From contig KV419432.1 of assembly GCA_001630475.1 (NCBI GenBank), positions 186,001 to 250,000 of the forward strand: DNA of 64,000 nt. Direction: 5' to 3'. Of this stretch, positions 1-64,000 are shown in pieces. Positions within the stretch are counted from its first letter, which is position 1. Each line of letters begins with the position of its first letter. The notes under the pieces are model-generated. The model did not search any database and was not told where the DNA came from. It saw only the letters and a list, made by a program, of their open reading frames with translations. Origin of the DNA: Sistotremastrum niveocremeum HHB9708. Its lineage: Eukaryota > Basidiomycota > Agaricomycetes > Sistotremastrales > Sistotremastraceae. Both the position numbers and the translations under genes were made by a program.

Positions 1-369
1 GTCGCCAAGCTTTCTTCCTTCGTATGCCTTGTCATCTATATGCGCATCAGCAACCGCTCGATAATGAATTCTGTCTATACCTTTAGTAGCATCGGTCTCT
101 AGCGCCTGCAGCATCGTCGAATGTTTATTCATGGTATTAAGCTGAGCCCGAAGCTCTGCTTTAATATCTTCATTCTGGGCATTCAGAGCCTTTGATTGTT
201 CGCTGACTAGACCGTTCAGCGTCTTGACCAGCTCTAAGAGCTGATCAAATTTGGATGGGGACGACGAGATGGGGTCAGGTGGGCGCTCTTCAGTTGCTGC
301 TGGCTCCCTGATTATGGACTGGCGACGTTTGAAGCGGGGAGACCGAGAGCGACGAGAGCGCGACGACAT
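1..369 (-). CDS. DUF6535-type membrane protein, copy 1 (subfamily I), 5' part only
   Basis: Partial gene cut by the left window edge. Exon 1 is 81-369 and exon 2 begins at 35 and leaves the window; the intron 36-80 has GT-AG ends. Exon 1 encodes an arginine/serine-rich start (MSSRSRRSRSPRFKRR) followed by a predicted helix with the SKFDQLLELVKTLNGL pattern that all subfamily I members share, ending in DATKG at the splice site. Exon 2 starts DDKAYEGRKL, as in copy 2. The membrane part of the protein lies outside the window. It is very close to copy 2, including about 700 bases of upstream sequence, so the two are a recent tandem duplication. Family assignment rests on that likeness. Function unknown. 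Confidence 0.8.
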   Translation of the reverse strand, partial: MSSRSRRSRSPRFKRRQSIIREPAATEERPPDPISSSPSKFDQLLELVKTLNGLVSEQSKALNAQNEDIKAELRAQLNTMNKHSTMLQALETDATKGIDRIHYRAVADAHIDDKAYEGRKLGD

Positions 370-822
370 GATGATGGGCGGTGGTGGGAGGGAGGGGTAG
401 GAAGAAGGTCTCAAGCAGCATCGCCCGTGTGAGTTCTGAGCTCAGCGCAGCCTCGTTGTCTCAGCGTCTCTCCTGCCAGGGCACCGGACGTTGGCCAATG
501 AGAAAATGAGAACGAATATGAATGAACTCACTGCCACAATGACCGAACGCGTGCCCTGACTCTGTTCCAGAGATGTCGTATCCAGAGTAGAGCAATCTTG
601 GTCGTCGTCGTAGTTGCTGGATGCTGCATGATGTACCTGGCTGTCTTCGTCTTCGTGGCGGTCCAAAGCCACTATATTTGCAAGCTCGATTTCCAAGAGA
701 CGGAGACGGGTTGACGAAGCATCATCCTCATCCTGGACCTAACGGCATTAGGCTGAGAAGACCAGAGACGACAGGTAAGCTCGGCGTCATGATTTTGCGA
801 CGGTGGTCGTCTCGAGGATGAC

Positions 823-838
823 CGGAATCGGAGGTCGG
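823..838 (+). promoter_or_regulatory. Triple CGG direct repeat upstream of copy 1
   Basis: CGG at 823-825, 829-831 and 836-838, spacers 3 and 4, about 454 bases upstream of the copy 1 start. The same spacing and orientation recur at five other subfamily I promoters. Direct CGG repeats are typical sites of fungal Zn2Cys6 regulators; that reading is inference. Confidence 0.55.
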
Positions 839-1564
839 AATGGACTTACTTTTTCATGCTCTGCTGCCTCTACTAGTATAGCCTATGTGCGACATCGGCA
901 ATTCTCAGCCAATTGTCGCATATACTGATCGCCATAGTGCCTCAGGAACATCTGTCCTGCATATGATAAATTTCTGGAAGGTCTCGTCCTGCGCTGAATT
1001 TTTTCGACCTGACCTACTATGCTCCCAAGCTGCATAGCTGCTCGTTGATCGCTAATTCATTTCGAATCTTTCGACGGTCTCTTACCTTTCGCGAGTCGAA
1101 ATGCAGTGGCAGTTGCCAATTTTCTCTCATGCCTCTACCTCGGAAGCTTTCAACGCTTGTATCGATTGGCTTCCAGGAGGACATGCACCATACTTCTCCT
1201 GGCTGAATTTCCTTGCTCTGTATCTCTTATACTTGCTTCTGCCCTTTTTGGTGCAACTACTACGAGGCTTTAGCTCTACTGCTGTCAAGATGCATTCGCA
1301 TTCGAGACTGGATCTTTGGGTTTCACAGAGACAGATCGCCAATCCTCGGCTTCCGGCTCTCATTACCTCCCTTTCAATATCACAGTGCTATTCCGATCTG
1401 GATGTTGAGAAAGCCATGTGCCTAATGAGGTCCATTTGTCCCTGACTCTACTATCATCACTACACTACTCGTTGTATGAAAGTTTGCAAGCATGTGAAGG
1501 CCAACATGATAACCCAAAAGATATCTTCTAAGATTCTTCTTTGTTGTTCCAGGTCTAAAACTAA

Positions 1565-1683
1565 GGGTGCGTTTGGATGCGCGCCAGTATGTTTCAAAAA
1601 TACTGTATAATGTAGATTGCATATCACGATCTACGTTAATCGTCGTATAATGTTATACAGCAATGTGTGCGCCAAACGCGCGC
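1565..1683. repeat. Possible very small MITE or foldback sequence
   Basis: GCGTTTGG at 1569-1576 is repeated inverted as CCAAACGC at 1672-1679, and a second nested inverted pair, CTGTATAA at 1603-1610 and TTATACAG at 1653-1660, lies inside. The first bases, GGGTGCGTTTGG, resemble ends of small hAT/Harbinger-like elements. I could not find a convincing target duplication, so this is tentative. Confidence 0.3.
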
Positions 1684-1930
1684 AAGTCATTGACTAATGG
1701 TCAGGCGAAAACATTGGCCGTCGTGTCCAGGTCTGAAATTTAGTCCGGGACTCCGGGGCAAATGCATATGCATGCGTTAGCTAATAGGTATCACGTACTA
1801 GAGCAGTGCAGGTGGAGATATAGTAATAAATATCCTGTACGGTGTCTAGATATAACACTATATGAGTACCTTCAATACATATACGATCAATTACCAAATC
1901 ACAAAGAGGATGAAACTCAACTATGCACTC

Positions 1931-4900
1931 CTACAGTAATTCGACACCATCTCCGTCGGTACATAGCCCGCCGGGTGTTCCTAGTTCGATGTCTGACCAA
2001 GTGTCCAGCAACTCCGTATTGCGGGGTGCCATCCCAAAAGCATGTCGCAACTTTCGGAATGGAAAGGCCCAGGCCGCCTTCTTGGGAGAAAATGAGGGCT
2101 CATCCGTGTCAGCCAGAGATGGCTCTTCAAAGCCGTCAAGAAAATAAGGGCTGAGTTCATCGGCCAAATCTGACATCCAAATGAGTAGGAAAAGGTTGGC
2201 AGTTGATCACATCGACACACCTTGATCTTGTGCGGCACGGGCCTTGAGTTGCCCAAGATAATATATGGCTCTCTCCTCTGTATATTCACTGGTGCGTTCC
2301 GCATCATCCCAGGAAATCATTCTGTCGGACGTGTAAGTGCAACGGCTGAAGAAGTGAGCAGCATCGTTGAGATAGTCTCTTCCGATCTTGTCGAAAGCAC
2401 CGTGATCAAGATAAAACATGACTGTGTCTCCGTGTTTGCGCCAAGTCTGACGTTCAAGCTTGTGGTGGGCGATATGATAAATCACATGACATAGATCGAA
2501 TGAAGCAGGCACGGAAAAGTCGGACGGCAGGGAAAGTGCAAGACAAGCAAGGAAGTCAATAAGGCCAGACATCTGGTTAGATTCAGGGCAGAGCGTGTCA
2601 GAACTCGACATAGCATCCAGGATTTCGAGTTCGTGGTCTTTCGTTAGATACGAGACCAGATCCCGAATGCGAGTCTCCGGAGAAAATGGTACCTGTATCA
2701 GCTGAGCGACAAGGGCTGAGCGTTGTATTTCTGACAAGATCCGTGCAACAACAGCATTCCTCTGCTCCTCATCGAGGTCCAACAATTCCAATATCGGCGA
2801 CCTGATGTCTCGAACAGAAAATCGGATGTCGTCGTCCTCGTCCTCATCATTGTCATTGTCATTGTCATTTTCATTTTCATCTTCATCATCTTCATCTTCA
2901 TCTTCATCTTCATCTTCATCGTCATCGTCATTGTCGTCATCATTGTCCTGATCGGTCTTGTCAATCAAAGCACACACATTACGCACGAGGTCTTCACATT
3001 CCTCAGAGGACAATCCAGGAAGGGCTAAAAGAACGGTTATAATGAGCTGTCCCAGCACAACTGGTACTCACGAATAAAGCAGTACTTGAAATTTTGATAG
3101 AAAGTCACCAACTCCAATGGAGTCCCAGGATCGTTGTGTACATCGCGACAATACTCCCATAGCATGGAGGCCGGTTGAAGAACGGAGAGATTGTTGAGAC
3201 CGCCTCGATCGAGGTATTCGATCAATGTCTTGCTATATCGCTTGAACAGAGAGTTCTGATTGACAAGATCGAAGACAGGGGAGAGATCGAGCAAATAGAG
3301 ACTAACAAAATTGGACGGAGAATTGTGCATAATGTCTTCCAGGAATCCACACACAAGGAGAGGTTGATCAGGATCATAAGGGACTACGCTCATCTCCGGA
3401 AGATTGGAGAAGAAGTCAGACATTTCATCCAGAATCTCAACTTCGTTTCCTTTCACGATGAATGTGACGAGACCGCGAATATCACCCCACCACGTGTGAG
3501 GATTCCGGATGAGTGATCGGAGGACAGAAGCTCGATCGACATGAGAGAGAGTTGCAGTGACGTCATCAATCCTTCCATGCCAGAGCAGACGATCGCATGC
3601 ATAGACAGCAGATCTAAATATGGCTCCTCGAACTCCCAATTCTCGATCTGAATCAAACGTGCAGAGAATGCGGGCAACACACTCCTCGTTTGAGTAAGAC
3701 GCCCACTGCCGAAGATCTGCGTTGTCTTCTTCTAAAGAAGCGAATAACGCGAACGGAGGGAAGAAGTCGCGTCGAGATCCATTTGATGATTCGATCAACA
3801 GGGCACATTGCTCTTGGCACCATTGTGTGAAATCGTTTGCCTTCAGATCCTTTTGCCAGTCTCTCGCCATCTTTCCCAACCGTCCCAGTCCTTCAGGTAC
3901 ATCAGCTGCATGTGCACGGTCTCTTTCACACGGAATGACGTATCTGTCGCCAGGAATCGCTCGTGGACTGCATGGAAGACAGGGAGAAGCGAAGATCCTG
4001 CATCATGCCACTGTCGGTACTCGAATGAAGGCACCACGCGCTCTAGAACTTCCGCATCGTTGGTGTTGAGGACCAATTTTGCGAAGGTCTTCAGCGCTAG
4101 GAGATTGGGTTCATCATCTTTCTTCCATTCGATCAGGGCTGCCACATCCTCCTTGTCTGCGATGCCTTCGTCCTTGTAGCTCTCATCCTCGCTCTCATCC
4201 TTGTCGCTATTGTCTTCTGTCTGACTGTGACCGCATTTCTGTAGGCGACAAAGCATCCATCGGAACAAGGGTTTCATCGCGTTGCTCAGAGGGCTTTCAA
4301 ACGGTGAGTTGTCGTTGACACCTGCATGGACGGTCGTGACCGTGATGATGCCGAGAATGATGAGAGTGATGCCTGTCGCGAGCACGCCGCCGATGATGAG
4401 AATAGGCGCCGAGCCGGCGAACGAGAATGTCAAGTCCCACAATTGGATGAGGAAGCCGATGACGAAGAAGCCGATAGAAATGAGGAGGGTCCAGACTAAT
4501 ACTCCCATAAGAGAGCGCATTTTGCCTTCCGCACTTAGCATTCGCCTTTCACGAGCAAGCGCACGTTCGAGGTTCGTCTTGCCCAGCGGGGTGGCGATCA
4601 GTCGGGCACCCCATTGCATGCCCAAGACGCAGAGAACGGAGTTGGATATCTAAACGCGTAGTATAGGTCAGTATGTGTCCTCATTCGTGACTGAGAATCT
4701 TGGCTTACACTTGTAATTAGCGCTAGATAATAAAATAATGCCACCAACTGTGTAGGTACAGTCGGAAGCGGTGGTTTCGTCGAAGACGAATCAGATGAGC
4801 TGTCAGGAGGTGTGGTGAAGATTTGGATGACCGGCGAGATAAAGGCAGTGACTACAGTCAAGAAAAGAGCAATCTGTTGGTCAAGTGAGATGCCAATTCC

Positions 4901-5388
4901 TAGAACTCGACGAAAACACGTACGAATACCAGAGAGATTTGCATCACTTCTCTCCACTCTTCAACCATGACTTTGATCTTTGCCAGCGTCTCTTTATCTA
5001 GCGCATTCCATGTCTGAGCATCACGAAGCTTTCTTCCTTCATAAGCCTTATCATCTATATGCGCATCAGCAGCGTTCAAAAGATAAAATCAGTTCATACC
5101 TTTCGTAGCATCAGTCTCTAGCGCTTGCAACATGGTCGAATGCTTCTTCATAGTATCAAGCTGAGCACGAAGCTCGGCTTTGATCTCTTCCTTCTGCGCA
5201 TTCAAAGCCTTCGATTGCTCGCCGACCAGACCGTTGAGCGTCTTGACTAGCTCTAATAGCTGATCAAATTTGGATGGGGACGACGAGATCGTATCAGGAG
5301 GACGATCTTGAGCAGCTGCCGGCTCCCTGATTATGGATTGGCGTCGTTTGAAGCGAGGAGATCGGGAGCGACGGGAGCGCGACGACAT
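1931..5388 (-). CDS. DUF6535-type membrane protein, copy 2 (subfamily I), one frameshift
   Basis: Six exons: 5100-5388, 4924-5054, 4709-4873, 3072-4649, 2221-3024 and 1931-2169. Order of parts: RS-rich N-terminus, coiled-coil segment, four hydrophobic helices (one in exon 3, one across exons 3 and 4, two in exon 4), then a long helical region and a tail with the family motif SDIELGT. DUF6535 is recognised from the IALFLTVVTAFISP, LVALFYYLAL and LMGVLVWTLL segments. Exon 4 is one base short compared with copy 10: frame is lost near 3850-3885, between GWERWRE and KDLKAND. Without other processing this would end the protein after about 463 residues, keeping all four helices. The rest of the gene stays open in the other frame, so the change is recent or a sequence error. 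A long Asp/Glu tract interrupts exon 5. Confidence 0.75.
2829..2950 (-). repeat. In-frame GAN trinucleotide tract coding Asp/Glu
   Basis: On the coding strand this is a run of GAT, GAC, GAA and GAG codons, giving roughly 40 mostly acidic residues in exon 5 of copy 2. The other subfamily I copies have only a few residues at this place, so it is a coding microsatellite expansion specific to copy 2. Confidence 0.9.
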
Positions 5389-6631
5389 GATGATGGGAGG
5401 TACTGGGAAACGTGTGGTAGGAGACAGTGGTCAAGACGGTGGTACCATCGCCCGTGTGAGTTCTGAGCTCAGTGCTGCCTCGTTGTCTCAGCGTCTCCTT
5501 CCAGGACACCGGAGGTTAGCCAATGAGAAAATGAGAACGTATATTAATGAGCTCACTGCCACAATCAACGAACGCGTGATATGCCTCTTTTCCAGAGATA
5601 TCGTATCGAGACCAGAACGATCTTGCTCGTCGTAATTGCTGGATGCTGCTTGATGTGCCTGGCTGTTTTCGTCGTCCTTGTCGCTGTCCAAAGCCACCAT
5701 ATTTGCAAGCTCGATTTTCACGAGGGAGAGACACGTTGGCGAAGCAGGATTTTTTATCCTGGACTCAATGGCATTGTACTGGGAAGACCAGAGACAACGG
5801 GTGAGGTCGCCGGCATGCGCTCGTCGATGGCGGTGAGCTTGAGGATGACCGGAATCGGAAATCGGAATTGACTCACTTTCTCATGCCCTGCTGCCTCTAT
5901 ATGCGACATCAGCAGTTCTCAGCCAATTCTCGCATATCATGATCAACATAGTGCCTCAAGAACACCTGCTCTGCCCCGAATAATTTTAGCGTAGTTCTTT
6001 CCGTTCGCAGAATTTTCTGTAACATGATCTGCTGTGCTCCGAGGCTCCTAGTTGATCAAACCTTTATTCCCACTTGTACTCTCATTGCCTCCGTCTTGAT
6101 ATCGTGGGGCTGTCTAATTTAGATGGCAAGAAAACCAGTCTCGACCAATTTTCTTTCGCCCAGGATGCTCCAGCGGCCTCATCGACTTACTCGCTTCATG
6201 AAATTTCTATCAAGCGAAGCTTCGAAGGCCGCCATGATCAACGCACTCGGTCGACGTCCAGATTCTATGATTGTAAACCAGGAGTTTTGTCAGCCTGGCA
6301 CTGTCAACGGATCGGGATATGCGGAGGGACAGCCAGCTCTGACAGACGCGAAGCTTTGCAGCGGGACACGGCATCAATCAGGGGAACTTAACTGTCGTTC
6401 CCAAGTCTGTGCCGGGGGTTTGGGGAGCACGCCATATATATCGTAAATGAGTATGATATTGAATACAGTGCACGTCGGATTGGAATATAATATTAATCAT
6501 ACAATGTAGTACGAAGCCCAGCCTTCTGCGCTACAAGATGGATGCGTTTGTCCATCGCATCTCTGTCTCTAAATGATATTCATTTGGCAACATAAGAACT
6601 TTTACAGATACTCCCAAATCGCTGTTAATTT
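5389..6631. other. Intergenic region between copies 2 and 3
   Basis: Promoter side of copy 2, with an inverted CCAAT box at 5520-5524 and a triple CGG element at 5850-5865, followed by the 3' flank of copy 3. The first 600 bases resemble the upstream region of copy 1. Open frames at 6074-6446 show no family features and are not called. Confidence 0.6.
5850..5865 (+). promoter_or_regulatory. Triple CGG direct repeat upstream of copy 2
   Basis: CGG at 5850-5852, 5856-5858 and 5863-5865, about 462 bases upstream of the start codon. Spacers are 3 and 4 as in the other five cases. Confidence 0.55.
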
Positions 6632-9600
6632 TCAAGGGCCAGGTTCATCTGCATCGAGCCCTCCCGTTGTTCCGAGTTCGATATCCGACCCGTTGTCCAG
6701 CAACATCGTATTTCTGGGCGCCTTCCGGAAAATATTTCGCCAGTTTTGAACTCTAGATGTCGGAGCCGCCTTCTCCTGGGACAATCGAGGCTCATCCGTG
6801 ACAACGGGGGGTGGCTGGTCAAAGCCTTCGGGGAAGTACCTTTTGAGCCGCCGTACAAGATCTGAAAGTTAAGGGTGAGGAAAAGTCTTGCAAGAGATCG
6901 AAGCAACACACCTCGGTTTTTAGCAGCAAGGGTCTTTACTTTCTCGCGATAATACACAGCTCGCTGTCGTGTGCGTTCACTGGTACGTTCCTCGTCTTGC
7001 CATTCCTTCATTTTTTGAGACCCTGTGATGCAAATGTTGAAGAAGTGCGCAACACTAATGAGCCCCATTTCGTCGAGCTGATCGAATGCACCGTGATCAA
7101 GATAAAACATGACTGTGTCGCCAAGTTTGCGCCAAGTCTGTCGGTCGCGTTTGCATCGAGCAAAACTGAAGAGCACGGGAGAAAGATTGAAAAGCGGAGG
7201 CATGGAAATATCCGATGGAAGAGAGGGTATTAGGCACTCAAGAAATTTGAGAATGACAACCGCATCAACACATATAGGATAGAATAAGCCCAACTGTGAC
7301 AATTCAATCAGGACCTCGGTTTCATGGTTCTTCACAGTTAACAGTATTAGATCCCGTACACGATTCCAGGGCAAACGCGGAGCATTGATCAGCAGAGTCA
7401 CGAAGTTTGAGCGTCCTACTTGTGACAAAATCTGCCTGATGACCATATTTCTCTGCTCTTCGTCGAGGTCCGACAACACCAATATTGGCCCTACCGGAGC
7501 CTTGAAAGGGAATAGCAGGTTTTCGGATCGAGCGATCAAGGTACAGATGTTTCGGGCTAGTTCATCGCATTCGTCACTGGACATCCGGGGAAGAGCTGAG
7601 TGCACAGTGAATGTGAGTTTGCCAAGACAAGACATCACTCACGAATGAAGCAGTGACGAAAATCTTCATAGAAGGTCATAACCTCTTCTGGCGCATCAGG
7701 ATCGTTGTGCATGTTGCGGCAATACGCCCACAGCTTCGAGGCCGCACGGAGATCATAAAGATTGGAAAGACCGCCGTGATTGAGATAGTAGATTAATGTC
7801 TTGCTGTATTGGTTGAACAGAGAATTTCGGTGGACAAGGTCGAGCACAGAAGAGAGGTCGGAGGAAGGGTGAAGAGTGAAATTAACTGGAAGTAGTGGCA
7901 TGATGTCTTCCAGAAATTCGCACACGAGTAGGGCATCACCCACTACTTCCATCTCCGGAAGATAAGTCAAGAAGTCAGACATTTCATCCAGAATCTCAAT
8001 TTCTTCTCCTTTTGTGATAGATGCGACGAGATCGCGAACGAATACCCACGTCAGAAAAGGATTCTGGATGAATGATCGGATGACAGAAGCTCGTTCGTCG
8101 CGAGAGAGAATCGTCGTGACGTCATCTCTTAGACGACCGCATGTCAACAGAGCAGAGTTGAATATTTCTGTTCGATCTCCCAATTCTTCAGCGGAATCAA
8201 ACGTGCAGAGAACACGGACAAAACATCTCTCGGGCGATTGAAATGCATAGTCCCGGAGATCCTCGTTGTCTTCTTCGAACGAAGCGAACAAAGCGAAGGG
8301 AGAGAAAAGGTCCCATTGAGGGTTGGGCGATGACCATATGAACCGAGCACATTGATCTTGACACCATCGCGTGAAGTCGTTTGGTACGAAATCGTCTCTC
8401 TCGTATCCTTCCTGATCTCTCCAACCTTCCCAATCCTTTAGGTACGCAAACTGTTTGCGTGCTGTCTCCTTTACGCGGTATGACGTGTCTGTCGCCAGAA
8501 ATCGTTCGCGGACTGCATGGAAGAGGGGGAGAACTGGCCGTCCTGCGATATACCACTCCCCAAACTCAAACGAAGGCACAGCGCGCTCCAACACTTCTGT
8601 ATCGTTGGTATTGAGGACCAGTTTTGCATACGTTTTTAGTGCTGTAATATTGGCTGGATCATCCTTCTTCCACTGGATTAGAGCAGCCACATCTTCAGCG
8701 CTGTTGGGATCATCGGTTTCGTGATTCTTAGCCCCCTCTCTATCGTCTTCTGGCTGGCCGTGCTCTGGCGATGGCTGCTGTGCACGCCGACGTATCCACC
8801 GCACCACGGGTGACAACGCATTGCTCATGGGGTTCTCGAACGGCGAATTATCATTGAGAGCTGCATGGATTGTTGTGACAATGATGATGCCGAGGATGAT
8901 GAGCGTGAGACCCGTCGCGACGACGCCGGCGATGACGAGGATAGGGGCCGCGGTGGCGAATGAGAATGCCAGCTCCCACAGCTGGATGAGGAAGCCTAGG
9001 ACGAAGAAGCCGATAGAGACGAGGAGCGTCCACACCAAGACACCCATTAGGCCGCGCATCTTGTCTTCGGCCTGGAGCATTCGTCGCTCTCGAGCAAGTG
9101 CTCGCTCAAGGTTCGTTTTGCCAAGCGGGGTCGCGATGAGACGCGCACCCCATTGCATACCGAGTACACAAAGTACTGAATTGGCAATCTATAGGGGGTC
9201 ATGATGCGCATCTCAATAATCCGTAGAAGAATTCCCTTACACTGATAATGAGGGCTAGATAATAGAAGAGAGCGACAAGCTGTGTCGGTACGGTGGGCAA
9301 GGGTTCTTTTTGGACGACCCTTCATCATCACTGGGGGGCGTCGTGAAGACTTGGATGATGGGTGAAATGAACGCCGTGACGACAGTTAAGAATAGAGCAA
9401 TCTATGACCGGATGAGAGTAAATTCTCAGAGTGATGATTGTACGTACGAAAACCAGCGATATCTGCATTACTTCCCTCCATTCATCAACCATAATCTTGA
9501 TCTTGGCCAGTGCTTCCTTGTCAAGAGCATTCCACGTCTGAGCGTCGCCAAGGGCTCTTCCTGCGTACGCTTTATCATCTGTGAAACTACATCAGCAACA

Positions 9601-9926
9601 TAAAACAGAGCCCATAACCGCAACGGACCTTTAGTAGCGTTAGTTTCGAGCGCCTGAAACATAGTAGTGTGCTTATTCATTGTCTGAAGCTGCACTTGCA
9701 GCTCTGCTTTGAGTTCTTCTTTTTGCGCGTTCATGGCCTTCGACTGCTCGCTGATTAGGCCATTTTGCATCTTAATCAGCTCCAGTAGTTGATCAAATTT
9801 AGAGGGAGAAGATGTTATCATCTCGGGAAGAGGATCTGTGACAGCTGCCGGCTCCCTTGCCATGGATCGACGACGGCTGGAATATGTCGAACGTGGAGAA
9901 CGGGATCGACGAGAGCGAGGTGGCAT
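6632..9926 (-). CDS. DUF6535-type membrane protein, copy 3 (subfamily I), one frameshift
   Basis: Six exons: 9629-9926, 9448-9578, 9241-9401, 7643-9188, 6912-7595 and 6632-6861. RS-rich start (MPPRSRRSRSPRS), then a coiled coil, four membrane helices and the two-repeat helical region, with tail motif SDIELGTTGG. All splice phases match the family except in exon 3, which is 161 nt where a multiple of three is needed. The missing base maps to a run of five T on the plus strand at 9307-9311, where the related reading SSKKEPLPTV would need six. Frame is therefore lost between the first and second membrane helix. A homopolymer sequencing error is a real alternative, because exons 4 to 6 have no stop codons. 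If read correctly the product would be about 1,016 residues. Confidence 0.75.
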
Positions 9927-10839
9927 GATGGCCGAGAGGAGAGAAAGACACTGAACGGGAGTATGTGAGAGCCCAACGTAGGGAACGGAGACTTGTAGAG
10001 CTTTATGGATGGCACCATCGTTGCTACAGCGTCTGAGGTGGGAGTCTGCAAAGTGCCAGCCAATGAGAATATACTTAACAAGGTACGTGAAGGCACTGTT
10101 ACCATTTTCGAAACGCTCATACATTCTCTTTAGAACCTGTTTTCTTGAAGGGCGCCCATCTGTGCAGTAATGCCGGGTGGTGACTTGCGGCGCATATGCA
10201 TCAGGTTCGAGAACGACAACGGTTCATCGCACGGCGACTGGGCAGATCCGCGAGCTTCAAAGCCCTCGATAATCTCGAGGATTTTCTCGATATCGGAGGG
10301 GACATCTTGGAAATGTGATATTTTGAGGACAGATGCTAGCTTGACGATGCAAGTGAGGATGACGGACGTCCAGAGCCAGTGAAGCCAAAGAGAGTTCGGA
10401 AGCGGAGATCGGATGGTCGCAAAATAACGCACATATGACGTCGACCCATGTACATGTTCAACTTGAAAACCCGCCAAAAAATATCAGACGCATTCACGCC
10501 GGACACAATCAGTCGTCGTAGTATTGTCTTCCGTACTGGCGTCGATGTGGGCACCAGTCTCTGGGAAAGAGAAAGGTGTGGTGGAATTGCATGTCTTATG
10601 TCTAGATTCCAGTGTCATTCCACTGGCACGAAGTCTTTCAAGCCTCTGCGCTTAGCCTGATAGTCATTCTTTACGTGGTCGGAGAATCAGGAAGATGAAT
10701 GACAAATTTTATCAACCAGTTTCTTATTACAAATACAGGTCAGATACTGACAAACACGCTCGTTCTCTGGCTATGTTCTGATAACAATTAGGATGAGCCT
10801 GTTGAGAAAACGTGCGAAACTAGCGCTTTTCGTACCATG
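9927..10839. other. Intergenic region between copies 3 and 4
   Basis: Carries an inverted CCAAT box at 10060-10064 and a triple CGG element at 10397-10412 for copy 3. A minus-strand open frame at 10130-10477 has a protein-like composition (acidic DVPSDIEKILEIIEGFEARG segment) but no start context or splice pattern I can defend. It may be a gene relic. Confidence 0.5.
10397..10412 (+). promoter_or_regulatory. Triple CGG direct repeat upstream of copy 3
   Basis: CGG at 10397-10399, 10403-10405 and 10410-10412, about 471 bases upstream of the copy 3 start. The bases between the triplets differ from copies 1 and 2 while the spacing is kept. Confidence 0.55.
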
Positions 10840-13800
10840 CTAGACTTCACAAAGTGAACATGTATCACCAGGAGTCTTGTGACGAGATCCGAGCGCAACG
10901 CCTGCATTATTCTGCTGCCGTGCCATGCTTCTGAAAAAGTTTCTCAACACTTCTCGGGGCACCTCCTTGAGAGTCGGGTCAGGTGAATTTTCGACGACAT
11001 GGTAACGAAGAGGTGTGTCCTTGGGGAAAAAAGAGCTCAGCTGAATACCCAAAGCTGAAATGAATAAGCAAAAGGGCTTCGGTAGAAGAATGACGTCACA
11101 AACGGGTGTTTTGAACAGAAAGTGCCTCATATTGCTCGAGATAAAACTGTGCACGCGCGCGCGTGTGTTCACTGGTACGATGTGCTGGGTCCCAGATTTT
11201 CATTTCTTCAGGCTCAGATGAGAGGAGTTGGAAAAACGGGAGATTGGTGATTACGAGTTGTCTGTCAAGCTCGGCGAAGGCACCATGGTCAAGATAGAAG
11301 GTAATTATGTCACCGTGCTTGCGCCACGTATGTGGATCATGTCTCCACAAAGCGAACTTGAGGAGCACTGCAGATAAGTTGAATGACGGTGGTACCGTGA
11401 AGTCGGATGGAAGAGAGGGCACAAGGCAACCTAGGAATTCGAGAAAAGCGGACAAGGCCTCGATCGTCCGTGGGTTCGGCAGACCGTGACTGGACATGGC
11501 AGCCAGAATCTCAAGCGCGTGATCCCGAGCGGTGGGTATGACAAGATACTGGATGTAGTCCCAGGGCAAATTTGCGCGTTCAATTAGCAGGCTGATGAAG
11601 TCTGAGCGTTGGACTTCCCCCAAGATCCGCATGACAACGGCATCTCTTGCCTCCACGGCCAATAACTCCATTATGGGCCTTTTGAAGTCTTTCATGAGCA
11701 GTGTGGTGTCCTTCCGCCTGACAGTCAGGGCGCATATCGCATCGGCTAAATCGTTGCACTCATCGGAGGACAACGGAGGGAGAGCTGAGAGAACATCAAA
11801 ACATGTTTGATTCGCGTGTCAGGACACTTACGAATCAATGAGGCTTCAGAGGATTTGTGAAACACGGAAATTGCTCTTGGAGAGCCGCACTGGGCGCTGC
11901 TACAATAGTCCCAGAACTTCTTAGCTGGCCAAAAATTTGAGAGATGCTGGAAGCCACCTCGATTGAGGTAGTAGATCATTGTCAAGCAGTATCGATCAAA
12001 AAAAGACCACGCGTGAAGAAGCGCAAGGAGGCCCGAGAGATCGACACAGGGAGGGACGGCAAAATCCGAAGGTAGACTGGGCATGATTGCTTCTAGGAAC
12101 GAGCAAATAGACAGCGGGTGCTCCCAATCAAGAATGGTCTTGATGAAGTTCATGCTAGAAAGAGTGGAAAAGAAGTGGGACATCTGAGTCAGGATCTCGA
12201 CTTCTTGTCCCCTAGCGATGAACAGAGTGAGCTCCCGGACCCTGCCCCATAGGAGGCACGGAGCAAGGATCAATGACCTAACGGCAGAGGCTCGGTCCAC
12301 ATGCGCGAAAACTTCATGGATAGCATCTTTGCGGTATTCTTGCAGCTGATCGCAGATGTCAATGGCAAAGGTGAGTATATCGGCTCGATCCCCGAGCATG
12401 TTCACACCGCGACAGTCATACACGCAGAGCGCACGTCCAACACAGTCCAGATGTGTGTCACCCGGGCGAGGCCTGAGCTCCTTGTTGATCTCCTCCAATG
12501 AAACTAACAAGCTCATGGTGCGGATAACATCCCAACGGTGTTGCCCAAATACATCGGTGAGTCTTGGGCATTCAGCTCGGCACCATCGTGTCATTTGATT
12601 GGCCTTAAGGTCCTCTCTCCAGGTGGAGTGATCAGTGAACCAGCCGCTCCAGTCCCCGAAGGCCTGGAAGTGCTGGACTATCGTTTCCTTCACCCGAACC
12701 GTGGTATCCGGGGCAACAAACCGCTGGTATACCGCCTTGAAGATCGGGAAGAGTGAATCACCAGCAAGATACCACTCCCCAAATTCAAAGGAAGGCACAA
12801 GCTGCTCCAAAACTGCCATGTCACTGGTACTCAGAACCAATTGTGCGTAAGTTTTGAGAGCTCTGACATCCCTTCCATCACCGTCCTTGCACTGAAGCAG
12901 GTGTAACAGATCGTCTGAGGCTGCAATACTGCTAGGGCCCTCCTTCTGGTGATTGTCAACGCGATCCGTTTCTTGCTTGCGTAAACGTCGACAGACCCGT
13001 TGCAGTAGCGGTTTCATGGCATTGCTGACGGGACTCTCGAACACTGAGTTGTCGTTTATCGCCGCATGGACAGTCGTGAAGATCACGATGCCGAGGATGA
13101 TTAAGGCGAGGCCCGTCGCAAAGACCCCTCCGGTAATCAGGATAGGCGCCGAACCCTTGAACGAGAAGGACAAATCCCACAACTGGATGAGGAAGCCGAG
13201 GACAAAGAAGCCGATGGAAAGAAGAAGTGTCCAGACGATCACGCCCATCAAAGAGCGCATCGTGCCCTCTGCATTGAGCATACGCTGTTCGCGAGCAAGA
13301 GCCCGCGCTAGGTTCGTCTTGGCTCGTGGAGTCGCAAGTAGTCGTTGACCCCATTGCCCGCCAAGAACGCAAAGGACGGAGCTGAATATCTGTCGAGTCA
13401 CGATGAATCATCCTTCTGTCAAATGACGACGCATAGCACGTACACTGGTAATGAGGGCCATGTAATAAAACAGTGCCACCAACTGCAGGGGAACCGAAGG
13501 CAGGGGATTCCTCGTTGTGGACGGGGCGCCATTCGCAGAGGGAGAAGTAAAGTATTGAATGATGGGAGAAATGAAAGCCGTGACTACAGTCAGGAACAAG
13601 GCGATCTGTCCCAGGTAAGAGGTGGCATGTTACGTCGGAACGAGCAACTCACAAAGACGAGAGAGACTTGCATCAAATCCCTGCATTCATCAACCATGAC
13701 CTTAATCTTGACGAAGCATTCCTTGTCAACAACACTCCACGTGTGATCATCGTTCCAAACTTTGGTACCCAGTCCTCTATTGTCTACATTCCGGTCAGCC

Positions 13801-14123
13801 CGATAAAGAGCACTAGTTATCGGCGACGAACCTCTTGTAGCATCTTCTTCAATCGACGTTAGCATATCAGTATGCTTCTCCATGGTTTGGAGCTGAGCGT
13901 GTAACTCCGACTTTAGCTCGTCCTTTTGCTGAATCAAAACATTCGATTGCTTCACGATCAACCCATTTTGGGTCGTGAGCAACTCTAGCAATTGGTCAAA
14001 TTTGGATGGAGAAGGCGCAATTGTGCGAGCTGAAGAGGTGTCTCTAGAAGCCCCAGTCTCTCTTGACAGAGATCGACTGGCTCGAGAACGAGGAGAGCGA
14101 AATCGACGAGAACGGGAAGGCAT
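10840..14123 (-). CDS. DUF6535-type membrane protein, copy 4 (subfamily I)
   Basis: Intact model of 1,012 residues in six exons: 13832-14123, 13653-13783, 13444-13605, 11832-13389, 11104-11784 and 10840-11054. All phases join without stops. The N-terminus is RS-rich (MPSRSRRFRSPRSRASRS), followed by a coiled coil, then membrane helices IALFLTVVTAFISPIIQYF, LVALFYYMAL, LMGVIVWTLLLSIGFFVLGF and APILITGGVFATGLALIILG. The helical region keeps the family signatures PSFEFGEW and VRVKETI. It is the most divergent of the first four copies: the last exon has lost the DIELGTTGG tail motif and ends in a cysteine-containing peptide (CSLCEV). Intron 1 is 48 nt and stays open in frame if retained. Likely an integral membrane protein; function unknown. 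Confidence 0.82.
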
Positions 14124-14974
14124 GGTAGTGTGGTGTGGTAGCGTAGGGAGAGGTATGCAAGACGAACATTCTCTGACCTCGTCCTTGTATAACAAGACCA
14201 GAGCCGTGTAGGGCCATGTGTGCGCTACCGTGGTCTTGTTGCTGAAGCGTCTCTGGTGGGAAATCGTAGACCATCAGCCAATGGAAATATTAGAAAATGG
14301 TGTCCATAACACTGACTGCATCATATGGAAACCATCGGATCTTTCCAGGATACCTGCACAGCCCCTGTATATCGAGTGCGTTGCAAAGTATGAACAACGT
14401 TGGATGATGTGCTCGATTCGGACAATCCAGGGCCCGGCGCTCCGGTTCGACCATTACTTTCGTGGCTGGTCTGAGAGATTTCGCGCTGCCCAGTAGTGTC
14501 TACCATACTCGAAGGATGGATGGCATCCAGTCGGACACAGCAGCATGGATGTATGCTTGACGGCGAGATAAAGGAAAGAAAGATTACCGGAATCGGAAAC
14601 CGGATTTGCTCCTAGCGGCCCTGGCCTGCGATTATTTATTTTTTTGCACGGAATGGATTGATACAAGTCATGTATTTCCAGACGCTATTCGATTGAAAAT
14701 ACTTCCAAGGACATAAGGTGGAAAAGGCACAATTTTGGAAGGCCTACGCATGCTAGAACGGACTCCAGCTTTACACTGACCAACCGTCAGGCTTCTGCAA
14801 ACAACTCCGAGTCTGGTTTGAAACCCCTGCGTATCTTCGCTCCTTCTACTCTTCCCAACCCCTAGGAGAGTTATCCTTCAGGAGAATTCATGGAGGCCGA
14901 CAGTTCCTCGTAGTATAATATACCGTCGCCGTTTTCGCATTTACGATTTTCCATTTTGCTGCATGGGGACAGTA
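14124..14974. other. Intergenic region between copy 4 and the MFS gene
   Basis: Promoter side of copy 4, with an inverted CCAAT box at 14278-14282 and a triple CGG element at 14588-14603, then the 3' flank of the transporter gene. No further gene seen. Confidence 0.6.
14588..14603 (+). promoter_or_regulatory. Triple CGG direct repeat upstream of copy 4
   Basis: CGG at 14588-14590, 14594-14596 and 14601-14603, about 465 bases upstream of the copy 4 start; spacing identical to the other copies. Confidence 0.55.
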
Positions 14975-16736
14975 TCAGATATGCTTCCGTCGAGCATCAG
15001 ATGAGCTGCACAAAGAAGCACGTCCATCCTGCTCATCTTGCTCAACGTGAGACCTCTTCTCACTCTCCTTCAGTCCAAGACTGGCCACCAAAGCCAACAC
15101 GACCAAAATTGACAAAACCAAATAAACCAAATTTCCGCCTAGCAATCTCTTCTGAATAGAAAGCGCGAAAAGGCCAGTAGCTGTCTCAGGTCCTATAGCA
15201 CGTGCAATTGAAGCACTTGTTTGTGCCATTCCGTTGACGGTGCCGAGAGCGGAGGAAGATGGGGCGGCGGAGGTGATAAGCATGAATATGCATCCTGAGG
15301 AAAGAAAGAAAGACGTCAGTCTTGGGAATAGGAGAGGGAAGAGGAAGACGACATACCCCATGTTAAGCTCACAATGATCTGAGCGCTTAACTGTACGACC
15401 AACAACGTCCACGCAGACGCATTCATCATCCCTCCATTCTTCCTCACGACCAAATTCAGAACCGGACAAAGCCCAAAGAGGACGCAAAACGTCGCGAGAC
15501 CGACTCGATACACAGTAATAGTCCCGAACCGTCTCTGAATTGCGCCGAAGAACATGAATTGGAAGACTCCATTGATAAGGCCAGTTACTGCGAGACAGAT
15601 GCCGATGGTGGCAGGATTGAATCCGAGGCCACCCAGGAATGGTGGTGTTGAGAGATAGAGAGGGTATAGAGGGAGGAATGACATCTCGATGAGTGCGAGA
15701 AGAAGGTAATTGAGAATTGCGAATAATAGGCGAGGGGTGAGGAGGGATCGTAGCGGGAGTTGGGCTGGTGCTGGCGAAGGAGCTGACTGGGAAGGATTCT
15801 TTGGGATGGATTCACCGTTCGTCTTGGTGAGGAGGGTCTATAGATAATCTGGTTCAATATCTGTGAGACGACGGCGAGTCTGGGCGCTAACCTCTTTAAA
15901 TGCGAAGAACGCTAAAGTGGCACTGGATAAAGCATAACCCGCCGCGGTGGCACAAGGAAGAAAAAATGGAAATTTCTTCCAGAAATGATTGCCTCCGAAA
16001 ATGTTGGGATATCGCTCAAAAGGATGAGACAAAGCTCCCCCAATCAACGGCCTAACATCTAGTAAGATGGAGGTCTAAATTTCAAGAGCATACATATATA
16101 CGCACCCGATCGTCGATCCAACAGGCCACACAATCGGCATGAAAGCCGCCGCCTCGGCCAGATTTGACTGGTCGCACATCTCAGCCATGCTGGATTTGAC
16201 AACGCCAACATTTCCACATAATGCCCCTGCCAACGACCGACTGACAACCAGGGCCCAGAAGCTCGTGGAAAGACCGAAAGACAGCATTGATGCTGCTAAT
16301 CCCATTACGCCGATGATCAAGACTGGTTTTCGACCTATCTTGTCGGACAGACGGCCCCATTGGAGAATCATCAGCGCTTCGGCGACGAAGAATGAGGACT
16401 CCTGGACATTCTATGATTAGAATTGACCGCAGGATAAACATGAGTATCGGCACGTACGATGATGCCGGCATAATATCCCACTTTTCCATAGTTGCCCTTG
16501 GTGATGCCCGTCTCCTCAATCAATTGGTTGACGAAGGGATAGATGACTGTGTTCGTCACGGGCTCGGAAAGCGCCAAAGCCAATAAGACGATGATTTGGG
16601 ATTTTGGAATGGATTTGCGAGGCCCAGTAGCATCTTGAACTGAGTTGTAAGGATGATAGCGACGCAGGCTTGAAGAACTGCTCGCTGGGGATGGAGCGGA
16701 TTCAGGGAGGAGCGGTGACCGTTCGTCAACTGTCAT
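14975..16736 (-). CDS. MFS transporter, ZIF1/YCR023C-like (DHA1 type)
   Basis: Five exons: 16458-16736, 16106-16401, 15892-16051, 15357-15837 and 14975-15294, giving 511 residues with all phases consistent. The N-terminus has the acidic/dileucine stretch MTVDERSPLLPES. The MFS loop motif A is visible in exon 2 as GRLSDKIGRKPVLI, followed by GVMGLAASMLSFGLS and the SRSLAGALCGNVGVVKS helix typical of the ZIF1/YCR023C group. Around twelve hydrophobic segments can be counted, six on each side of a central loop rich in proline and serine (exon 4 start). The expected role is proton-coupled export or uptake of a small molecule at the plasma or vacuolar membrane; the substrate cannot be told. It lies between the DUF6535 array and the Helitron with no sign of linked function. 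Confidence 0.88.
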
Positions 16737-17392
16737 AGTTCTGGAAAGCTTTCAGACGTGCTTTGAGAGTGGATGAGAGGGTTGTTCAGATTTGAAATAG
16801 GGTAGCAGCACCGACCTTAAGAGCAACAGTCAACGGCTTGAAGGAACCCTACACCTCTCTTTCGTGCAAGCTCAGGGCTCAGTGAAATGTCCCCACAATC
16901 TCCCATAAAACGTCACAACACGTTCCGCTCTCAAGGAATGAGGCCCCATTCGCTTCCCTGACGAGCTCCAGTCGCTGGCAGTCCCACAAGGTACCGAATC
17001 GGTACTACCGATCATCTGTAGGCCTCCGGTTTTGTTCGATATTTGGGACGATGTGTTGCGTAATAGTATTCGTGGATGCATTCTTGTTGTTTGAGTCTCC
17101 ATACAAAACTCGGAAACAGAACAGAAAATTTAGAGGACTAGTGCGGCGATGAGGAGTGAAGTCGTTTTCGGTTCCCGGTCCGCAGTTCTCTGCTTCAAGT
17201 TCTTGACCAACGATCACCACGGCCAACGAGCCACTTGGCTCATCGCAACGTGTTTTCATACAGGCATGTTCATTCTGGATTTTCCAAACCAGATTAGCGG
17301 AATATGTGGCATGATTGAAATCGCGCTTTCGAAACGGAAAATATATGGATTTGGGTCTTCAAGTGGGTCTTAACATCGTAGCACGCGGTGCT
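16737..17392. other. Intergenic region, MFS promoter to Helitron end
   Basis: Contains the promoter side of the transporter gene. A small perfect hairpin, AGCAC-gcg-GTGCT, at 17380-17392 abuts the inferred left end of the Helitron. No gene recognised. Confidence 0.5.
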
Positions 17393-17412
17393 TTAGCCCA
17401 CCTCGCGACAGA

Positions 17413-17428
17413 GAGGTGAATTTAAGTG
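17413..17428. repeat. Helitron subterminal inverted repeat, left copy
   Basis: GAGGTGAATTTAAGTG, the exact reverse complement of 23383-23398. Its outer six bases form one arm of the 3' terminal hairpin (17399-17418). Confidence 0.85.
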
Positions 17429-17455
17429 TACAATCCGAATTGGGGTTAAATAATT

Positions 17456-20400
17456 TTATCCAGTATCAAGTAATACATCATTTATTGTAGTATAACGGCG
17501 TCGTTTATCTTGTATGCGGTGCTCCATTGTGTTCCCTTTCCCCCCTAAATTCTTAACCCGGTTGTAGTCGACAGTTTCAATTAGAGCAATGTCATTGATC
17601 GTTCGAACACGTGAGAGAGCCACAAATGTTAAGCCAGTGCTGAATTCTTTGGTTCCGAGAGCAATTCTCGCGCCGTCGCCAAGAGTAAGACCTTGCGATT
17701 TGTGAACCGTTATAGCCCATGCGAGACGAAGCGGGATTTGTGTTCGAGTACATTCTCTTCTTGAAGATCCAGCTGCTTGCCAGTGAGTTTTGAATGGAAC
17801 AATAGGAATGAGTTTTCTGTTATCTTCGGTATGCCAGAGACTTGGTCCTAAACCAAAGTTAGCATGATATTCATGACATGTCCGGCCAACCTTTGTATTT
17901 GGGAGCCGAGATCAGCACTACGTAAGGAAGGCTTGAAGTTGATTCGGCCTCGGGGCCCCAGATGATATCTTCAACGACAGCTTCGGTTCCGTTCACGAGG
18001 CCTGAGGATAATTAGTAGTCGGGCTTATGATAGACATTTCTTACCCATTTCGGTCCAAAGGTTTCTTGTGAGCATGACCTTGGCTCCTATACTGAGGATA
18101 AGCTCGGGATCGAGATTCGATGCAACGTCGGATGTTGCTGTTGCTGCCTCTCGACCTCCTTCGTGAGTAGCTTTGATGCGTGCGCAGGGCTTTCCATTTT
18201 GTAATAGTCGTTGCAAATTGTAAGCATGTGCAGGTTCTTTTCGCGTAAACAGGCAGACGGTATCTTTCAATCGTTGTCGATCTTCGGCTGAGAGCTTCTC
18301 CCAGTGTCGATGCGATAGAAATTCCCACTGGGGTCTTGATAATTCGCCATTGCGGGCCGAGGTAAGAAGGGCACGAAATTGATCGCCGGTGTCTCCCCCT
18401 CCTTGTTGTCGGAGAAGCTGTGTGAGCTCGAAGCTTTTGTTGAAACGATTATAGACCGATTTCCCATGCCGTTGAAGAGTGGATCTCGGGGAATCTTTCG
18501 TGAGGGAAGGTGGTGGCGAGAAGAGGCCGAGGTCGCCGACGGGAGGAAGTTGATAGAAATCGCCAATTAGAGAGACACTGAAGCCGCCAAGCCATGTATC
18601 CATGGGGCGAAGCTGTCGTAGTCGCGAGTCGATCTGAGCCAAAAGAGCTAATCCTAGCATCGACTTCTCATCTATTATCACAAACTCGATGCCCTCCCAA
18701 TCCTTCTGAATTTTTCGTAATTTTTCGTTTGCGAGGGGCAGCATGCCTTCGTCTTTGTTGTTGACTCGGACAGGGATGGATAGGGCAGAGTGGATAGTCC
18801 AACCTTCGACGTTGAATGCTGCAACACCTGAAGGTGCCAACACTCGAAGAGGATGGGGGCGATTTGCTTTTTCAGCCATGTCGCCTAGCGTTTGACGAAT
18901 CGCCTTGATGAGAAAGGTCTTGCCGGTGCCAGCGGTGCCGTCGATGTTGAATGCAAAGGCGGGATTAGGAGCTCCGTTGATGATTTGTTGGAAAGCTGCT
19001 TGATATTGATCATGAATTTGACGTTGAGCATCAACGAGATTGTTGATGTCAACTCGCTCGTCTTCAGGTAAATTTTTATCGGCTTCGTATTCTCGACGCG
19101 CTGTAGTCAAGTACTGGCCCATATCATCTCGATGATTGTCCTCCCATCGATTCCAGCCATCGTGAGTATTGAGCAGTGTATCGAGATGTCGATTTCCCAG
19201 CTCATTGTCGTCTTCGGGAAGCGGTTGGCCAGGGAATAATTGCGCAAGTAGCTGCCAATCGGTGGGTTGCATAGTCTGGTCTTCACCCTCGAGCTCCTCA
19301 TCATTATCCGCCTCGTCCTGAGGTTCTGGTTCAGCGGTCCATTCGTTCCATAGAGTATCGGGTGGTAGAACACGTGGTGGACCTAAGCGAGCAGCGAAAG
19401 CTTCAGTCCAAGATTCGTACATGCCAAGGAGATCGTCATCGGGGTTTCGAAAGTGATGATGTAGAGTGAGTTTGATTCTACACCACTCGTCGTATGCTTC
19501 GCCTTCAGGATTGGGAGGGAGTCGAGGCCATACTCGCAAGATTGGTAGACTATCTCGATCCCGCCGTCGAATATACTTGTCCTTCTCCCATCGGTATTCT
19601 CGGAGGACTGTATTCAAGGAAAGCTCTTCCATATCCGGAGGTCGTTCGCGGTACCTGTCAAGTTCTGATTTTGAGGTGACAATTCGGCGAGAGTGTGTTG
19701 AAGCGGCTACTGCAGGCTCGTCAGCATTGGCTGCCGCTTCCCGTTCATTGCGCATGAGACGAAGCGCTCCGTTGTTATTTAAGACGAGGGTTGAGAAAGA
19801 TCGAGAAGAGCGGAAGAGGGGTATACCGAGGAGGAGATGATGAGTCTCTTGGGCAGAATACTTTCGCTCGGAAAGCATTTTGTTCAAGAGTTTCGTACAG
19901 GTACTTCGCACGCTCATATCATTTGGTGCGTCTCGGATGATCTTGTCAAGCATGCTGGAGAAAGTAGGTGCGTCTTTTTCTGCTTTGGTAGCATATTTTG
20001 CAATGTATCTATCAGGTAAATGGACGATCAGCCATGTATTCGTGTTTTGCTACAAAAACAAACTTACTTGATAGCAGAGTATCGGCTCATGACTGGTTTG
20101 AGGTCCATGTTTGCACGCCATAGCATGAGGAGAGTCGGGTTATAGCAATTCGTATAAGGGTCGTTTCGCCGAGCTTCGAAGCGGGGTCTTCCAAGAGAAT
20201 CTACGCCAACTTTGCCTTGATCGCATGTCTCGAAAGGGAAGTCAAAGCGACAGACGACTTGGCCCTGCCGTTTGACCTGACAATAACCTGGCTTGCATTC
20301 TCGATGTCGTTGTACGCAGTTCACAATGTCGGCAAGTTGGGCATCATTGAGTTCCATTTCTTCTCGAGGCATTGAAACGGGGCTGCGGCTGACATTTGGG

Positions 20401-22955
20401 ACATTAGGATCGCCGTCGAAGACTCTTGGATTAACAGCAGATATATGTTCGTCCCAAAATTCGGCGAAATCGTGAATCTTCTGTTTGGTTTCCTCGGATG
20501 GTTCTGGAGGAGGCCCGGCAGAGACAGGAGAGCGAGACAGATGTGAGAAGTCGATATTGTCGGGGTTTGGAGCGCCGTCTAGCCAGAGAAAACCGTGAAT
20601 ATGACCGCTTCCACGCTCTTGCCACTCATAGCGATACCAAAAGTCTTTGACGTTGAATAGTGGCTTGATGACGGTGTTCATAAATATACGAAAGCGAAGA
20701 TCGAGATATCCCGCCGCAATATGAGGATTTTCGTTGAGAGACTTGGTGCGCTGAGCTCGAGCTTGAGGACTGTCGTGAGGGTGGACAGAATACGATGGCA
20801 TGTGTCGATGTAGATCATCCCATTGTTTGTCGGCGGCGGAAAAGGTAATGAACAGATGTGGGGTGCCGAGTACGTCGATCATGTCCTTCAATTCTGCCCG
20901 TCGTGTGGCCCAGTAAGCTCTGGTTCCTCTGAGTTGTCGTCCATAGCGCATCATCCGACCTGCTATAGCTCCATCGCCAGCTTCGATCATTGTACGCAGA
21001 TCTTCGACCGTGAGGTGGCTCTCACCGACATCTTGGCGGACGTAGGTCTTGGCATGTTCTGCAGCCCGAGCTCGTTGTATGGTATTGAAAGCAAACCAAG
21101 CGAATCGCCGGTGCCGTGAGAAGCGACCATCGGAATAACGAAGCATGTGCTCGAAGTAATCGGGGGCACTGATTCGATCTGAGCGAGGGGCATGAAGGTC
21201 GGCACTACCTGTCGGGAAGAGGGTGGGGAAAGCTCGAACAATGTATCCAGGGGTTTTCTCATTGATCGGTACGAGGTCTACAGTGGGAGCCTGGATCTAC
21301 AATGGAGATTAATCACCATTAATGTATCGGACATTGGAACTCACAATTGTTGTGTCAACCGGCAGAGTATCAAGTTGAGCACACCGATGGAGCACATCAT
21401 TGATGGCGGTACTCTCGGCTTGATCGTCTGGTAGATTCAGTACTCCTCCCAGTACTTCCGTGGGTTCGTCAGATTCGTTGCTATCGTCACCTGCACACTC
21501 CGGAGGACCGGGAGCTGGCACGAGTTCAGGGCGATGGTTGCCTGCGCTTTCGACTGTAGTGAGTTGGTCGGCTATGGATCCGTCTTCGGGCAGATTTTCT
21601 AGCATGTCTTCGTCGATCTGGACATGTTGATAATGGGGATTGTTTTGGCATAGATAATGCAAAGCATCCCGTATATGCGCCTTTCTGACCTTAAATTCGA
21701 TATGTCGACTTAAATCAACGCCGGTTTGTCGAATGACAATGATGTCGAGATCAGACGGGCGACGCGGAAGGATAGGAGGGGAATGTAACTGCGGGGGGAG
21801 TTCTTCGACATGTTGTACGAAATTGCATATATGATCTTGATATCGAATTTGACCTCCTCGAACGTAGCGAACTTGGATGACTGATTTAGTGAGAGAGATC
21901 ATTTGCTCTTCGATATCTGTGAGGTCCTTCAAGCAATCTGGCACGTCTTTTCCTACAGCACGGTTATAGGATTCATCAAGACCGTATATGCAGCTATCGT
22001 ACCTGGATCCATCTCATTTTCTGCTGAAAACTTCTTTCCTTTCAAAGGGGACCTCTGACATCGATCACATCTCGTACTTTCCGGCTTCATAGTCCAGAAT
22101 TTCTCGCAGCAGAGATTGCAATCCACGTAGCGAACGGATTGTATGGCGTCGTTGAATTTGTCAGCGACTTCGTGACTGTGATCTGAGAAGGTGTTGGGGG
22201 AAGGGTCGGGGGCATTGGGTTCACTGGAAGCGACAGCTGTGGTCTCGAGATCGTTGAATTCATTCCAATATTCGTCGTCGTCGTTCTCCGTTTCGCCGTC
22301 AAGAGCAGCATGCGCCTCCGCTTCGTCCAGCTCGTCGCGATGCTGTATCAGTTCTCTCTCCATTCGATCCATTTCGTCGCCTTTGCTCTGACATTCTCTG
22401 CAATCACGTCTCCAGCGCAGTTGACCCCATCTGTTGAAGGAGGAGTAAGGCAACTGTTGTTTACAAGAGCAACAGCGTCGGGTTTCTGGATTTGTCTGCA
22501 TTATTAGAAGCTCAGGTTAAAACTGAATATTATGACGCACCTTTTGCAGATTCTTTGGCCTCTCTTCTTCTTTTCGTTTCATTCAATGTGCAAGTTGCGC
22601 AGTGAGATTTCACATTTCCTTGTCGAGTCAGAGTGAATTCTGGGAGATATTTCATCTTTTTGCATGATTTGCACTTCTTTCTGGTGTGGCATCGGCGACA
22701 TGTTAGGTGGGAGTTGTCTTCTGGTTGGGGGGTGTGTCGATTTCGCTCGAAGAGTCGGGGGTAGTTTTCGATGGTTTCGGGATATTTTTCTTCGCAGAGG
22801 AAGCAAGCACGATTAGGAATCGGTTGAGATGGAGGAGGGGTGACATCTGGACAGGATCCGTGCAGCAAGCTATGTGATCGCGCCGCGGCTCCTGTGAGTT
22901 TCTCTTTACATCGCCGACAGCGCAGGTAGAGTTTGACTGAGCGACGGGCTGACAT
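17456..22955 (-). CDS. Helitron Rep (HUH endonuclease) and PIF1-type helicase protein
   Basis: Seven exons: 22541-22955, 22003-22485, 21345-21952, 20068-21296, 18045-20008, 17891-18001 and 17456-17847, adding to exactly 1,734 codons (1,733 residues). The first two exons are rich in CxxC pairs (for example CRRCKEKL, CHTRKKCKSCKK and CCSCKQQL), likely zinc-binding and DNA-binding. Exons 3 and 4 carry the Helitron-like N region and the Rep domain, with LFITFSAADKQW, the HUH motif in GSGHIHGFLWL and the tyrosine motif YIAKYATK across the exon 4/5 junction. Exon 5 holds the PIF1/RecD2-type helicase: Walker A GTAGTGKT, Walker B FVIIDEKSM and SLIGDFYQLPPVGD. The last exon has AWAITVHKSQGLTL and ALSRVRTINDI. 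Together these nick, unwind and transfer a single strand for rolling-circle transposition. Confidence 0.9.
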
Positions 22956-23382
22956 GATGGTGGTAGGGGTCAGAGAGAAGGGTCACACAGCTACAGAATA
23001 ATTCACTCACAATATACTTGAGATTCGACTTGCGCGACGACTTGAGTCCTTGGCAGACGCGATTCGCGATCGCGCCTCAGCGATCGAAGTCGGCGCCTAA
23101 AGAAGCACGTCGCATCATCACCGATAACCCCGAAGGCGCGTCGCAGCCATGGGCTGGTGCACCGTCGACACAACTCTTTCAATTCTGCGGATGGGCAGCC
23201 AAAAAGCGATATTTAGGGAGATTAGAGCATACATAGAAAGAATATTGAATTTTTAGAGCAAATGAGGTCGAAATGGGGACGCAGGAAGCCCTAAGATTGA
23301 ACTGCAAAGATTTCACCCCGGAGCACCCCCTGCACTCCCTCTCCGCCGCTAACCCCGGGGATGACGTAAGAGAAGGGACGGA

Positions 23383-23398
23383 CACTTAAATTCACCTC
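23383..23398. repeat. Helitron subterminal inverted repeat, right copy
   Basis: CACTTAAATTCACCTC, exact reverse complement of 17413-17428. It forms one arm of the right-end hairpin, AATTCACC 23389-23396 with GGTGAATT 23409-23416. Confidence 0.85.
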
Positions 23399-23416
23399 GC
23401 GTTCGCTCGGTGAATT

Positions 23417-24777
23417 ATTCCAGGGGATTTATTTTGTCGACCCATGGCCAGGTACAAGCATCGAGGGACCCTCAGGCTCTCTGGAATACTCTCAAGATCT
23501 CCGTCGGTGTTCTTTAGAAAATTTGAAGGTCTTCTGAAGCTTGTGCGCCCACTGGCACTCGCAGCCCGCCGTTGGAACCGTTGAGTCATTAAATCCATCC
23601 ATCGCTATATGATCAATGCTGAATTAAATTCAAGTGTAGTTTCGTCCATGTCTGATATCCGTTCGCGCGTCTTCGTCACTGCCCTTCGGCCTCGGGCCTC
23701 TCGAAACTGAATATCAGAGTATGTGGCTGCTACGCATCTTGCATTCAAGATCCCAGACAACGTAACTACATCAGTTTTCGACTATGATCCTTAGACGCTT
23801 CCTCCCCTTCCGCCATGTTCGTTCCACCAATCCGCCTGACGGAGAGATGACGAGATGATACCTTCATATCGGCCGGTTCATCGCCCATGAAAGAGAAGAA
23901 CTTGGATGAAATCTCATTAGATCATGATTTGAGATCCCAGATGTCTGGTCAGATGGCTACGATCTAGGCCGAAACAAATCTCTCCTAATCTTCTTTGCGA
24001 TGCAAGCAGGACGAATCTTGAGGATCAACTCTCGCTAGGCCAATGATCTCATCACTGTATGTTCGACGACCTCCCGTTCTCACTGTTCTGGACTTGTCTT
24101 CATGGGGTCCTCTCCTATCTTTCTCCATGAGAGCCTCTCAACGTTTGTGTTAGATTCCAAGAGTGTGCGCATTATTATAAACTTCGACTATCGTACAGCA
24201 TCGGATCTCCGGCCTAGCTTTTCCTCATTTCTCGGCGGGCACACTCACCTCGTTCCGTCCGATCGATCTCTGAGCAGCTCAATTGTGGATGAATGGTTGA
24301 CTGCGGTACCAGCCTTGGATAATTAAAATGCTGCCATTTCTGTACTTGACTCGATCGGCGCTGGTGAAAAATACATGTTGTCTGACTGTATCTTCTGACG
24401 AAGAGGGCCTAAAGCCGTCCATCATCACAACAGCGGTCCTCGCTGGCTATGCGCGCGAAAACATCACATTGGATGCCCACGCCCGAAGAAATGGTAAAAA
24501 GCTTGACAACGAGTGTAGCGGCGTCGATCAACATTGATTTCCCATCCGTCAGGAATTTCTGGCTTATATCAGCAGAGCAAAGACAGCACCGATCGGATGA
24601 GAGCATCCCATCAGAGCTAGATGTCCCCGGAAAACGTGACAGCGCGTTGTGACGCTCGTGAATGATGACGTGGAGGTTGGCTTGTGGGGCTCGCGACACC
24701 TCACTGTGCTGGGTGAGGATTCAGTTTTCCGTCAAAAGGTAACCAATCAGGCCGCAGTGTGCGTGGGGAGCACATCA
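23417..24777. other. Intergenic region, Helitron to copy 5
   Basis: About 1.36 kb without a gene I can support. Open frames at 24102-24326 and 24328-24537 lack introns and family features. The last 140 bases are the 3' flank of copy 5 and contain a 17-base sequence (24637-24653) found again in the 3' flank of copy 7. Confidence 0.5.
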
Positions 24778-27739
24778 TCAGACGAGTTCATCGGTTTGAG
24801 CGTTCTCTAGGCGCGAAGATGCTTCAAAGACTGAATTCGACGATGATGCCTCCAAAGAAGAACAGGAAGGTGGGAGGGGAATTGCGGCCGCCTCCGACGT
24901 GTGTGCTATTGCGCTCAATGTGGGCCCATGATCCCTGCTCTCTGGGGTCAACATGGCCGAAGCGGCTGTAGGATCAACTTCGTGAGCTCGATCACCGGCT
25001 TGAACGTTGTCGTCTGACGCTGCGGGGGATGAGAAGAGCAAATCCAGACCCAGTGATGAGTCGAAATGAGGGTCCAGACCGAGTTGCGAATCAGAAGAAG
25101 CATCTGAATCGCTCATAATTTCTTCAGTCTGGGGCGGAAGTCGGTCAAGTTCTGTTGCTAGATGAGAAAAGGAGAAAACGCAGACAGTCGATAAAAGCGA
25201 GACATACCCTCCACAAGACTTCGAGCTCGATCACGGGTCTCTTCGCTAGTTTCACATCGCTGACCCCAGCTGTCACGAAGGTCTGCTTGAATGCAGCACT
25301 GAAGAAACCGACGAATAGCGGGTCGATCTGAAACTTTCGACACCGAGTAAGCCTCCAGCCAAGGCACAGCTGCGGTACTAGCGAGTGTCCAAGCCTCTCT
25401 ATGTCGATGCCTTGACAAGTAACGAAGGAAACAAGATAGGTCGCAATTGATTGAAACATTGAACGGAACGCCGGCCAGGAAGGCGGAGACAGGGGTAGGC
25501 CTTACGGCAGGGGAATTAGCGTTCATCATAAACTCGTTCAGTTCTCGCGTATCGTTCATGTCGCAGCGACCAGCAACAAATTGAATGATCTCGGAGAACA
25601 ACATATGTTGACATTGAAAGTATGATCTGAGGATCGACACTCGATCCACAATCGAGACGATCCGCATGAAATCGTCCTCCTTTCCAGCGCGCAGAAAACC
25701 AACGCAGTAGAACTCTGCCATCCTGAAGATTTCCTCACGATTACCAGGACGTGAGCTGCGGTCGTAGCAGCATAGCGCATTTGCGATGGCCTGCTCAAAC
25801 GGAAGCGATGCGAAGGGAAGAAGGTCGGCATTGTTGGGGGTAGTTGAAACAGATAGTATGCGTTGGCGGAAGAAGAAATGATACAATTCCCATCTCACGT
25901 TTACGCCGAATATATCATGAGCCTTGCGGAACGACCTTGTAAGAGAGCGGCCGTCAACTTTCAATAGAATCCGCATGACGTCGGCTTCCCTTCCCTGAGA
26001 GAAGAGATCATAGCAATGGTCGTGGGCGAGCCTGAAAACATCCTCGCGTTCTCCAATTTTTGGCAAAGGGATATTCAAAGTTTCATTGTGCCAGTCGTAT
26101 GAGCATAATACTCTGCCCATGCATTCTTCGGTCGACAGATATGAGTGCGGACGAAGGTCGGCGTTGTTCGGCTTGAGTGACGCGATCCATATTCGGTTCG
26201 GAAGATCGGAGATGAGGGAGCTCTGAGTAGCGAAGAATGTGAGGATCTCGTCTGGAATGGGGTCTTGAGAGGCCTGTTCAGTGCTCTTTGTAAACTGATT
26301 AAATCGATCCGTGATTGTCTGTCGAACGCGAGCTGACATGTCTGTAGCCATCAGGCGACGACATGCCTTCAGCAGCTTTCCTTCTGACTCTTCTGTGACG
26401 TTATCGAACCAATCTGAGAAAGAGAAAGAAGGAACAGCGCGTTCCAAGAGACTGGAGTCGCTGGCTTCGGTGATAAGATCGATGTATATTCCAATAAGTT
26501 TCTGAGGAGCTTCCCAGTCGACTCTGACCCTCCATCGGAGAATGAGGGAAAGAGGTAGGAAAAGAAGCGATCCGAAGTATGCAGGCAAATTAGCCACACG
26601 GCCGAGGCGTATGTTATGTGCGGCTCCATTGTGAGCGTCTTTCATTACCTTGGCAACGGTCGCCCAAGTCATCACCAGCCGCGACTTTAGTCTCAGCGAA
26701 GAAAGACGCGCATCGACCACAGCTCCTCGAATGAAGGGAAGCAGGATATGAGACTTTTGACTGGCTCCCGCGAGCCTGATGATTAGCTTGCTAAATGGGC
26801 CGCCGAAGGGTGATGCTTCGTAGAAAAGGGCGTGTATGGTCGCAGCAGCCACCGCAACGAGTATGATCGATGACAGCGCCATCCCCAGCTGCCATATCAA
26901 GAGTAGTCTTGGGGCAGTCTTTTCAAACGACGTTCCGAGATTGCGGAGTTGATACAGAAGTCCAGTCATGAAGAGCGTGATTGACGATAGCAGCATGATG
27001 TGAAGACCTTCGACCAGATACTTGAGCCATCGTTTTGCCAACTCCTCACGCGCTCTGTGACAGCAGAGACGTTCTTGGTGACTGTTTCCGTCTGGTCGCG
27101 AGGTCAGCTTGCTCATCCACTGACGCCCTAGCACAGACAGCACGGCGTTCAATATCTGCTTCGTCTCAGTATGGATGATCGACAGTGCCATCTAGGTGAT
27201 GATGTAACTCACTGCAATGATCAAGGCCAAGTAGAAGAGGACGCAAACATTTTGCGCAGAGTCGGACGGCAAGGGAGGAGGAGTGCCGCCAGGATTTCCG
27301 GGCGTGTTATTTGAACTTGGGAAAAGGTTCTGGGTGGCTGGGATAATGAATGCCGTAAGGACGGCCGAGAACAGCGCAATCTGACCAGCAAAGTGATGAG
27401 GTCTTGCAGTACGGGTCTACGGAGATCCACTCACGAAAACCAATGAGACGTCCATACGCTTGATCCACTCTTCCACCTCTTCTTTCGTTTTCGCCATAGC
27501 CATCTCATACAGAGCAGTGCATGTCGATTCATCATTGCACGGTCTTTGGTCATATGGCTGTTCATCTACGAGTGGGGATTTGAGACAGTAATGAAGACCG
27601 TTAAGACGATGAGCGTACCCTTGATTGCATCTTTGGTCAATATGTCGAACTTGTTACCGTGGTCTATCAGGGTGTTTTTGATCTCGTCCAATGTCTCATT
27701 TAGTTCCTTGAATCCATCGACCAGTATCTGGTTCGACAT
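24778..27739 (-). CDS. DUF6535-type membrane protein, copy 5 (subfamily II)
   Basis: Intact model, 913 residues, five exons: 27619-27739, 27435-27565, 27213-27380, 25208-27155 and 24778-25151. Subfamily II has a shorter N-terminus without the RS block (MSNQILVDGFKELNETLDEI, a likely coiled coil), then the family segment DEQPYDQRPCNDESTCTALY. Membrane helices lie near residues 85-105, 125-150, 190-208 and 222-249. The soluble part contains two tandem units of about 111 residues starting near 470 and 581 (NNADLRPHSYLSTEEC and NNADLLPFASLPFEQA). The last exon is a disordered Ser/Pro/Asp-rich tail ending in the peptide SVFEASSRLENA. The start was chosen because the same ATG is kept in copies 7 and 9. 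Function unknown. Confidence 0.85.
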
Positions 27740-28163
27740 AACGGTCAAAGCTTGAAGGATTGACGATGCGTCACAATTTCTGTGCTTGGTCGAGACGAGA
27801 GACCTGGACAATAGGTTTCAGGTATGATGAGCGGAAACGGGGGAGGAACGCATCGTCTTCATGAAGGGGGTAAAATTAAGGGCCTTTCCAGATGTCATTG
27901 CCACCAGGAACATGGTACCATGGTGGCACTACTGTCAGATTACTGCGCTGTCAGTGAAGGGTTCAGAACAACCCGCCCAGGTCGTAAGCCGGCAACTAGA
28001 CGTGGTCATTATGCCTGTGATTTGATTGTATAGTATGATCGTGTCGTTCGTTCAGATAGGAAGTTCAGGAAAGTGCAGCATCTTTCACTCGAGCCCAAGC
28101 GCTTAGCCTTTACTAGTAGTAAATTGAAGGGTTTTCCACCCAAAGTAGTGGGTATCTCGGCCC

Positions 28164-28219
28164 GGAAAGAAAGGGAAAAAGAAAGGAAAAGAAAGAAAGG
28201 AGGGAGGGAGGGGGAGAAG
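28164..28219 (+). repeat. Purine-rich low-complexity tract
   Basis: A run of G and A only (GGAAAGAAAGGGAAAAAGAA and similar) ending in GGGAGGGAGGGGGAGAAG. Simple sequence of no assigned role. Confidence 0.8.
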
Positions 28220-28654
28220 TCTTACACTATTTCTTGTAAATATCGTGATAAATTCATCGACGATATTACGAAGTCGGAGATCGTTTCTGAAGGCTTTTGG
28301 GCCATTTTTGGTGCAAAAATCACTTTCGCGCGCGCGCCTATCGGCGCGGTTCGACAAGTAAACGGAAAAATATAAGCAGCACCCTCGGTGCGCCATCTCA
28401 CATCTGAGAGCTGATTCAGAGCGTACGAATGTCATCATAGAGTATGACTATACTGGTGCTGTGATGTCTCCAAGTATAATGATAGATTTACCGAGTTGGT
28501 GAGGACAGCTAGTAGGAGACTGTATGCACTAGCATGCGGAGCATTCGGCTTGAACAATTTGCTAATCAACGCCAAATCAACTAGAAAATCAGTAGGACAT
28601 GAATCTACATAAGTAATTTCGCTCTTCGAGACCTCTAATACTACGATTTTTCTC

Positions 28655-28671
28655 CCGGGGCGCTGCCCCGG
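28655..28671. repeat. GC-rich perfect stem-loop
   Basis: CCGGGGC (28655-28661), loop GCT, GCCCCGG (28665-28671): seven perfect pairs in an otherwise mixed-composition stretch. It could be the terminal hairpin of an old rolling-circle or other repeat. Confidence 0.6.
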
Positions 28672-29177
28672 ACCCCTTTCGGAAGCTTTAGTCGCCACTC
28701 ATGCAGACGCGATGGAGGCTCACATGTCTTCTCGAAGAATGTCCTTTTAATCAAAATCTCGCTCAGGTTACTTTGCACCATTCTCCGTCTCGCTAATCAA
28801 CCGGTACAATCCTTCTATATTTATTCGACCTTTTTTCTGCTAACCTCCTCATGGCGCATCCGCTATTGGGCCGAAAATCTAGTTTGAAAATTTCTTCCAA
28901 GCATATCATATCATTTGGGCTATCAACAACAGTTTTAACTAAATCTTCAATATTCAGAGCTCAGGCGGAGGGAATGACGAGGGCCGCCAACTCGACAGGT
29001 ACAAACCGTCACACCCTGTCACAGTCACACGTTATCTCGCAATTCGTGATTTTATCAGTTTAAAAGCGATAATGGGGCCGATTTTGAGCTAATATATATT
29101 TAAGGATACAGGATAGTCCACATGAATATTGGTAAGATTTTATGCGGGCGGGAATAGCGCACGAACGACCCCTGCAT

Positions 29178-29219
29178 GATAACATGTTATCGTGCATGTT
29201 ATCATGCATGTTATCGAGC
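29178..29219. repeat. GATA palindrome and three 12-bp tandem repeats
   Basis: GATAACATGTTATC (29178-29191) is a perfect 14-bp palindrome with two GATA-factor cores. It runs into three near-identical units, ATGTTATCGTGC, ATGTTATCATGC and ATGTTATCGAGC (29184-29219). This gives four GATA/TTATC cores within 42 bases. Confidence 0.7.
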
Positions 29220-29803
29220 GTGGGAACCCACTACTTTGGGCGGTAAGCCAATTGAAGTTCGCCTGCGAAGTCCGAGCTCATCCTCTCGTGAGAATTCCGG
29301 CTTATATTCAGATTCTCACTCTTGAACAGTTTCTCAAATCTCAGATACGCTCATGTTATTCGCATCCCGCTTTGGCTATCAAACTCACGCAGCGAGGCCA
29401 GCTGTAGCCTCGTGAACTAGATTTTGAAGCCACCCGCTCAATGACCTCATAGTCTCAGACCTTGCGGGAAGCATCCTGGTGCCTGGTCTTGATCCTCGGC
29501 GACCCCTGCGGCCTCGAATGAACTTGAATTGTTCAGGACGTTTTGGGAGTTGACATTGTAATTTGATCCCAGACTCGCGCGTGTTGTGAAGTCGGCAATA
29601 GTAGTGGTTACAGGGTTTGTGCTCTCCGTCAATCGATCTAGTCGTATGAGACATTGAGAATGCAAAAATGCCGGAGGTTGGGAGGTTGATACACGAGGCT
29701 TCAAATCTTCGAACACCTCTCAGGCTCTGTGATGACTGAGGGTTCATTTTTTGGCGCAATGAGTGGGGCCGCAATGTGCGTAGGAAGCACAGCAGCAGAG
29801 GCG

Positions 29804-32762
29804 TTAATGGATTTCAGCATTCTCTAGCCGAGGGGAGGCCTCAAAGACTGAACTAGACGAGGAAGCAACTGGAGAACGGGAAAGAGAAGGTGGAGGGGGG
29901 ACTGCAGCGGTCTCCGACGTATGCATCGTTGCATTCAATGGAGGCCCTTGGTCATCGCTCTCTGGCGCTGCTACCACTGAAGCAGCACGGACATCATCTG
30001 TGCGGGCTGGATTAGCGGCATGCACATTGTCGGCTGGCGCTGCTGAGGGTGAGACGAGGGGAGCCAGATGTAGCGATGAATCAGACTGCGGTTCAGGAGA
30101 AGGATCTGAGCCGCTGATGATTTCTTCGGTCTGCGGCGGAAGTCGGTCAAGTTCTGTTGCTCAATGAGAACACAAGAAAACGGAGACATAGAGGCAAAGC
30201 GCCACGTACCTTCTAAAAGATTTCGAGCTTGATCACGGGTATCTTCACTAGTTACGCATACCTTTCCATCCACATCACGTAGGTCATGTTGAATGCAACA
30301 CTGAAGAAATCGATGGACAGCGGATCGATCCGAAATTTTAGAGTTCGAGTATGCCTTCATCCAAGAAACAGCTGCGCTACTAGCAGGCGTCCAAGTCTCG
30401 ATGCGTCGATGCCTTGACAAGTAACGAAGGAAATGAGATGGGTCGCAATTGACATAAATGCCGAGCGCAAAGCCGGAAAGAGCGTGAGAGACTGGATTAG
30501 GCTGAACGGTAGGATACTGAGCATCCTTCACAAAATTGTTCAATTCGCGCCAATGTTCCGTGTCGCAGTTTTTAGCGACAAACTGAACAATCGGTCCAAA
30601 ATATGATAGAGGACTTCGAAAGTATGATCTGAGGACGGACACTCGATCCACGACCGAGATGATCCGCATCAACTCGCTCTCTTTTCCAGCGTTCAAAAGG
30701 CCGAGGCAATAGAACTCTGCCATCTTGAAGATTTCCTTGCGTTCCCCGTGAAGTGTGGCACGATCGTAACAGCATAGAGCATTTGCAATGACCTGCTTAA
30801 ACGGAAGAGATGCGAAAGCATGGAGGTCGCTGTTATCGGGGGTATTTGAAACGGAGCGTATGCGCTGGCAGAAGAAAAATTGATACAGCTCCCATTTCAC
30901 ATTTGCTCCAAATGCATCATGAGCTTTGCAGAACGACCTTGTGAGAGAGCGGCCGTCAACTGTCGACAAAATCCGCATGACGTCGGCTTCCCTTCCCTGA
31001 GAGAAAAGGTCATAGCAGTGGTCGTGGGCGAGCCTGAAAACATCCTTGCGTTCTCCAATGTTTGGTAGAAGGAGATTCAAAGATTCATTCATCCAGTCAT
31101 ATGAGCATAATACCCTGCCGATGCATTCTTCCGTTGAGAGAGAGGACAGCGCGCGTAAATCAGCATTATCTTCCCCGAATGAAGTGTATAGAACTCGTGT
31201 CGTGAATTCGGAGGGAAAAGAACAGCGAGAGGCGAAAAAGGTGATCAAATCATTGGTGATTGGGGAGTTCTGCCCTTGTTTCGAAGATAGCGGAGAACTC
31301 TGGATGGCGAATCGAGAGAATCGATCACTGACGGTTTCGCGCACCCGATTTGATGTATCCGTGGCTGTGAGCCTTCGCACCGTCTTCTCTAATTGGTTCA
31401 TCGAGTCCTGTCCGTTTCCGAAGCAGTTGAGCCACTCGGAGAACGAAAATGACGCTACGGCACGCTCCAACAGCTTTGGATCGCTCGCTTCAGAAATTAA
31501 CTCCATGCAGAGTCGGACAAGTTTGTTGTGAGCATCGGCAGGGATCTGCATTTTCCGCTTTGGAATGAGGGAAAAAGGTAAGGATAAGAGTGACCAGATA
31601 TGTTGGGACACTTTGGAGGCACGGGGTAGAGAAAGGAGATTTGGAACATTCTGCAACCGCAGATGTTGACGTAAATGGAGGAATGCTGTTGGTAAAGCGC
31701 GCACAAGTGCCTGTGCCGCGTCCGGCGCCGTCCTCAAAACTCTTGGCAGTGCCGAAAACGTTGTAGCGCAACGCTTGCAGGTCACGGCAAACTTCAAAAT
31801 CAGCCTACTGAATGGCCCCCCGAAAGGTGAGCCTTCATAGAATACGGCGTGCATTGTAGCCGCAAAGACTACGAGCACGATCACCGACGAAAGTCCAAGT
31901 CCAAGGTTCCAGATCAAGAGCAACCTGGGCGCAGTGTCCTTGAAAGAGGTGGCCAAGTTGCGGAGCTGGTAAAGGAGCCCACTGATGAAGAGCGCAATCG
32001 ATGAGAGAAGCAGTAAGTAGAGCCCTTCCACGAGGTACTTGAGCCACTTCTTCGCCAACTCTTCACGTTCTTTGTGCCGCAGCAGTCGCTCACGATAGTT
32101 AGAGCCATCGGGTCGGGTCGTCAACCTGCTCATCCACTGACGAGCCAGAACTGAGAGCACAGCGTCTAAGATCTTTACATGTTTTAATAACTTGGCGCAA
32201 GTCCTGTAAACAAAACAACTCACCGCATTGATCAGAGCGAGATAATAGAGCAAGCAAATATTTTGGTCCGATGTCGGCGGCAACGGGGGGATGTCGCTCG
32301 TGGAGTCACCAGTAACATTACTGGGGAAGAGGTTTTGGGTGGCAGGAATAATGAATGCAGTGAGCACCGCGGAAAATAGAGCGATCTATTCCAAGTCAGC
32401 GACAACACCGCCTGTTCTGAATTACTACTCACGAATACCAAAGAAACATCCATGCGTTTGATCCACTCTTCAACCTCTTCCTTTGTCTTCGCCATGGCCA
32501 TCTCGTATAGAGCCGTGCAGGTCGATTCATCGCTGCACGGTCTTTGATCGTAGGGTTGATCATCTGTGGGTCACCTTCAGATGCGAGGAAAGCGAGAGGA
32601 ACCGAAAGCGTACGGACCTTTGACGGCGTCTCTTGTCAAGATGTCGAACTTCTTTCCATGGTTAACGAGGGTTTCTTGCACGCCCTTCATAGTTTTGTTC
32701 AGTTCAAGCAAAGCTTCCACGACAGGTTTAATTGAGGCAGAGCTCGATTCAAGCGGATCCAT
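29804..32762 (-). CDS. DUF6535-type membrane protein, copy 6 (subfamily II)
   Basis: Intact model, 916 residues, five exons: 32618-32762, 32433-32563, 32224-32385, 30210-32172 and 29804-30153. The N-terminus (MDPLESSSASIKPVVEALLE) differs from copies 5, 7 and 9 but the following helix (KFDILTRDAVKG) is conserved. Four membrane helices occupy the same places as in copy 5, then signature ASFSFSEW and two tandem repeats beginning DNADLRALSSLSTEEC and DNSDLHAFASLPFKQV. The acceptor of exon 4 is AAAG rather than the usual CAG or TAG. The tail ends SVFEASPRLENAEIH. Adjacent to copies 5 and 7 in the same direction, as expected for tandem duplication. Confidence 0.85.
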
Positions 32763-33607
32763 TGTGGTTATGTGCTGTGGCAGGGCTATCGTCGAAGAAG
32801 AGCTCTAGTAACCAGAGATAAGCGCGGATGGATGGAAACACGACCGGTGATTCAGGCAGGTGCAGAGTTCCGCAAAGCCTTGACGGAGTGAAGGACGCAA
32901 GACGCTCTCCTTGTGTGAGAGAAGACGTAGGATCGATATAGCTTCATTGAGAACAGATAGTGTGGCAGTGCCAGCGCTAGCAAGCTAAGTTCGTCAATCG
33001 CCTTCTGAAATTTCACGACGCAGCCTCGAGTTCAAATTGAACACCAGTTGAAATTCTTCGCCGAGGTCCGATCTCAGTAATACTATGATGATCTTGGCCT
33101 ACTAGAAATTTGCCCAAGGTTTATATTATGAATAGTATCCCCATTCGTTCTCCTTGCCCAGCCTCTTGAAATCAGTCGACATTAATATTCATTCTGCAAC
33201 GTATGACCAGTAGCAAGCGTCGGGAATCTCAAGCATTCTGTAATAGTCGCATCAAACGAGGTAACGGACACGGTTCACCGCATGTAACTTCAAATGACAT
33301 GGACCGAGTTTCCTTCTGTGTCACCACGTCGAAGCTCGGTATCCATATCCGGCCATGCGAGGACTTGGTAATAAAGGCTGGCTGAATGGGTACGCAGTTC
33401 GTGTACAATAGGAAAGCGGAAAGTGGAGATGACAGCGCGTTGTGACATTCCCGAGCTTGATAAGTATCATCGCGACATCGCCAGCGATCGGCGAACGAAC
33501 ATAAAGTCGGTGCGCCGTGGTAGTGGCAGAGTGAATATAAATATAGATATATATGGCCCCGATGATCGGTGGGAGCGCTCTCTGAACTGAGAGCACTGTC
33601 ATAGCAT
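32763..33607. other. Intergenic region between copies 6 and 7
   Basis: Promoter side of copy 6 and the 3' flank of copy 7. A 17-base sequence (33430-33446) is shared with the 3' flank of copy 5. No gene recognised. Confidence 0.5.
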
Positions 33608-36520
33608 TCAATCGGTTTGAGCGTCCTCCAAACGCGGCGATGCTTCAAAGGCTGAATCAGACGCCGCTGCTGAGGAACGGGAATCTGGAGGGCGGATTGC
33701 GGCAGATTCTGACGTCACTACGATTAGAGGAGTAGTCCGTGTATGAGCATCGCTAGCCAGAAGGCGTGTACGTGAGTGGCCAGGGAGGTCATCAGCATGG
33801 CCAGGATGGAATCTGGCTGACGCCTGGGGTACCGAAAGTAGAGCTCGATCCTTTTGTGAATTGGAACGAGAAACCTGATTGCTTATCATCCCTTCAGTCC
33901 CTCGATGAAGATCGTCAAGTTCTGTTGCGCATTGAGAACAGACCTCCCAAATGGAAGAACACTACATACCCTCCAAAAGACTTCGAGCTCGATCACGGGT
34001 CATTTCTTCAGTTTCACATGGCTGATTCCAAGTATCGCGCAGGTCTAGCCGAATGCAGCACTGAAGAAATCGACGAACAGCGCGTCGATCTGAAACTTTG
34101 GAGATTGAGTAGTCCTCCAGCCATGACACGGCCGCAGCAGTGGCAGGCCTCCAGCTGTCATAATGTCGCTGCGCTGACAAGTAACGGAGGAAATAAGACA
34201 AATCGCAGTTAACGGAAACGTCATGCGGGAAGGAGGAGAGAGCTGTAGACACCGGATTGGGGGCAACAGTGGAGTATTCGGCAGCTTTAATGAACTCGCC
34301 CAACTGTTGTATATCTTCTCTGTCGCAGTGATGAGCGACAAATGCAACGATCAGGATGACAAATCGGTGTGGACATCGAAAGTATGATTTGAGGATCGAC
34401 ACTCGATCGACGATCGATATGATCTGCATCAAAGTTTCCTCCTTTCTGGGGGTTAGGAGCCCATTATGGCAGTAGAATTCGGCCATACGGAAGATTTCTT
34501 CGCGATTCCCTGGTCTCTCACTGCGGTTGTAAGAGCATAGCACATTTGCAACGGCCTGCTCAAACGGAAGAGATGCGAAGGGAAGAAGGTCAGCGTTATC
34601 GGCGGCTCTTGCAGCGGACAGCATACGTTGACGGAAGAAGAAATGATATAATCGCCAGTCAATGTTCACGCCGCATTCATCATGACCATGACGAAACGAC
34701 CTGCTGAGAGACAGGCTGTCAACCGTTGACAGAATTTGCATGAGCTCGACTTCCTTTCCCTGAGAAAGAAGGTCGCAGCAATGATCATGGGCCAAACTAA
34801 AAATATCCTTGCGTTCTCCAAAGTTGGGATATGCTGGGCTTCTCCAGTCGTACGAGCACAGAACGCCGCCAAGACATTGCTCTAGCGAGCGAGACGAGTA
34901 CGGGCGAAGGTCGCCGTTGTTTGGCCTGAGTGATGCAATCGATACGCGGATTGGAAAATCAGAGATGAGGGAGCTTTGGTTCGCAAAAAACATCAGAATA
35001 TCTTCCGGAATGGGGGTCGGAGAGGAATGTTCCGTGCTCTTCGTGAATTGGTAAAATCGATCGCTGATTGTCTGTCGAACTCGAGCCGACATGTCTGTCG
35101 CCATCAGGCGACGACAAGCTTTCCGTAACCTGTCTTTTGAATCTTCGGTGACATCGGTAGACCAATCCGCAAAAGAAAAGGAAGGCACGGCACGTTCCAG
35201 GAGAGTTGAGTCACTGGCTTCCGCGATAAGATCGATGTATATCCCGATAAGCTTCTGGGGAGCATCCCACTCTACTTTGACTCTCGATCGGAGAATCAGA
35301 GAAAGAGGCAGAGAAAGAGGCAAACAGATCAGTGTTCGCAAGTATTCAGGGATATTAGCCACGACATGGAGGAATGCGACACGGATGTCACATGTGGCTG
35401 CTCTCCGGAGGCTCGACAATATTCTCAGAGCAGCTTCTAAGCTCTGCACCAGGGGTCGCTCCAATCTGAGAAGAGCTAGCCGTGCTTTGGTAATAACTCC
35501 TGCGATGAGGGGTCGAAGGGCGCTGGAAGCTTGACCACTTTCGGCGAACCTTATCACCAGCTTGCTGAATGGGCCAACGAAAGGCGAAGCCTCGTAGAAA
35601 AGCGCGTGCATGGTCGCAGCAGCCACCGTGATAAGGATGGTCGATGAGAGCGCCATACCCAACTGCCATATTAAGAGCAGTCTAGGCGCGCTCTTTTCGA
35701 ACGACTTTCCGAGGTTACGGAGTTGATATAGTAATCCCGCCATGAAGAGCATGATTGATGATACGAGGAGGATGTGAAGACCTTCGACGAGATATTGCAG
35801 CCATCGCTTCGCCAACTCCTCGCGTGCTCTGTGACGGAACAGGCGTTCTTGGTAGCTATTTCCATCTGGTCGCGAGGTCAGTTTGCTCATCCACTGACGT
35901 CCTAGCACGGACAACACGGCGTTCAAAATCTATTTTCGTGTCAGTATGGATGATTGACAGTACCATTTAAGTGAAGATGTAGTTATTACTCACTGCGATA
36001 ATCAACGCCAAGTAGAAGAGCACGCAAACATTTTGCGCGGAGTCGGACGGCAAGGGAGGGGGAGTGTCGCCAGGATTTCCGGACATGTTATTCGAACTCG
36101 GGAAAAGGTTTTGAGTAGCTGGGACAATGAATGCTGTGAGGACAGCGGAAAACAATGCGATCTGAGATAGATGATTTATGAGGAATGGTGTCCTGCATGG
36201 CTTCTGATCACCACTTACGAAAACCAAAGAGACGTCCATACGCTTGATCCACTGTTCGACCTCTTCTTTCGTTTTCGCCATTGCAATCTCGTAGAGGGCA
36301 GTACATGTCGATTCATCGTTGCAAGGTCTTTGGTCATAGGGCTGTTCGTCTGCTTGTGGTTTTAAGGGACGACGAAGAACGCAAATACGATCAGCGTACC
36401 CTTGATTGCGTCTTTAGTCAATATGTCGAACTTGTGACCATGGTCTATCAGGGTACTTTTGATCTCTTTCATTGTCTCCTTGAGTTCCCGAACACCGTCC
36501 GCCAATGTCTGACTAGACAT
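33608..36520 (-). CDS. DUF6535-type membrane protein, copy 7 (subfamily II)
   Basis: Intact model, 897 residues, five exons: 36400-36520, 36219-36349, 35994-36161, 33970-35929 and 33608-33921. Starts MSSQTLADGVRELKETMKEI, followed by the DEQPYDQRPCNDEST segment and the AKTKEEVEQWIKRMDVSLVF helix leading to the first membrane segment. Very close to copy 5 in the membrane region (QWMSKLTSRPDGNSYQERL). The soluble region has the same two tandem repeats. The linker in the last exon is shorter and less acidic than in copies 5 and 6, but the final peptide SAFEASPRLEDAQTD is preserved. Exon phases are the same as in copies 5, 6 and 9. Confidence 0.85.
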
Positions 36521-37206
36521 AGTGTCCAAAGGTTGATGGATTCTTGAGCCAGGTGGTTTCCCGTGATTGGTCGAGACGAGATGTGGCAAATAAAGGCCTA
36601 GGAGAGTAGATGTTGGGAGAAGCAAACGGGGGAGGAATCTGGGAGGAAGGAGAACTTTCAGCTGAAGCTGTGCACTTGAAGGAATGCGTTCTCTTCGTGA
36701 GAGCCATCACATCAATGATGGCACCTTTCGAGGACCTCATCGCCACCAGGAGCTGCCAGTGTGTAGAATCGTGGCACGACATTCAACTTGACCATTCGCT
36801 TCGCCAGGGCTCGAGTTCAAGTTGAAGTTCGCCGGCGTACGTCCGCTCTCCGAGTCATCTCGTCTCTTGATCATTGAGACTCAGCTTATATTCATATTTT
36901 CGTTCGTTAAAGTTTTCTGCTAGCTCTACCAAATCAAATATACAACCCCAAATCTTGTCTGCTTCCCGCTATAGCTATTGAACTCGAATTGCACTTTCAA
37001 ACGTGGCTGTCCCTGACGTCGACCCGAACCAACTTCAATATCTAGGCGAGCCTGGATTTGATGTCAGGCAGAATCCACGTCACTTGAATACTCATAATCG
37101 ATGCTTGAGAATATGTATCAGTTGGACGACTTGATAGAGTTGTGGTATAATCGGTAAGTGTCAGATGCCACAGCAAGACATATACGACCACACTTGGTGA
37201 CCATTC
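36521..37206. other. Intergenic region between copies 7 and 8
   Basis: Promoter side of copy 7; the sequence GCCACCAGGA near 36743 is shared with the region upstream of copy 5 (near 27901). Otherwise nothing recognised. Confidence 0.45.
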
Positions 37207-40200
37207 TTAGACTGTATCAAGTTCGGTGTCTTCAGCTGGGAACATTCCGGACCTGCCTCGCGAGGAGAAGAACCGAACAAGTCGCTCCCAGGACAATGGT
37301 TGGACAACTGACCGTGAGGGTACAGGTACCTCGATGGGTCCTGGACTCGGCACGCCGAAGCGAGCTTGCACCGTATGAGCACAGGTATGAGCGTTAGACG
37401 AAGTGGGCTCACCAGCTTCCCGGATCTGCACTTTCACCTGATACAGCTCAGCCCGCTGTCGAGCATAGTCACTGGTGCGTTCATCTTCCCCCCACTCCGC
37501 CATTCGCCGAGAGTCAGTGGTGCACAGATTGAAGAAGGTCTTGGCTTCATAGAGCATAATGTCATCCATGGCATCAAATGCTCCATGGTCCAGGTAAAAT
37601 ATCAACGCGTCCGCATGTTTGCGCCAGTTATGCCGATCGCGCTTATGTCTGGTGAGCATCCGGAAGAGGTATACGATGTCGAATACATCTGGCACTGTGA
37701 AGTCAAGAGGAAGAGAAGCCACGAAGTGAGCGAGGAGATCGCGAAGTAAGCAATCGGCGCGGTAGGTTTGGCTGAAGGATGGACCAGGCATTCTTAACCC
37801 GCGAAGGATTTCGATTTCATGGCCCTTGGTGATATATGAAATGAGAGCCTCGACGTGCACCCACTCCAAACCAGACTTCCAAATCAGGAGATCGACGAAA
37901 CTTTGACGCCCAAGGCTAGAAAGAATGCGTAGCGTCACATCGTTCTTTTGCTCCTCGCCTAGGTCAAGCAGCTCCAAGATCGGTCGTTTATAATCCTTAG
38001 GTAGTCGCTCTCGATTTCCGTCTCCATTTTGCATATCTTGATACAAAGAGCATATGTTAGAGGCTAGTTGATCACACTCCTCTTGATTCAGGGTCGGAAG
38101 GGCTTAAAAAATTATTGAGATACATGACCTGCGAGGTAACAAAGTGACTCACGAATAAAACACGCATCATATTGCTGAAGAAAATGAAGAGCCTCCGGAA
38201 ACATATCGCTATCCAAGTCAAGAGTTATTATGATATCGCGACAATGCTCCCACAGTCTGCTAGCACCAAAAAGACTAGAAAGGTTTTGAATGCCACCACG
38301 ATCGAGGTAGTAAATCAGAGTACTGCGATAGCGCCAGAATTGATTCTCTACATCGACAAGACTGAGAATGGAGGATAGATCAAAGTGCATTGGCAGAACA
38401 TATTCCGGAGGGAGAGTGCTCATGAGCAGCTCCAAGAGCTGGCAGACAGGTAAAGGATCTTCTCGATCAGTGACCGAAGTCAGCTCCCTGATATTTGATA
38501 AGAAGTCAGACATTGTATCCACAATGTCCGCTTCCTTTCCCTTCACGATGAAAGAGACCAGTGCGTCACCCTGATACCACCAAACATCTGGATTTTGGAC
38601 TAGGGACCGAAGGAAGGAGGATGGATCGAGGTGCGCGAGAATGCCTGAGAGCTCCGAAGACGTCTCGTCACGCAAGAGCGTGGTGCATATGCTGACCGCA
38701 GAATCGAAGATGGCTTTGCGGTCGCCTGATTCGCCATCCTGATCGAAGGAGCATAGAATGCGGGCTATACATCTCTCGTATGATTCGGACTCATTCAACC
38801 GGAGGGATGAGTTGTCTTCTTCTAACGAGCTGAAGAAGGCGAATGTAGGGAAGTAGTCCCGGTGACTTCCGTCCATCTTCCAAACGAGCTGCAGGCATTG
38901 ATCTCTGCACCATCGAGTAAAGTCATTTGCTTCTAGATCATCCCTCCACCATGAGCCATAAGGCGACTTCCATCCGCGCCATTTCATGAAGTATATAAGT
39001 TGTCTGTCAAGCGTTTCCTTCACGCGAAACGATGTGTCGGTCGCGAGAAACCGGTCGCGGATCGCATCAAAGACTGGGCGAAACGATGGCCCTGCTTCAT
39101 GCCATTTCGAGAACTCAAAGGAAGGTACAGCTCTCTCCAAAAGATCTGCATCGTTGGTGTTAAGGACCAACCGTGCATATGTCTTCAATGCAGCGACGTC
39201 CCTCTCGTCAGTGGGGTTCCATCGGACCAAAGCCGCCACGCTGTCCGCTTCCCCGAACGAAGCCAGATCGGCATTCTCGGGTATTTCAGAGACCTTATAA
39301 TTGGCATCGACCTCGGATTCTTTTCGCTGAGCTTTGCGATCCGCGGCTGATCCATGACGGAGGGGTGGGGTATGAGCAATCCAGCGTAGGATGGGTCGCA
39401 TGATGTTGCTCAAAGGGCTCTCGAACGGTGAGTTGTCATGGAGTGCTGCATGGATTGTCGTTACGACAATGATCCCTGAAATGACCAAGGATAGACCGGT
39501 GGCAAAGACTCCACCGAAGATGAGAATGGGGGACGACACGCCAAAGGAGAACGCGAGCTCCCATAGCTGGATGAGGAACCCGACAACGAAGAGTCCTATA
39601 GCTAAGAGGAGAGTCCAGAATAGCACGCCCATGAGTGGGAGCAAATAACCATCGGCGATTGCTTTTCGTCTTTCTCGAGCAAGCGCTCGTTCAAGATTAG
39701 TCTTGCCTAGTGGTGTTGCGATCAGCCGGCCAGACCATTGCATACCCAAAACGCATAGAACTGAATTGAAGATCTATCGTAGCCATCAACGACTATTCAT
39801 GAGCAAGTCGTTTCACTCACGCTGACAATGAGGGTCATGTAGTAGAACAGTGCTATGAACTGTGTCGATGTAGGTGGGAGTGAATTTCCCGCCATAGATG
39901 ACTGAGCATCATTCGTGGACGGAGAGGTAAAGATTGCGATAACGGGAGAGATGAAGGCCGTCACAACTGTTAGAAAGAGGGCGATCTACAGACACCATGT
40001 GTCAGAACACGGTGAACACTCCGGAACTGAACTCGCGCGAGTGACTTACAAAGACGAGGGATATCTGCATCAAGTCTCTCCATCCTTCAACTACGACTTT
40101 GATCTTCATCAATGACTCCTTATCCAACGCTCCCCATGTTTGCTCGTCGTCCAGCGCTCGGCTGCCATGTGCCCTATCGTCTATCCTGCGATCAGCGACT

Positions 40201-40405
40201 GCTGAGGGATATATCATTTCTCCAACACACCTTTTGTGGCATCCTTTTCGAGCGTCTCTAACATGCCGGTATGTCGCTTTATGGTCCTATGTTGGTCCAC
40301 GATCTCCAGCTTTTGCTCTGTCAAAGTCTTCGATTGTTCGGTGAGAAGAACATTCTGAGCCCTGATCAATTCCAGGAGCTCTTCAAAGTTAGCAGGAAGA
40401 GACAT
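37207..40405 (-). CDS. DUF6535-type membrane protein, copy 8 (subfamily I)
   Basis: Intact model, 979 residues, six exons: 40231-40405, 40050-40180, 39821-39985, 38153-39773, 37413-38102 and 37207-37364. A subfamily I gene sitting between subfamily II copies 7 and 9. Unlike copies 1-4 and 10 it lacks the RS-rich start and begins directly with the coiled-coil segment (MSLPANFEELLELIRAQNVL), so its N-terminus is about 35 residues shorter. The four membrane helices and both C-terminal repeats are present (SFLRSLVQNPDVWW; SFVDLLIWKSGLEW). The last exon keeps a reduced tail motif, EDTELDTV. The final acceptor gives a 48-nt intron (37365-37412), fitting the family. Confidence 0.83.
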
Positions 40406-41376
40406 GGAACGACGAGCTGCTCTCCAATGCGCTAGAAATGGGGAAGGATACTGGGGTGACCCCGATGACCGGCAGCCTAAAGAGCGTATTTTTGGATATC
40501 CTGGAGAGAAGGAAGTGGTTGTGAAACTGTTGTGAATCCTCGCTGTGAGATTGCCTCACGACTGCGGCACGCCTAGGTTACTACCAGGACGGCCATTGGC
40601 CGCCGATTGCACACAATGGGCCGGGGGGTGCATTGATGTTGCAGATTGAGGTGGCGTCAAGCCTTCGGCGCTCTCAACGTTTGCCAGTTTTTTTCAGTAG
40701 CTTCATCGGTGAAAAAACCAGGGCTTGATATAGAACCAAGTGTTCATACAAGGACTGTCGAATTTCGTAGCTGGTGGCTTTCGATAGTATTTCGGATGCG
40801 GAACTCGGATGATCATCTCTCATTTTCTCCCGACAAAACTTCATGAAACCTTGAATACGAATGCAGAGGCCGAATTTGTTAAATTTTATCTGTTTGTGAG
40901 TCGCTAGAATTGGTGCGATAAATGGAGATCTCTGCTATCTGAGTCGCATTCCATCCCTGATTGAAACGGCCCCGGCACTGGATTCCACCCACCACAGAGC
41001 TCCTTCAATTGCACTCGAGATCTAGTACGACCACAGTGGTAGTACGTGATATTCTGGTTCTCCTACTCGCTAAGTTATAGCATGAATTCTTCGCTTTACA
41101 GAGACTGAGCTCAAGCCGAAAAAGATCCGGCGTGTTTCATTAAAGGCGCCGGCGAAACATTGACAGGAACTCGGTATCAATAATACACTGTTCGTGGATG
41201 CATTAGTCTCGCATATGATGAACGTGTCGAGCATCACAAGTTCACTATATTTCGTGCAGGCTTCTCATAAGCTCACATACGGTCTTCGCCGAGAAAGTTT
41301 CGAATGAGGAAGGGTCGAAAGCCACCACACTCATGTAGCAGCGCGTCAAGACTCAAGTGAGCAGTCAGAGGTGCAG
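40406..41376. other. Intergenic region between copies 8 and 9
   Basis: Promoter side of copy 8, with ATTGG/CCAAT in GGCCATTGGCC (near 40591-40601) and a triple CGG element at 40793-40808, then the 3' flank of copy 9. No gene seen. Confidence 0.5.
40793..40808 (+). promoter_or_regulatory. Triple CGG direct repeat upstream of copy 8
   Basis: CGG at 40793-40795, 40799-40801 and 40806-40808, about 388 bases upstream of the copy 8 start. The flanking bases differ from copies 1-4 but the 3 and 4 nt spacers are the same. Confidence 0.5.
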
Positions 41377-44270
41377 TCAGTCGTCTCGAGCGCTCTCTAA
41401 GTGCGGGGAGGCTTCGAAGACCGACAGAGACGACGAGGACGCGCAGGATGGACGAGACAACGGACGTGCGAATGCGGTTGCCTCTGCGATTGAAGCTCTT
41501 GAAGGTGATATTGATCCATGATCCTCATTGGTGAGAGAAAATGCAGCCGAGGCCCCAGGAAGCTCTACCCCAGTGCTATGTCGAATAGTGGATCCGTCGA
41601 CGGACGGTGTGTGCGTCGAGAACAATAAATCCATATCCAGGTCTGCGTCAAAATCGTAGTTTGGGGTGGCTATCACGACCTTAGTCTCCGGAAGTTGGTC
41701 AAGTTCTGCCGCATAGTGAGAATGGATGGCTATGAAATGAGAGCGATACGTACCCGCCAAGAGACTCCGAGCTCGATCACGGGTCTCCTCACTAGTCTCA
41801 CATCGATCACCCCAGCTGTCACGCAGGTCTGTTTGAACGCAGCGCAAAAGGAATTGACGAACTGCGTCGCGGTCGGCAATTCTCGCGATTGAACGAGTCT
41901 CCAACCAGGATACGGCTGCGGTGCTAGTAGCTCCCCAAGATTCATCATGCCGGTGCTGTGACAAGTAACGAAGGATATGAGTGAGATCGCATTGGGATGA
42001 AATGGCAGGTGGAATGTATTGAAGGAAACAGGAGACCTGGAGCGGTCTGATGTGAGGGAACTCAGCGCCCCTCATAAACTGGTTGATCTTCCGCACATGA
42101 TCCATGTTGCAACGCTCAGTGATGAACCCAAGAACCTTTGGGAAAAACTTGTACTGGCATTGAGCGTATGATCTGATGAGGGATAATGGATCGACGCGCG
42201 AAATGATCTGCAATAAACTGCTCTCCTTTTCGGCGAAGAAAAGATCATAGCAGTAGAAGTCTGCCATTTCGAAAACCTCTTGCCGATTCCCGTGAGATCC
42301 ATTGCGGTCGCAACAACATAGCGCGTTCGCAATGCATGACTCGAAAGGTAAAGAAAGAAGGGAAAGAAGGTCCTTGTTGTTCGGAGTACTTGAGATAGAC
42401 AAGATTCGTTGGCGGAAGAAGAAGTGATACAGGTCCCAGTTCACTTCAATGTCGTAACCATCATGAGCCTTGCGTAAGGATCTAGTTAGAGAGACCCCGT
42501 CAATGGTTGACAAAATTTGCATGACTTCGGCTTCCCTGCCCTGCCGGAGAAGATCGCAGCAGTGATCTTGAGCGATGATGAATATGTCCTCACGTTCTCC
42601 GATGTTTGGGAACGAAGGGTTTTGCCAGTCATAGGAGCACAAAATTTTGCCGATACATTTCTCAACAGACAACAGCGCGTACGGCCGAAGATCACCATTA
42701 TTCGGCTCTCGTGATGCGCGCAACACTCGCTTCGGGAAGTCGGAAATTTGGGAGTCACGTTTAGCGAATATGTTCTCGAGTGACCTGGAGATGATCATTC
42801 CATCTCCAGCTCGATAAGCTGCTCTCAGACTATTCTTGAACACGGAGAACCGATCTTCGATGGTCTGTCGAACTCGAAGGGAGACGTCTGATGCCATCAA
42901 CCGACGGCAGGCTTTCTCCAGCTGCTCCGTCGAGTCATCAATATGCGAGTTGAACCAATCAGTAAAGGAAAAAGACGGAGCGGCACGTTCCAATAGGTTT
43001 GAGTCACTGGCCTCCGCGATGAGTTCCAGGTAGGTCATGAACAGTTTGGTGGGGACATTCATTTCGACCTTGACTCTCCATCGAAGGACCAAAGCGAAAG
43101 GAAGATAGAAAAGGGAGAGTATGCTTCTGGGCAAGCTGGCTGCTCGATGGAGAAGGACGGATGAAGGTTGAGCATGTCGGAGGTTCTTCGGGGTACTGAT
43201 GAGCGCTTCCCAGGACGAAGTGATGCGTTGTTTGATTTCATACAGGGCTGGCAGAGCGCGCCGTGTTCTGAGAACGGCATTCGTGATTGCGGGAAGCAGT
43301 GCATGCGATGTTTGGGTAGCTTCAGCTAGCTTGATCAGGAGCTTGCTGAACGATCCACCGAAAGGGGACGCTTCATAGAAAAGTGCGTGCACCGTTGCAG
43401 CTATGACCGTTACGACGATGACCGACGATAGTCCCATGCCGAGTTGCCATATCAAGAGCAATCTGGGCGAAGTCTCTTCAAATGATGTGCCAAGAATACG
43501 GAGCTGATACAGCAGCCCCGTCATGAAGAGTGTAATTGAGGATAGCAGAAGGATGTGAAGGCCTTCTACTAAATACTTGAGCCATCGCTTCGCTAACTCC
43601 TCGCGTGCCCTGTGTCGTAACAGACGTTCTTGATAACTAGTTCCGTCTGGTCGAGACGTCAATTTGCTCATCCATTGACGACCCAGCAGGGACAAGATAG
43701 CATTCAATATCTGTGCACATCTCAGCATCCACGTCGCATCAGAAGGAACGAGACTGACGGCGATAATCAACGCCAGGTAGAAGAGCACGCAAACATCCTG
43801 AACCGGGGCGCTAGGTAACGGAGGAAGGGAGTCGCTGGGGGTATCATTTGAGTTTGGGAAGAGGTTTTGTGTAGCCGGAATAATGAATGCTGTGAGCACA
43901 GCCGAAAACAGGGCAATCTATTTCGAATAAATCACAAAGCCCAGTTCTGACTCTACAAATTACTCACGAATACTAAAGAGACGTCCATACGCTTGATCCA
44001 CTCTTCTACCTCCTCTTTCGTCTTTGCCATCGCCATCTCGTACAGGGCCGTGCATGTCGACTCGTCATTGCACGGCCGCTGATCATAAGGTTCTTCGTCT
44101 GAATTTCGGGTTCAGATACGAGCGAACAGCGCTGCCATCAGTGTCGTACCTTTGACTGCATCTTTAGTCAGTATATCGAACTTGTGTCCATGGTCAACCA
44201 GCGTTTCTTGAATTTTCTTCATGGTCTTATTGAGCTCGCGCAAGCTGTCAGCCAGAATATCGTTGGACAT
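41377..44270 (-). CDS. DUF6535-type membrane protein, copy 9 (subfamily II)
   Basis: Intact model, 898 residues, five exons: 44150-44270, 43968-44098, 43759-43917, 41754-43710 and 41377-41705. Starts MSNDILADSLRELNKTMKKI. The membrane helices and the two tandem repeats (NNGDLRPYALLSVEKC and NNKDLLSLLSLPFESC) match copies 5-7. Introns 3 and 4 are multiples of three without stops, so 41377-43899 reads open through three exons; the splice sites kept in sister copies (GTCAGT and GTACGT donors) argue that they are introns. The tail has a different linker with a DFDADLDMDLLF stretch and ends SVFEASPHLESARDD. It is the outermost copy of the subfamily II group, next to the P450 gene. Confidence 0.85.
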
Positions 44271-44819
44271 CGTATCAGGATAGTCGAGTGTGGGCCACGC
44301 CTGATCTCGTCGGTTGGGGCGTTTTGAGCAGAGGAAAGCAGGGGAGGGGGGAAAGACGGAGAGCAAATGAATTCAAGTCAAGCTCATCACAAGGGTGAGG
44401 GAACAAGTGAGGGAAGGCGTTCTCCTCGTGTGAACGGGGTGATATTGGGACCTTTCATTTAGCATCGGTAACACTGTATGGTAACCGCACGATAGCGCGA
44501 CAGCACAGCTATATGAGTCGAGGAGGTAGCCTGGTACTGATATCGGTAGATTGATTGTCAAGGGCTCTGATGGTCCCAGGGGTCCCCTGTGCGAAGCCGG
44601 ATGCGGTGTACAACTTTCTCAGTTTCTGGCCGCAGCATTTCAACCAAGTTCGCGTGGTTTCCCATGGACGAACAGATTTTAATTTTATTGGAGTAGAAGG
44701 TAGAATGAGACAACAGACATATATGAGTGTGATGAGATGTAGATCCGGTGGTGAGAAATAAGTAGTCCCCCCAAACACTTAAAATATAGTCGCTTGGCGA
44801 TTGCACGACCATGAAAATA
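44271..44819. other. Intergenic region between copy 9 and the P450 gene
   Basis: Promoter side of copy 9 and the 3' flank of the P450. It contains CGGATGCGG near 44600, an incomplete match to the subfamily I promoter element that lacks the third CGG. No gene seen. Confidence 0.45.
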
Positions 44820-46875
44820 TCACACAGAATCAGAGCACTCGACATCTGCCATATAAGCAGTCGCAGATTCATCGAAATCGAGAATAAATTGCTGCACCTT
44901 TTCCGAACGTGGAAGGATAGAACATCTAAAGGGCTTTGGATGACTGCGACATCGTATCAGATAAGACGCGAAAGGTTACTTAAAACGAAGTAGCTTACGA
45001 GACGACGCCGGAGGTGAATTGGGCTGATGGTGAAGCTTCTTCACCAGGTGCACGGGATATATTGTACACCGCGAGTATTGTGGCGACTTCGATCCATAAC
45101 GCAAGATCTGCAAGATGTTGTCCAGGGCAATTTCTGTGTAGCGTGAGGCGAGGAACCCAGGCCACCAAAAATAGTAAACACACCTTCGTCCGTATCCGAA
45201 GACAACCGCGCGTGGATCTAAGGGGAGATCTTCCAGCGACTTGCAATCTCCTCCTTGCACTGTCATCAGGAATCTCTCCGGTCGGAACTCTTCGGGTTGA
45301 GGATAAGTAGATGAGTCTCTGAATATTCCCCTGCGATAGATGGTGCAATCAGTCGAACAGGCCAGGAAAAGACTAGTAGTTACAAACCAGACATTGACGA
45401 TCACGGTAGTATGTTTCGGAATAGTCCAGGAGCGATACGCATGCTCGCTAGTGTTTGAATGTACCACACCAAGAGGCGCAATCGGAGCCCATCTCAAAAT
45501 TTCCTTCACTAACGCGTCAATGTATGCAAGCTTTTCGTTTTGACGGTCAGTAAAATTGGGCATCCTCTCATCGCCTGTGACAGACGAGAGTGCGCGCTGC
45601 GCACGCGCTTGAACATCTGGAAATAGGATCATTGCAAGGAAGAAGGCGTATATCGCTGACGCCGTCGTTTCTGTACCAGCAGAGAATATATCAGAAGCTG
45701 TCCACTTGAGACAATCGAGATCTTCGGCGGTGGGAGGAGATCCTTCGGTCTCGAGGATTTTGCGTACGAAGGACGGAGGAGCTGAGTGAGTCGCCTGATG
45801 GAAATGATGAGTCAGGATTTTTTCTGACGACACTGATTATTATGTCTGGCTCACCATTTGCGCTCGCACCATTTCGAACGGATAATTCACCACTTCTTCG
45901 GTCTCACGGCGCCACTTCGCAGCGATGCGAGGGAACGATACGAACGGGAGCCAAGTTGGAAGACATTTCACTGCAGCTTCTGTCAGGACTTCAATCGACG
46001 AGGGATATCATCATGAGACTCACGCGCAGGGATAGAATTGACCAGCCACGCTCCAGGTGCCGTAGCCTGTTCGAAGTAGCTGGACGTCGCACTTTCCATG
46101 CGAATCAAAGGATCGTTCAGCTTCGCAGGTTTATAGCCGTCTAGAAACATTTTGTGAGACAGGACAACAAATTGATAGGCAGGAATTTTACACGCAATAA
46201 GCAAAGCCACCGACGCAGTAGTCCATTTGATCCTTTGAAACAGTCTTTCTCCGCGCTCATCGCCATTGGCAATATCGTCGTAGATTCTTCGAACGAGCTG
46301 ACGTGCGGCTGTTTCTTCGAGTCTCCAATATTGAGAAGTGTGATGAGGGCTCATCAGGGAGTGAAAATATTTTCGTGCCGTGCGCATTCGAGCGTTATAT
46401 GGTGTTAAGACTAGAGCCTTCCCAAATCCACACCTGCAGCAAGTTGAGGCTATGTAAATAGGCAACCAAAGGAGAGCTTACATGTCGCTTGCGAATACAA
46501 CGCGTGGCTTGCTTGAGAAAATGGCAGACTTCTGTTCTAGCAAATCCAGCGCAGCCTGATGCGAATTGAGGAGGAGAACATGACGAGTAGCCGCCCTTAG
46601 ATAAACGACGTCTCCTGCAATCAAGAAGGTTCATGTCAAGATGGTGAGACTGCAAATAAAACGGCTGCTAACGTACCATACTCCAATCCCCACTGCCTGA
46701 ATTTCTGCCACGGCAACTCCTTCGGAAACTGCAAGAGATTCCCAACGATTGGGAACGGCTTCGGTCCTGGCGGCAACGACAATCGACGGCGAGAATAATT
46801 AGTGAAAAGCGTTTTGAAAGCCACCAAAGCTGCCAAACAGAGTGCGAGCAACACTGTGAGGCTCAGTTCATTCAT
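44820..46875 (-). CDS. Cytochrome P450 monooxygenase, microsomal, OrdA/CYP5150-like
   Basis: Nine exons: 46677-46875, 46482-46614, 46192-46433, 46024-46140, 45855-45970, 45388-45794, 45184-45330, 44999-45133 and 44820-44943, adding to 540 codons (539 residues), a full-length fungal P450. The N-terminal anchor LSLTVLLALCLAALVAFKTL is followed by the proline hinge LPPGPKPFPIVGNLL. The oxygen-binding I-helix motif is AGTETT, the ExxR motif is EILR in KEILRWAP, the PERF motif is in PEEFRPERFL, and the heme-cysteine motif is FGYGRRNCPGQ with the ligand Cys; the seventh intron splits that motif between the two arginines. It should be ER-anchored and depend on a P450 reductase. The family call is from general likeness of the ATAPGAWLV region; the substrate is unknown and no biosynthetic cluster is evident nearby. 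Confidence 0.9.
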
Positions 46876-48844
46876 GATGCATCAGGGGTGGAACGCATTT
46901 CAGCTGGCAAGGGGTTCCCCATGCTCTCTTAAAGCTTGCGTTTGTGGTTTGCTGGGGTTGCTTGTGGCTGTGGGAGGTGTGCCCGAGATGATGACCGAGG
47001 TCCCTGATCATTCAATGGATTCAGGATTGACCGGACTAGGACTCATTTGTCCGACGTGTCGTAGCAAGGGGAGGTGTTCCGTGCTGAGGACATCGGTGCC
47101 ACGATTGTCGTTCCAAAAAGCTTGAGTCAGTCGAGACAGGCGTGGGGTGAGAGTGGAGGAAGAAGTGACAACGCGCTGTGACGGACGTGACGGGAAGAGA
47201 AATTCGTTTCGTCGGGATTCGTGAATGTAGCGTCTTCCTTGGTGAGACGAAGATCAGGGAAGCAACGTTTGAGCTCAGGTTTATTTATGAACAATGGACA
47301 TATATGTGCTTCAGTGAAAATTCAAATACTCGCTCGATGCATGAAAACGGAAGCGGAATCCGGACATGCCCACCGATTCCTGGACGACGTCGACGTCGTG
47401 TAGTTCCTAGAACCACTAACCAACATGCATCAACGCTCATCTCGCGATTGTTGCATCGTAACACTTGAAGGCAAGGATACCGTCAATCTGACGCTCCCTC
47501 CAGCAATCATTTTTTTTACTCCAGCTTCGTCATCCAGCAGGGCTCGTCACGAGCACTTCCAAAGGCAATGTCGTCTTTTGAGCGCTCAGCGCAGTGGCCA
47601 AAACCATCCAAGTATCTGACCGTTATAAGATTGTCCGAGGCAAAGTGAGAAGCCAGGAGGCCTGTTACTCGATCGTAACCCGAGTCACCTGGTGGCATGA
47701 TGCGACCGGTTGTCAGACGCTCTGTCTCTGGATCCGGAAAGTTGCTATGGTTAGACCAAATAGCGTTATCAATGCCTCTTTCCATGAAAGTCGATTTCTA
47801 TGCCCTCCTGAGGTACGCATGATTTGACCTGGCTTCTCGAGAACGCCGACAAAGCTGCTGGCAATGTCAGGTTCCTACCCTGATTTCATCAGATTATTTG
47901 AGCCGGCGTGGTCACTAATCCTCTCACCAATCCTTGTTCATCAACCAACATATTCTGTGGATGAGGTCTCTCTCTGCATTTCCAGAACCCCTGATCAGTT
48001 CTCTGGCTCTGCGACGCTTCCAGAGACGGTTATGCCTGCATGAGTTCGTTGACTTGGCAGCTGCACTTTGTCTTCCATTCTCCTTTCCTATCGAAGAAGT
48101 CACACGCCCTCCGTTTGTGACAACTGTCTAATTCTGTTTCTCACTTTGATCCAACGCCTGCACTTGCCTCTTATGGTGCCGTTATGGTCGTCCGCCGGTG
48201 TATCAATGTGCTCCTCAGCACTCGTGCTCAAGTACCATGCAGTCAACCCAGACTATGGAAGAACCTCCCTGACCGTCTGATGTGCTGGCGTTGCTTATGT
48301 GGGTTGTCCTGGCTTCGGTCTCTGTGATGACGTCATATTTGTAACTCGTCCTGTCTTTTCTGACAATCTTTGGGGTTACCGCTTCATGTTCAAGTCGTCT
48401 TGTCTGGATGATCTCAGATAACAGCGATCGGTGTCAGGAACCTGCTATCGCTCAGAAGAAGCTCATATCGAAAAATATACGAGAAAATTGACTATCGGGT
48501 GGTATCGGACTTTTTCAAAGTCCGCCCATTTTTATTTCTATTTACCTTACGCCTTGAAGCTGCATGTCTGATTGACGTCTTCGTTGAATACAATAGACAC
48601 ATATCTCCGACTGCACTTGAATATTTTTGGAATTTTTCTGCATTTTTTAGTGATCTTGAGGCAGACTGAACCGCACGTTTCAGAGTGCAGCACATGCGTC
48701 GAAGAAGCCGCCGATATTAGCGATCTTATCGCTCGCCGTGCCGATGCTTCCCGTACAACTTTTCTTCGAGACAGCTCAGATGGGGTTCGTGCATCTCTTC
48801 CTCTGTCCGTCATCTCGCTCTTCCGTCTGTCTTACATCTAAAAA
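46876..48844. other. Intergenic region between the divergent P450 and deaminase genes
   Basis: About 2 kb containing both promoters. No family-like or spliceable coding sequence was found; open frames of 60-107 codons at 46802-47125, 47178-47468 and 48492-48813 look like chance. A 17-base sequence at 47166-47182 is a near inverted match to the motif in the 3' flanks of copies 5 and 7. Confidence 0.5.
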
Positions 48845-50211
48845 TGCGTAAGTTAATACATGTCAAAATTTCGTCTACGACGGCGAACTGACGAGATTCT
48901 GTTACTCACTGACAGGTCTCATCATCCGTGACGACCCTGCTGTATGCCACGTCTCAGAGATGTTGGATGACTTGATGGAAAAGCTGACATACAATGACAG
49001 TCAGTAGGAACTTACATCGGAGACTACATCGCGAAGAGGTAAGTCCAGGGTACTCGTCGATCTCAGATTTTCTGAACCCATTGTGTTTCAGAATAAACGA
49101 CTTCAAACCGACCCCTGAAAGACCCTTCGTGCTTGGCCTGCCCACTGGATCGTCACCGATCCCAACCTACAAGCATCTCATCGGCCTTCACAAGGCTGGC
49201 AAAATCTCTTTCGAGAATGTCGTCACGTTCAATATGGATGAATACGTTGGCTTGCCTCAGGACCATTCGGAGAGCTATCACACTTTCATGTAAGTGACAT
49301 TGTCCACATCTCAATATTACTGGGCTGACGGAGTGTAGGTTCCGAGAATTCTTCTCGCATAGTACGTATGCTGCACTTCAGCTGACGACGGCGGGGCTGA
49401 GCGCGTGATATCTTTTCAGTCGATATTCCACCCAAAAATGTTCACATCCTGAACGGAAACGCCGTTGATCTGATTGGAGAGTGCAAAGCGTATGAGCAGG
49501 CCATCAAAGACGCTGGAGGGATTGAGCTTTTCTTGGGCGGTATAGGAGAGGACGGTCACATCGCGTTCAACGAGCCTGGTACGTCCACCATCATCCCATG
49601 ACACCCACGTGTGTATTCATGTCACCTTCAGGCTCGTCTTTGACCTCCCGAACTCGTATAAAGACTCTGGCATACGACACGATCCAAGCAAATGCTCGCT
49701 TCTTTGGCAACGACATCTCCAAGGTCCCTCGCATGGCTTTGACGGTCGGTGTGCAGACCGTCATGGACTCAAGAGAGGTTGTAGTTGTTGTCACTGGTTT
49801 AAGGAAGGCGCTGGCCCTGAGCAAAGCCATTGGTGCGTCGCTCGATCCTTTTACGTCATCGATTTCTCATCCTGTTTTGTCAATGTAGAGGAGGGTGTCA
49901 ATCATCTCGTGAGTATACGGCCGCCTCTCTTGATTGAACAACTTAATGAGGACGATTTCTAGTGGACTTTGTCTGCCCTTCAATTGCACCCTTGGGCGCT
50001 TATCGTTGCGGACGAAGATGCTACAAACGGTCAATCGTTTCGATCGAATCATGACATGATCTTTCTTCTGACGAGTAATTCTGTTGAAATAGAACTTCAC
50101 GTCAAGACCGTCAAGTATTTCAAGTCTATTGAACGAGTCCAGGAAGAGGTCGAACGCAATCACGAAGAAGTCAGGAGAAACAGCGAAGGTCGCCAGGGTA
50201 ATACCTGGTGA
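48845..50211 (+). CDS. NAG1: Glucosamine-6-phosphate deaminase (isomerase)
   Basis: Converts glucosamine-6-phosphate to fructose-6-phosphate and ammonia in cytosolic amino-sugar breakdown. Ten exons: 48845-48848, 48916-48941, 49001-49038, 49092-49289, 49339-49361, 49420-49578, 49632-49832, 49889-49908, 49963-50029 and 50093-50211, giving 284 residues with consistent phases; the first exon codes only ATG plus one base. Family signatures: MRLIIRDDP start, [16 protein letters not shown] (phosphate-binding loop), [12 protein letters not shown] with the catalytic Asp, [26 protein letters not shown] with the general-base Asp and His, then [21 protein letters not shown] and [16 protein letters not shown]. 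Length matches eukaryotic members (about 266-289). The gene stands alone; no chitin or GlcNAc gene neighbours are seen in the window. Confidence 0.93.
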
Positions 50212-50489
50212 TCGTTCGAAGGACGTATACGATTGTGTCCATTTTTTTGTTCAGTCTCCTTCTGGGTTTGGGGACGTCAGGGTAAAGGAGTTCACTCAGC
50301 GACCGGCTGCGTACGGAACCTAGTCTCATAAGTTCGGCACTGTCACGTATAATTAACGCCCAACTACAATCGATGTTGGTTACAAAAAATCACAGAATGA
50401 AGGTTGACATCTAATACTTCAGTTTGTCATCGGTGGGGTTGTCCATCTCACTTGACATAAGGTTCTTCTAACTTGGCATGCCGCGGCCG

Positions 50490-51060
50490 TCAATGTAAGC
50501 CCGCCTCGGCCTCCTCTTTGGTAACCGGAAGACGGGTTGTGGAAATGATATATTTGGAGTGCAAAGGCATATCGTACGGTTCCCGACCTGTATTTTTAGC
50601 AGCGTATTTGCAAGTTTGCACAGCCTAAGAAAACTAAATCAGGAGGACAGAAACCTCACAGTTGACAAAACACACCCACCAAATACAATAGAAGAAAGTG
50701 AACCAACTCATTATACATACAGACCCATCGGTCTGGACATGCTATGAACTCTCTCAATGTCTCACAATGGCTTGGGAATCCATGCAGCAGCTTTTTTCCA
50801 GCTCTCTCCAATGCTTTTTCTGGATCCGGTGATTGTTGCCACTCATAGCGCACGGGATGATCAGGGTGCCTACGGATAAATTATATCAGAGATAAAAAGC
50901 AAATAGTGGGGAGTTGTACGACTTACATTGTGAAAACCTTGTCGATGAGCTCCTGCACAGCAATTTGAACAATCAATTGTTTATAGAATTGCTGTTGCAA
51001 ATCAGGGTTTTTGAGATGACGGAGTCTTCTATCGAGCCTTGCCCGGTCTGTCAAAACCAT
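50490..51060 (-). CDS. Unrecognised small protein, paralogue 1
   Basis: Three exons: 50927-51060, 50680-50869 and 50490-50624, giving 152 residues. I do not recognise the family. The model is supported by its paralogue at 61186-61769: the first two exons have exactly the same lengths (134 and 190 nt) and all phases agree. Shared features are RARLDRRLRHLKNP near the start, FYKQLIVQIAVQELI, HPVRYE, a FIACPDRW segment, and RLPVTKEEA close to the C-terminus (RLPTTEEEV in the other copy). It is rich in basic and helical residues, with no signal peptide and only a short hydrophobic stretch (VHFLLLYL) at the end of exon 2. It lies head to head with DUF6535 copy 10, 1.16 kb apart. A donor of GTGGGT is needed for intron 2, the weakest part of the model. 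Confidence 0.65.
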
Positions 51061-52221
51061 ACATATAGTATTTTGGAGAGAAATTACTAGGAAAAGGCTA
51101 TGAGTACAATATTGAGGAATCTGATCAGAGTTCCTGAGTCACAGAAGAGAGTCGAGTCAATTCGGCTGCGAGGGTATGATTAAACTCTCGAAACGAACTT
51201 CGACTTGATATTTTACAGTACATAGACCGATTGGACCCATGTCTTCATGCGAGAGAGCATGGACCTCTGAAAGTTGGCTGCATTCCGATTCATTAGCTCA
51301 CGTATAAATCAATATTATTCAGCTCGGGCCTTAGCTGGCTTACCTTCAGGTTGACTCAATCTCGGGTTCCCTTACCGAGTTAAAATGGAACCTCAGCGCA
51401 TTATTGGGTTCAATTAAAATTTATACACGTTCGCCAGGGATTTGAGATATCTGAAGCTGTCCTTGAATAGAATGAGAAGAACATTAGCACTGGTTTCTTC
51501 TTCATTGTCTTGAACGCTGTCAGACGACTCGGCGACGAGTGACGATATGAAATATGCTTAGACGCTTCATGAGAGGAATGTTGAGACTATAGTATTGTCT
51601 TCTTTTGACTGAGTGATGACCATTGAATTGGACGTCAATTGTAGAAATCGTACCAAACCAAGCCCAAGTTCGAGTCGAACACGACCTGCAGGATTTCGGC
51701 ATCTTCGGCACAACCTATGAACCTCATCCCGAGATCCGATTCCGGTCATCCTTGACCGACGTCGAGGAGTTTATGAAGACGAGCGCACCTACCGTCTCTC
51801 GTCTTCGCAATGCAATGCACGTACCATTCGACTCAGGATGACTATGATGCCTTGCAAACGCGCCTCCTCTCTTGATATATGAGCTAAAGATCATAGTGGG
51901 GGCTTTGGACCGCGACGAAGACAGATACAATAAACATCATGCACTGCGATTTACCAACTGCCACTGTCAGGAGCGCTCTAATCGACTACACATATGTGCT
52001 CTTTATCTTCAAAAATCTGTTTCCGCACTAGTCCATTCTGACAGTATGTGCATCGATTTTCCATCTCCGTTTTCTCATTGGCTGACGACCTGTGCCACCC
52101 TGTCAGGACAGGCGCTGAAGCGTCCACTTGAAAGCAGCACTGAACTCAAGACTCACACGGCCGGTGGCACCACTCTCCTGATCCTCCATCCTCAACAAAC
52201 CTTCCACTACCTATCGACACC
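51061..52221. other. Divergent promoter region, small gene 1 and copy 10
   Basis: Contains a triple CCG (CGG on minus) element at 51729-51744 and an ATTGG box at 52077-52081 for copy 10. The sequence from about 51100 to 51750 is related to 61800-62330 upstream of the second small gene, so this region was duplicated together with the small gene. Confidence 0.55.
51729..51744 (-). promoter_or_regulatory. Triple CGG direct repeat upstream of copy 10
   Basis: Seen as CCG at 51729-51731, 51736-51738 and 51742-51744 on plus, i.e. CGG-N3-CGG-N4-CGG on minus, 478 bases upstream of the plus-strand start. Relative to its gene the orientation is the same as in the minus-strand copies. Confidence 0.55.
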
Positions 52222-55200
52222 ATGTCGTGGCGATCCCGTCGTTCACGCTCCCCCCGCTTCAAACGTCGCCCATCCCTCGCAACGGAGAGCGCAGACCGTC
52301 ATGCTGACACCGTCTCATCGTCTCCGTCGAAATTTGATCAGTTGATCGAGCTGATCAAGACGCAGAACGGTCTAATCAGTGATCAGTCAAAGGCTTCGAA
52401 TGCGCAGAAAGAAGAGATAAAGGCAGAGCTCCGGGCTCAGCTGCATACCATGGACAAGCATACTTCCATGTTATCGGCTCTCGGAAAAGACGCTACCAGA
52501 GGTCTGCCTCAAGTCATTTGTTCGACCTGCCCTTCCTAACTATTGCGCAGACGATCGACCGCTCGATGGCAAAGAGTGGAACAACGATCAAGCATGGGGT
52601 GCCCTTGACAAAGAATCTCTCGCTAAGATCAAGGTGATGGTGGATGAATGGAGAGATCTCATGCAGATCTCTTTGGTCTTTGTGAGTTGCCTTTTCTCTC
52701 TCCGTCACATGCTATATCCCATGAAACCCAGATCGCTCTGTTCCTTACCGTTGTCACGGCTTTCATCTCACCGATCATCCAATTGTTCACAACGCCATCC
52801 AACACCGCTTCGTCCTCAACCGACTCGATGAAGCCGTTGCCTTCCGTTCCATTGCAATTGGTGGCACTGTTCTATTATATGGCGCTCATCACCAGTGTGA
52901 GTGAACATGCATAATTGCATAAGTAACCTGAGAACAAATGCTAACTGTTAACGTTACAGATATTAAACTCGGTTCTCTGCGTTCTGGGCATCCAATGGGG
53001 TGTCCGACTCATCGCAACGCCGCTGGGCAGGACGAACCTCGAGCGAGCGCTAGCCCGTGAAAGGCGTATGCTTAGCGCAAAGGGCAAGATGCGCTCCTTA
53101 ATGGGCGTGTTGATTTGGACGCTACTGCTCTCTATTGGTTTCTTCGTTCTCGGCTTCCTCATCCAACTGTGGGACTTGGCATTTTCTTTTGCCAGCTCTG
53201 CCCCTATTCTAGTCATCGGAGGAGTCTTCGCAACAGGCCTTACACTTGTCATCCTCGGCATCATCATGGTCACCACACTGCATGCGGCCCTGAACGATAA
53301 CTCCCCATTTGAGAGTCCTTTGAGCAATGCGATGAAGCCACTGCTACAATGGATTCATCAACGTGTTCGGCGGCAAGGGCACGACAAATCAGAAACCGAT
53401 ACAGAGAAGAATGAGAACAGCGGAAGCAATGGCACTGAAGACGCAGAGGATGTGACAACCCTGATCCAATGGAAGAAGGATGACAGGGCAGATATCATAG
53501 CGCTCAAGACGTACGCAAAACTGGTCCTCAACACTCATGAACTTGAAGTTTTGGAGCGTGCTGTGCCTTCGTTCGAATATGCACAGTGGTATCTCGCAGG
53601 GGATTCACTTCTCCCGGTGTTCCACGCAGTCCGTGAACGATTCCTGGCCACCGATGCATCGTTTCGCGTGAAGGAGACAGTACACTCACAGCTGCTCTAC
53701 CTGACGGAATGGGGCGGTTGGAAAGACCGCCGAGGTTTCTGGAGATACGATCTGAAGGCGAACGATTTTACGCGATGGTGCCAAGCTCAATGTTCTGAGT
53801 TGATCAATTCATCAGGCGGTTATCAACGCGCGTTTGTTCCTCCGTTTACCTTCTTCACTTCCTTAGAAGAAGACAATATGGATCTTCGGAACCATGCATT
53901 CGGTCCAACCGAAGCATGTGTAGCCAACATTCTCTGCACCTTTGATGCAGATAGAGAATTGGGAGACCGAGGAGATTTATTCGAATCTGCTATCGAGGTC
54001 TGCAAGAATTTGCTCTCAGCTGGAAGGACAGATGACGTCAACACGATTCTCTCTCGAGTCGATCGAACTTCTGTCCTCCGATCGATCATCCGCAATCCTG
54101 ACATGTGGTGGTGGGATCAAGTTCACGAACTTGTCGCGTTCATTACAAAAGGAAAAGAGATTGAGATTCTGGCTGAAATGTCGCCCTTCTTCTCCAACCT
54201 CCCTGATATGAGCGCAGTCTCTCATCCAGCTATTCCTGTGTTTGCGTGTGAATTCCTGGAACACATTGGTTCTCGACCTGATTTTACTACCCCACCCTCT
54301 CTCGATCTCTCGCCTGTCCTCACTCTTATCGATCAGAACACTCTGTTCGAGCGATACAGTGAGACGCTGATTTACTACCTGTGTCGAGGTGGCCTCGACA
54401 ATCTTTCCGACTTGCATCCAGCTTCGAAGCTTTGGGAGTATTGCCGTGACATGCACAGCGATCATGGAACGTCGGAGGAGGTTGTGGCTTTCTATCAAGA
54501 TTATACTTGCTGCTTCATTCGTGGGTGACGCGTTATCCGGAGGAACTCTCGCTGATCATTTGCACAGCTCTTCCTGCACTGTCGAATGAGGAATGTCAGG
54601 ACCTAGCTCATAATATATGTGCTCTGATGACCAGGCCCGACAACACCCTATGTCCTGTCAAGGACTTCAAGCGTCCAATATCGGAGTTGCTGGCTCTCGA
54701 CGATGAGCAGAGAAATACTGCCGTTGAGCAGATTTTGTCAGACTTACCACGCGCTGATTTCATTGCTTTCCTAATCAAGAAAACACGCCTGCCTTGGGCT
54801 CGTATGCAAGATCTAGTACTTCCTATCGCCCAGGGTCACGAAATGGAGATATTGACCATTATGTCAGATCCCGATCGATTCAGTTTCCGGAGTCACCATG
54901 CGGTCATCGCCTTTCTTGACTTCCTTAGTTGTCTTCGGCTTTCTCTTCCACCTGACTTCACCGTGCCACCTCCATTCAGCCTATCAGAGGTGCTCTACTA
55001 CGTGGTCCGTCATAAATGTGAACGGCAGAACTGGCGCCAGCACTCAGACGCAATCATCTTTTACGTTGAGAATGGTGCTTCGTGCGAGATTGACGACATC
55101 GCGCACTTCTGCCACCTTTGTACTGCGGGAACTCATTCAATGAAGAAATGGGATGATGATGAACGGACTAGTGCTCATACGCGAGAGCGAGCCGCATTTC

Positions 55201-55531
55201 ATCTCAGGACGCTGAAGGCTCGTGCTGCCCAAGACCCTGGTATGTCACTTTAGACTATCCCTGGCTCTTCTTCACTCATCGGAATCAAGATTTAGCTGAA
55301 CGACTCAGACCTTTCTTCCCTGAAGGCTATGGTGTGCCGCCTCTCGATGTCACAGACGAGATCCGGCCGTCTCGTGAGAAGACGTCTTGGACATTTGCAT
55401 TCCTAAAGTGGCGAGATGCCTTGAGAAAATCACCCAGGCGTACGATGTTGTTAGACGATGAGCAAGACATCGAACTCGGAACAACTGGAGGAATTGATAC
55501 AAGCGAAGAATCCGTGGAGGATGGATCTTAG
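52222..55531 (+). CDS. DUF6535-type membrane protein, copy 10 (subfamily I)
   Basis: Intact model, 1,014 residues, six exons: 52222-52501, 52551-52681, 52732-52896, 52960-54520, 54568-55239 and 55296-55531. The best reference copy of subfamily I. RS-rich N-terminus (MSWRSRRSRSPRFKRR), coiled coil to about residue 93, cytosolic linker with DEWRDLMQISLVF, membrane helices near 138-158, 176-200, 238-262 and 273-299. The soluble part has signatures PSFEYAQW and FRVKETV, then two related units near 559-687 and 771-895 (FITKGKEIEILAEMS versus IAQGHEMEILTIMS; DFTTPPSLDLSPVL versus DFTVPPPFSLSEVL). The tail carries DIELGTTGGI. Exon 4 uses a GTGGGT donor. Transcribed opposite to copies 1-9. Confidence 0.87.
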
Positions 55532-55799
55532 CGTTTGAGTGGCAGTCTTTTGCGTCTCTCATTGCGGATGCTATCGCTTTTGCCTCCTTTCACCGGTCCT
55601 ATTGGGAACATGTCCGTGATCGTGAACAACTATGATAATATTATACGATCACACCTCGCTGCGTTTGATCATCCATGGGCAATCATAGATATATATGCAC
55701 ACATCTGCAGCTTAGGCCAGAACGACGCCGATTGGGATAGATTGATGGGATGAATAACGTTGCAGCTCCATATTTCCGTAATTGTAAATTTCGAACCTG
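55532..55799. other. Short spacer after copy 10
   Basis: 3' flank of copy 10 up to the target duplication of the Mutator-like element. Nothing else recognised. Confidence 0.5.
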
Positions 55800-55810
55800 C
55801 GGAGTTTTGC
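55800..55810. repeat. Target site duplication, left
   Basis: CGGAGTTTTGC, repeated directly at 57287-57297 on the far side of the element with TIR ends between them. Eleven bases is within the range known for Mutator-like elements (9-11). Confidence 0.7.
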
Positions 55811-57286
55811 GCGCGACGGTTTTAGCCCCAATCTTAGGTAGTTGTGCCCCACAGTCCATTAAATGTGCCCCTTCAAATCAAAATTTGGCCCTCATTTGGC
55901 CTTATATCGCCCCATAGCGACTCTTTTTGGCCCACACTTTTTGGCATTTTGCCCTCCTGCGAGACCAATTGTGCCCCAAAGCAGCTACCAAGTGCCCCCG
56001 CGCGACCCATTTCGCCCCCTTAGTCATTTTTTGTGCCCATCCTGACTTTCAACTGCCCCATTCTTGAGGATTTTGCCCCATTCTCGACCTGAATTCTGCC
56101 CCATGTCAAATATTACATACCGCGTTTCTGGACGGCTTGTCGCTATTATTCTCAATGATGAACCCGCACCTTAAAATGCTCAATAAACTTGACTTTTATA
56201 CTAGTACCTCTTATGCTAACTTACAAATGCCTCTTTTTTCAGTCCTCATCGCCGCCGCCTTGACCATCCGCAAGCTCCTCAACCACCGACATGTCTTCCT
56301 CAAATCCTCCTGCCGAAGTCAACAGCAGTCACCTCAAGACTGCTTGTATCTGACTATCAATCATTGTGGTCCTTCATAACGGCTTCGTTGGACAATTTAT
56401 CCGCCACCCGTCTCACTCATTTTGGCCCCCTTCTCGCCCTCATTTGCGCCCTCGAGATGACTTGAGCCGGTAGTGTTGCCTCCTGACTGTGCAGTTTCGC
56501 CTCACCCGGATCTCCAACGCATCTATAATTATGCGTCCGCATCTCCTGCCTTCAAGCTGTTGTTACAGAGGTTCACTGAGAGTCGTGGATCAGATTCGAG
56601 GCCGTCGCGTGGGCAAAGTTCAGTGTAATTATGGGCCATATAATCGCGAATGAAGTGGGGCGTATCTCGGTGGATCAAAGGGAGGGGGAGAGGGGGCCGA
56701 CAACAGAATGGTTGGGTACATCTATCGCTGCCACGAATCGGTCTTGCACGCAGAGACAGCAAAAAGAAAGGCGAAGGACGAATTTGCAGGGGCAGATGCA
56801 TTGGTGACAAAAAAAGACCCTGCTGGAGGATCAGGATTTAGGAATGGACAATTCTAGGGCAGTAAACAAGAGTACTAGACTACTAGTTGCGCAGACTGAG
56901 TTCAAAATCTGACACTGGACTCAGAGGGCTAGGACAGGCTGCAAGTGATGAGCAAAAGACCGCTGAGATATGACCACGCGTTTCGGACAGAGCAGAGTGC
57001 ATGAAAAAAGGGCTGGGGAGGCTTTAGTTGCTTCGTAGGCCGATTGCAGGATGAGGGGGGCAGATTGGCCTTGCTGTGGGGCAATATCCCAAGACGCGTG
57101 GGCCGAGTTTAGGCAACCCTGGGGCGAAACTTTCAACGCTGTGGGGCAAAATCAGTCTAACTCGGGGTCGAAACAGACCTCTGAGGGGGCGATAAAGAGC
57201 CTATTTTGGGGCATATTTCTATTGGAAGGGGCAGAATTCACGGACTATGGGGCACAACCACCTAAGATTGGGGCTGAAACCATTTT
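55811..57286. mobile_element. Non-autonomous Mutator-like element (MITE/foldback) with GCCCC-array inverted ends
   Basis: About 1.48 kb with long terminal inverted repeats. The left end reads GGTTTTAGCCCCAATCTTAG at 55818 and onward; the right end, on minus, reads GGTTTCAGCCCCAATCTTAG, and likeness continues through GGTRGTTGTGCCCC and CAGTCC/TAGTCC. Further in, base identity fades but both arms keep the core GCCCC, or variants such as GGCCC and GACCC, every 15-35 bases as far as about 56105 on the left and 57050 on the right. The middle has no transposase-like frame. Long TIRs plus an 11-bp target duplication suggest a Mutator-like origin; this is inference without a matching transposase. Confidence 0.7.
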
Positions 57287-57297
57287 CGGAGTTTTGC
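57287..57297. repeat. Target site duplication, right
   Basis: CGGAGTTTTGC, identical to 55800-55810. Confidence 0.7.
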
Positions 57298-57771
57298 AGC
57301 CATCTCAATAGCGCCCTCACCACCACCACCACCACAGCACCTCCTCGCAATATAGAAACATCCCTGGAATGTTTCCAGGCCGCTGATTCGAGCACACCAC
57401 GCGTTGTGTTTGCGGCTTATCCCATTTCAACCCTCTAAATTGGCAGTGAACTGTGAACACGACTTGGCTGCAAGCCTGGCAAGAATTCTTCAGCCCTGGA
57501 CCTGAGACGCAGTGTCCCATAGAAGGTCAATGGTACCAGAGTTGTTTCACCATGAGGCTGACGGCGTCTTTTTGCTGCCAGGCAGGTGGTTCGAGAATGC
57601 AGTTTCATTGGTTCGAGATAACCTCTTTCACACCGAAAGACGCTCTTGGAACGTGGCACGACCTTGTCATATAAACGAAAAGCGCTGCGAAACTCATGTC
57701 GACCCCCTTTTACCTACTCTCATTCGTCGCCGCTCTGCCACACCAACTTCACTCTCCTCGCTTTGTCCGCG
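57298..57771. other. Remaining promoter of copy 11
   Basis: Only about 474 bases separate the Mutator-like insertion from the copy 11 start. An ATTGG box is present at 57607-57611; the triple CGG element found upstream of its sister genes is not. A CAC microsatellite lies at 57318-57335. Confidence 0.55.
57318..57335 (+). repeat. CAC microsatellite
   Basis: Six perfect CAC units a few bases beyond the Mutator-like element. Confidence 0.9.
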
Positions 57772-60700
57772 ATGGAGTCAGCCATTTCTGCCGCAGGTTC
57801 TGCCTCAAATCTCAATGAACCGCTGGTTTCAAGATTCGACAGGCTCTTAGCCCTGATGGAAGTTCAGAATGGTCTCATCAAGGAACAGTCGAGAGCGCTG
57901 CTGGAGCAAAAAGTAGAACTTGCAGCTCAGCATCGTACCTTGAGAAAGCACACTACCATGCTGCAGTCAATTGAGAAAGATGCGACGAAAGGCGAGTGCT
58001 GTTTAGATTCAAGCTTTAGTAAGCCCGTCGTTAACCATACTGTAGATGACAGAGCGCACGAGGAAAGACAGTTGAAGGACGAACAAACCTGGGGTGCGCT
58101 AGATAAAGAGTCGTTGGCGAAGATCAAAGTGAAGGTCGAACAATGGAGAGACCTGATGAATGTTTCCTTGATCTTTGTAAGTGGCATATTCATCCAATAC
58201 GCATTTGACTCATTAGATGCAGATTGCGCTGTTCTTGACAGTGGTCACTGCGTTCATCTCACCGGTCATCGCCCTGTTCACGTCGCCAAATAGCGGCGGT
58301 TCAAAGAGTTCTTTACCGCCCAGATCTACTCAATTTGTAGCCTTATTTTATTATCTGGCCCTCATTGTTAGCGTAAGTCGGTTCTACCTATATACAGCAA
58401 TATCATTCAAAGAGCACTCGCAGATCCTCAATTCTGTCCTATGTGTCTTGGCCATCCAGTGGGCTCAACGGTTAATCGCGACTCCAACAGGCAAAACCAA
58501 CCTGGAGCGAGCGCTAGCTCGTGAAGCGCGGACTGCCCTCGCCGAAGGCTACATGATGCGCCTAATGGGAGTCCTCGTCTGGACCCTCCTCCTCTCAATT
58601 AGTTTCTTCGTGATCGGCTTCCTAATTCAGCTCTGGGAACTGGCGCTGTCACCCAACGGCCGAACGCCGATCTTGATCGTTGGTGGAGCTTTAGCCTCCG
58701 GAATGACATTGATTATCTTGGGCGTCATCGTTATCACGACCGTTCAGGCCGCCCTTCACTCCAACTCCCCCTTCGAAAGCCCGCTAAGCAATGCCATGCA
58801 GCCGTTGCTCAGGTGGTTTCATCGAAAAGCGCATCTTCTGATTAGCAACAAGACTGAGCAGCTCGAAGCAAAGGGAGACGGTCCTCCCCATGATGACGAC
58901 GATAGCGAGCGTAGCGTTCAGGATCCTGAGAGTATAGAGGACTTGATCCGATGGGAGGATCATGACAGCAAGGACTTGCAGATTAGAAAAGCCTATGCTC
59001 GCTTGGTTCTCAACACCACTGACACCGACATCCTCGAAAGAGCTGTTCCTTCATTCAAATTTTCCAGGTGGTATAATGCATCGGAACCCCCTTCTGCAAT
59101 CTTTTTGGCAGTGTACGACCGGTTCTTAGCGACGGATACATCTATCCGAGCCAAAGAGACAGTCTACAAGCAACTAGTATACTTCCAACAGTGGAACGGC
59201 TGGACACAGGCCAGTAGTTGGCCTCCTCTTACGGGGAGAACGTGGAGAACCGATCTGAAGGCCAACCAGTGGACTAGGTGGTGCAGAACTCAATTGCGAT
59301 TAGTTGTAGACCAACCTCGCGCGTCTCTCCGTGAATTTATTCCCGCTCTTTCGTTCTTTGCATCATTGGAGGAGAATAATCAAGATCTCAGAATAATCGA
59401 GCCGGAGTCTGACGTACAATGTGTTTCTCGCATCCTCTGTTCTTTTGAACGCGATGCCGAATCAGGATATCGGGAAGACGTCTTGCTCGCTGCCGTTGGA
59501 GAATGCAGACTTCTCCTGGAGAATGGAAATCTGGACGACCTTCATGCCATTCTTTCCAATGTCGATCACCTTTCTGTTCTCAAGTCACTGATTCGCGGTC
59601 CATGGGCACGGTGGTATAACGTTAAACCTTTGATCACCTTCATGACAAAGGGAAAGGAGCTAGAGATTCTGATTGCAATGTCCGACTTTTTCTCCGATCT
59701 CCCCGATATGAACGCATCTAGTGATGCTGACATGCCTCTTTCGGGGGACCCGCTGCTCATCGCCAGCTTCCTGGAGGAGCTGGTCGACAACCTGCCTGCG
59801 GATTTCACAATGCCCCCGCGGCTTGATTTATCTCCACTGCTCAGGCTCATTGATAAAAGCTCCCAATTTTGGCACCACTGCAATGTCTTAATTCGATGTC
59901 TGGAGTCTGGCGGATTTGATACCCTTTCTGATCTTCGTCCAGCCTCTGCGTTATGGCGACACTGTCGTGACGTCAGTCAAGGTTCGCATCTGCGTCGTGA
60001 CGATGGAACGGCAGCTATCGCGTTCTTTCAGCTTTACGAAGCGTGTTTCGTCCGTCAGTTTTTGGATATCTATATACTTTATTATATCTTGTTCACATAT
60101 CAGCCAGCTCTTCCCGGACTCTCGGACGAAGAATGCCAGGACCTTTCCGCCAACATACGTTCATCGATATGCAATCAAGACATTCGATCGACTCAGCAAC
60201 TCAAAAGACCACTCCTTGAACTACTGTATCTTACAGAAGAACAAAAGAAAATTGTCATCTCACAAATTCTCAATCATGGAAATGTGCCACGCCATCATTT
60301 CCTCGTATTTCTCATCGAGAAATCAAAGATGGAGTGGGATCAAATAAGCGAGCTCGTCGCATACATTACTCAAGATCACGAGATCGAGCTGTCGACGCTC
60401 GTGATGCCCATCTCTCTCGATGGTTGGTCACATGTAAACGTCAGCGTTGATCATCATCGCGCTGCATCTCTATTTCTTGATTTCCTCGCGCTCATAATAC
60501 CTTCGCTTCCGCCTCAATTCACGGCGCCTCGTGAATTTGACTTATCTAAAATCATTTGGGCAATAATTGTGTTCAAACCCGATCGACAGAGCTGGCGGAA
60601 ACACACTGACACCATCATGTTCTACCTGGATCATGGAGTATTCGGTCTTCTCGGTGACGAGTTAATCAACGGGGCAAGAGCTTTCTTCTTCCGGTGTCTT

Positions 60701-61125
60701 GGACCATCACCCCGAATGAGATCATGGGATCCGGCTGAACAGACCAGCGAATACGCCATCGAGCGCGCGAGATTCTATCTGAGAGTCATGGAGGATCGAG
60801 AGGCAGGTAAGGACCATCCCATGGCGGCTTGTCTATCTTTCACTGACCCGAAACCTTAGCTATCTGGGGCACACCTGCGGAAAGTAACGAGCCACCAGTT
60901 AACCGCACTCAACCCGATGCCGGTTCTCTCAGACCTCCAGGGCCTCCCCGTTCAAATGGTGATGATGCCAATTTCTCGCTTTTCCATCAACTTCGTCAAT
61001 TTTTTTCTCCGCGAGAGTGGCGCTCCGGAATGAGACGGTATAGGCCCGGAAATACAGATCTATCGCTCACCGCCGAGGACATCGAACTCGAAGTAAGACC
61101 AGTTACGAATCATGAAATCGCCTAG
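57772..61125 (+). CDS. DUF6535-type membrane protein, copy 11 (subfamily I)
   Basis: Model of 1,031 residues, six exons: 57772-57991, 58046-58176, 58223-58372, 58424-60053, 60108-60806 and 60860-61125. The N-terminus lacks the RS block (MESAISAAGSASNLNEPLVS) but keeps the coiled coil (RFDRLLALMEVQNGLI). The ATG was chosen because it lies just before the conserved helix; an upstream in-frame ATG at 57646 is less likely. Intron 1 (57992-58045) starts with GC instead of GT. Introns 1, 3 and 4 are multiples of three without stops, so long unspliced frames exist. Membrane helices and both C-terminal repeats are conserved. The tail is the longest of the family and keeps AEDIELEV. It ends 60 bases from the convergent small gene at 61186. 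Confidence 0.83.
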
Positions 61126-61185
61126 CTTCTCCTTCTGCTTCACGACAGCGCAATTCTTTCAAAGCCTCGCCGGCTCAAGTAATGC

Positions 61186-61769
61186 TCAGAGCCCACTATC
61201 CGTATTACCTATACTTAAAACTTCCTCTTCAGTCGTCGGAAGACGCGCTTTAGGAACTATAGAACTGAAAGTAGGAGAGAATTGATATGATTCCTCCTTT
61301 CTCCTTTTGAACGACCTTGATTGACTCTCGATCTGTGTCGCCTAGAAAGTTGTAAATCAGACATGGACGACGGATGCAGGACGTTTACTCACTACGTTCA
61401 ATGAAAGAGAATGAATCAAAAAGTCACGCAGACTCCGCCATCTATCCGGTGATGCTATAAACTCATCTAAGCTTTTGAAAAAGCCCGAGAAGCTGCGCAA
61501 CAAACTCTCCTCAGCATCCTTCACAGCTTTGCGTGGATACGGTGCGCGACGTAACTCAGAGCGCACTGGATGACGATCGCTCCTTCGAATTGATAAGATA
61601 AAATAGTCATGGATCGTGCGGGGTGTATCACATACATAGTATGGACGCTGTCCATGAGATCTTGCACGACATTCCTGACAATCAGCTGCCTATAGAGTTT
61701 AGCCTGCAATTGGGGGTTTTTGAGATGACCGAGTCTTCTCTCCAGCCTGGCACGCTCAGTCGGCGCCAT
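61186..61769 (-). CDS. Unrecognised small protein, paralogue 2
   Basis: Three exons: 61636-61769, 61393-61582 and 61186-61341, giving 159 residues. Paralogue of the gene at 50490-51060, with identical lengths of exons 1 and 2 and the same phases. Residues in common include ERARLERRLGHLKNP, LYRQLIV, HPVRSE, FIASPDRW and RLPTTEEEV near the C-terminus. Introns are 53 and 51 nt with GTATGT and GTGAGT donors. It is mostly helical and basic, with no signal peptide or clear membrane segment. It converges on DUF6535 copy 11. Together with paralogue 1 it brackets copies 10 and 11. Function unknown; not similar to any family I can name. Confidence 0.68.
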
Positions 61770-62503
61770 AAGTTGTCCAGGAGGACTTGTTGCTGATCAG
61801 GAGGAGCTTAACTCGCGAAAGTACAGGAAAAATATTAAATGAGTCACAAACTGGAGTCGAGCTTGAGTCAGTTCGGCTGCGAATCTCGTAGCCGAGCTGA
61901 TGAACTCCCAAGGGAAATTTGACTTGAGACAGTATATACTAGTATATAGGATCCATATCCTGGGATATGTTTCCTTGAGATTTCCATCCCATGGCCGGTG
62001 TGCTTTAACAGAAAGAAACTGAATCATCCTCCTCAGGCTGATTTGTTGGACGTCGGTGCGATGACCAGAAATTGCTTTCCACTGGCAGAGTTTCGACTCC
62101 GGTAAAAGGAGAAGTAAGGAATGTACATCAAAATAACCACTGAGATCAGGCTGTAAGGATTTCTCTGAATTTGATGAGATGAATATCCTCAATGCCACAG
62201 AAATTGGAACAAGTTCGAGTCAAACACAAGCGGCACGACTTCGGCTTGACGGCACAGAGCGGCTGATCGAAGGAATTGCCATTTCAAGGTAACCAATAGA
62301 AATTTGCTCCCGATCCGATCCCGAAAAGCTGCTGCACGGCCTGGAAAGAGCTCGAATTAAATAGACACAACACTCTAACCGTCTAACCCCACAAATAATA
62401 TACCCCCAATCCCCATCGTCGCCATCAACAGCCCCGCGCTCCCGCCATCCCCACCAAGCCAGCGACAAAAAAAAAGAAAAATCAATATCATTGACACATT
62501 GTA
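61770..62503. other. Intergenic region, small gene 2 to PDAT
   Basis: The part from about 61800 to 62330 is related to 51100-51750 (for example GTTCGAGTCAAACAC near 62211 and TTCGGCTGCGA near 61879). The rest is the 3' flank of the acyltransferase gene. Confidence 0.5.
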
Positions 62504-64000
62504 TCAATCCCACCGCATCCTAGCCGCATACTCCCTAATAGGACTAACGAATCTATCTTCGACTTCATGTCCTGCTCCCGTAGCGACTTTGACGATTATC
62601 TCGTTCGCGCCGTTGGAGCCTAGGATGTCGACGTGGTCTGAGGTGTTTGCTCCGCCTCGGGGTTCGGTTATTGAGGGTTGGTGAGGGAGCTGGGATACCC
62701 AGTTACGACCGAAGGAAGCGAAGGAAGGGAGGAAACGACGGATGAAGAGATGGATGGAATAAGGGGTGAGGTTGGGTGAGGTGATGGTACGATGGCACGA
62801 TTATTTATAGAAGGAAAGAATGAGTCAGGTCGGAAGTGATGGATGCAGAACGGAAAACGTACCTCGTGTGTTATTATCTTCACACCACCAGGATTCCACC
62901 TTCGCCTCTTCCACCCCTCCACACACATCCCTCCAAGACTGATCAAACTAACCGTTCCATCTCCCTACACACCCACCACACCACCAACCACCCACCATCA
63001 ACCCGTCAGCTCCCCTTAATATCAGAAGCAGAAGGAGGGACGCACCTCTCCCAGTTTAACACCATTCTTAACCTTCGGAACCTCCTTCTCATCCGTAAAC
63101 TCCGCATCTATCCATGCAGCTCTCGCAAGTGGTAAATCCAGAGGCGTACGTTCGGTACAGTCTGAGGAATTGGAGCATTGGGGAGAGGGTGTGTCGGGTG
63201 ATATTTCGTCGGGCTCGTAGGAGCCTCTTGCGTACCAGTATGATCTCTGTGATGTGAAAGACTGAGTCAACGGAGGCGGACGAGCGGACGAAGAGAGCAG
63301 ATGACAAGGTAGAGGAGAGGGGGGATGGGATGGGATGGGATGGGATGGAGGAAGGGAGGGAAGGGACGTACCTCAGTTTCTTTCCCATGCCCATAAACAC
63401 AATACAACTTCATACTCGGCGCATTCGGTAATCTAACTTCAAGCGGATTACTCCACTTCGTAGGATCTTGATCGTTGACTTTTAATTGCTCTTCGGAACG
63501 TTCGATTCCGTAGCTGTAGTTTGTTGCTAGCATTCTCTAGATGCGGTGTTAGTATTTTGTGAATTGAGTCGAGGCGGGGCGAGTCGGGGCGAAATGAGGA
63601 GGAAGGGAGGAGGGAGGAGCGAAGAAGACGAAGAAGGGAAGGAGGGAAGGAGGGAGGGAGGAGGGAGGAGGGAGGAAGGAAGAACATACCTGAAATGTCC
63701 CCGGCGTATGTTCCAAAATCCAATTACTAGCCTCATCAACCGTCAAATTCGCCGTCCTCTCCCCCATCCCATCTTCCCTCCCCTCCGCCACCGCCTTCGC
63801 ACCCCCATTCCCCTCCAACAAATGTCTAAAACTCAGAAATTTTCCATGCGTATGAATATGTCCCGGCAGATCATCAGGTGCGAATGATTCGTTGCCCCAT
63901 ATCGCTGAGCCGCCCTATCGTTCATCCTCATCAGCCATCGATGGTTTGATTGGGGAGAGGAGGGGGAGGGGAGTACCTTTATCCACATGCTGGCGCTGCC
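62504..64000 (-). CDS. LRO1: Phospholipid:diacylglycerol acyltransferase (LCAT family), C-terminal part
   Basis: Transfers an acyl group from a phospholipid to diacylglycerol to make triacylglycerol in the ER. Six exons inside the window, the first cut by the edge: 63977-64000, 63690-63914, 63372-63536, 63046-63246, 62863-62964 and 62504-62689, i.e. 300 C-terminal residues; every intron is phase 0. Family features: MWIKGGSAIWGNESFAPDD, the LPNAPSMKLYCVYGHGKETE block, RSYWYARG, GDGTVSLISLGGMCVEGWKR containing the catalytic Asp of GDGTV, WNPGGVKI, and a histidine in ATGAGHEVEDRFVSPIREYA near the end. The serine nucleophile part lies beyond the window. Introns contain simple repeats. Symbol follows the yeast orthologue. 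Confidence 0.92.
63322..63346 (+). repeat. GGGAT tandem repeat in a PDAT intron
   Basis: Five perfect GGGAT units within intron 63247-63371 of the acyltransferase gene. Confidence 0.85.
63596..63685 (+). repeat. GGGA/GGA-rich tract in a PDAT intron
   Basis: Nearly pure purine run on plus (pyrimidine on the coding strand) filling most of intron 63537-63689. Confidence 0.8.

What the first reader, a model, noticed from the sequence alone, without database searches (positions are those of the whole stretch)
823..51744. CGG-N3-CGG-N4-CGG element in six of seven subfamily I promoters
Copies 1, 2, 3, 4, 8 and 10 each have three CGG triplets with exactly 3 and 4 nt spacers (823, 5850, 10397, 14588, 40793, and 51729 on minus). 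All have the same orientation relative to the gene and lie 388-478 bases upstream of the start. The spacer bases vary while the spacing does not, which points to protein binding rather than mere duplication. A Zn2Cys6 regulator that binds CGG direct repeats is likely.
Basis: partly seen in the sequence, partly recalled or inferred. Interest (0 to 1): 0.75.

Follow-up and report, generated by a model that had tools for sequence, protein, structure and literature searches.

The report
Triple-CGG promoter element in a fungus
A short DNA signal made of three regularly spaced CGG triplets sits at nearly the same distance ahead of most genes of one duplicated fungal gene group, and ahead of an unrelated neighbour, so it is probably a landing site for a gene-control protein rather than only a leftover of duplication.

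Summary
The seventh lies before an unrelated P450 gene, same orientation, 488 bp from the ATG (403-493 for the DUF6535 genes). An eighth lies just left of the window (C39:182811). A dispersed paralogue on C10 has a site inside the stretch asked for beforehand; one on C24 has spacers 3 and 3. Eight of 44 related genes carry the site at the expected place, against 0.018 by chance. Genome-wide, CGGAWNCGGANNYCGG occurs 54 times, its reversal 6, the swapped-spacer form 17. The 46 sites outside C39 share T or G at a base the search left free (39 of 46), and 27 of 46 lie outside open frames of 100 aa. Duplication can explain four array copies, less well the rest. Against: three close paralogues lack the site, orientation is unbiased outside C39, and part of the base preference also occurs in swapped-spacer controls. 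Likeliest: a binding element of three CGGA half-sites, probably for a Zn2Cys6 regulator. The protein is unidentified; expression was not testable.

The parts
823..838 (+). triple-CGG element upstream of DUF6535 copy 1 (gene on minus, ATG at 369, most of the gene left of the window)
5850..5865 (+). triple-CGG element upstream of DUF6535 copy 2 (minus, ATG about 5388)
10397..10412 (+). triple-CGG element upstream of DUF6535 copy 3 (minus, ATG about 9926); about 50 bp upstream of the place held in copies 1, 2, 4, 10 (read by eye)
14588..14603 (+). triple-CGG element upstream of DUF6535 copy 4 (minus, ATG 14123); BLAST similarity to the copy 2 promoter is limited to 34 bp over the site
40793..40808 (+). 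triple-CGG element upstream of DUF6535 copy 8 (minus, ATG about 40405); shifted like copy 3 (read by eye)
51729..51744 (-). triple-CGG element upstream of DUF6535 copy 10 (plus, ATG 52222)
44976..46875 (-). cytochrome P450 gene; one exon frame (44976-45632) matches PF00067, the N-terminal exon was read from the sequence
53068..54528 (+). exon of DUF6535 copy 10; this frame alone gave no Pfam match, but the gene rings (C39:238735-239172); a 408-aa stretch was the query for relatives
57772..60859 (+). DUF6535 copy 11 (PF20153), the subfamily member of the window without the element

Best explanation
The element is a functional cis-regulatory site: three direct CGGA half-sites, starting 6 and 7 bp apart, consensus about CGGA(A/T)(T/G)CGGANNYCGGA. 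On C39 it lies 403-493 bp before the ATG with its CGG strand antisense to the gene. A fungal Zn2Cys6 (Gal4-type) regulator, as one or more molecules, most likely binds through CGG-reading zinc clusters and so controls subfamily I DUF6535 genes and the neighbouring P450 together. The same site is used sparsely elsewhere in the genome. Shown: the sites, their position and orientation on C39, variation of spacers and flanks around fixed CGGs, presence at an unrelated gene and at dispersed paralogues, and a genome-wide excess of this spacing. Inferred: that a protein binds, that it is of the Zn2Cys6 class, and that the genes are co-regulated.
For: Seven sites in the window against 0.38 expected. 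Eight of 44 related genes have an antisense site 1300-1600 bp upstream of the conserved exon, against 0.018 expected. The C10 paralogue has one at 348762, inside the 500-bp stretch I had asked for beforehand; C24 has a (3,3) form at 317605, 1457 bp upstream of its exon. The P450 promoter has it at 488 bp, with no BLAST similarity to the DUF6535 promoters at E 0.01. In 28 pairs of the 8 C39 sites, spacers agree in 3-7 of 7 and flanks in 2-17 of 20. Genome: 54 refined sites against 6 reversed and 17 swapped-spacer; 93 against 20 for CGGANNCGGANNNCGG. At the 46 sites outside C39, T or G stands at the free sixth base in 39 (expected 0.519, p 3e-6; 8 of 8 on C39; 10 of 17 at the matching base of swapped sites). 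ORF overlap is lowest at the site: 19 of 46, against 31-38 of 46 at 700-900 bp. The genome has 37 Zn_clus matches.
Against: No binding, expression or second-genome evidence was available. Outside C39 no orientation bias was significant (p 0.15 and 0.24), and neighbouring genes show no common theme. The swapped (4,3) controls lay inside an open frame in 8 of 16, not clearly different from 19 of 46, and they too have A after the third CGG (10 of 16, against 31 of 46), so these two features are not special to (3,4). Second spacer 3 is as common as 4 (36 and 37 of the first 100 listed) and first spacer 2 has 30 of 100, though (3,3) includes hexamer runs. Relatives on C13 and at C39:96543 and C39:133487 (63% identity) lack the site by the patterns I could list. 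The C10 site was missed by the stricter patterns and seen only with the looser one. None of 37 Zn_clus matches is on C39.
Confidence: 0.55

Rival explanations
1. The element is functional, but its reader is not a Zn2Cys6 protein: another DNA-binding class, or a general factor that opens promoters, reads the CGGA repeats.
For: The other sites flank frames of mixed, partly housekeeping kind (RING finger, DER1, YL1_C, HRI1, F-BAR), as a general factor would. Spacing is not wholly strict (C24). None of 37 Zn_clus matches is on C39.
Against: CGG triplets are the typical targets of Zn2Cys6 proteins (PMC5559640, passages), and direct CGG repeats with a preferred 5' T recall TerR (PMC4360782, passages). 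93 semi-generic sites in 34.7 Mb are few for a general factor (my judgement).
Confidence: 0.25
2. Common descent only: the promoters were copied with the genes and the CGGs are kept because too little time has passed.
For: Promoters of copies 1, 2, 10 and of the gene at C39:182811 align in pieces of 171-694 bp at 65-85% identity. Copies 1 and 2 are 78% identical over 590 bp.
Against: Copies 3 and 8 show no BLAST similarity to the rest at E 0.01, and copy 4 only 34 bp at the site. Copies 3 and 8 hold it at a shifted position (by eye). P450 is not a paralogue. By BLAST the C10 promoter matches that of copy 2 only within the first 205 bp or so, yet C10 has a site at the right distance.
Confidence: 0.12
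3. Replication slippage: the sites are short runs of a CGGAAT-like hexamer without function.
For: Hexamer runs exist in this genome (overlapping matches at C1:5899-5925 and C32:424418-424444), and some sites have four CGGs (L025, L080).
Against: A fourth CGG 3 or 4 bp away occurs at only 2 of 46 sites outside C39. The 7-bp second step and its variable spacer do not fit a slipped hexamer.
Confidence: 0.03
4. Chance matches, made impressive by looking.
Against: 0 of 100 shuffles reach seven. For the 37 of 44 genes outside the array hits 0.015 sites were expected and one was found, on C10.
Confidence: 0.02

Closest known systems
TerR binding site of Aspergillus terreus (TCGGHHWYHCGGH), a Zn2Cys6 site of CGG direct repeats (PMC4360782: abstract passage and found passages seen)
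   Same: Direct CGG repeats, 5' T favoured before CGG, monomer binding possible, shared by genes of one cluster.
   Different: Spacer 5 and two half-sites; TerR did not recognise a 4-bp spacer. Here three half-sites with spacers 3 and 4, in front of DUF6535 and P450 genes.
Pho7 site of fission yeast, TCG(G/C)(A/T)xxTTxAA (PMC5559640: abstract passage and found passages seen)
   Same: TCGGA core, and TT two bases on resembles the second unit here; Zn2Cys6 reader.
   Different: A single CGG, no second or third half-site, AA at the end.
Rgt1 sites of budding yeast, CGGANNA in several copies (recalled; only a search listing seen)
   Same: CGGA core, several copies in one promoter (recalled).
   Different: Copies are spread over a promoter (recalled), not in one 16-bp block; the seventh base of the first unit here is C, not A.
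DUF6535 family, PF20153
   Same: Array genes match this Pfam family.
   Different: Function unknown by its Pfam title; one paper in the library names it (listing only).

Membership tests
Zn2Cys6 (Gal4-type) binding site | CGG triplets in a set orientation | tested here: met
   Three direct CGGs, antisense to the gene in 8 of 8 C39 sites; no significant orientation outside C39
Zn2Cys6 (Gal4-type) binding site | constant spacing with freer spacer bases | tested here: met
   spacers 3-7 of 7 in 28 pairs of 8 C39 sites chosen for the pattern; (3,4) 54 against (4,3) 17 genome-wide; but (3,3) is as common among listed matches and C24 has it
Zn2Cys6 (Gal4-type) binding site | arrangement equal to that of a characterised regulator | tested here: not met
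   N3/N4 triple not seen in listings or passages; TerR needs N5
Zn2Cys6 (Gal4-type) binding site | bound by a Zn2Cys6 protein | not testable with these tools
   37 PF00172 matches exist in the genome, none on C39
Zn2Cys6 (Gal4-type) binding site | target genes respond together | not testable with these tools
   no expression data
promoter copied by gene duplication | similarity extends through the flanks at all sites | tested here: not met
   true for copies 1, 2, 10 and C39:182811; not for copies 3, 8 and P450, and 34 bp only for copy 4
hexamer microsatellite | run continues beyond three units | tested here: not met
   fourth CGG 3 or 4 bp away at 2 of 46 sites
TerR site | two CGGs with a 5-bp spacer | tested here: not met
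   spacers are 3 and 4

The most novel reading that the evidence does not exclude
A genome-wide three-half-site element, CGGA(A/T)(T/G)CGGANNYCGGA, of an arrangement not seen among the Zn2Cys6 sites in the papers I found, is read by one protein carrying several zinc clusters in tandem, one per CGG. The single 505-aa open frame with four PF00172 matches at C10:389526-390245, which has CGGAATCGGAAGCGG 55 bp away, would be the candidate. It would hold a growing DUF6535 array and the P450 gene within it in one regulon, with the site re-established at shifted positions as promoters diverge.
Probability: 0.08. Interest if true: 0.75.

Novelty: new variant of a known kind. Interest (0 to 1): 0.45.

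Why it matters
DUF6535 is a family of unknown function with 151 exon matches or more in this genome. A shared control site gives a direct handle on when these genes are used and links some of them to a P450 gene that can be assayed. A three-CGG direct-repeat site would also add an arrangement to the known ways in which zinc-cluster regulators read DNA, in a fungal group where few regulator sites are known (my general knowledge).

Tried and rejected
Paralogy alone, slippage and chance were tested and set aside (see rivals). At first I held that the element follows the array and not the family, because strict patterns missed the dispersed paralogues; (C10) and the C24 site overturned that. A codon-usage score for gene calling failed: 2 of 53 loci gave any segment, so I used open-frame length. 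Pfam was run on 62 of 84 open frames next to the 46 other sites (all of 150 aa or more, two of them only): 23 of 62 had a listed family, five of these with no family over its cut-off; no common theme and no DUF6535. The letters of the motif in papers gave 495 papers, 30 listed, none of them on such a site by title, none opened. PriB of shiitake as a candidate reader led nowhere (listing only). A frame that I read as glucosamine-6-phosphate deaminase gave no Pfam match on the one 65-aa exon tried.

Rows left out: the C39:182811 locus (2827 bp) was kept out of ORF coverage (53 of 54 used). One of 17 (4,3) sites was not fetched, because it overlaps a (3,4) site at C71; 16 used. Of five (3,5) sites four were fetched, 3 of 4 inside an open frame. 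Spacing tallies use the first 100 of 151 and of 140 matches. One search uses the 44 of 104 listed matches whose query start is 3 or less. The generic pattern (431 sites, 230 reversed) was listed only up to C9, so weaker sites at C13 and elsewhere are not excluded. The four offsets were my choice and are not corrected for number.
Full report
The window (C39:186001-250000 of a 34.7-Mb genome of unnamed species) holds an array of DUF6535 genes (PF20153), a P450 gene (PF00067 on one exon), a gene that I read as glucosamine-6-phosphate deaminase (one 65-aa exon tried, no Pfam match) and a Helitron-like insert (PF14214 and PIF1). The genome has 151 PF20153 exon matches, a lower bound. The make-up suggests a mushroom-forming basidiomycete (my inference).

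Observation. Among all triple-CGG spacings of 0-12 in the window, (3,4) is commonest with 7 and the next has 3. From the 5' end of the site on the gene strand to the ATG the distances are 469, 477, 486, 480, 403 and 493, and 431 for the gene just outside the window (C39:182811). For the P450 gene it is 488. In all eight the CGGs lie on the antisense strand.

More than duplication. Promoters of copies 1, 2, 10 and of C39:182811 are plainly homologous, so for these the shared site could be simple inheritance. Copy 4 matches copy 2 over only 34 bp, over the site. Copies 3 and 8 carry the site about 50 bp upstream of a TCATCCTC-like box that in the other copies adjoins it, and at the old place the triplets look broken (read by eye). 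The similarity of copies 3 and 8 around their sites, score 32, is no better than the best of 200 shuffles, 32. The P450 promoter has no BLAST similarity to any of them at E 0.01. The eight sites were chosen because they match, so 9/9 CGG identity is built in; what is informative is that spacers (3-7 of 7) and flanks (2-17 of 20, and 2-9 of 20 in pairs with copy 3, 4, 8 or P450) vary around them.

Dispersed relatives. With the 408-aa query from copy 10, 44 of 104 listed matches begin at query residue 3 or less. In 8 of 44 a CGGANNCGGANNNCGG site lies 1300-1600 bp upstream on the antisense strand, against 0.018 expected. The range was set after the seven C39 genes were known, so the real test is the other 37 genes: 0.015 expected, one found, on C10 at 348762. 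That lies in the stretch 348500-349000 that I had asked for, in vain, as the expected place; the stricter patterns had missed it. On C24 a site with spacers 3 and 3 lies 1457 bp upstream. Against this, relatives as close (C13, C39:96543, C39:133487, 63% identity) have none by these patterns, nor has copy 11 or C28. BLAST of the copy 2 promoter finds C10, C13 and the two C39 outliers only within the first 205 bp or so from the ATG, short of the element.

Genome-wide. CGGAWNCGGANNYCGG occurs 54 times against 6 for its reversal and 17 for the swapped-spacer form of equal composition. CGGANNCGGANNNCGG gives 93 against 20, CGGANNCGGANYCGG 77 against 40, the plain CGG form 431 against 230. With the second spacer at 4, first spacers 2, 3, 4, 5, 6 gave 30, 37, 15, 11, 7 of the first 100; with the first at 3, second spacers 2-6 gave 9, 36, 37, 14, 4 of the first 100. 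So (3,4) stands out against its controls, but (3,3) and (2,4) are not rare; (3,3) contains overlapping hexamer runs. The reversal is an imperfect control, since CGG and GGC differ in context.

The 46 sites outside C39 show preferences not imposed by the search: T or G as the sixth base in 39 of 46 (expected 0.519, p 3e-6; 8 of 8 on C39), A after the third CGG in 31 of 46 (expected 0.307, p 3e-7), T before the first CGG in 25 of 46 (p 0.0016; 3 of 8 on C39). At the swapped (4,3) sites T or G stands at the matching base in 10 of 17, but A after the third CGG in 10 of 16, so the last preference belongs to CGGA repeats in general. The sites fall inside an open frame of 100 aa or more in 19 of 46, against 38, 33, 31 and 34 of 46 at -900, -700, +700 and +884 (paired p 7e-5, 0.004, 0.03, 0.001, not corrected); at 100-200 bp the figures are 22-26. 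The (4,3) control sites do so in 8 of 16 and four (3,5) sites in 3 of 4, so intergenic location is not proof for (3,4). No strand bias was significant outside C39 (p 0.15, 0.24). One clear case is the HRI1-like gene of L080 (PF16815), whose first ATG lies 440 bp from the site, with the CGGs on the sense strand, the opposite of C39.

Mechanism. Three CGGA units beginning at 0, 6 and 13 make a direct-repeat block. [quoted passage not shown] TerR binds TCGG-N5-CGG as one or two monomers and favours a T before CGG, but not a 4-bp spacer (PMC4360782, passages). I saw no published three-CGG N3/N4 site in the listings; the library is open-access only. The genome has 37 PF00172 matches, none on C39, so a cluster-borne regulator is not seen. 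I give 0.55 to a Zn2Cys6 reader and about 0.8 to some functional protein-binding site; the rest is shared by the rivals.

Limits. No expression, binding or second genome was available. Gene starts were taken from the sequence and from open frames. 

Noticed in passing
G000:C10:389526-390245 (-): One 505-aa open frame has four PF00172 zinc-cluster matches (29-35 bits), and CGGAATCGGAAGCGG lies 55 bp away at C10:390300. It may be a multi-cluster regulator, or the site may be coding; letters were not available.
   Followed up: partly
G000:C18:642779-642880 (-) and C18:643186: The best zinc-cluster match of the genome has CGGAAGCGGAAGCGG about 300 bp upstream.
   Followed up: no
window 18025-22501 (-): Helitron-like insert in the DUF6535 array: Helitron_like_N frame at 20064-21146 (PF14214) and a PIF1-like helicase frame at 18025-19953.
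   Followed up: partly
G000:C19:546796-552275 and C91:27727-33206: Two DUF6535 matches on C19 have twins on C91 with identical scores, as from a recent duplication or from separately assembled haplotypes.
   Followed up: no
C39 promoters, 125-146 bp before the ATG in copies 1, 2 and 10: CATTGGC, a reversed CCAAT box, is kept in six of the seven C39 DUF6535 promoters aligned (copy 8 reads AATCGGC).
   Followed up: no
L080 around the site (C71:34631): Four CGGs in a row with spacers 4, 3, 4, ahead of an HRI1-like gene.
   Followed up: partly
window 2830-2950: Run of TCATCT/TCATTG-like units in the 3' part of DUF6535 copy 2, probably an acidic low-complexity coding stretch (read, frame not checked).
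   Followed up: no
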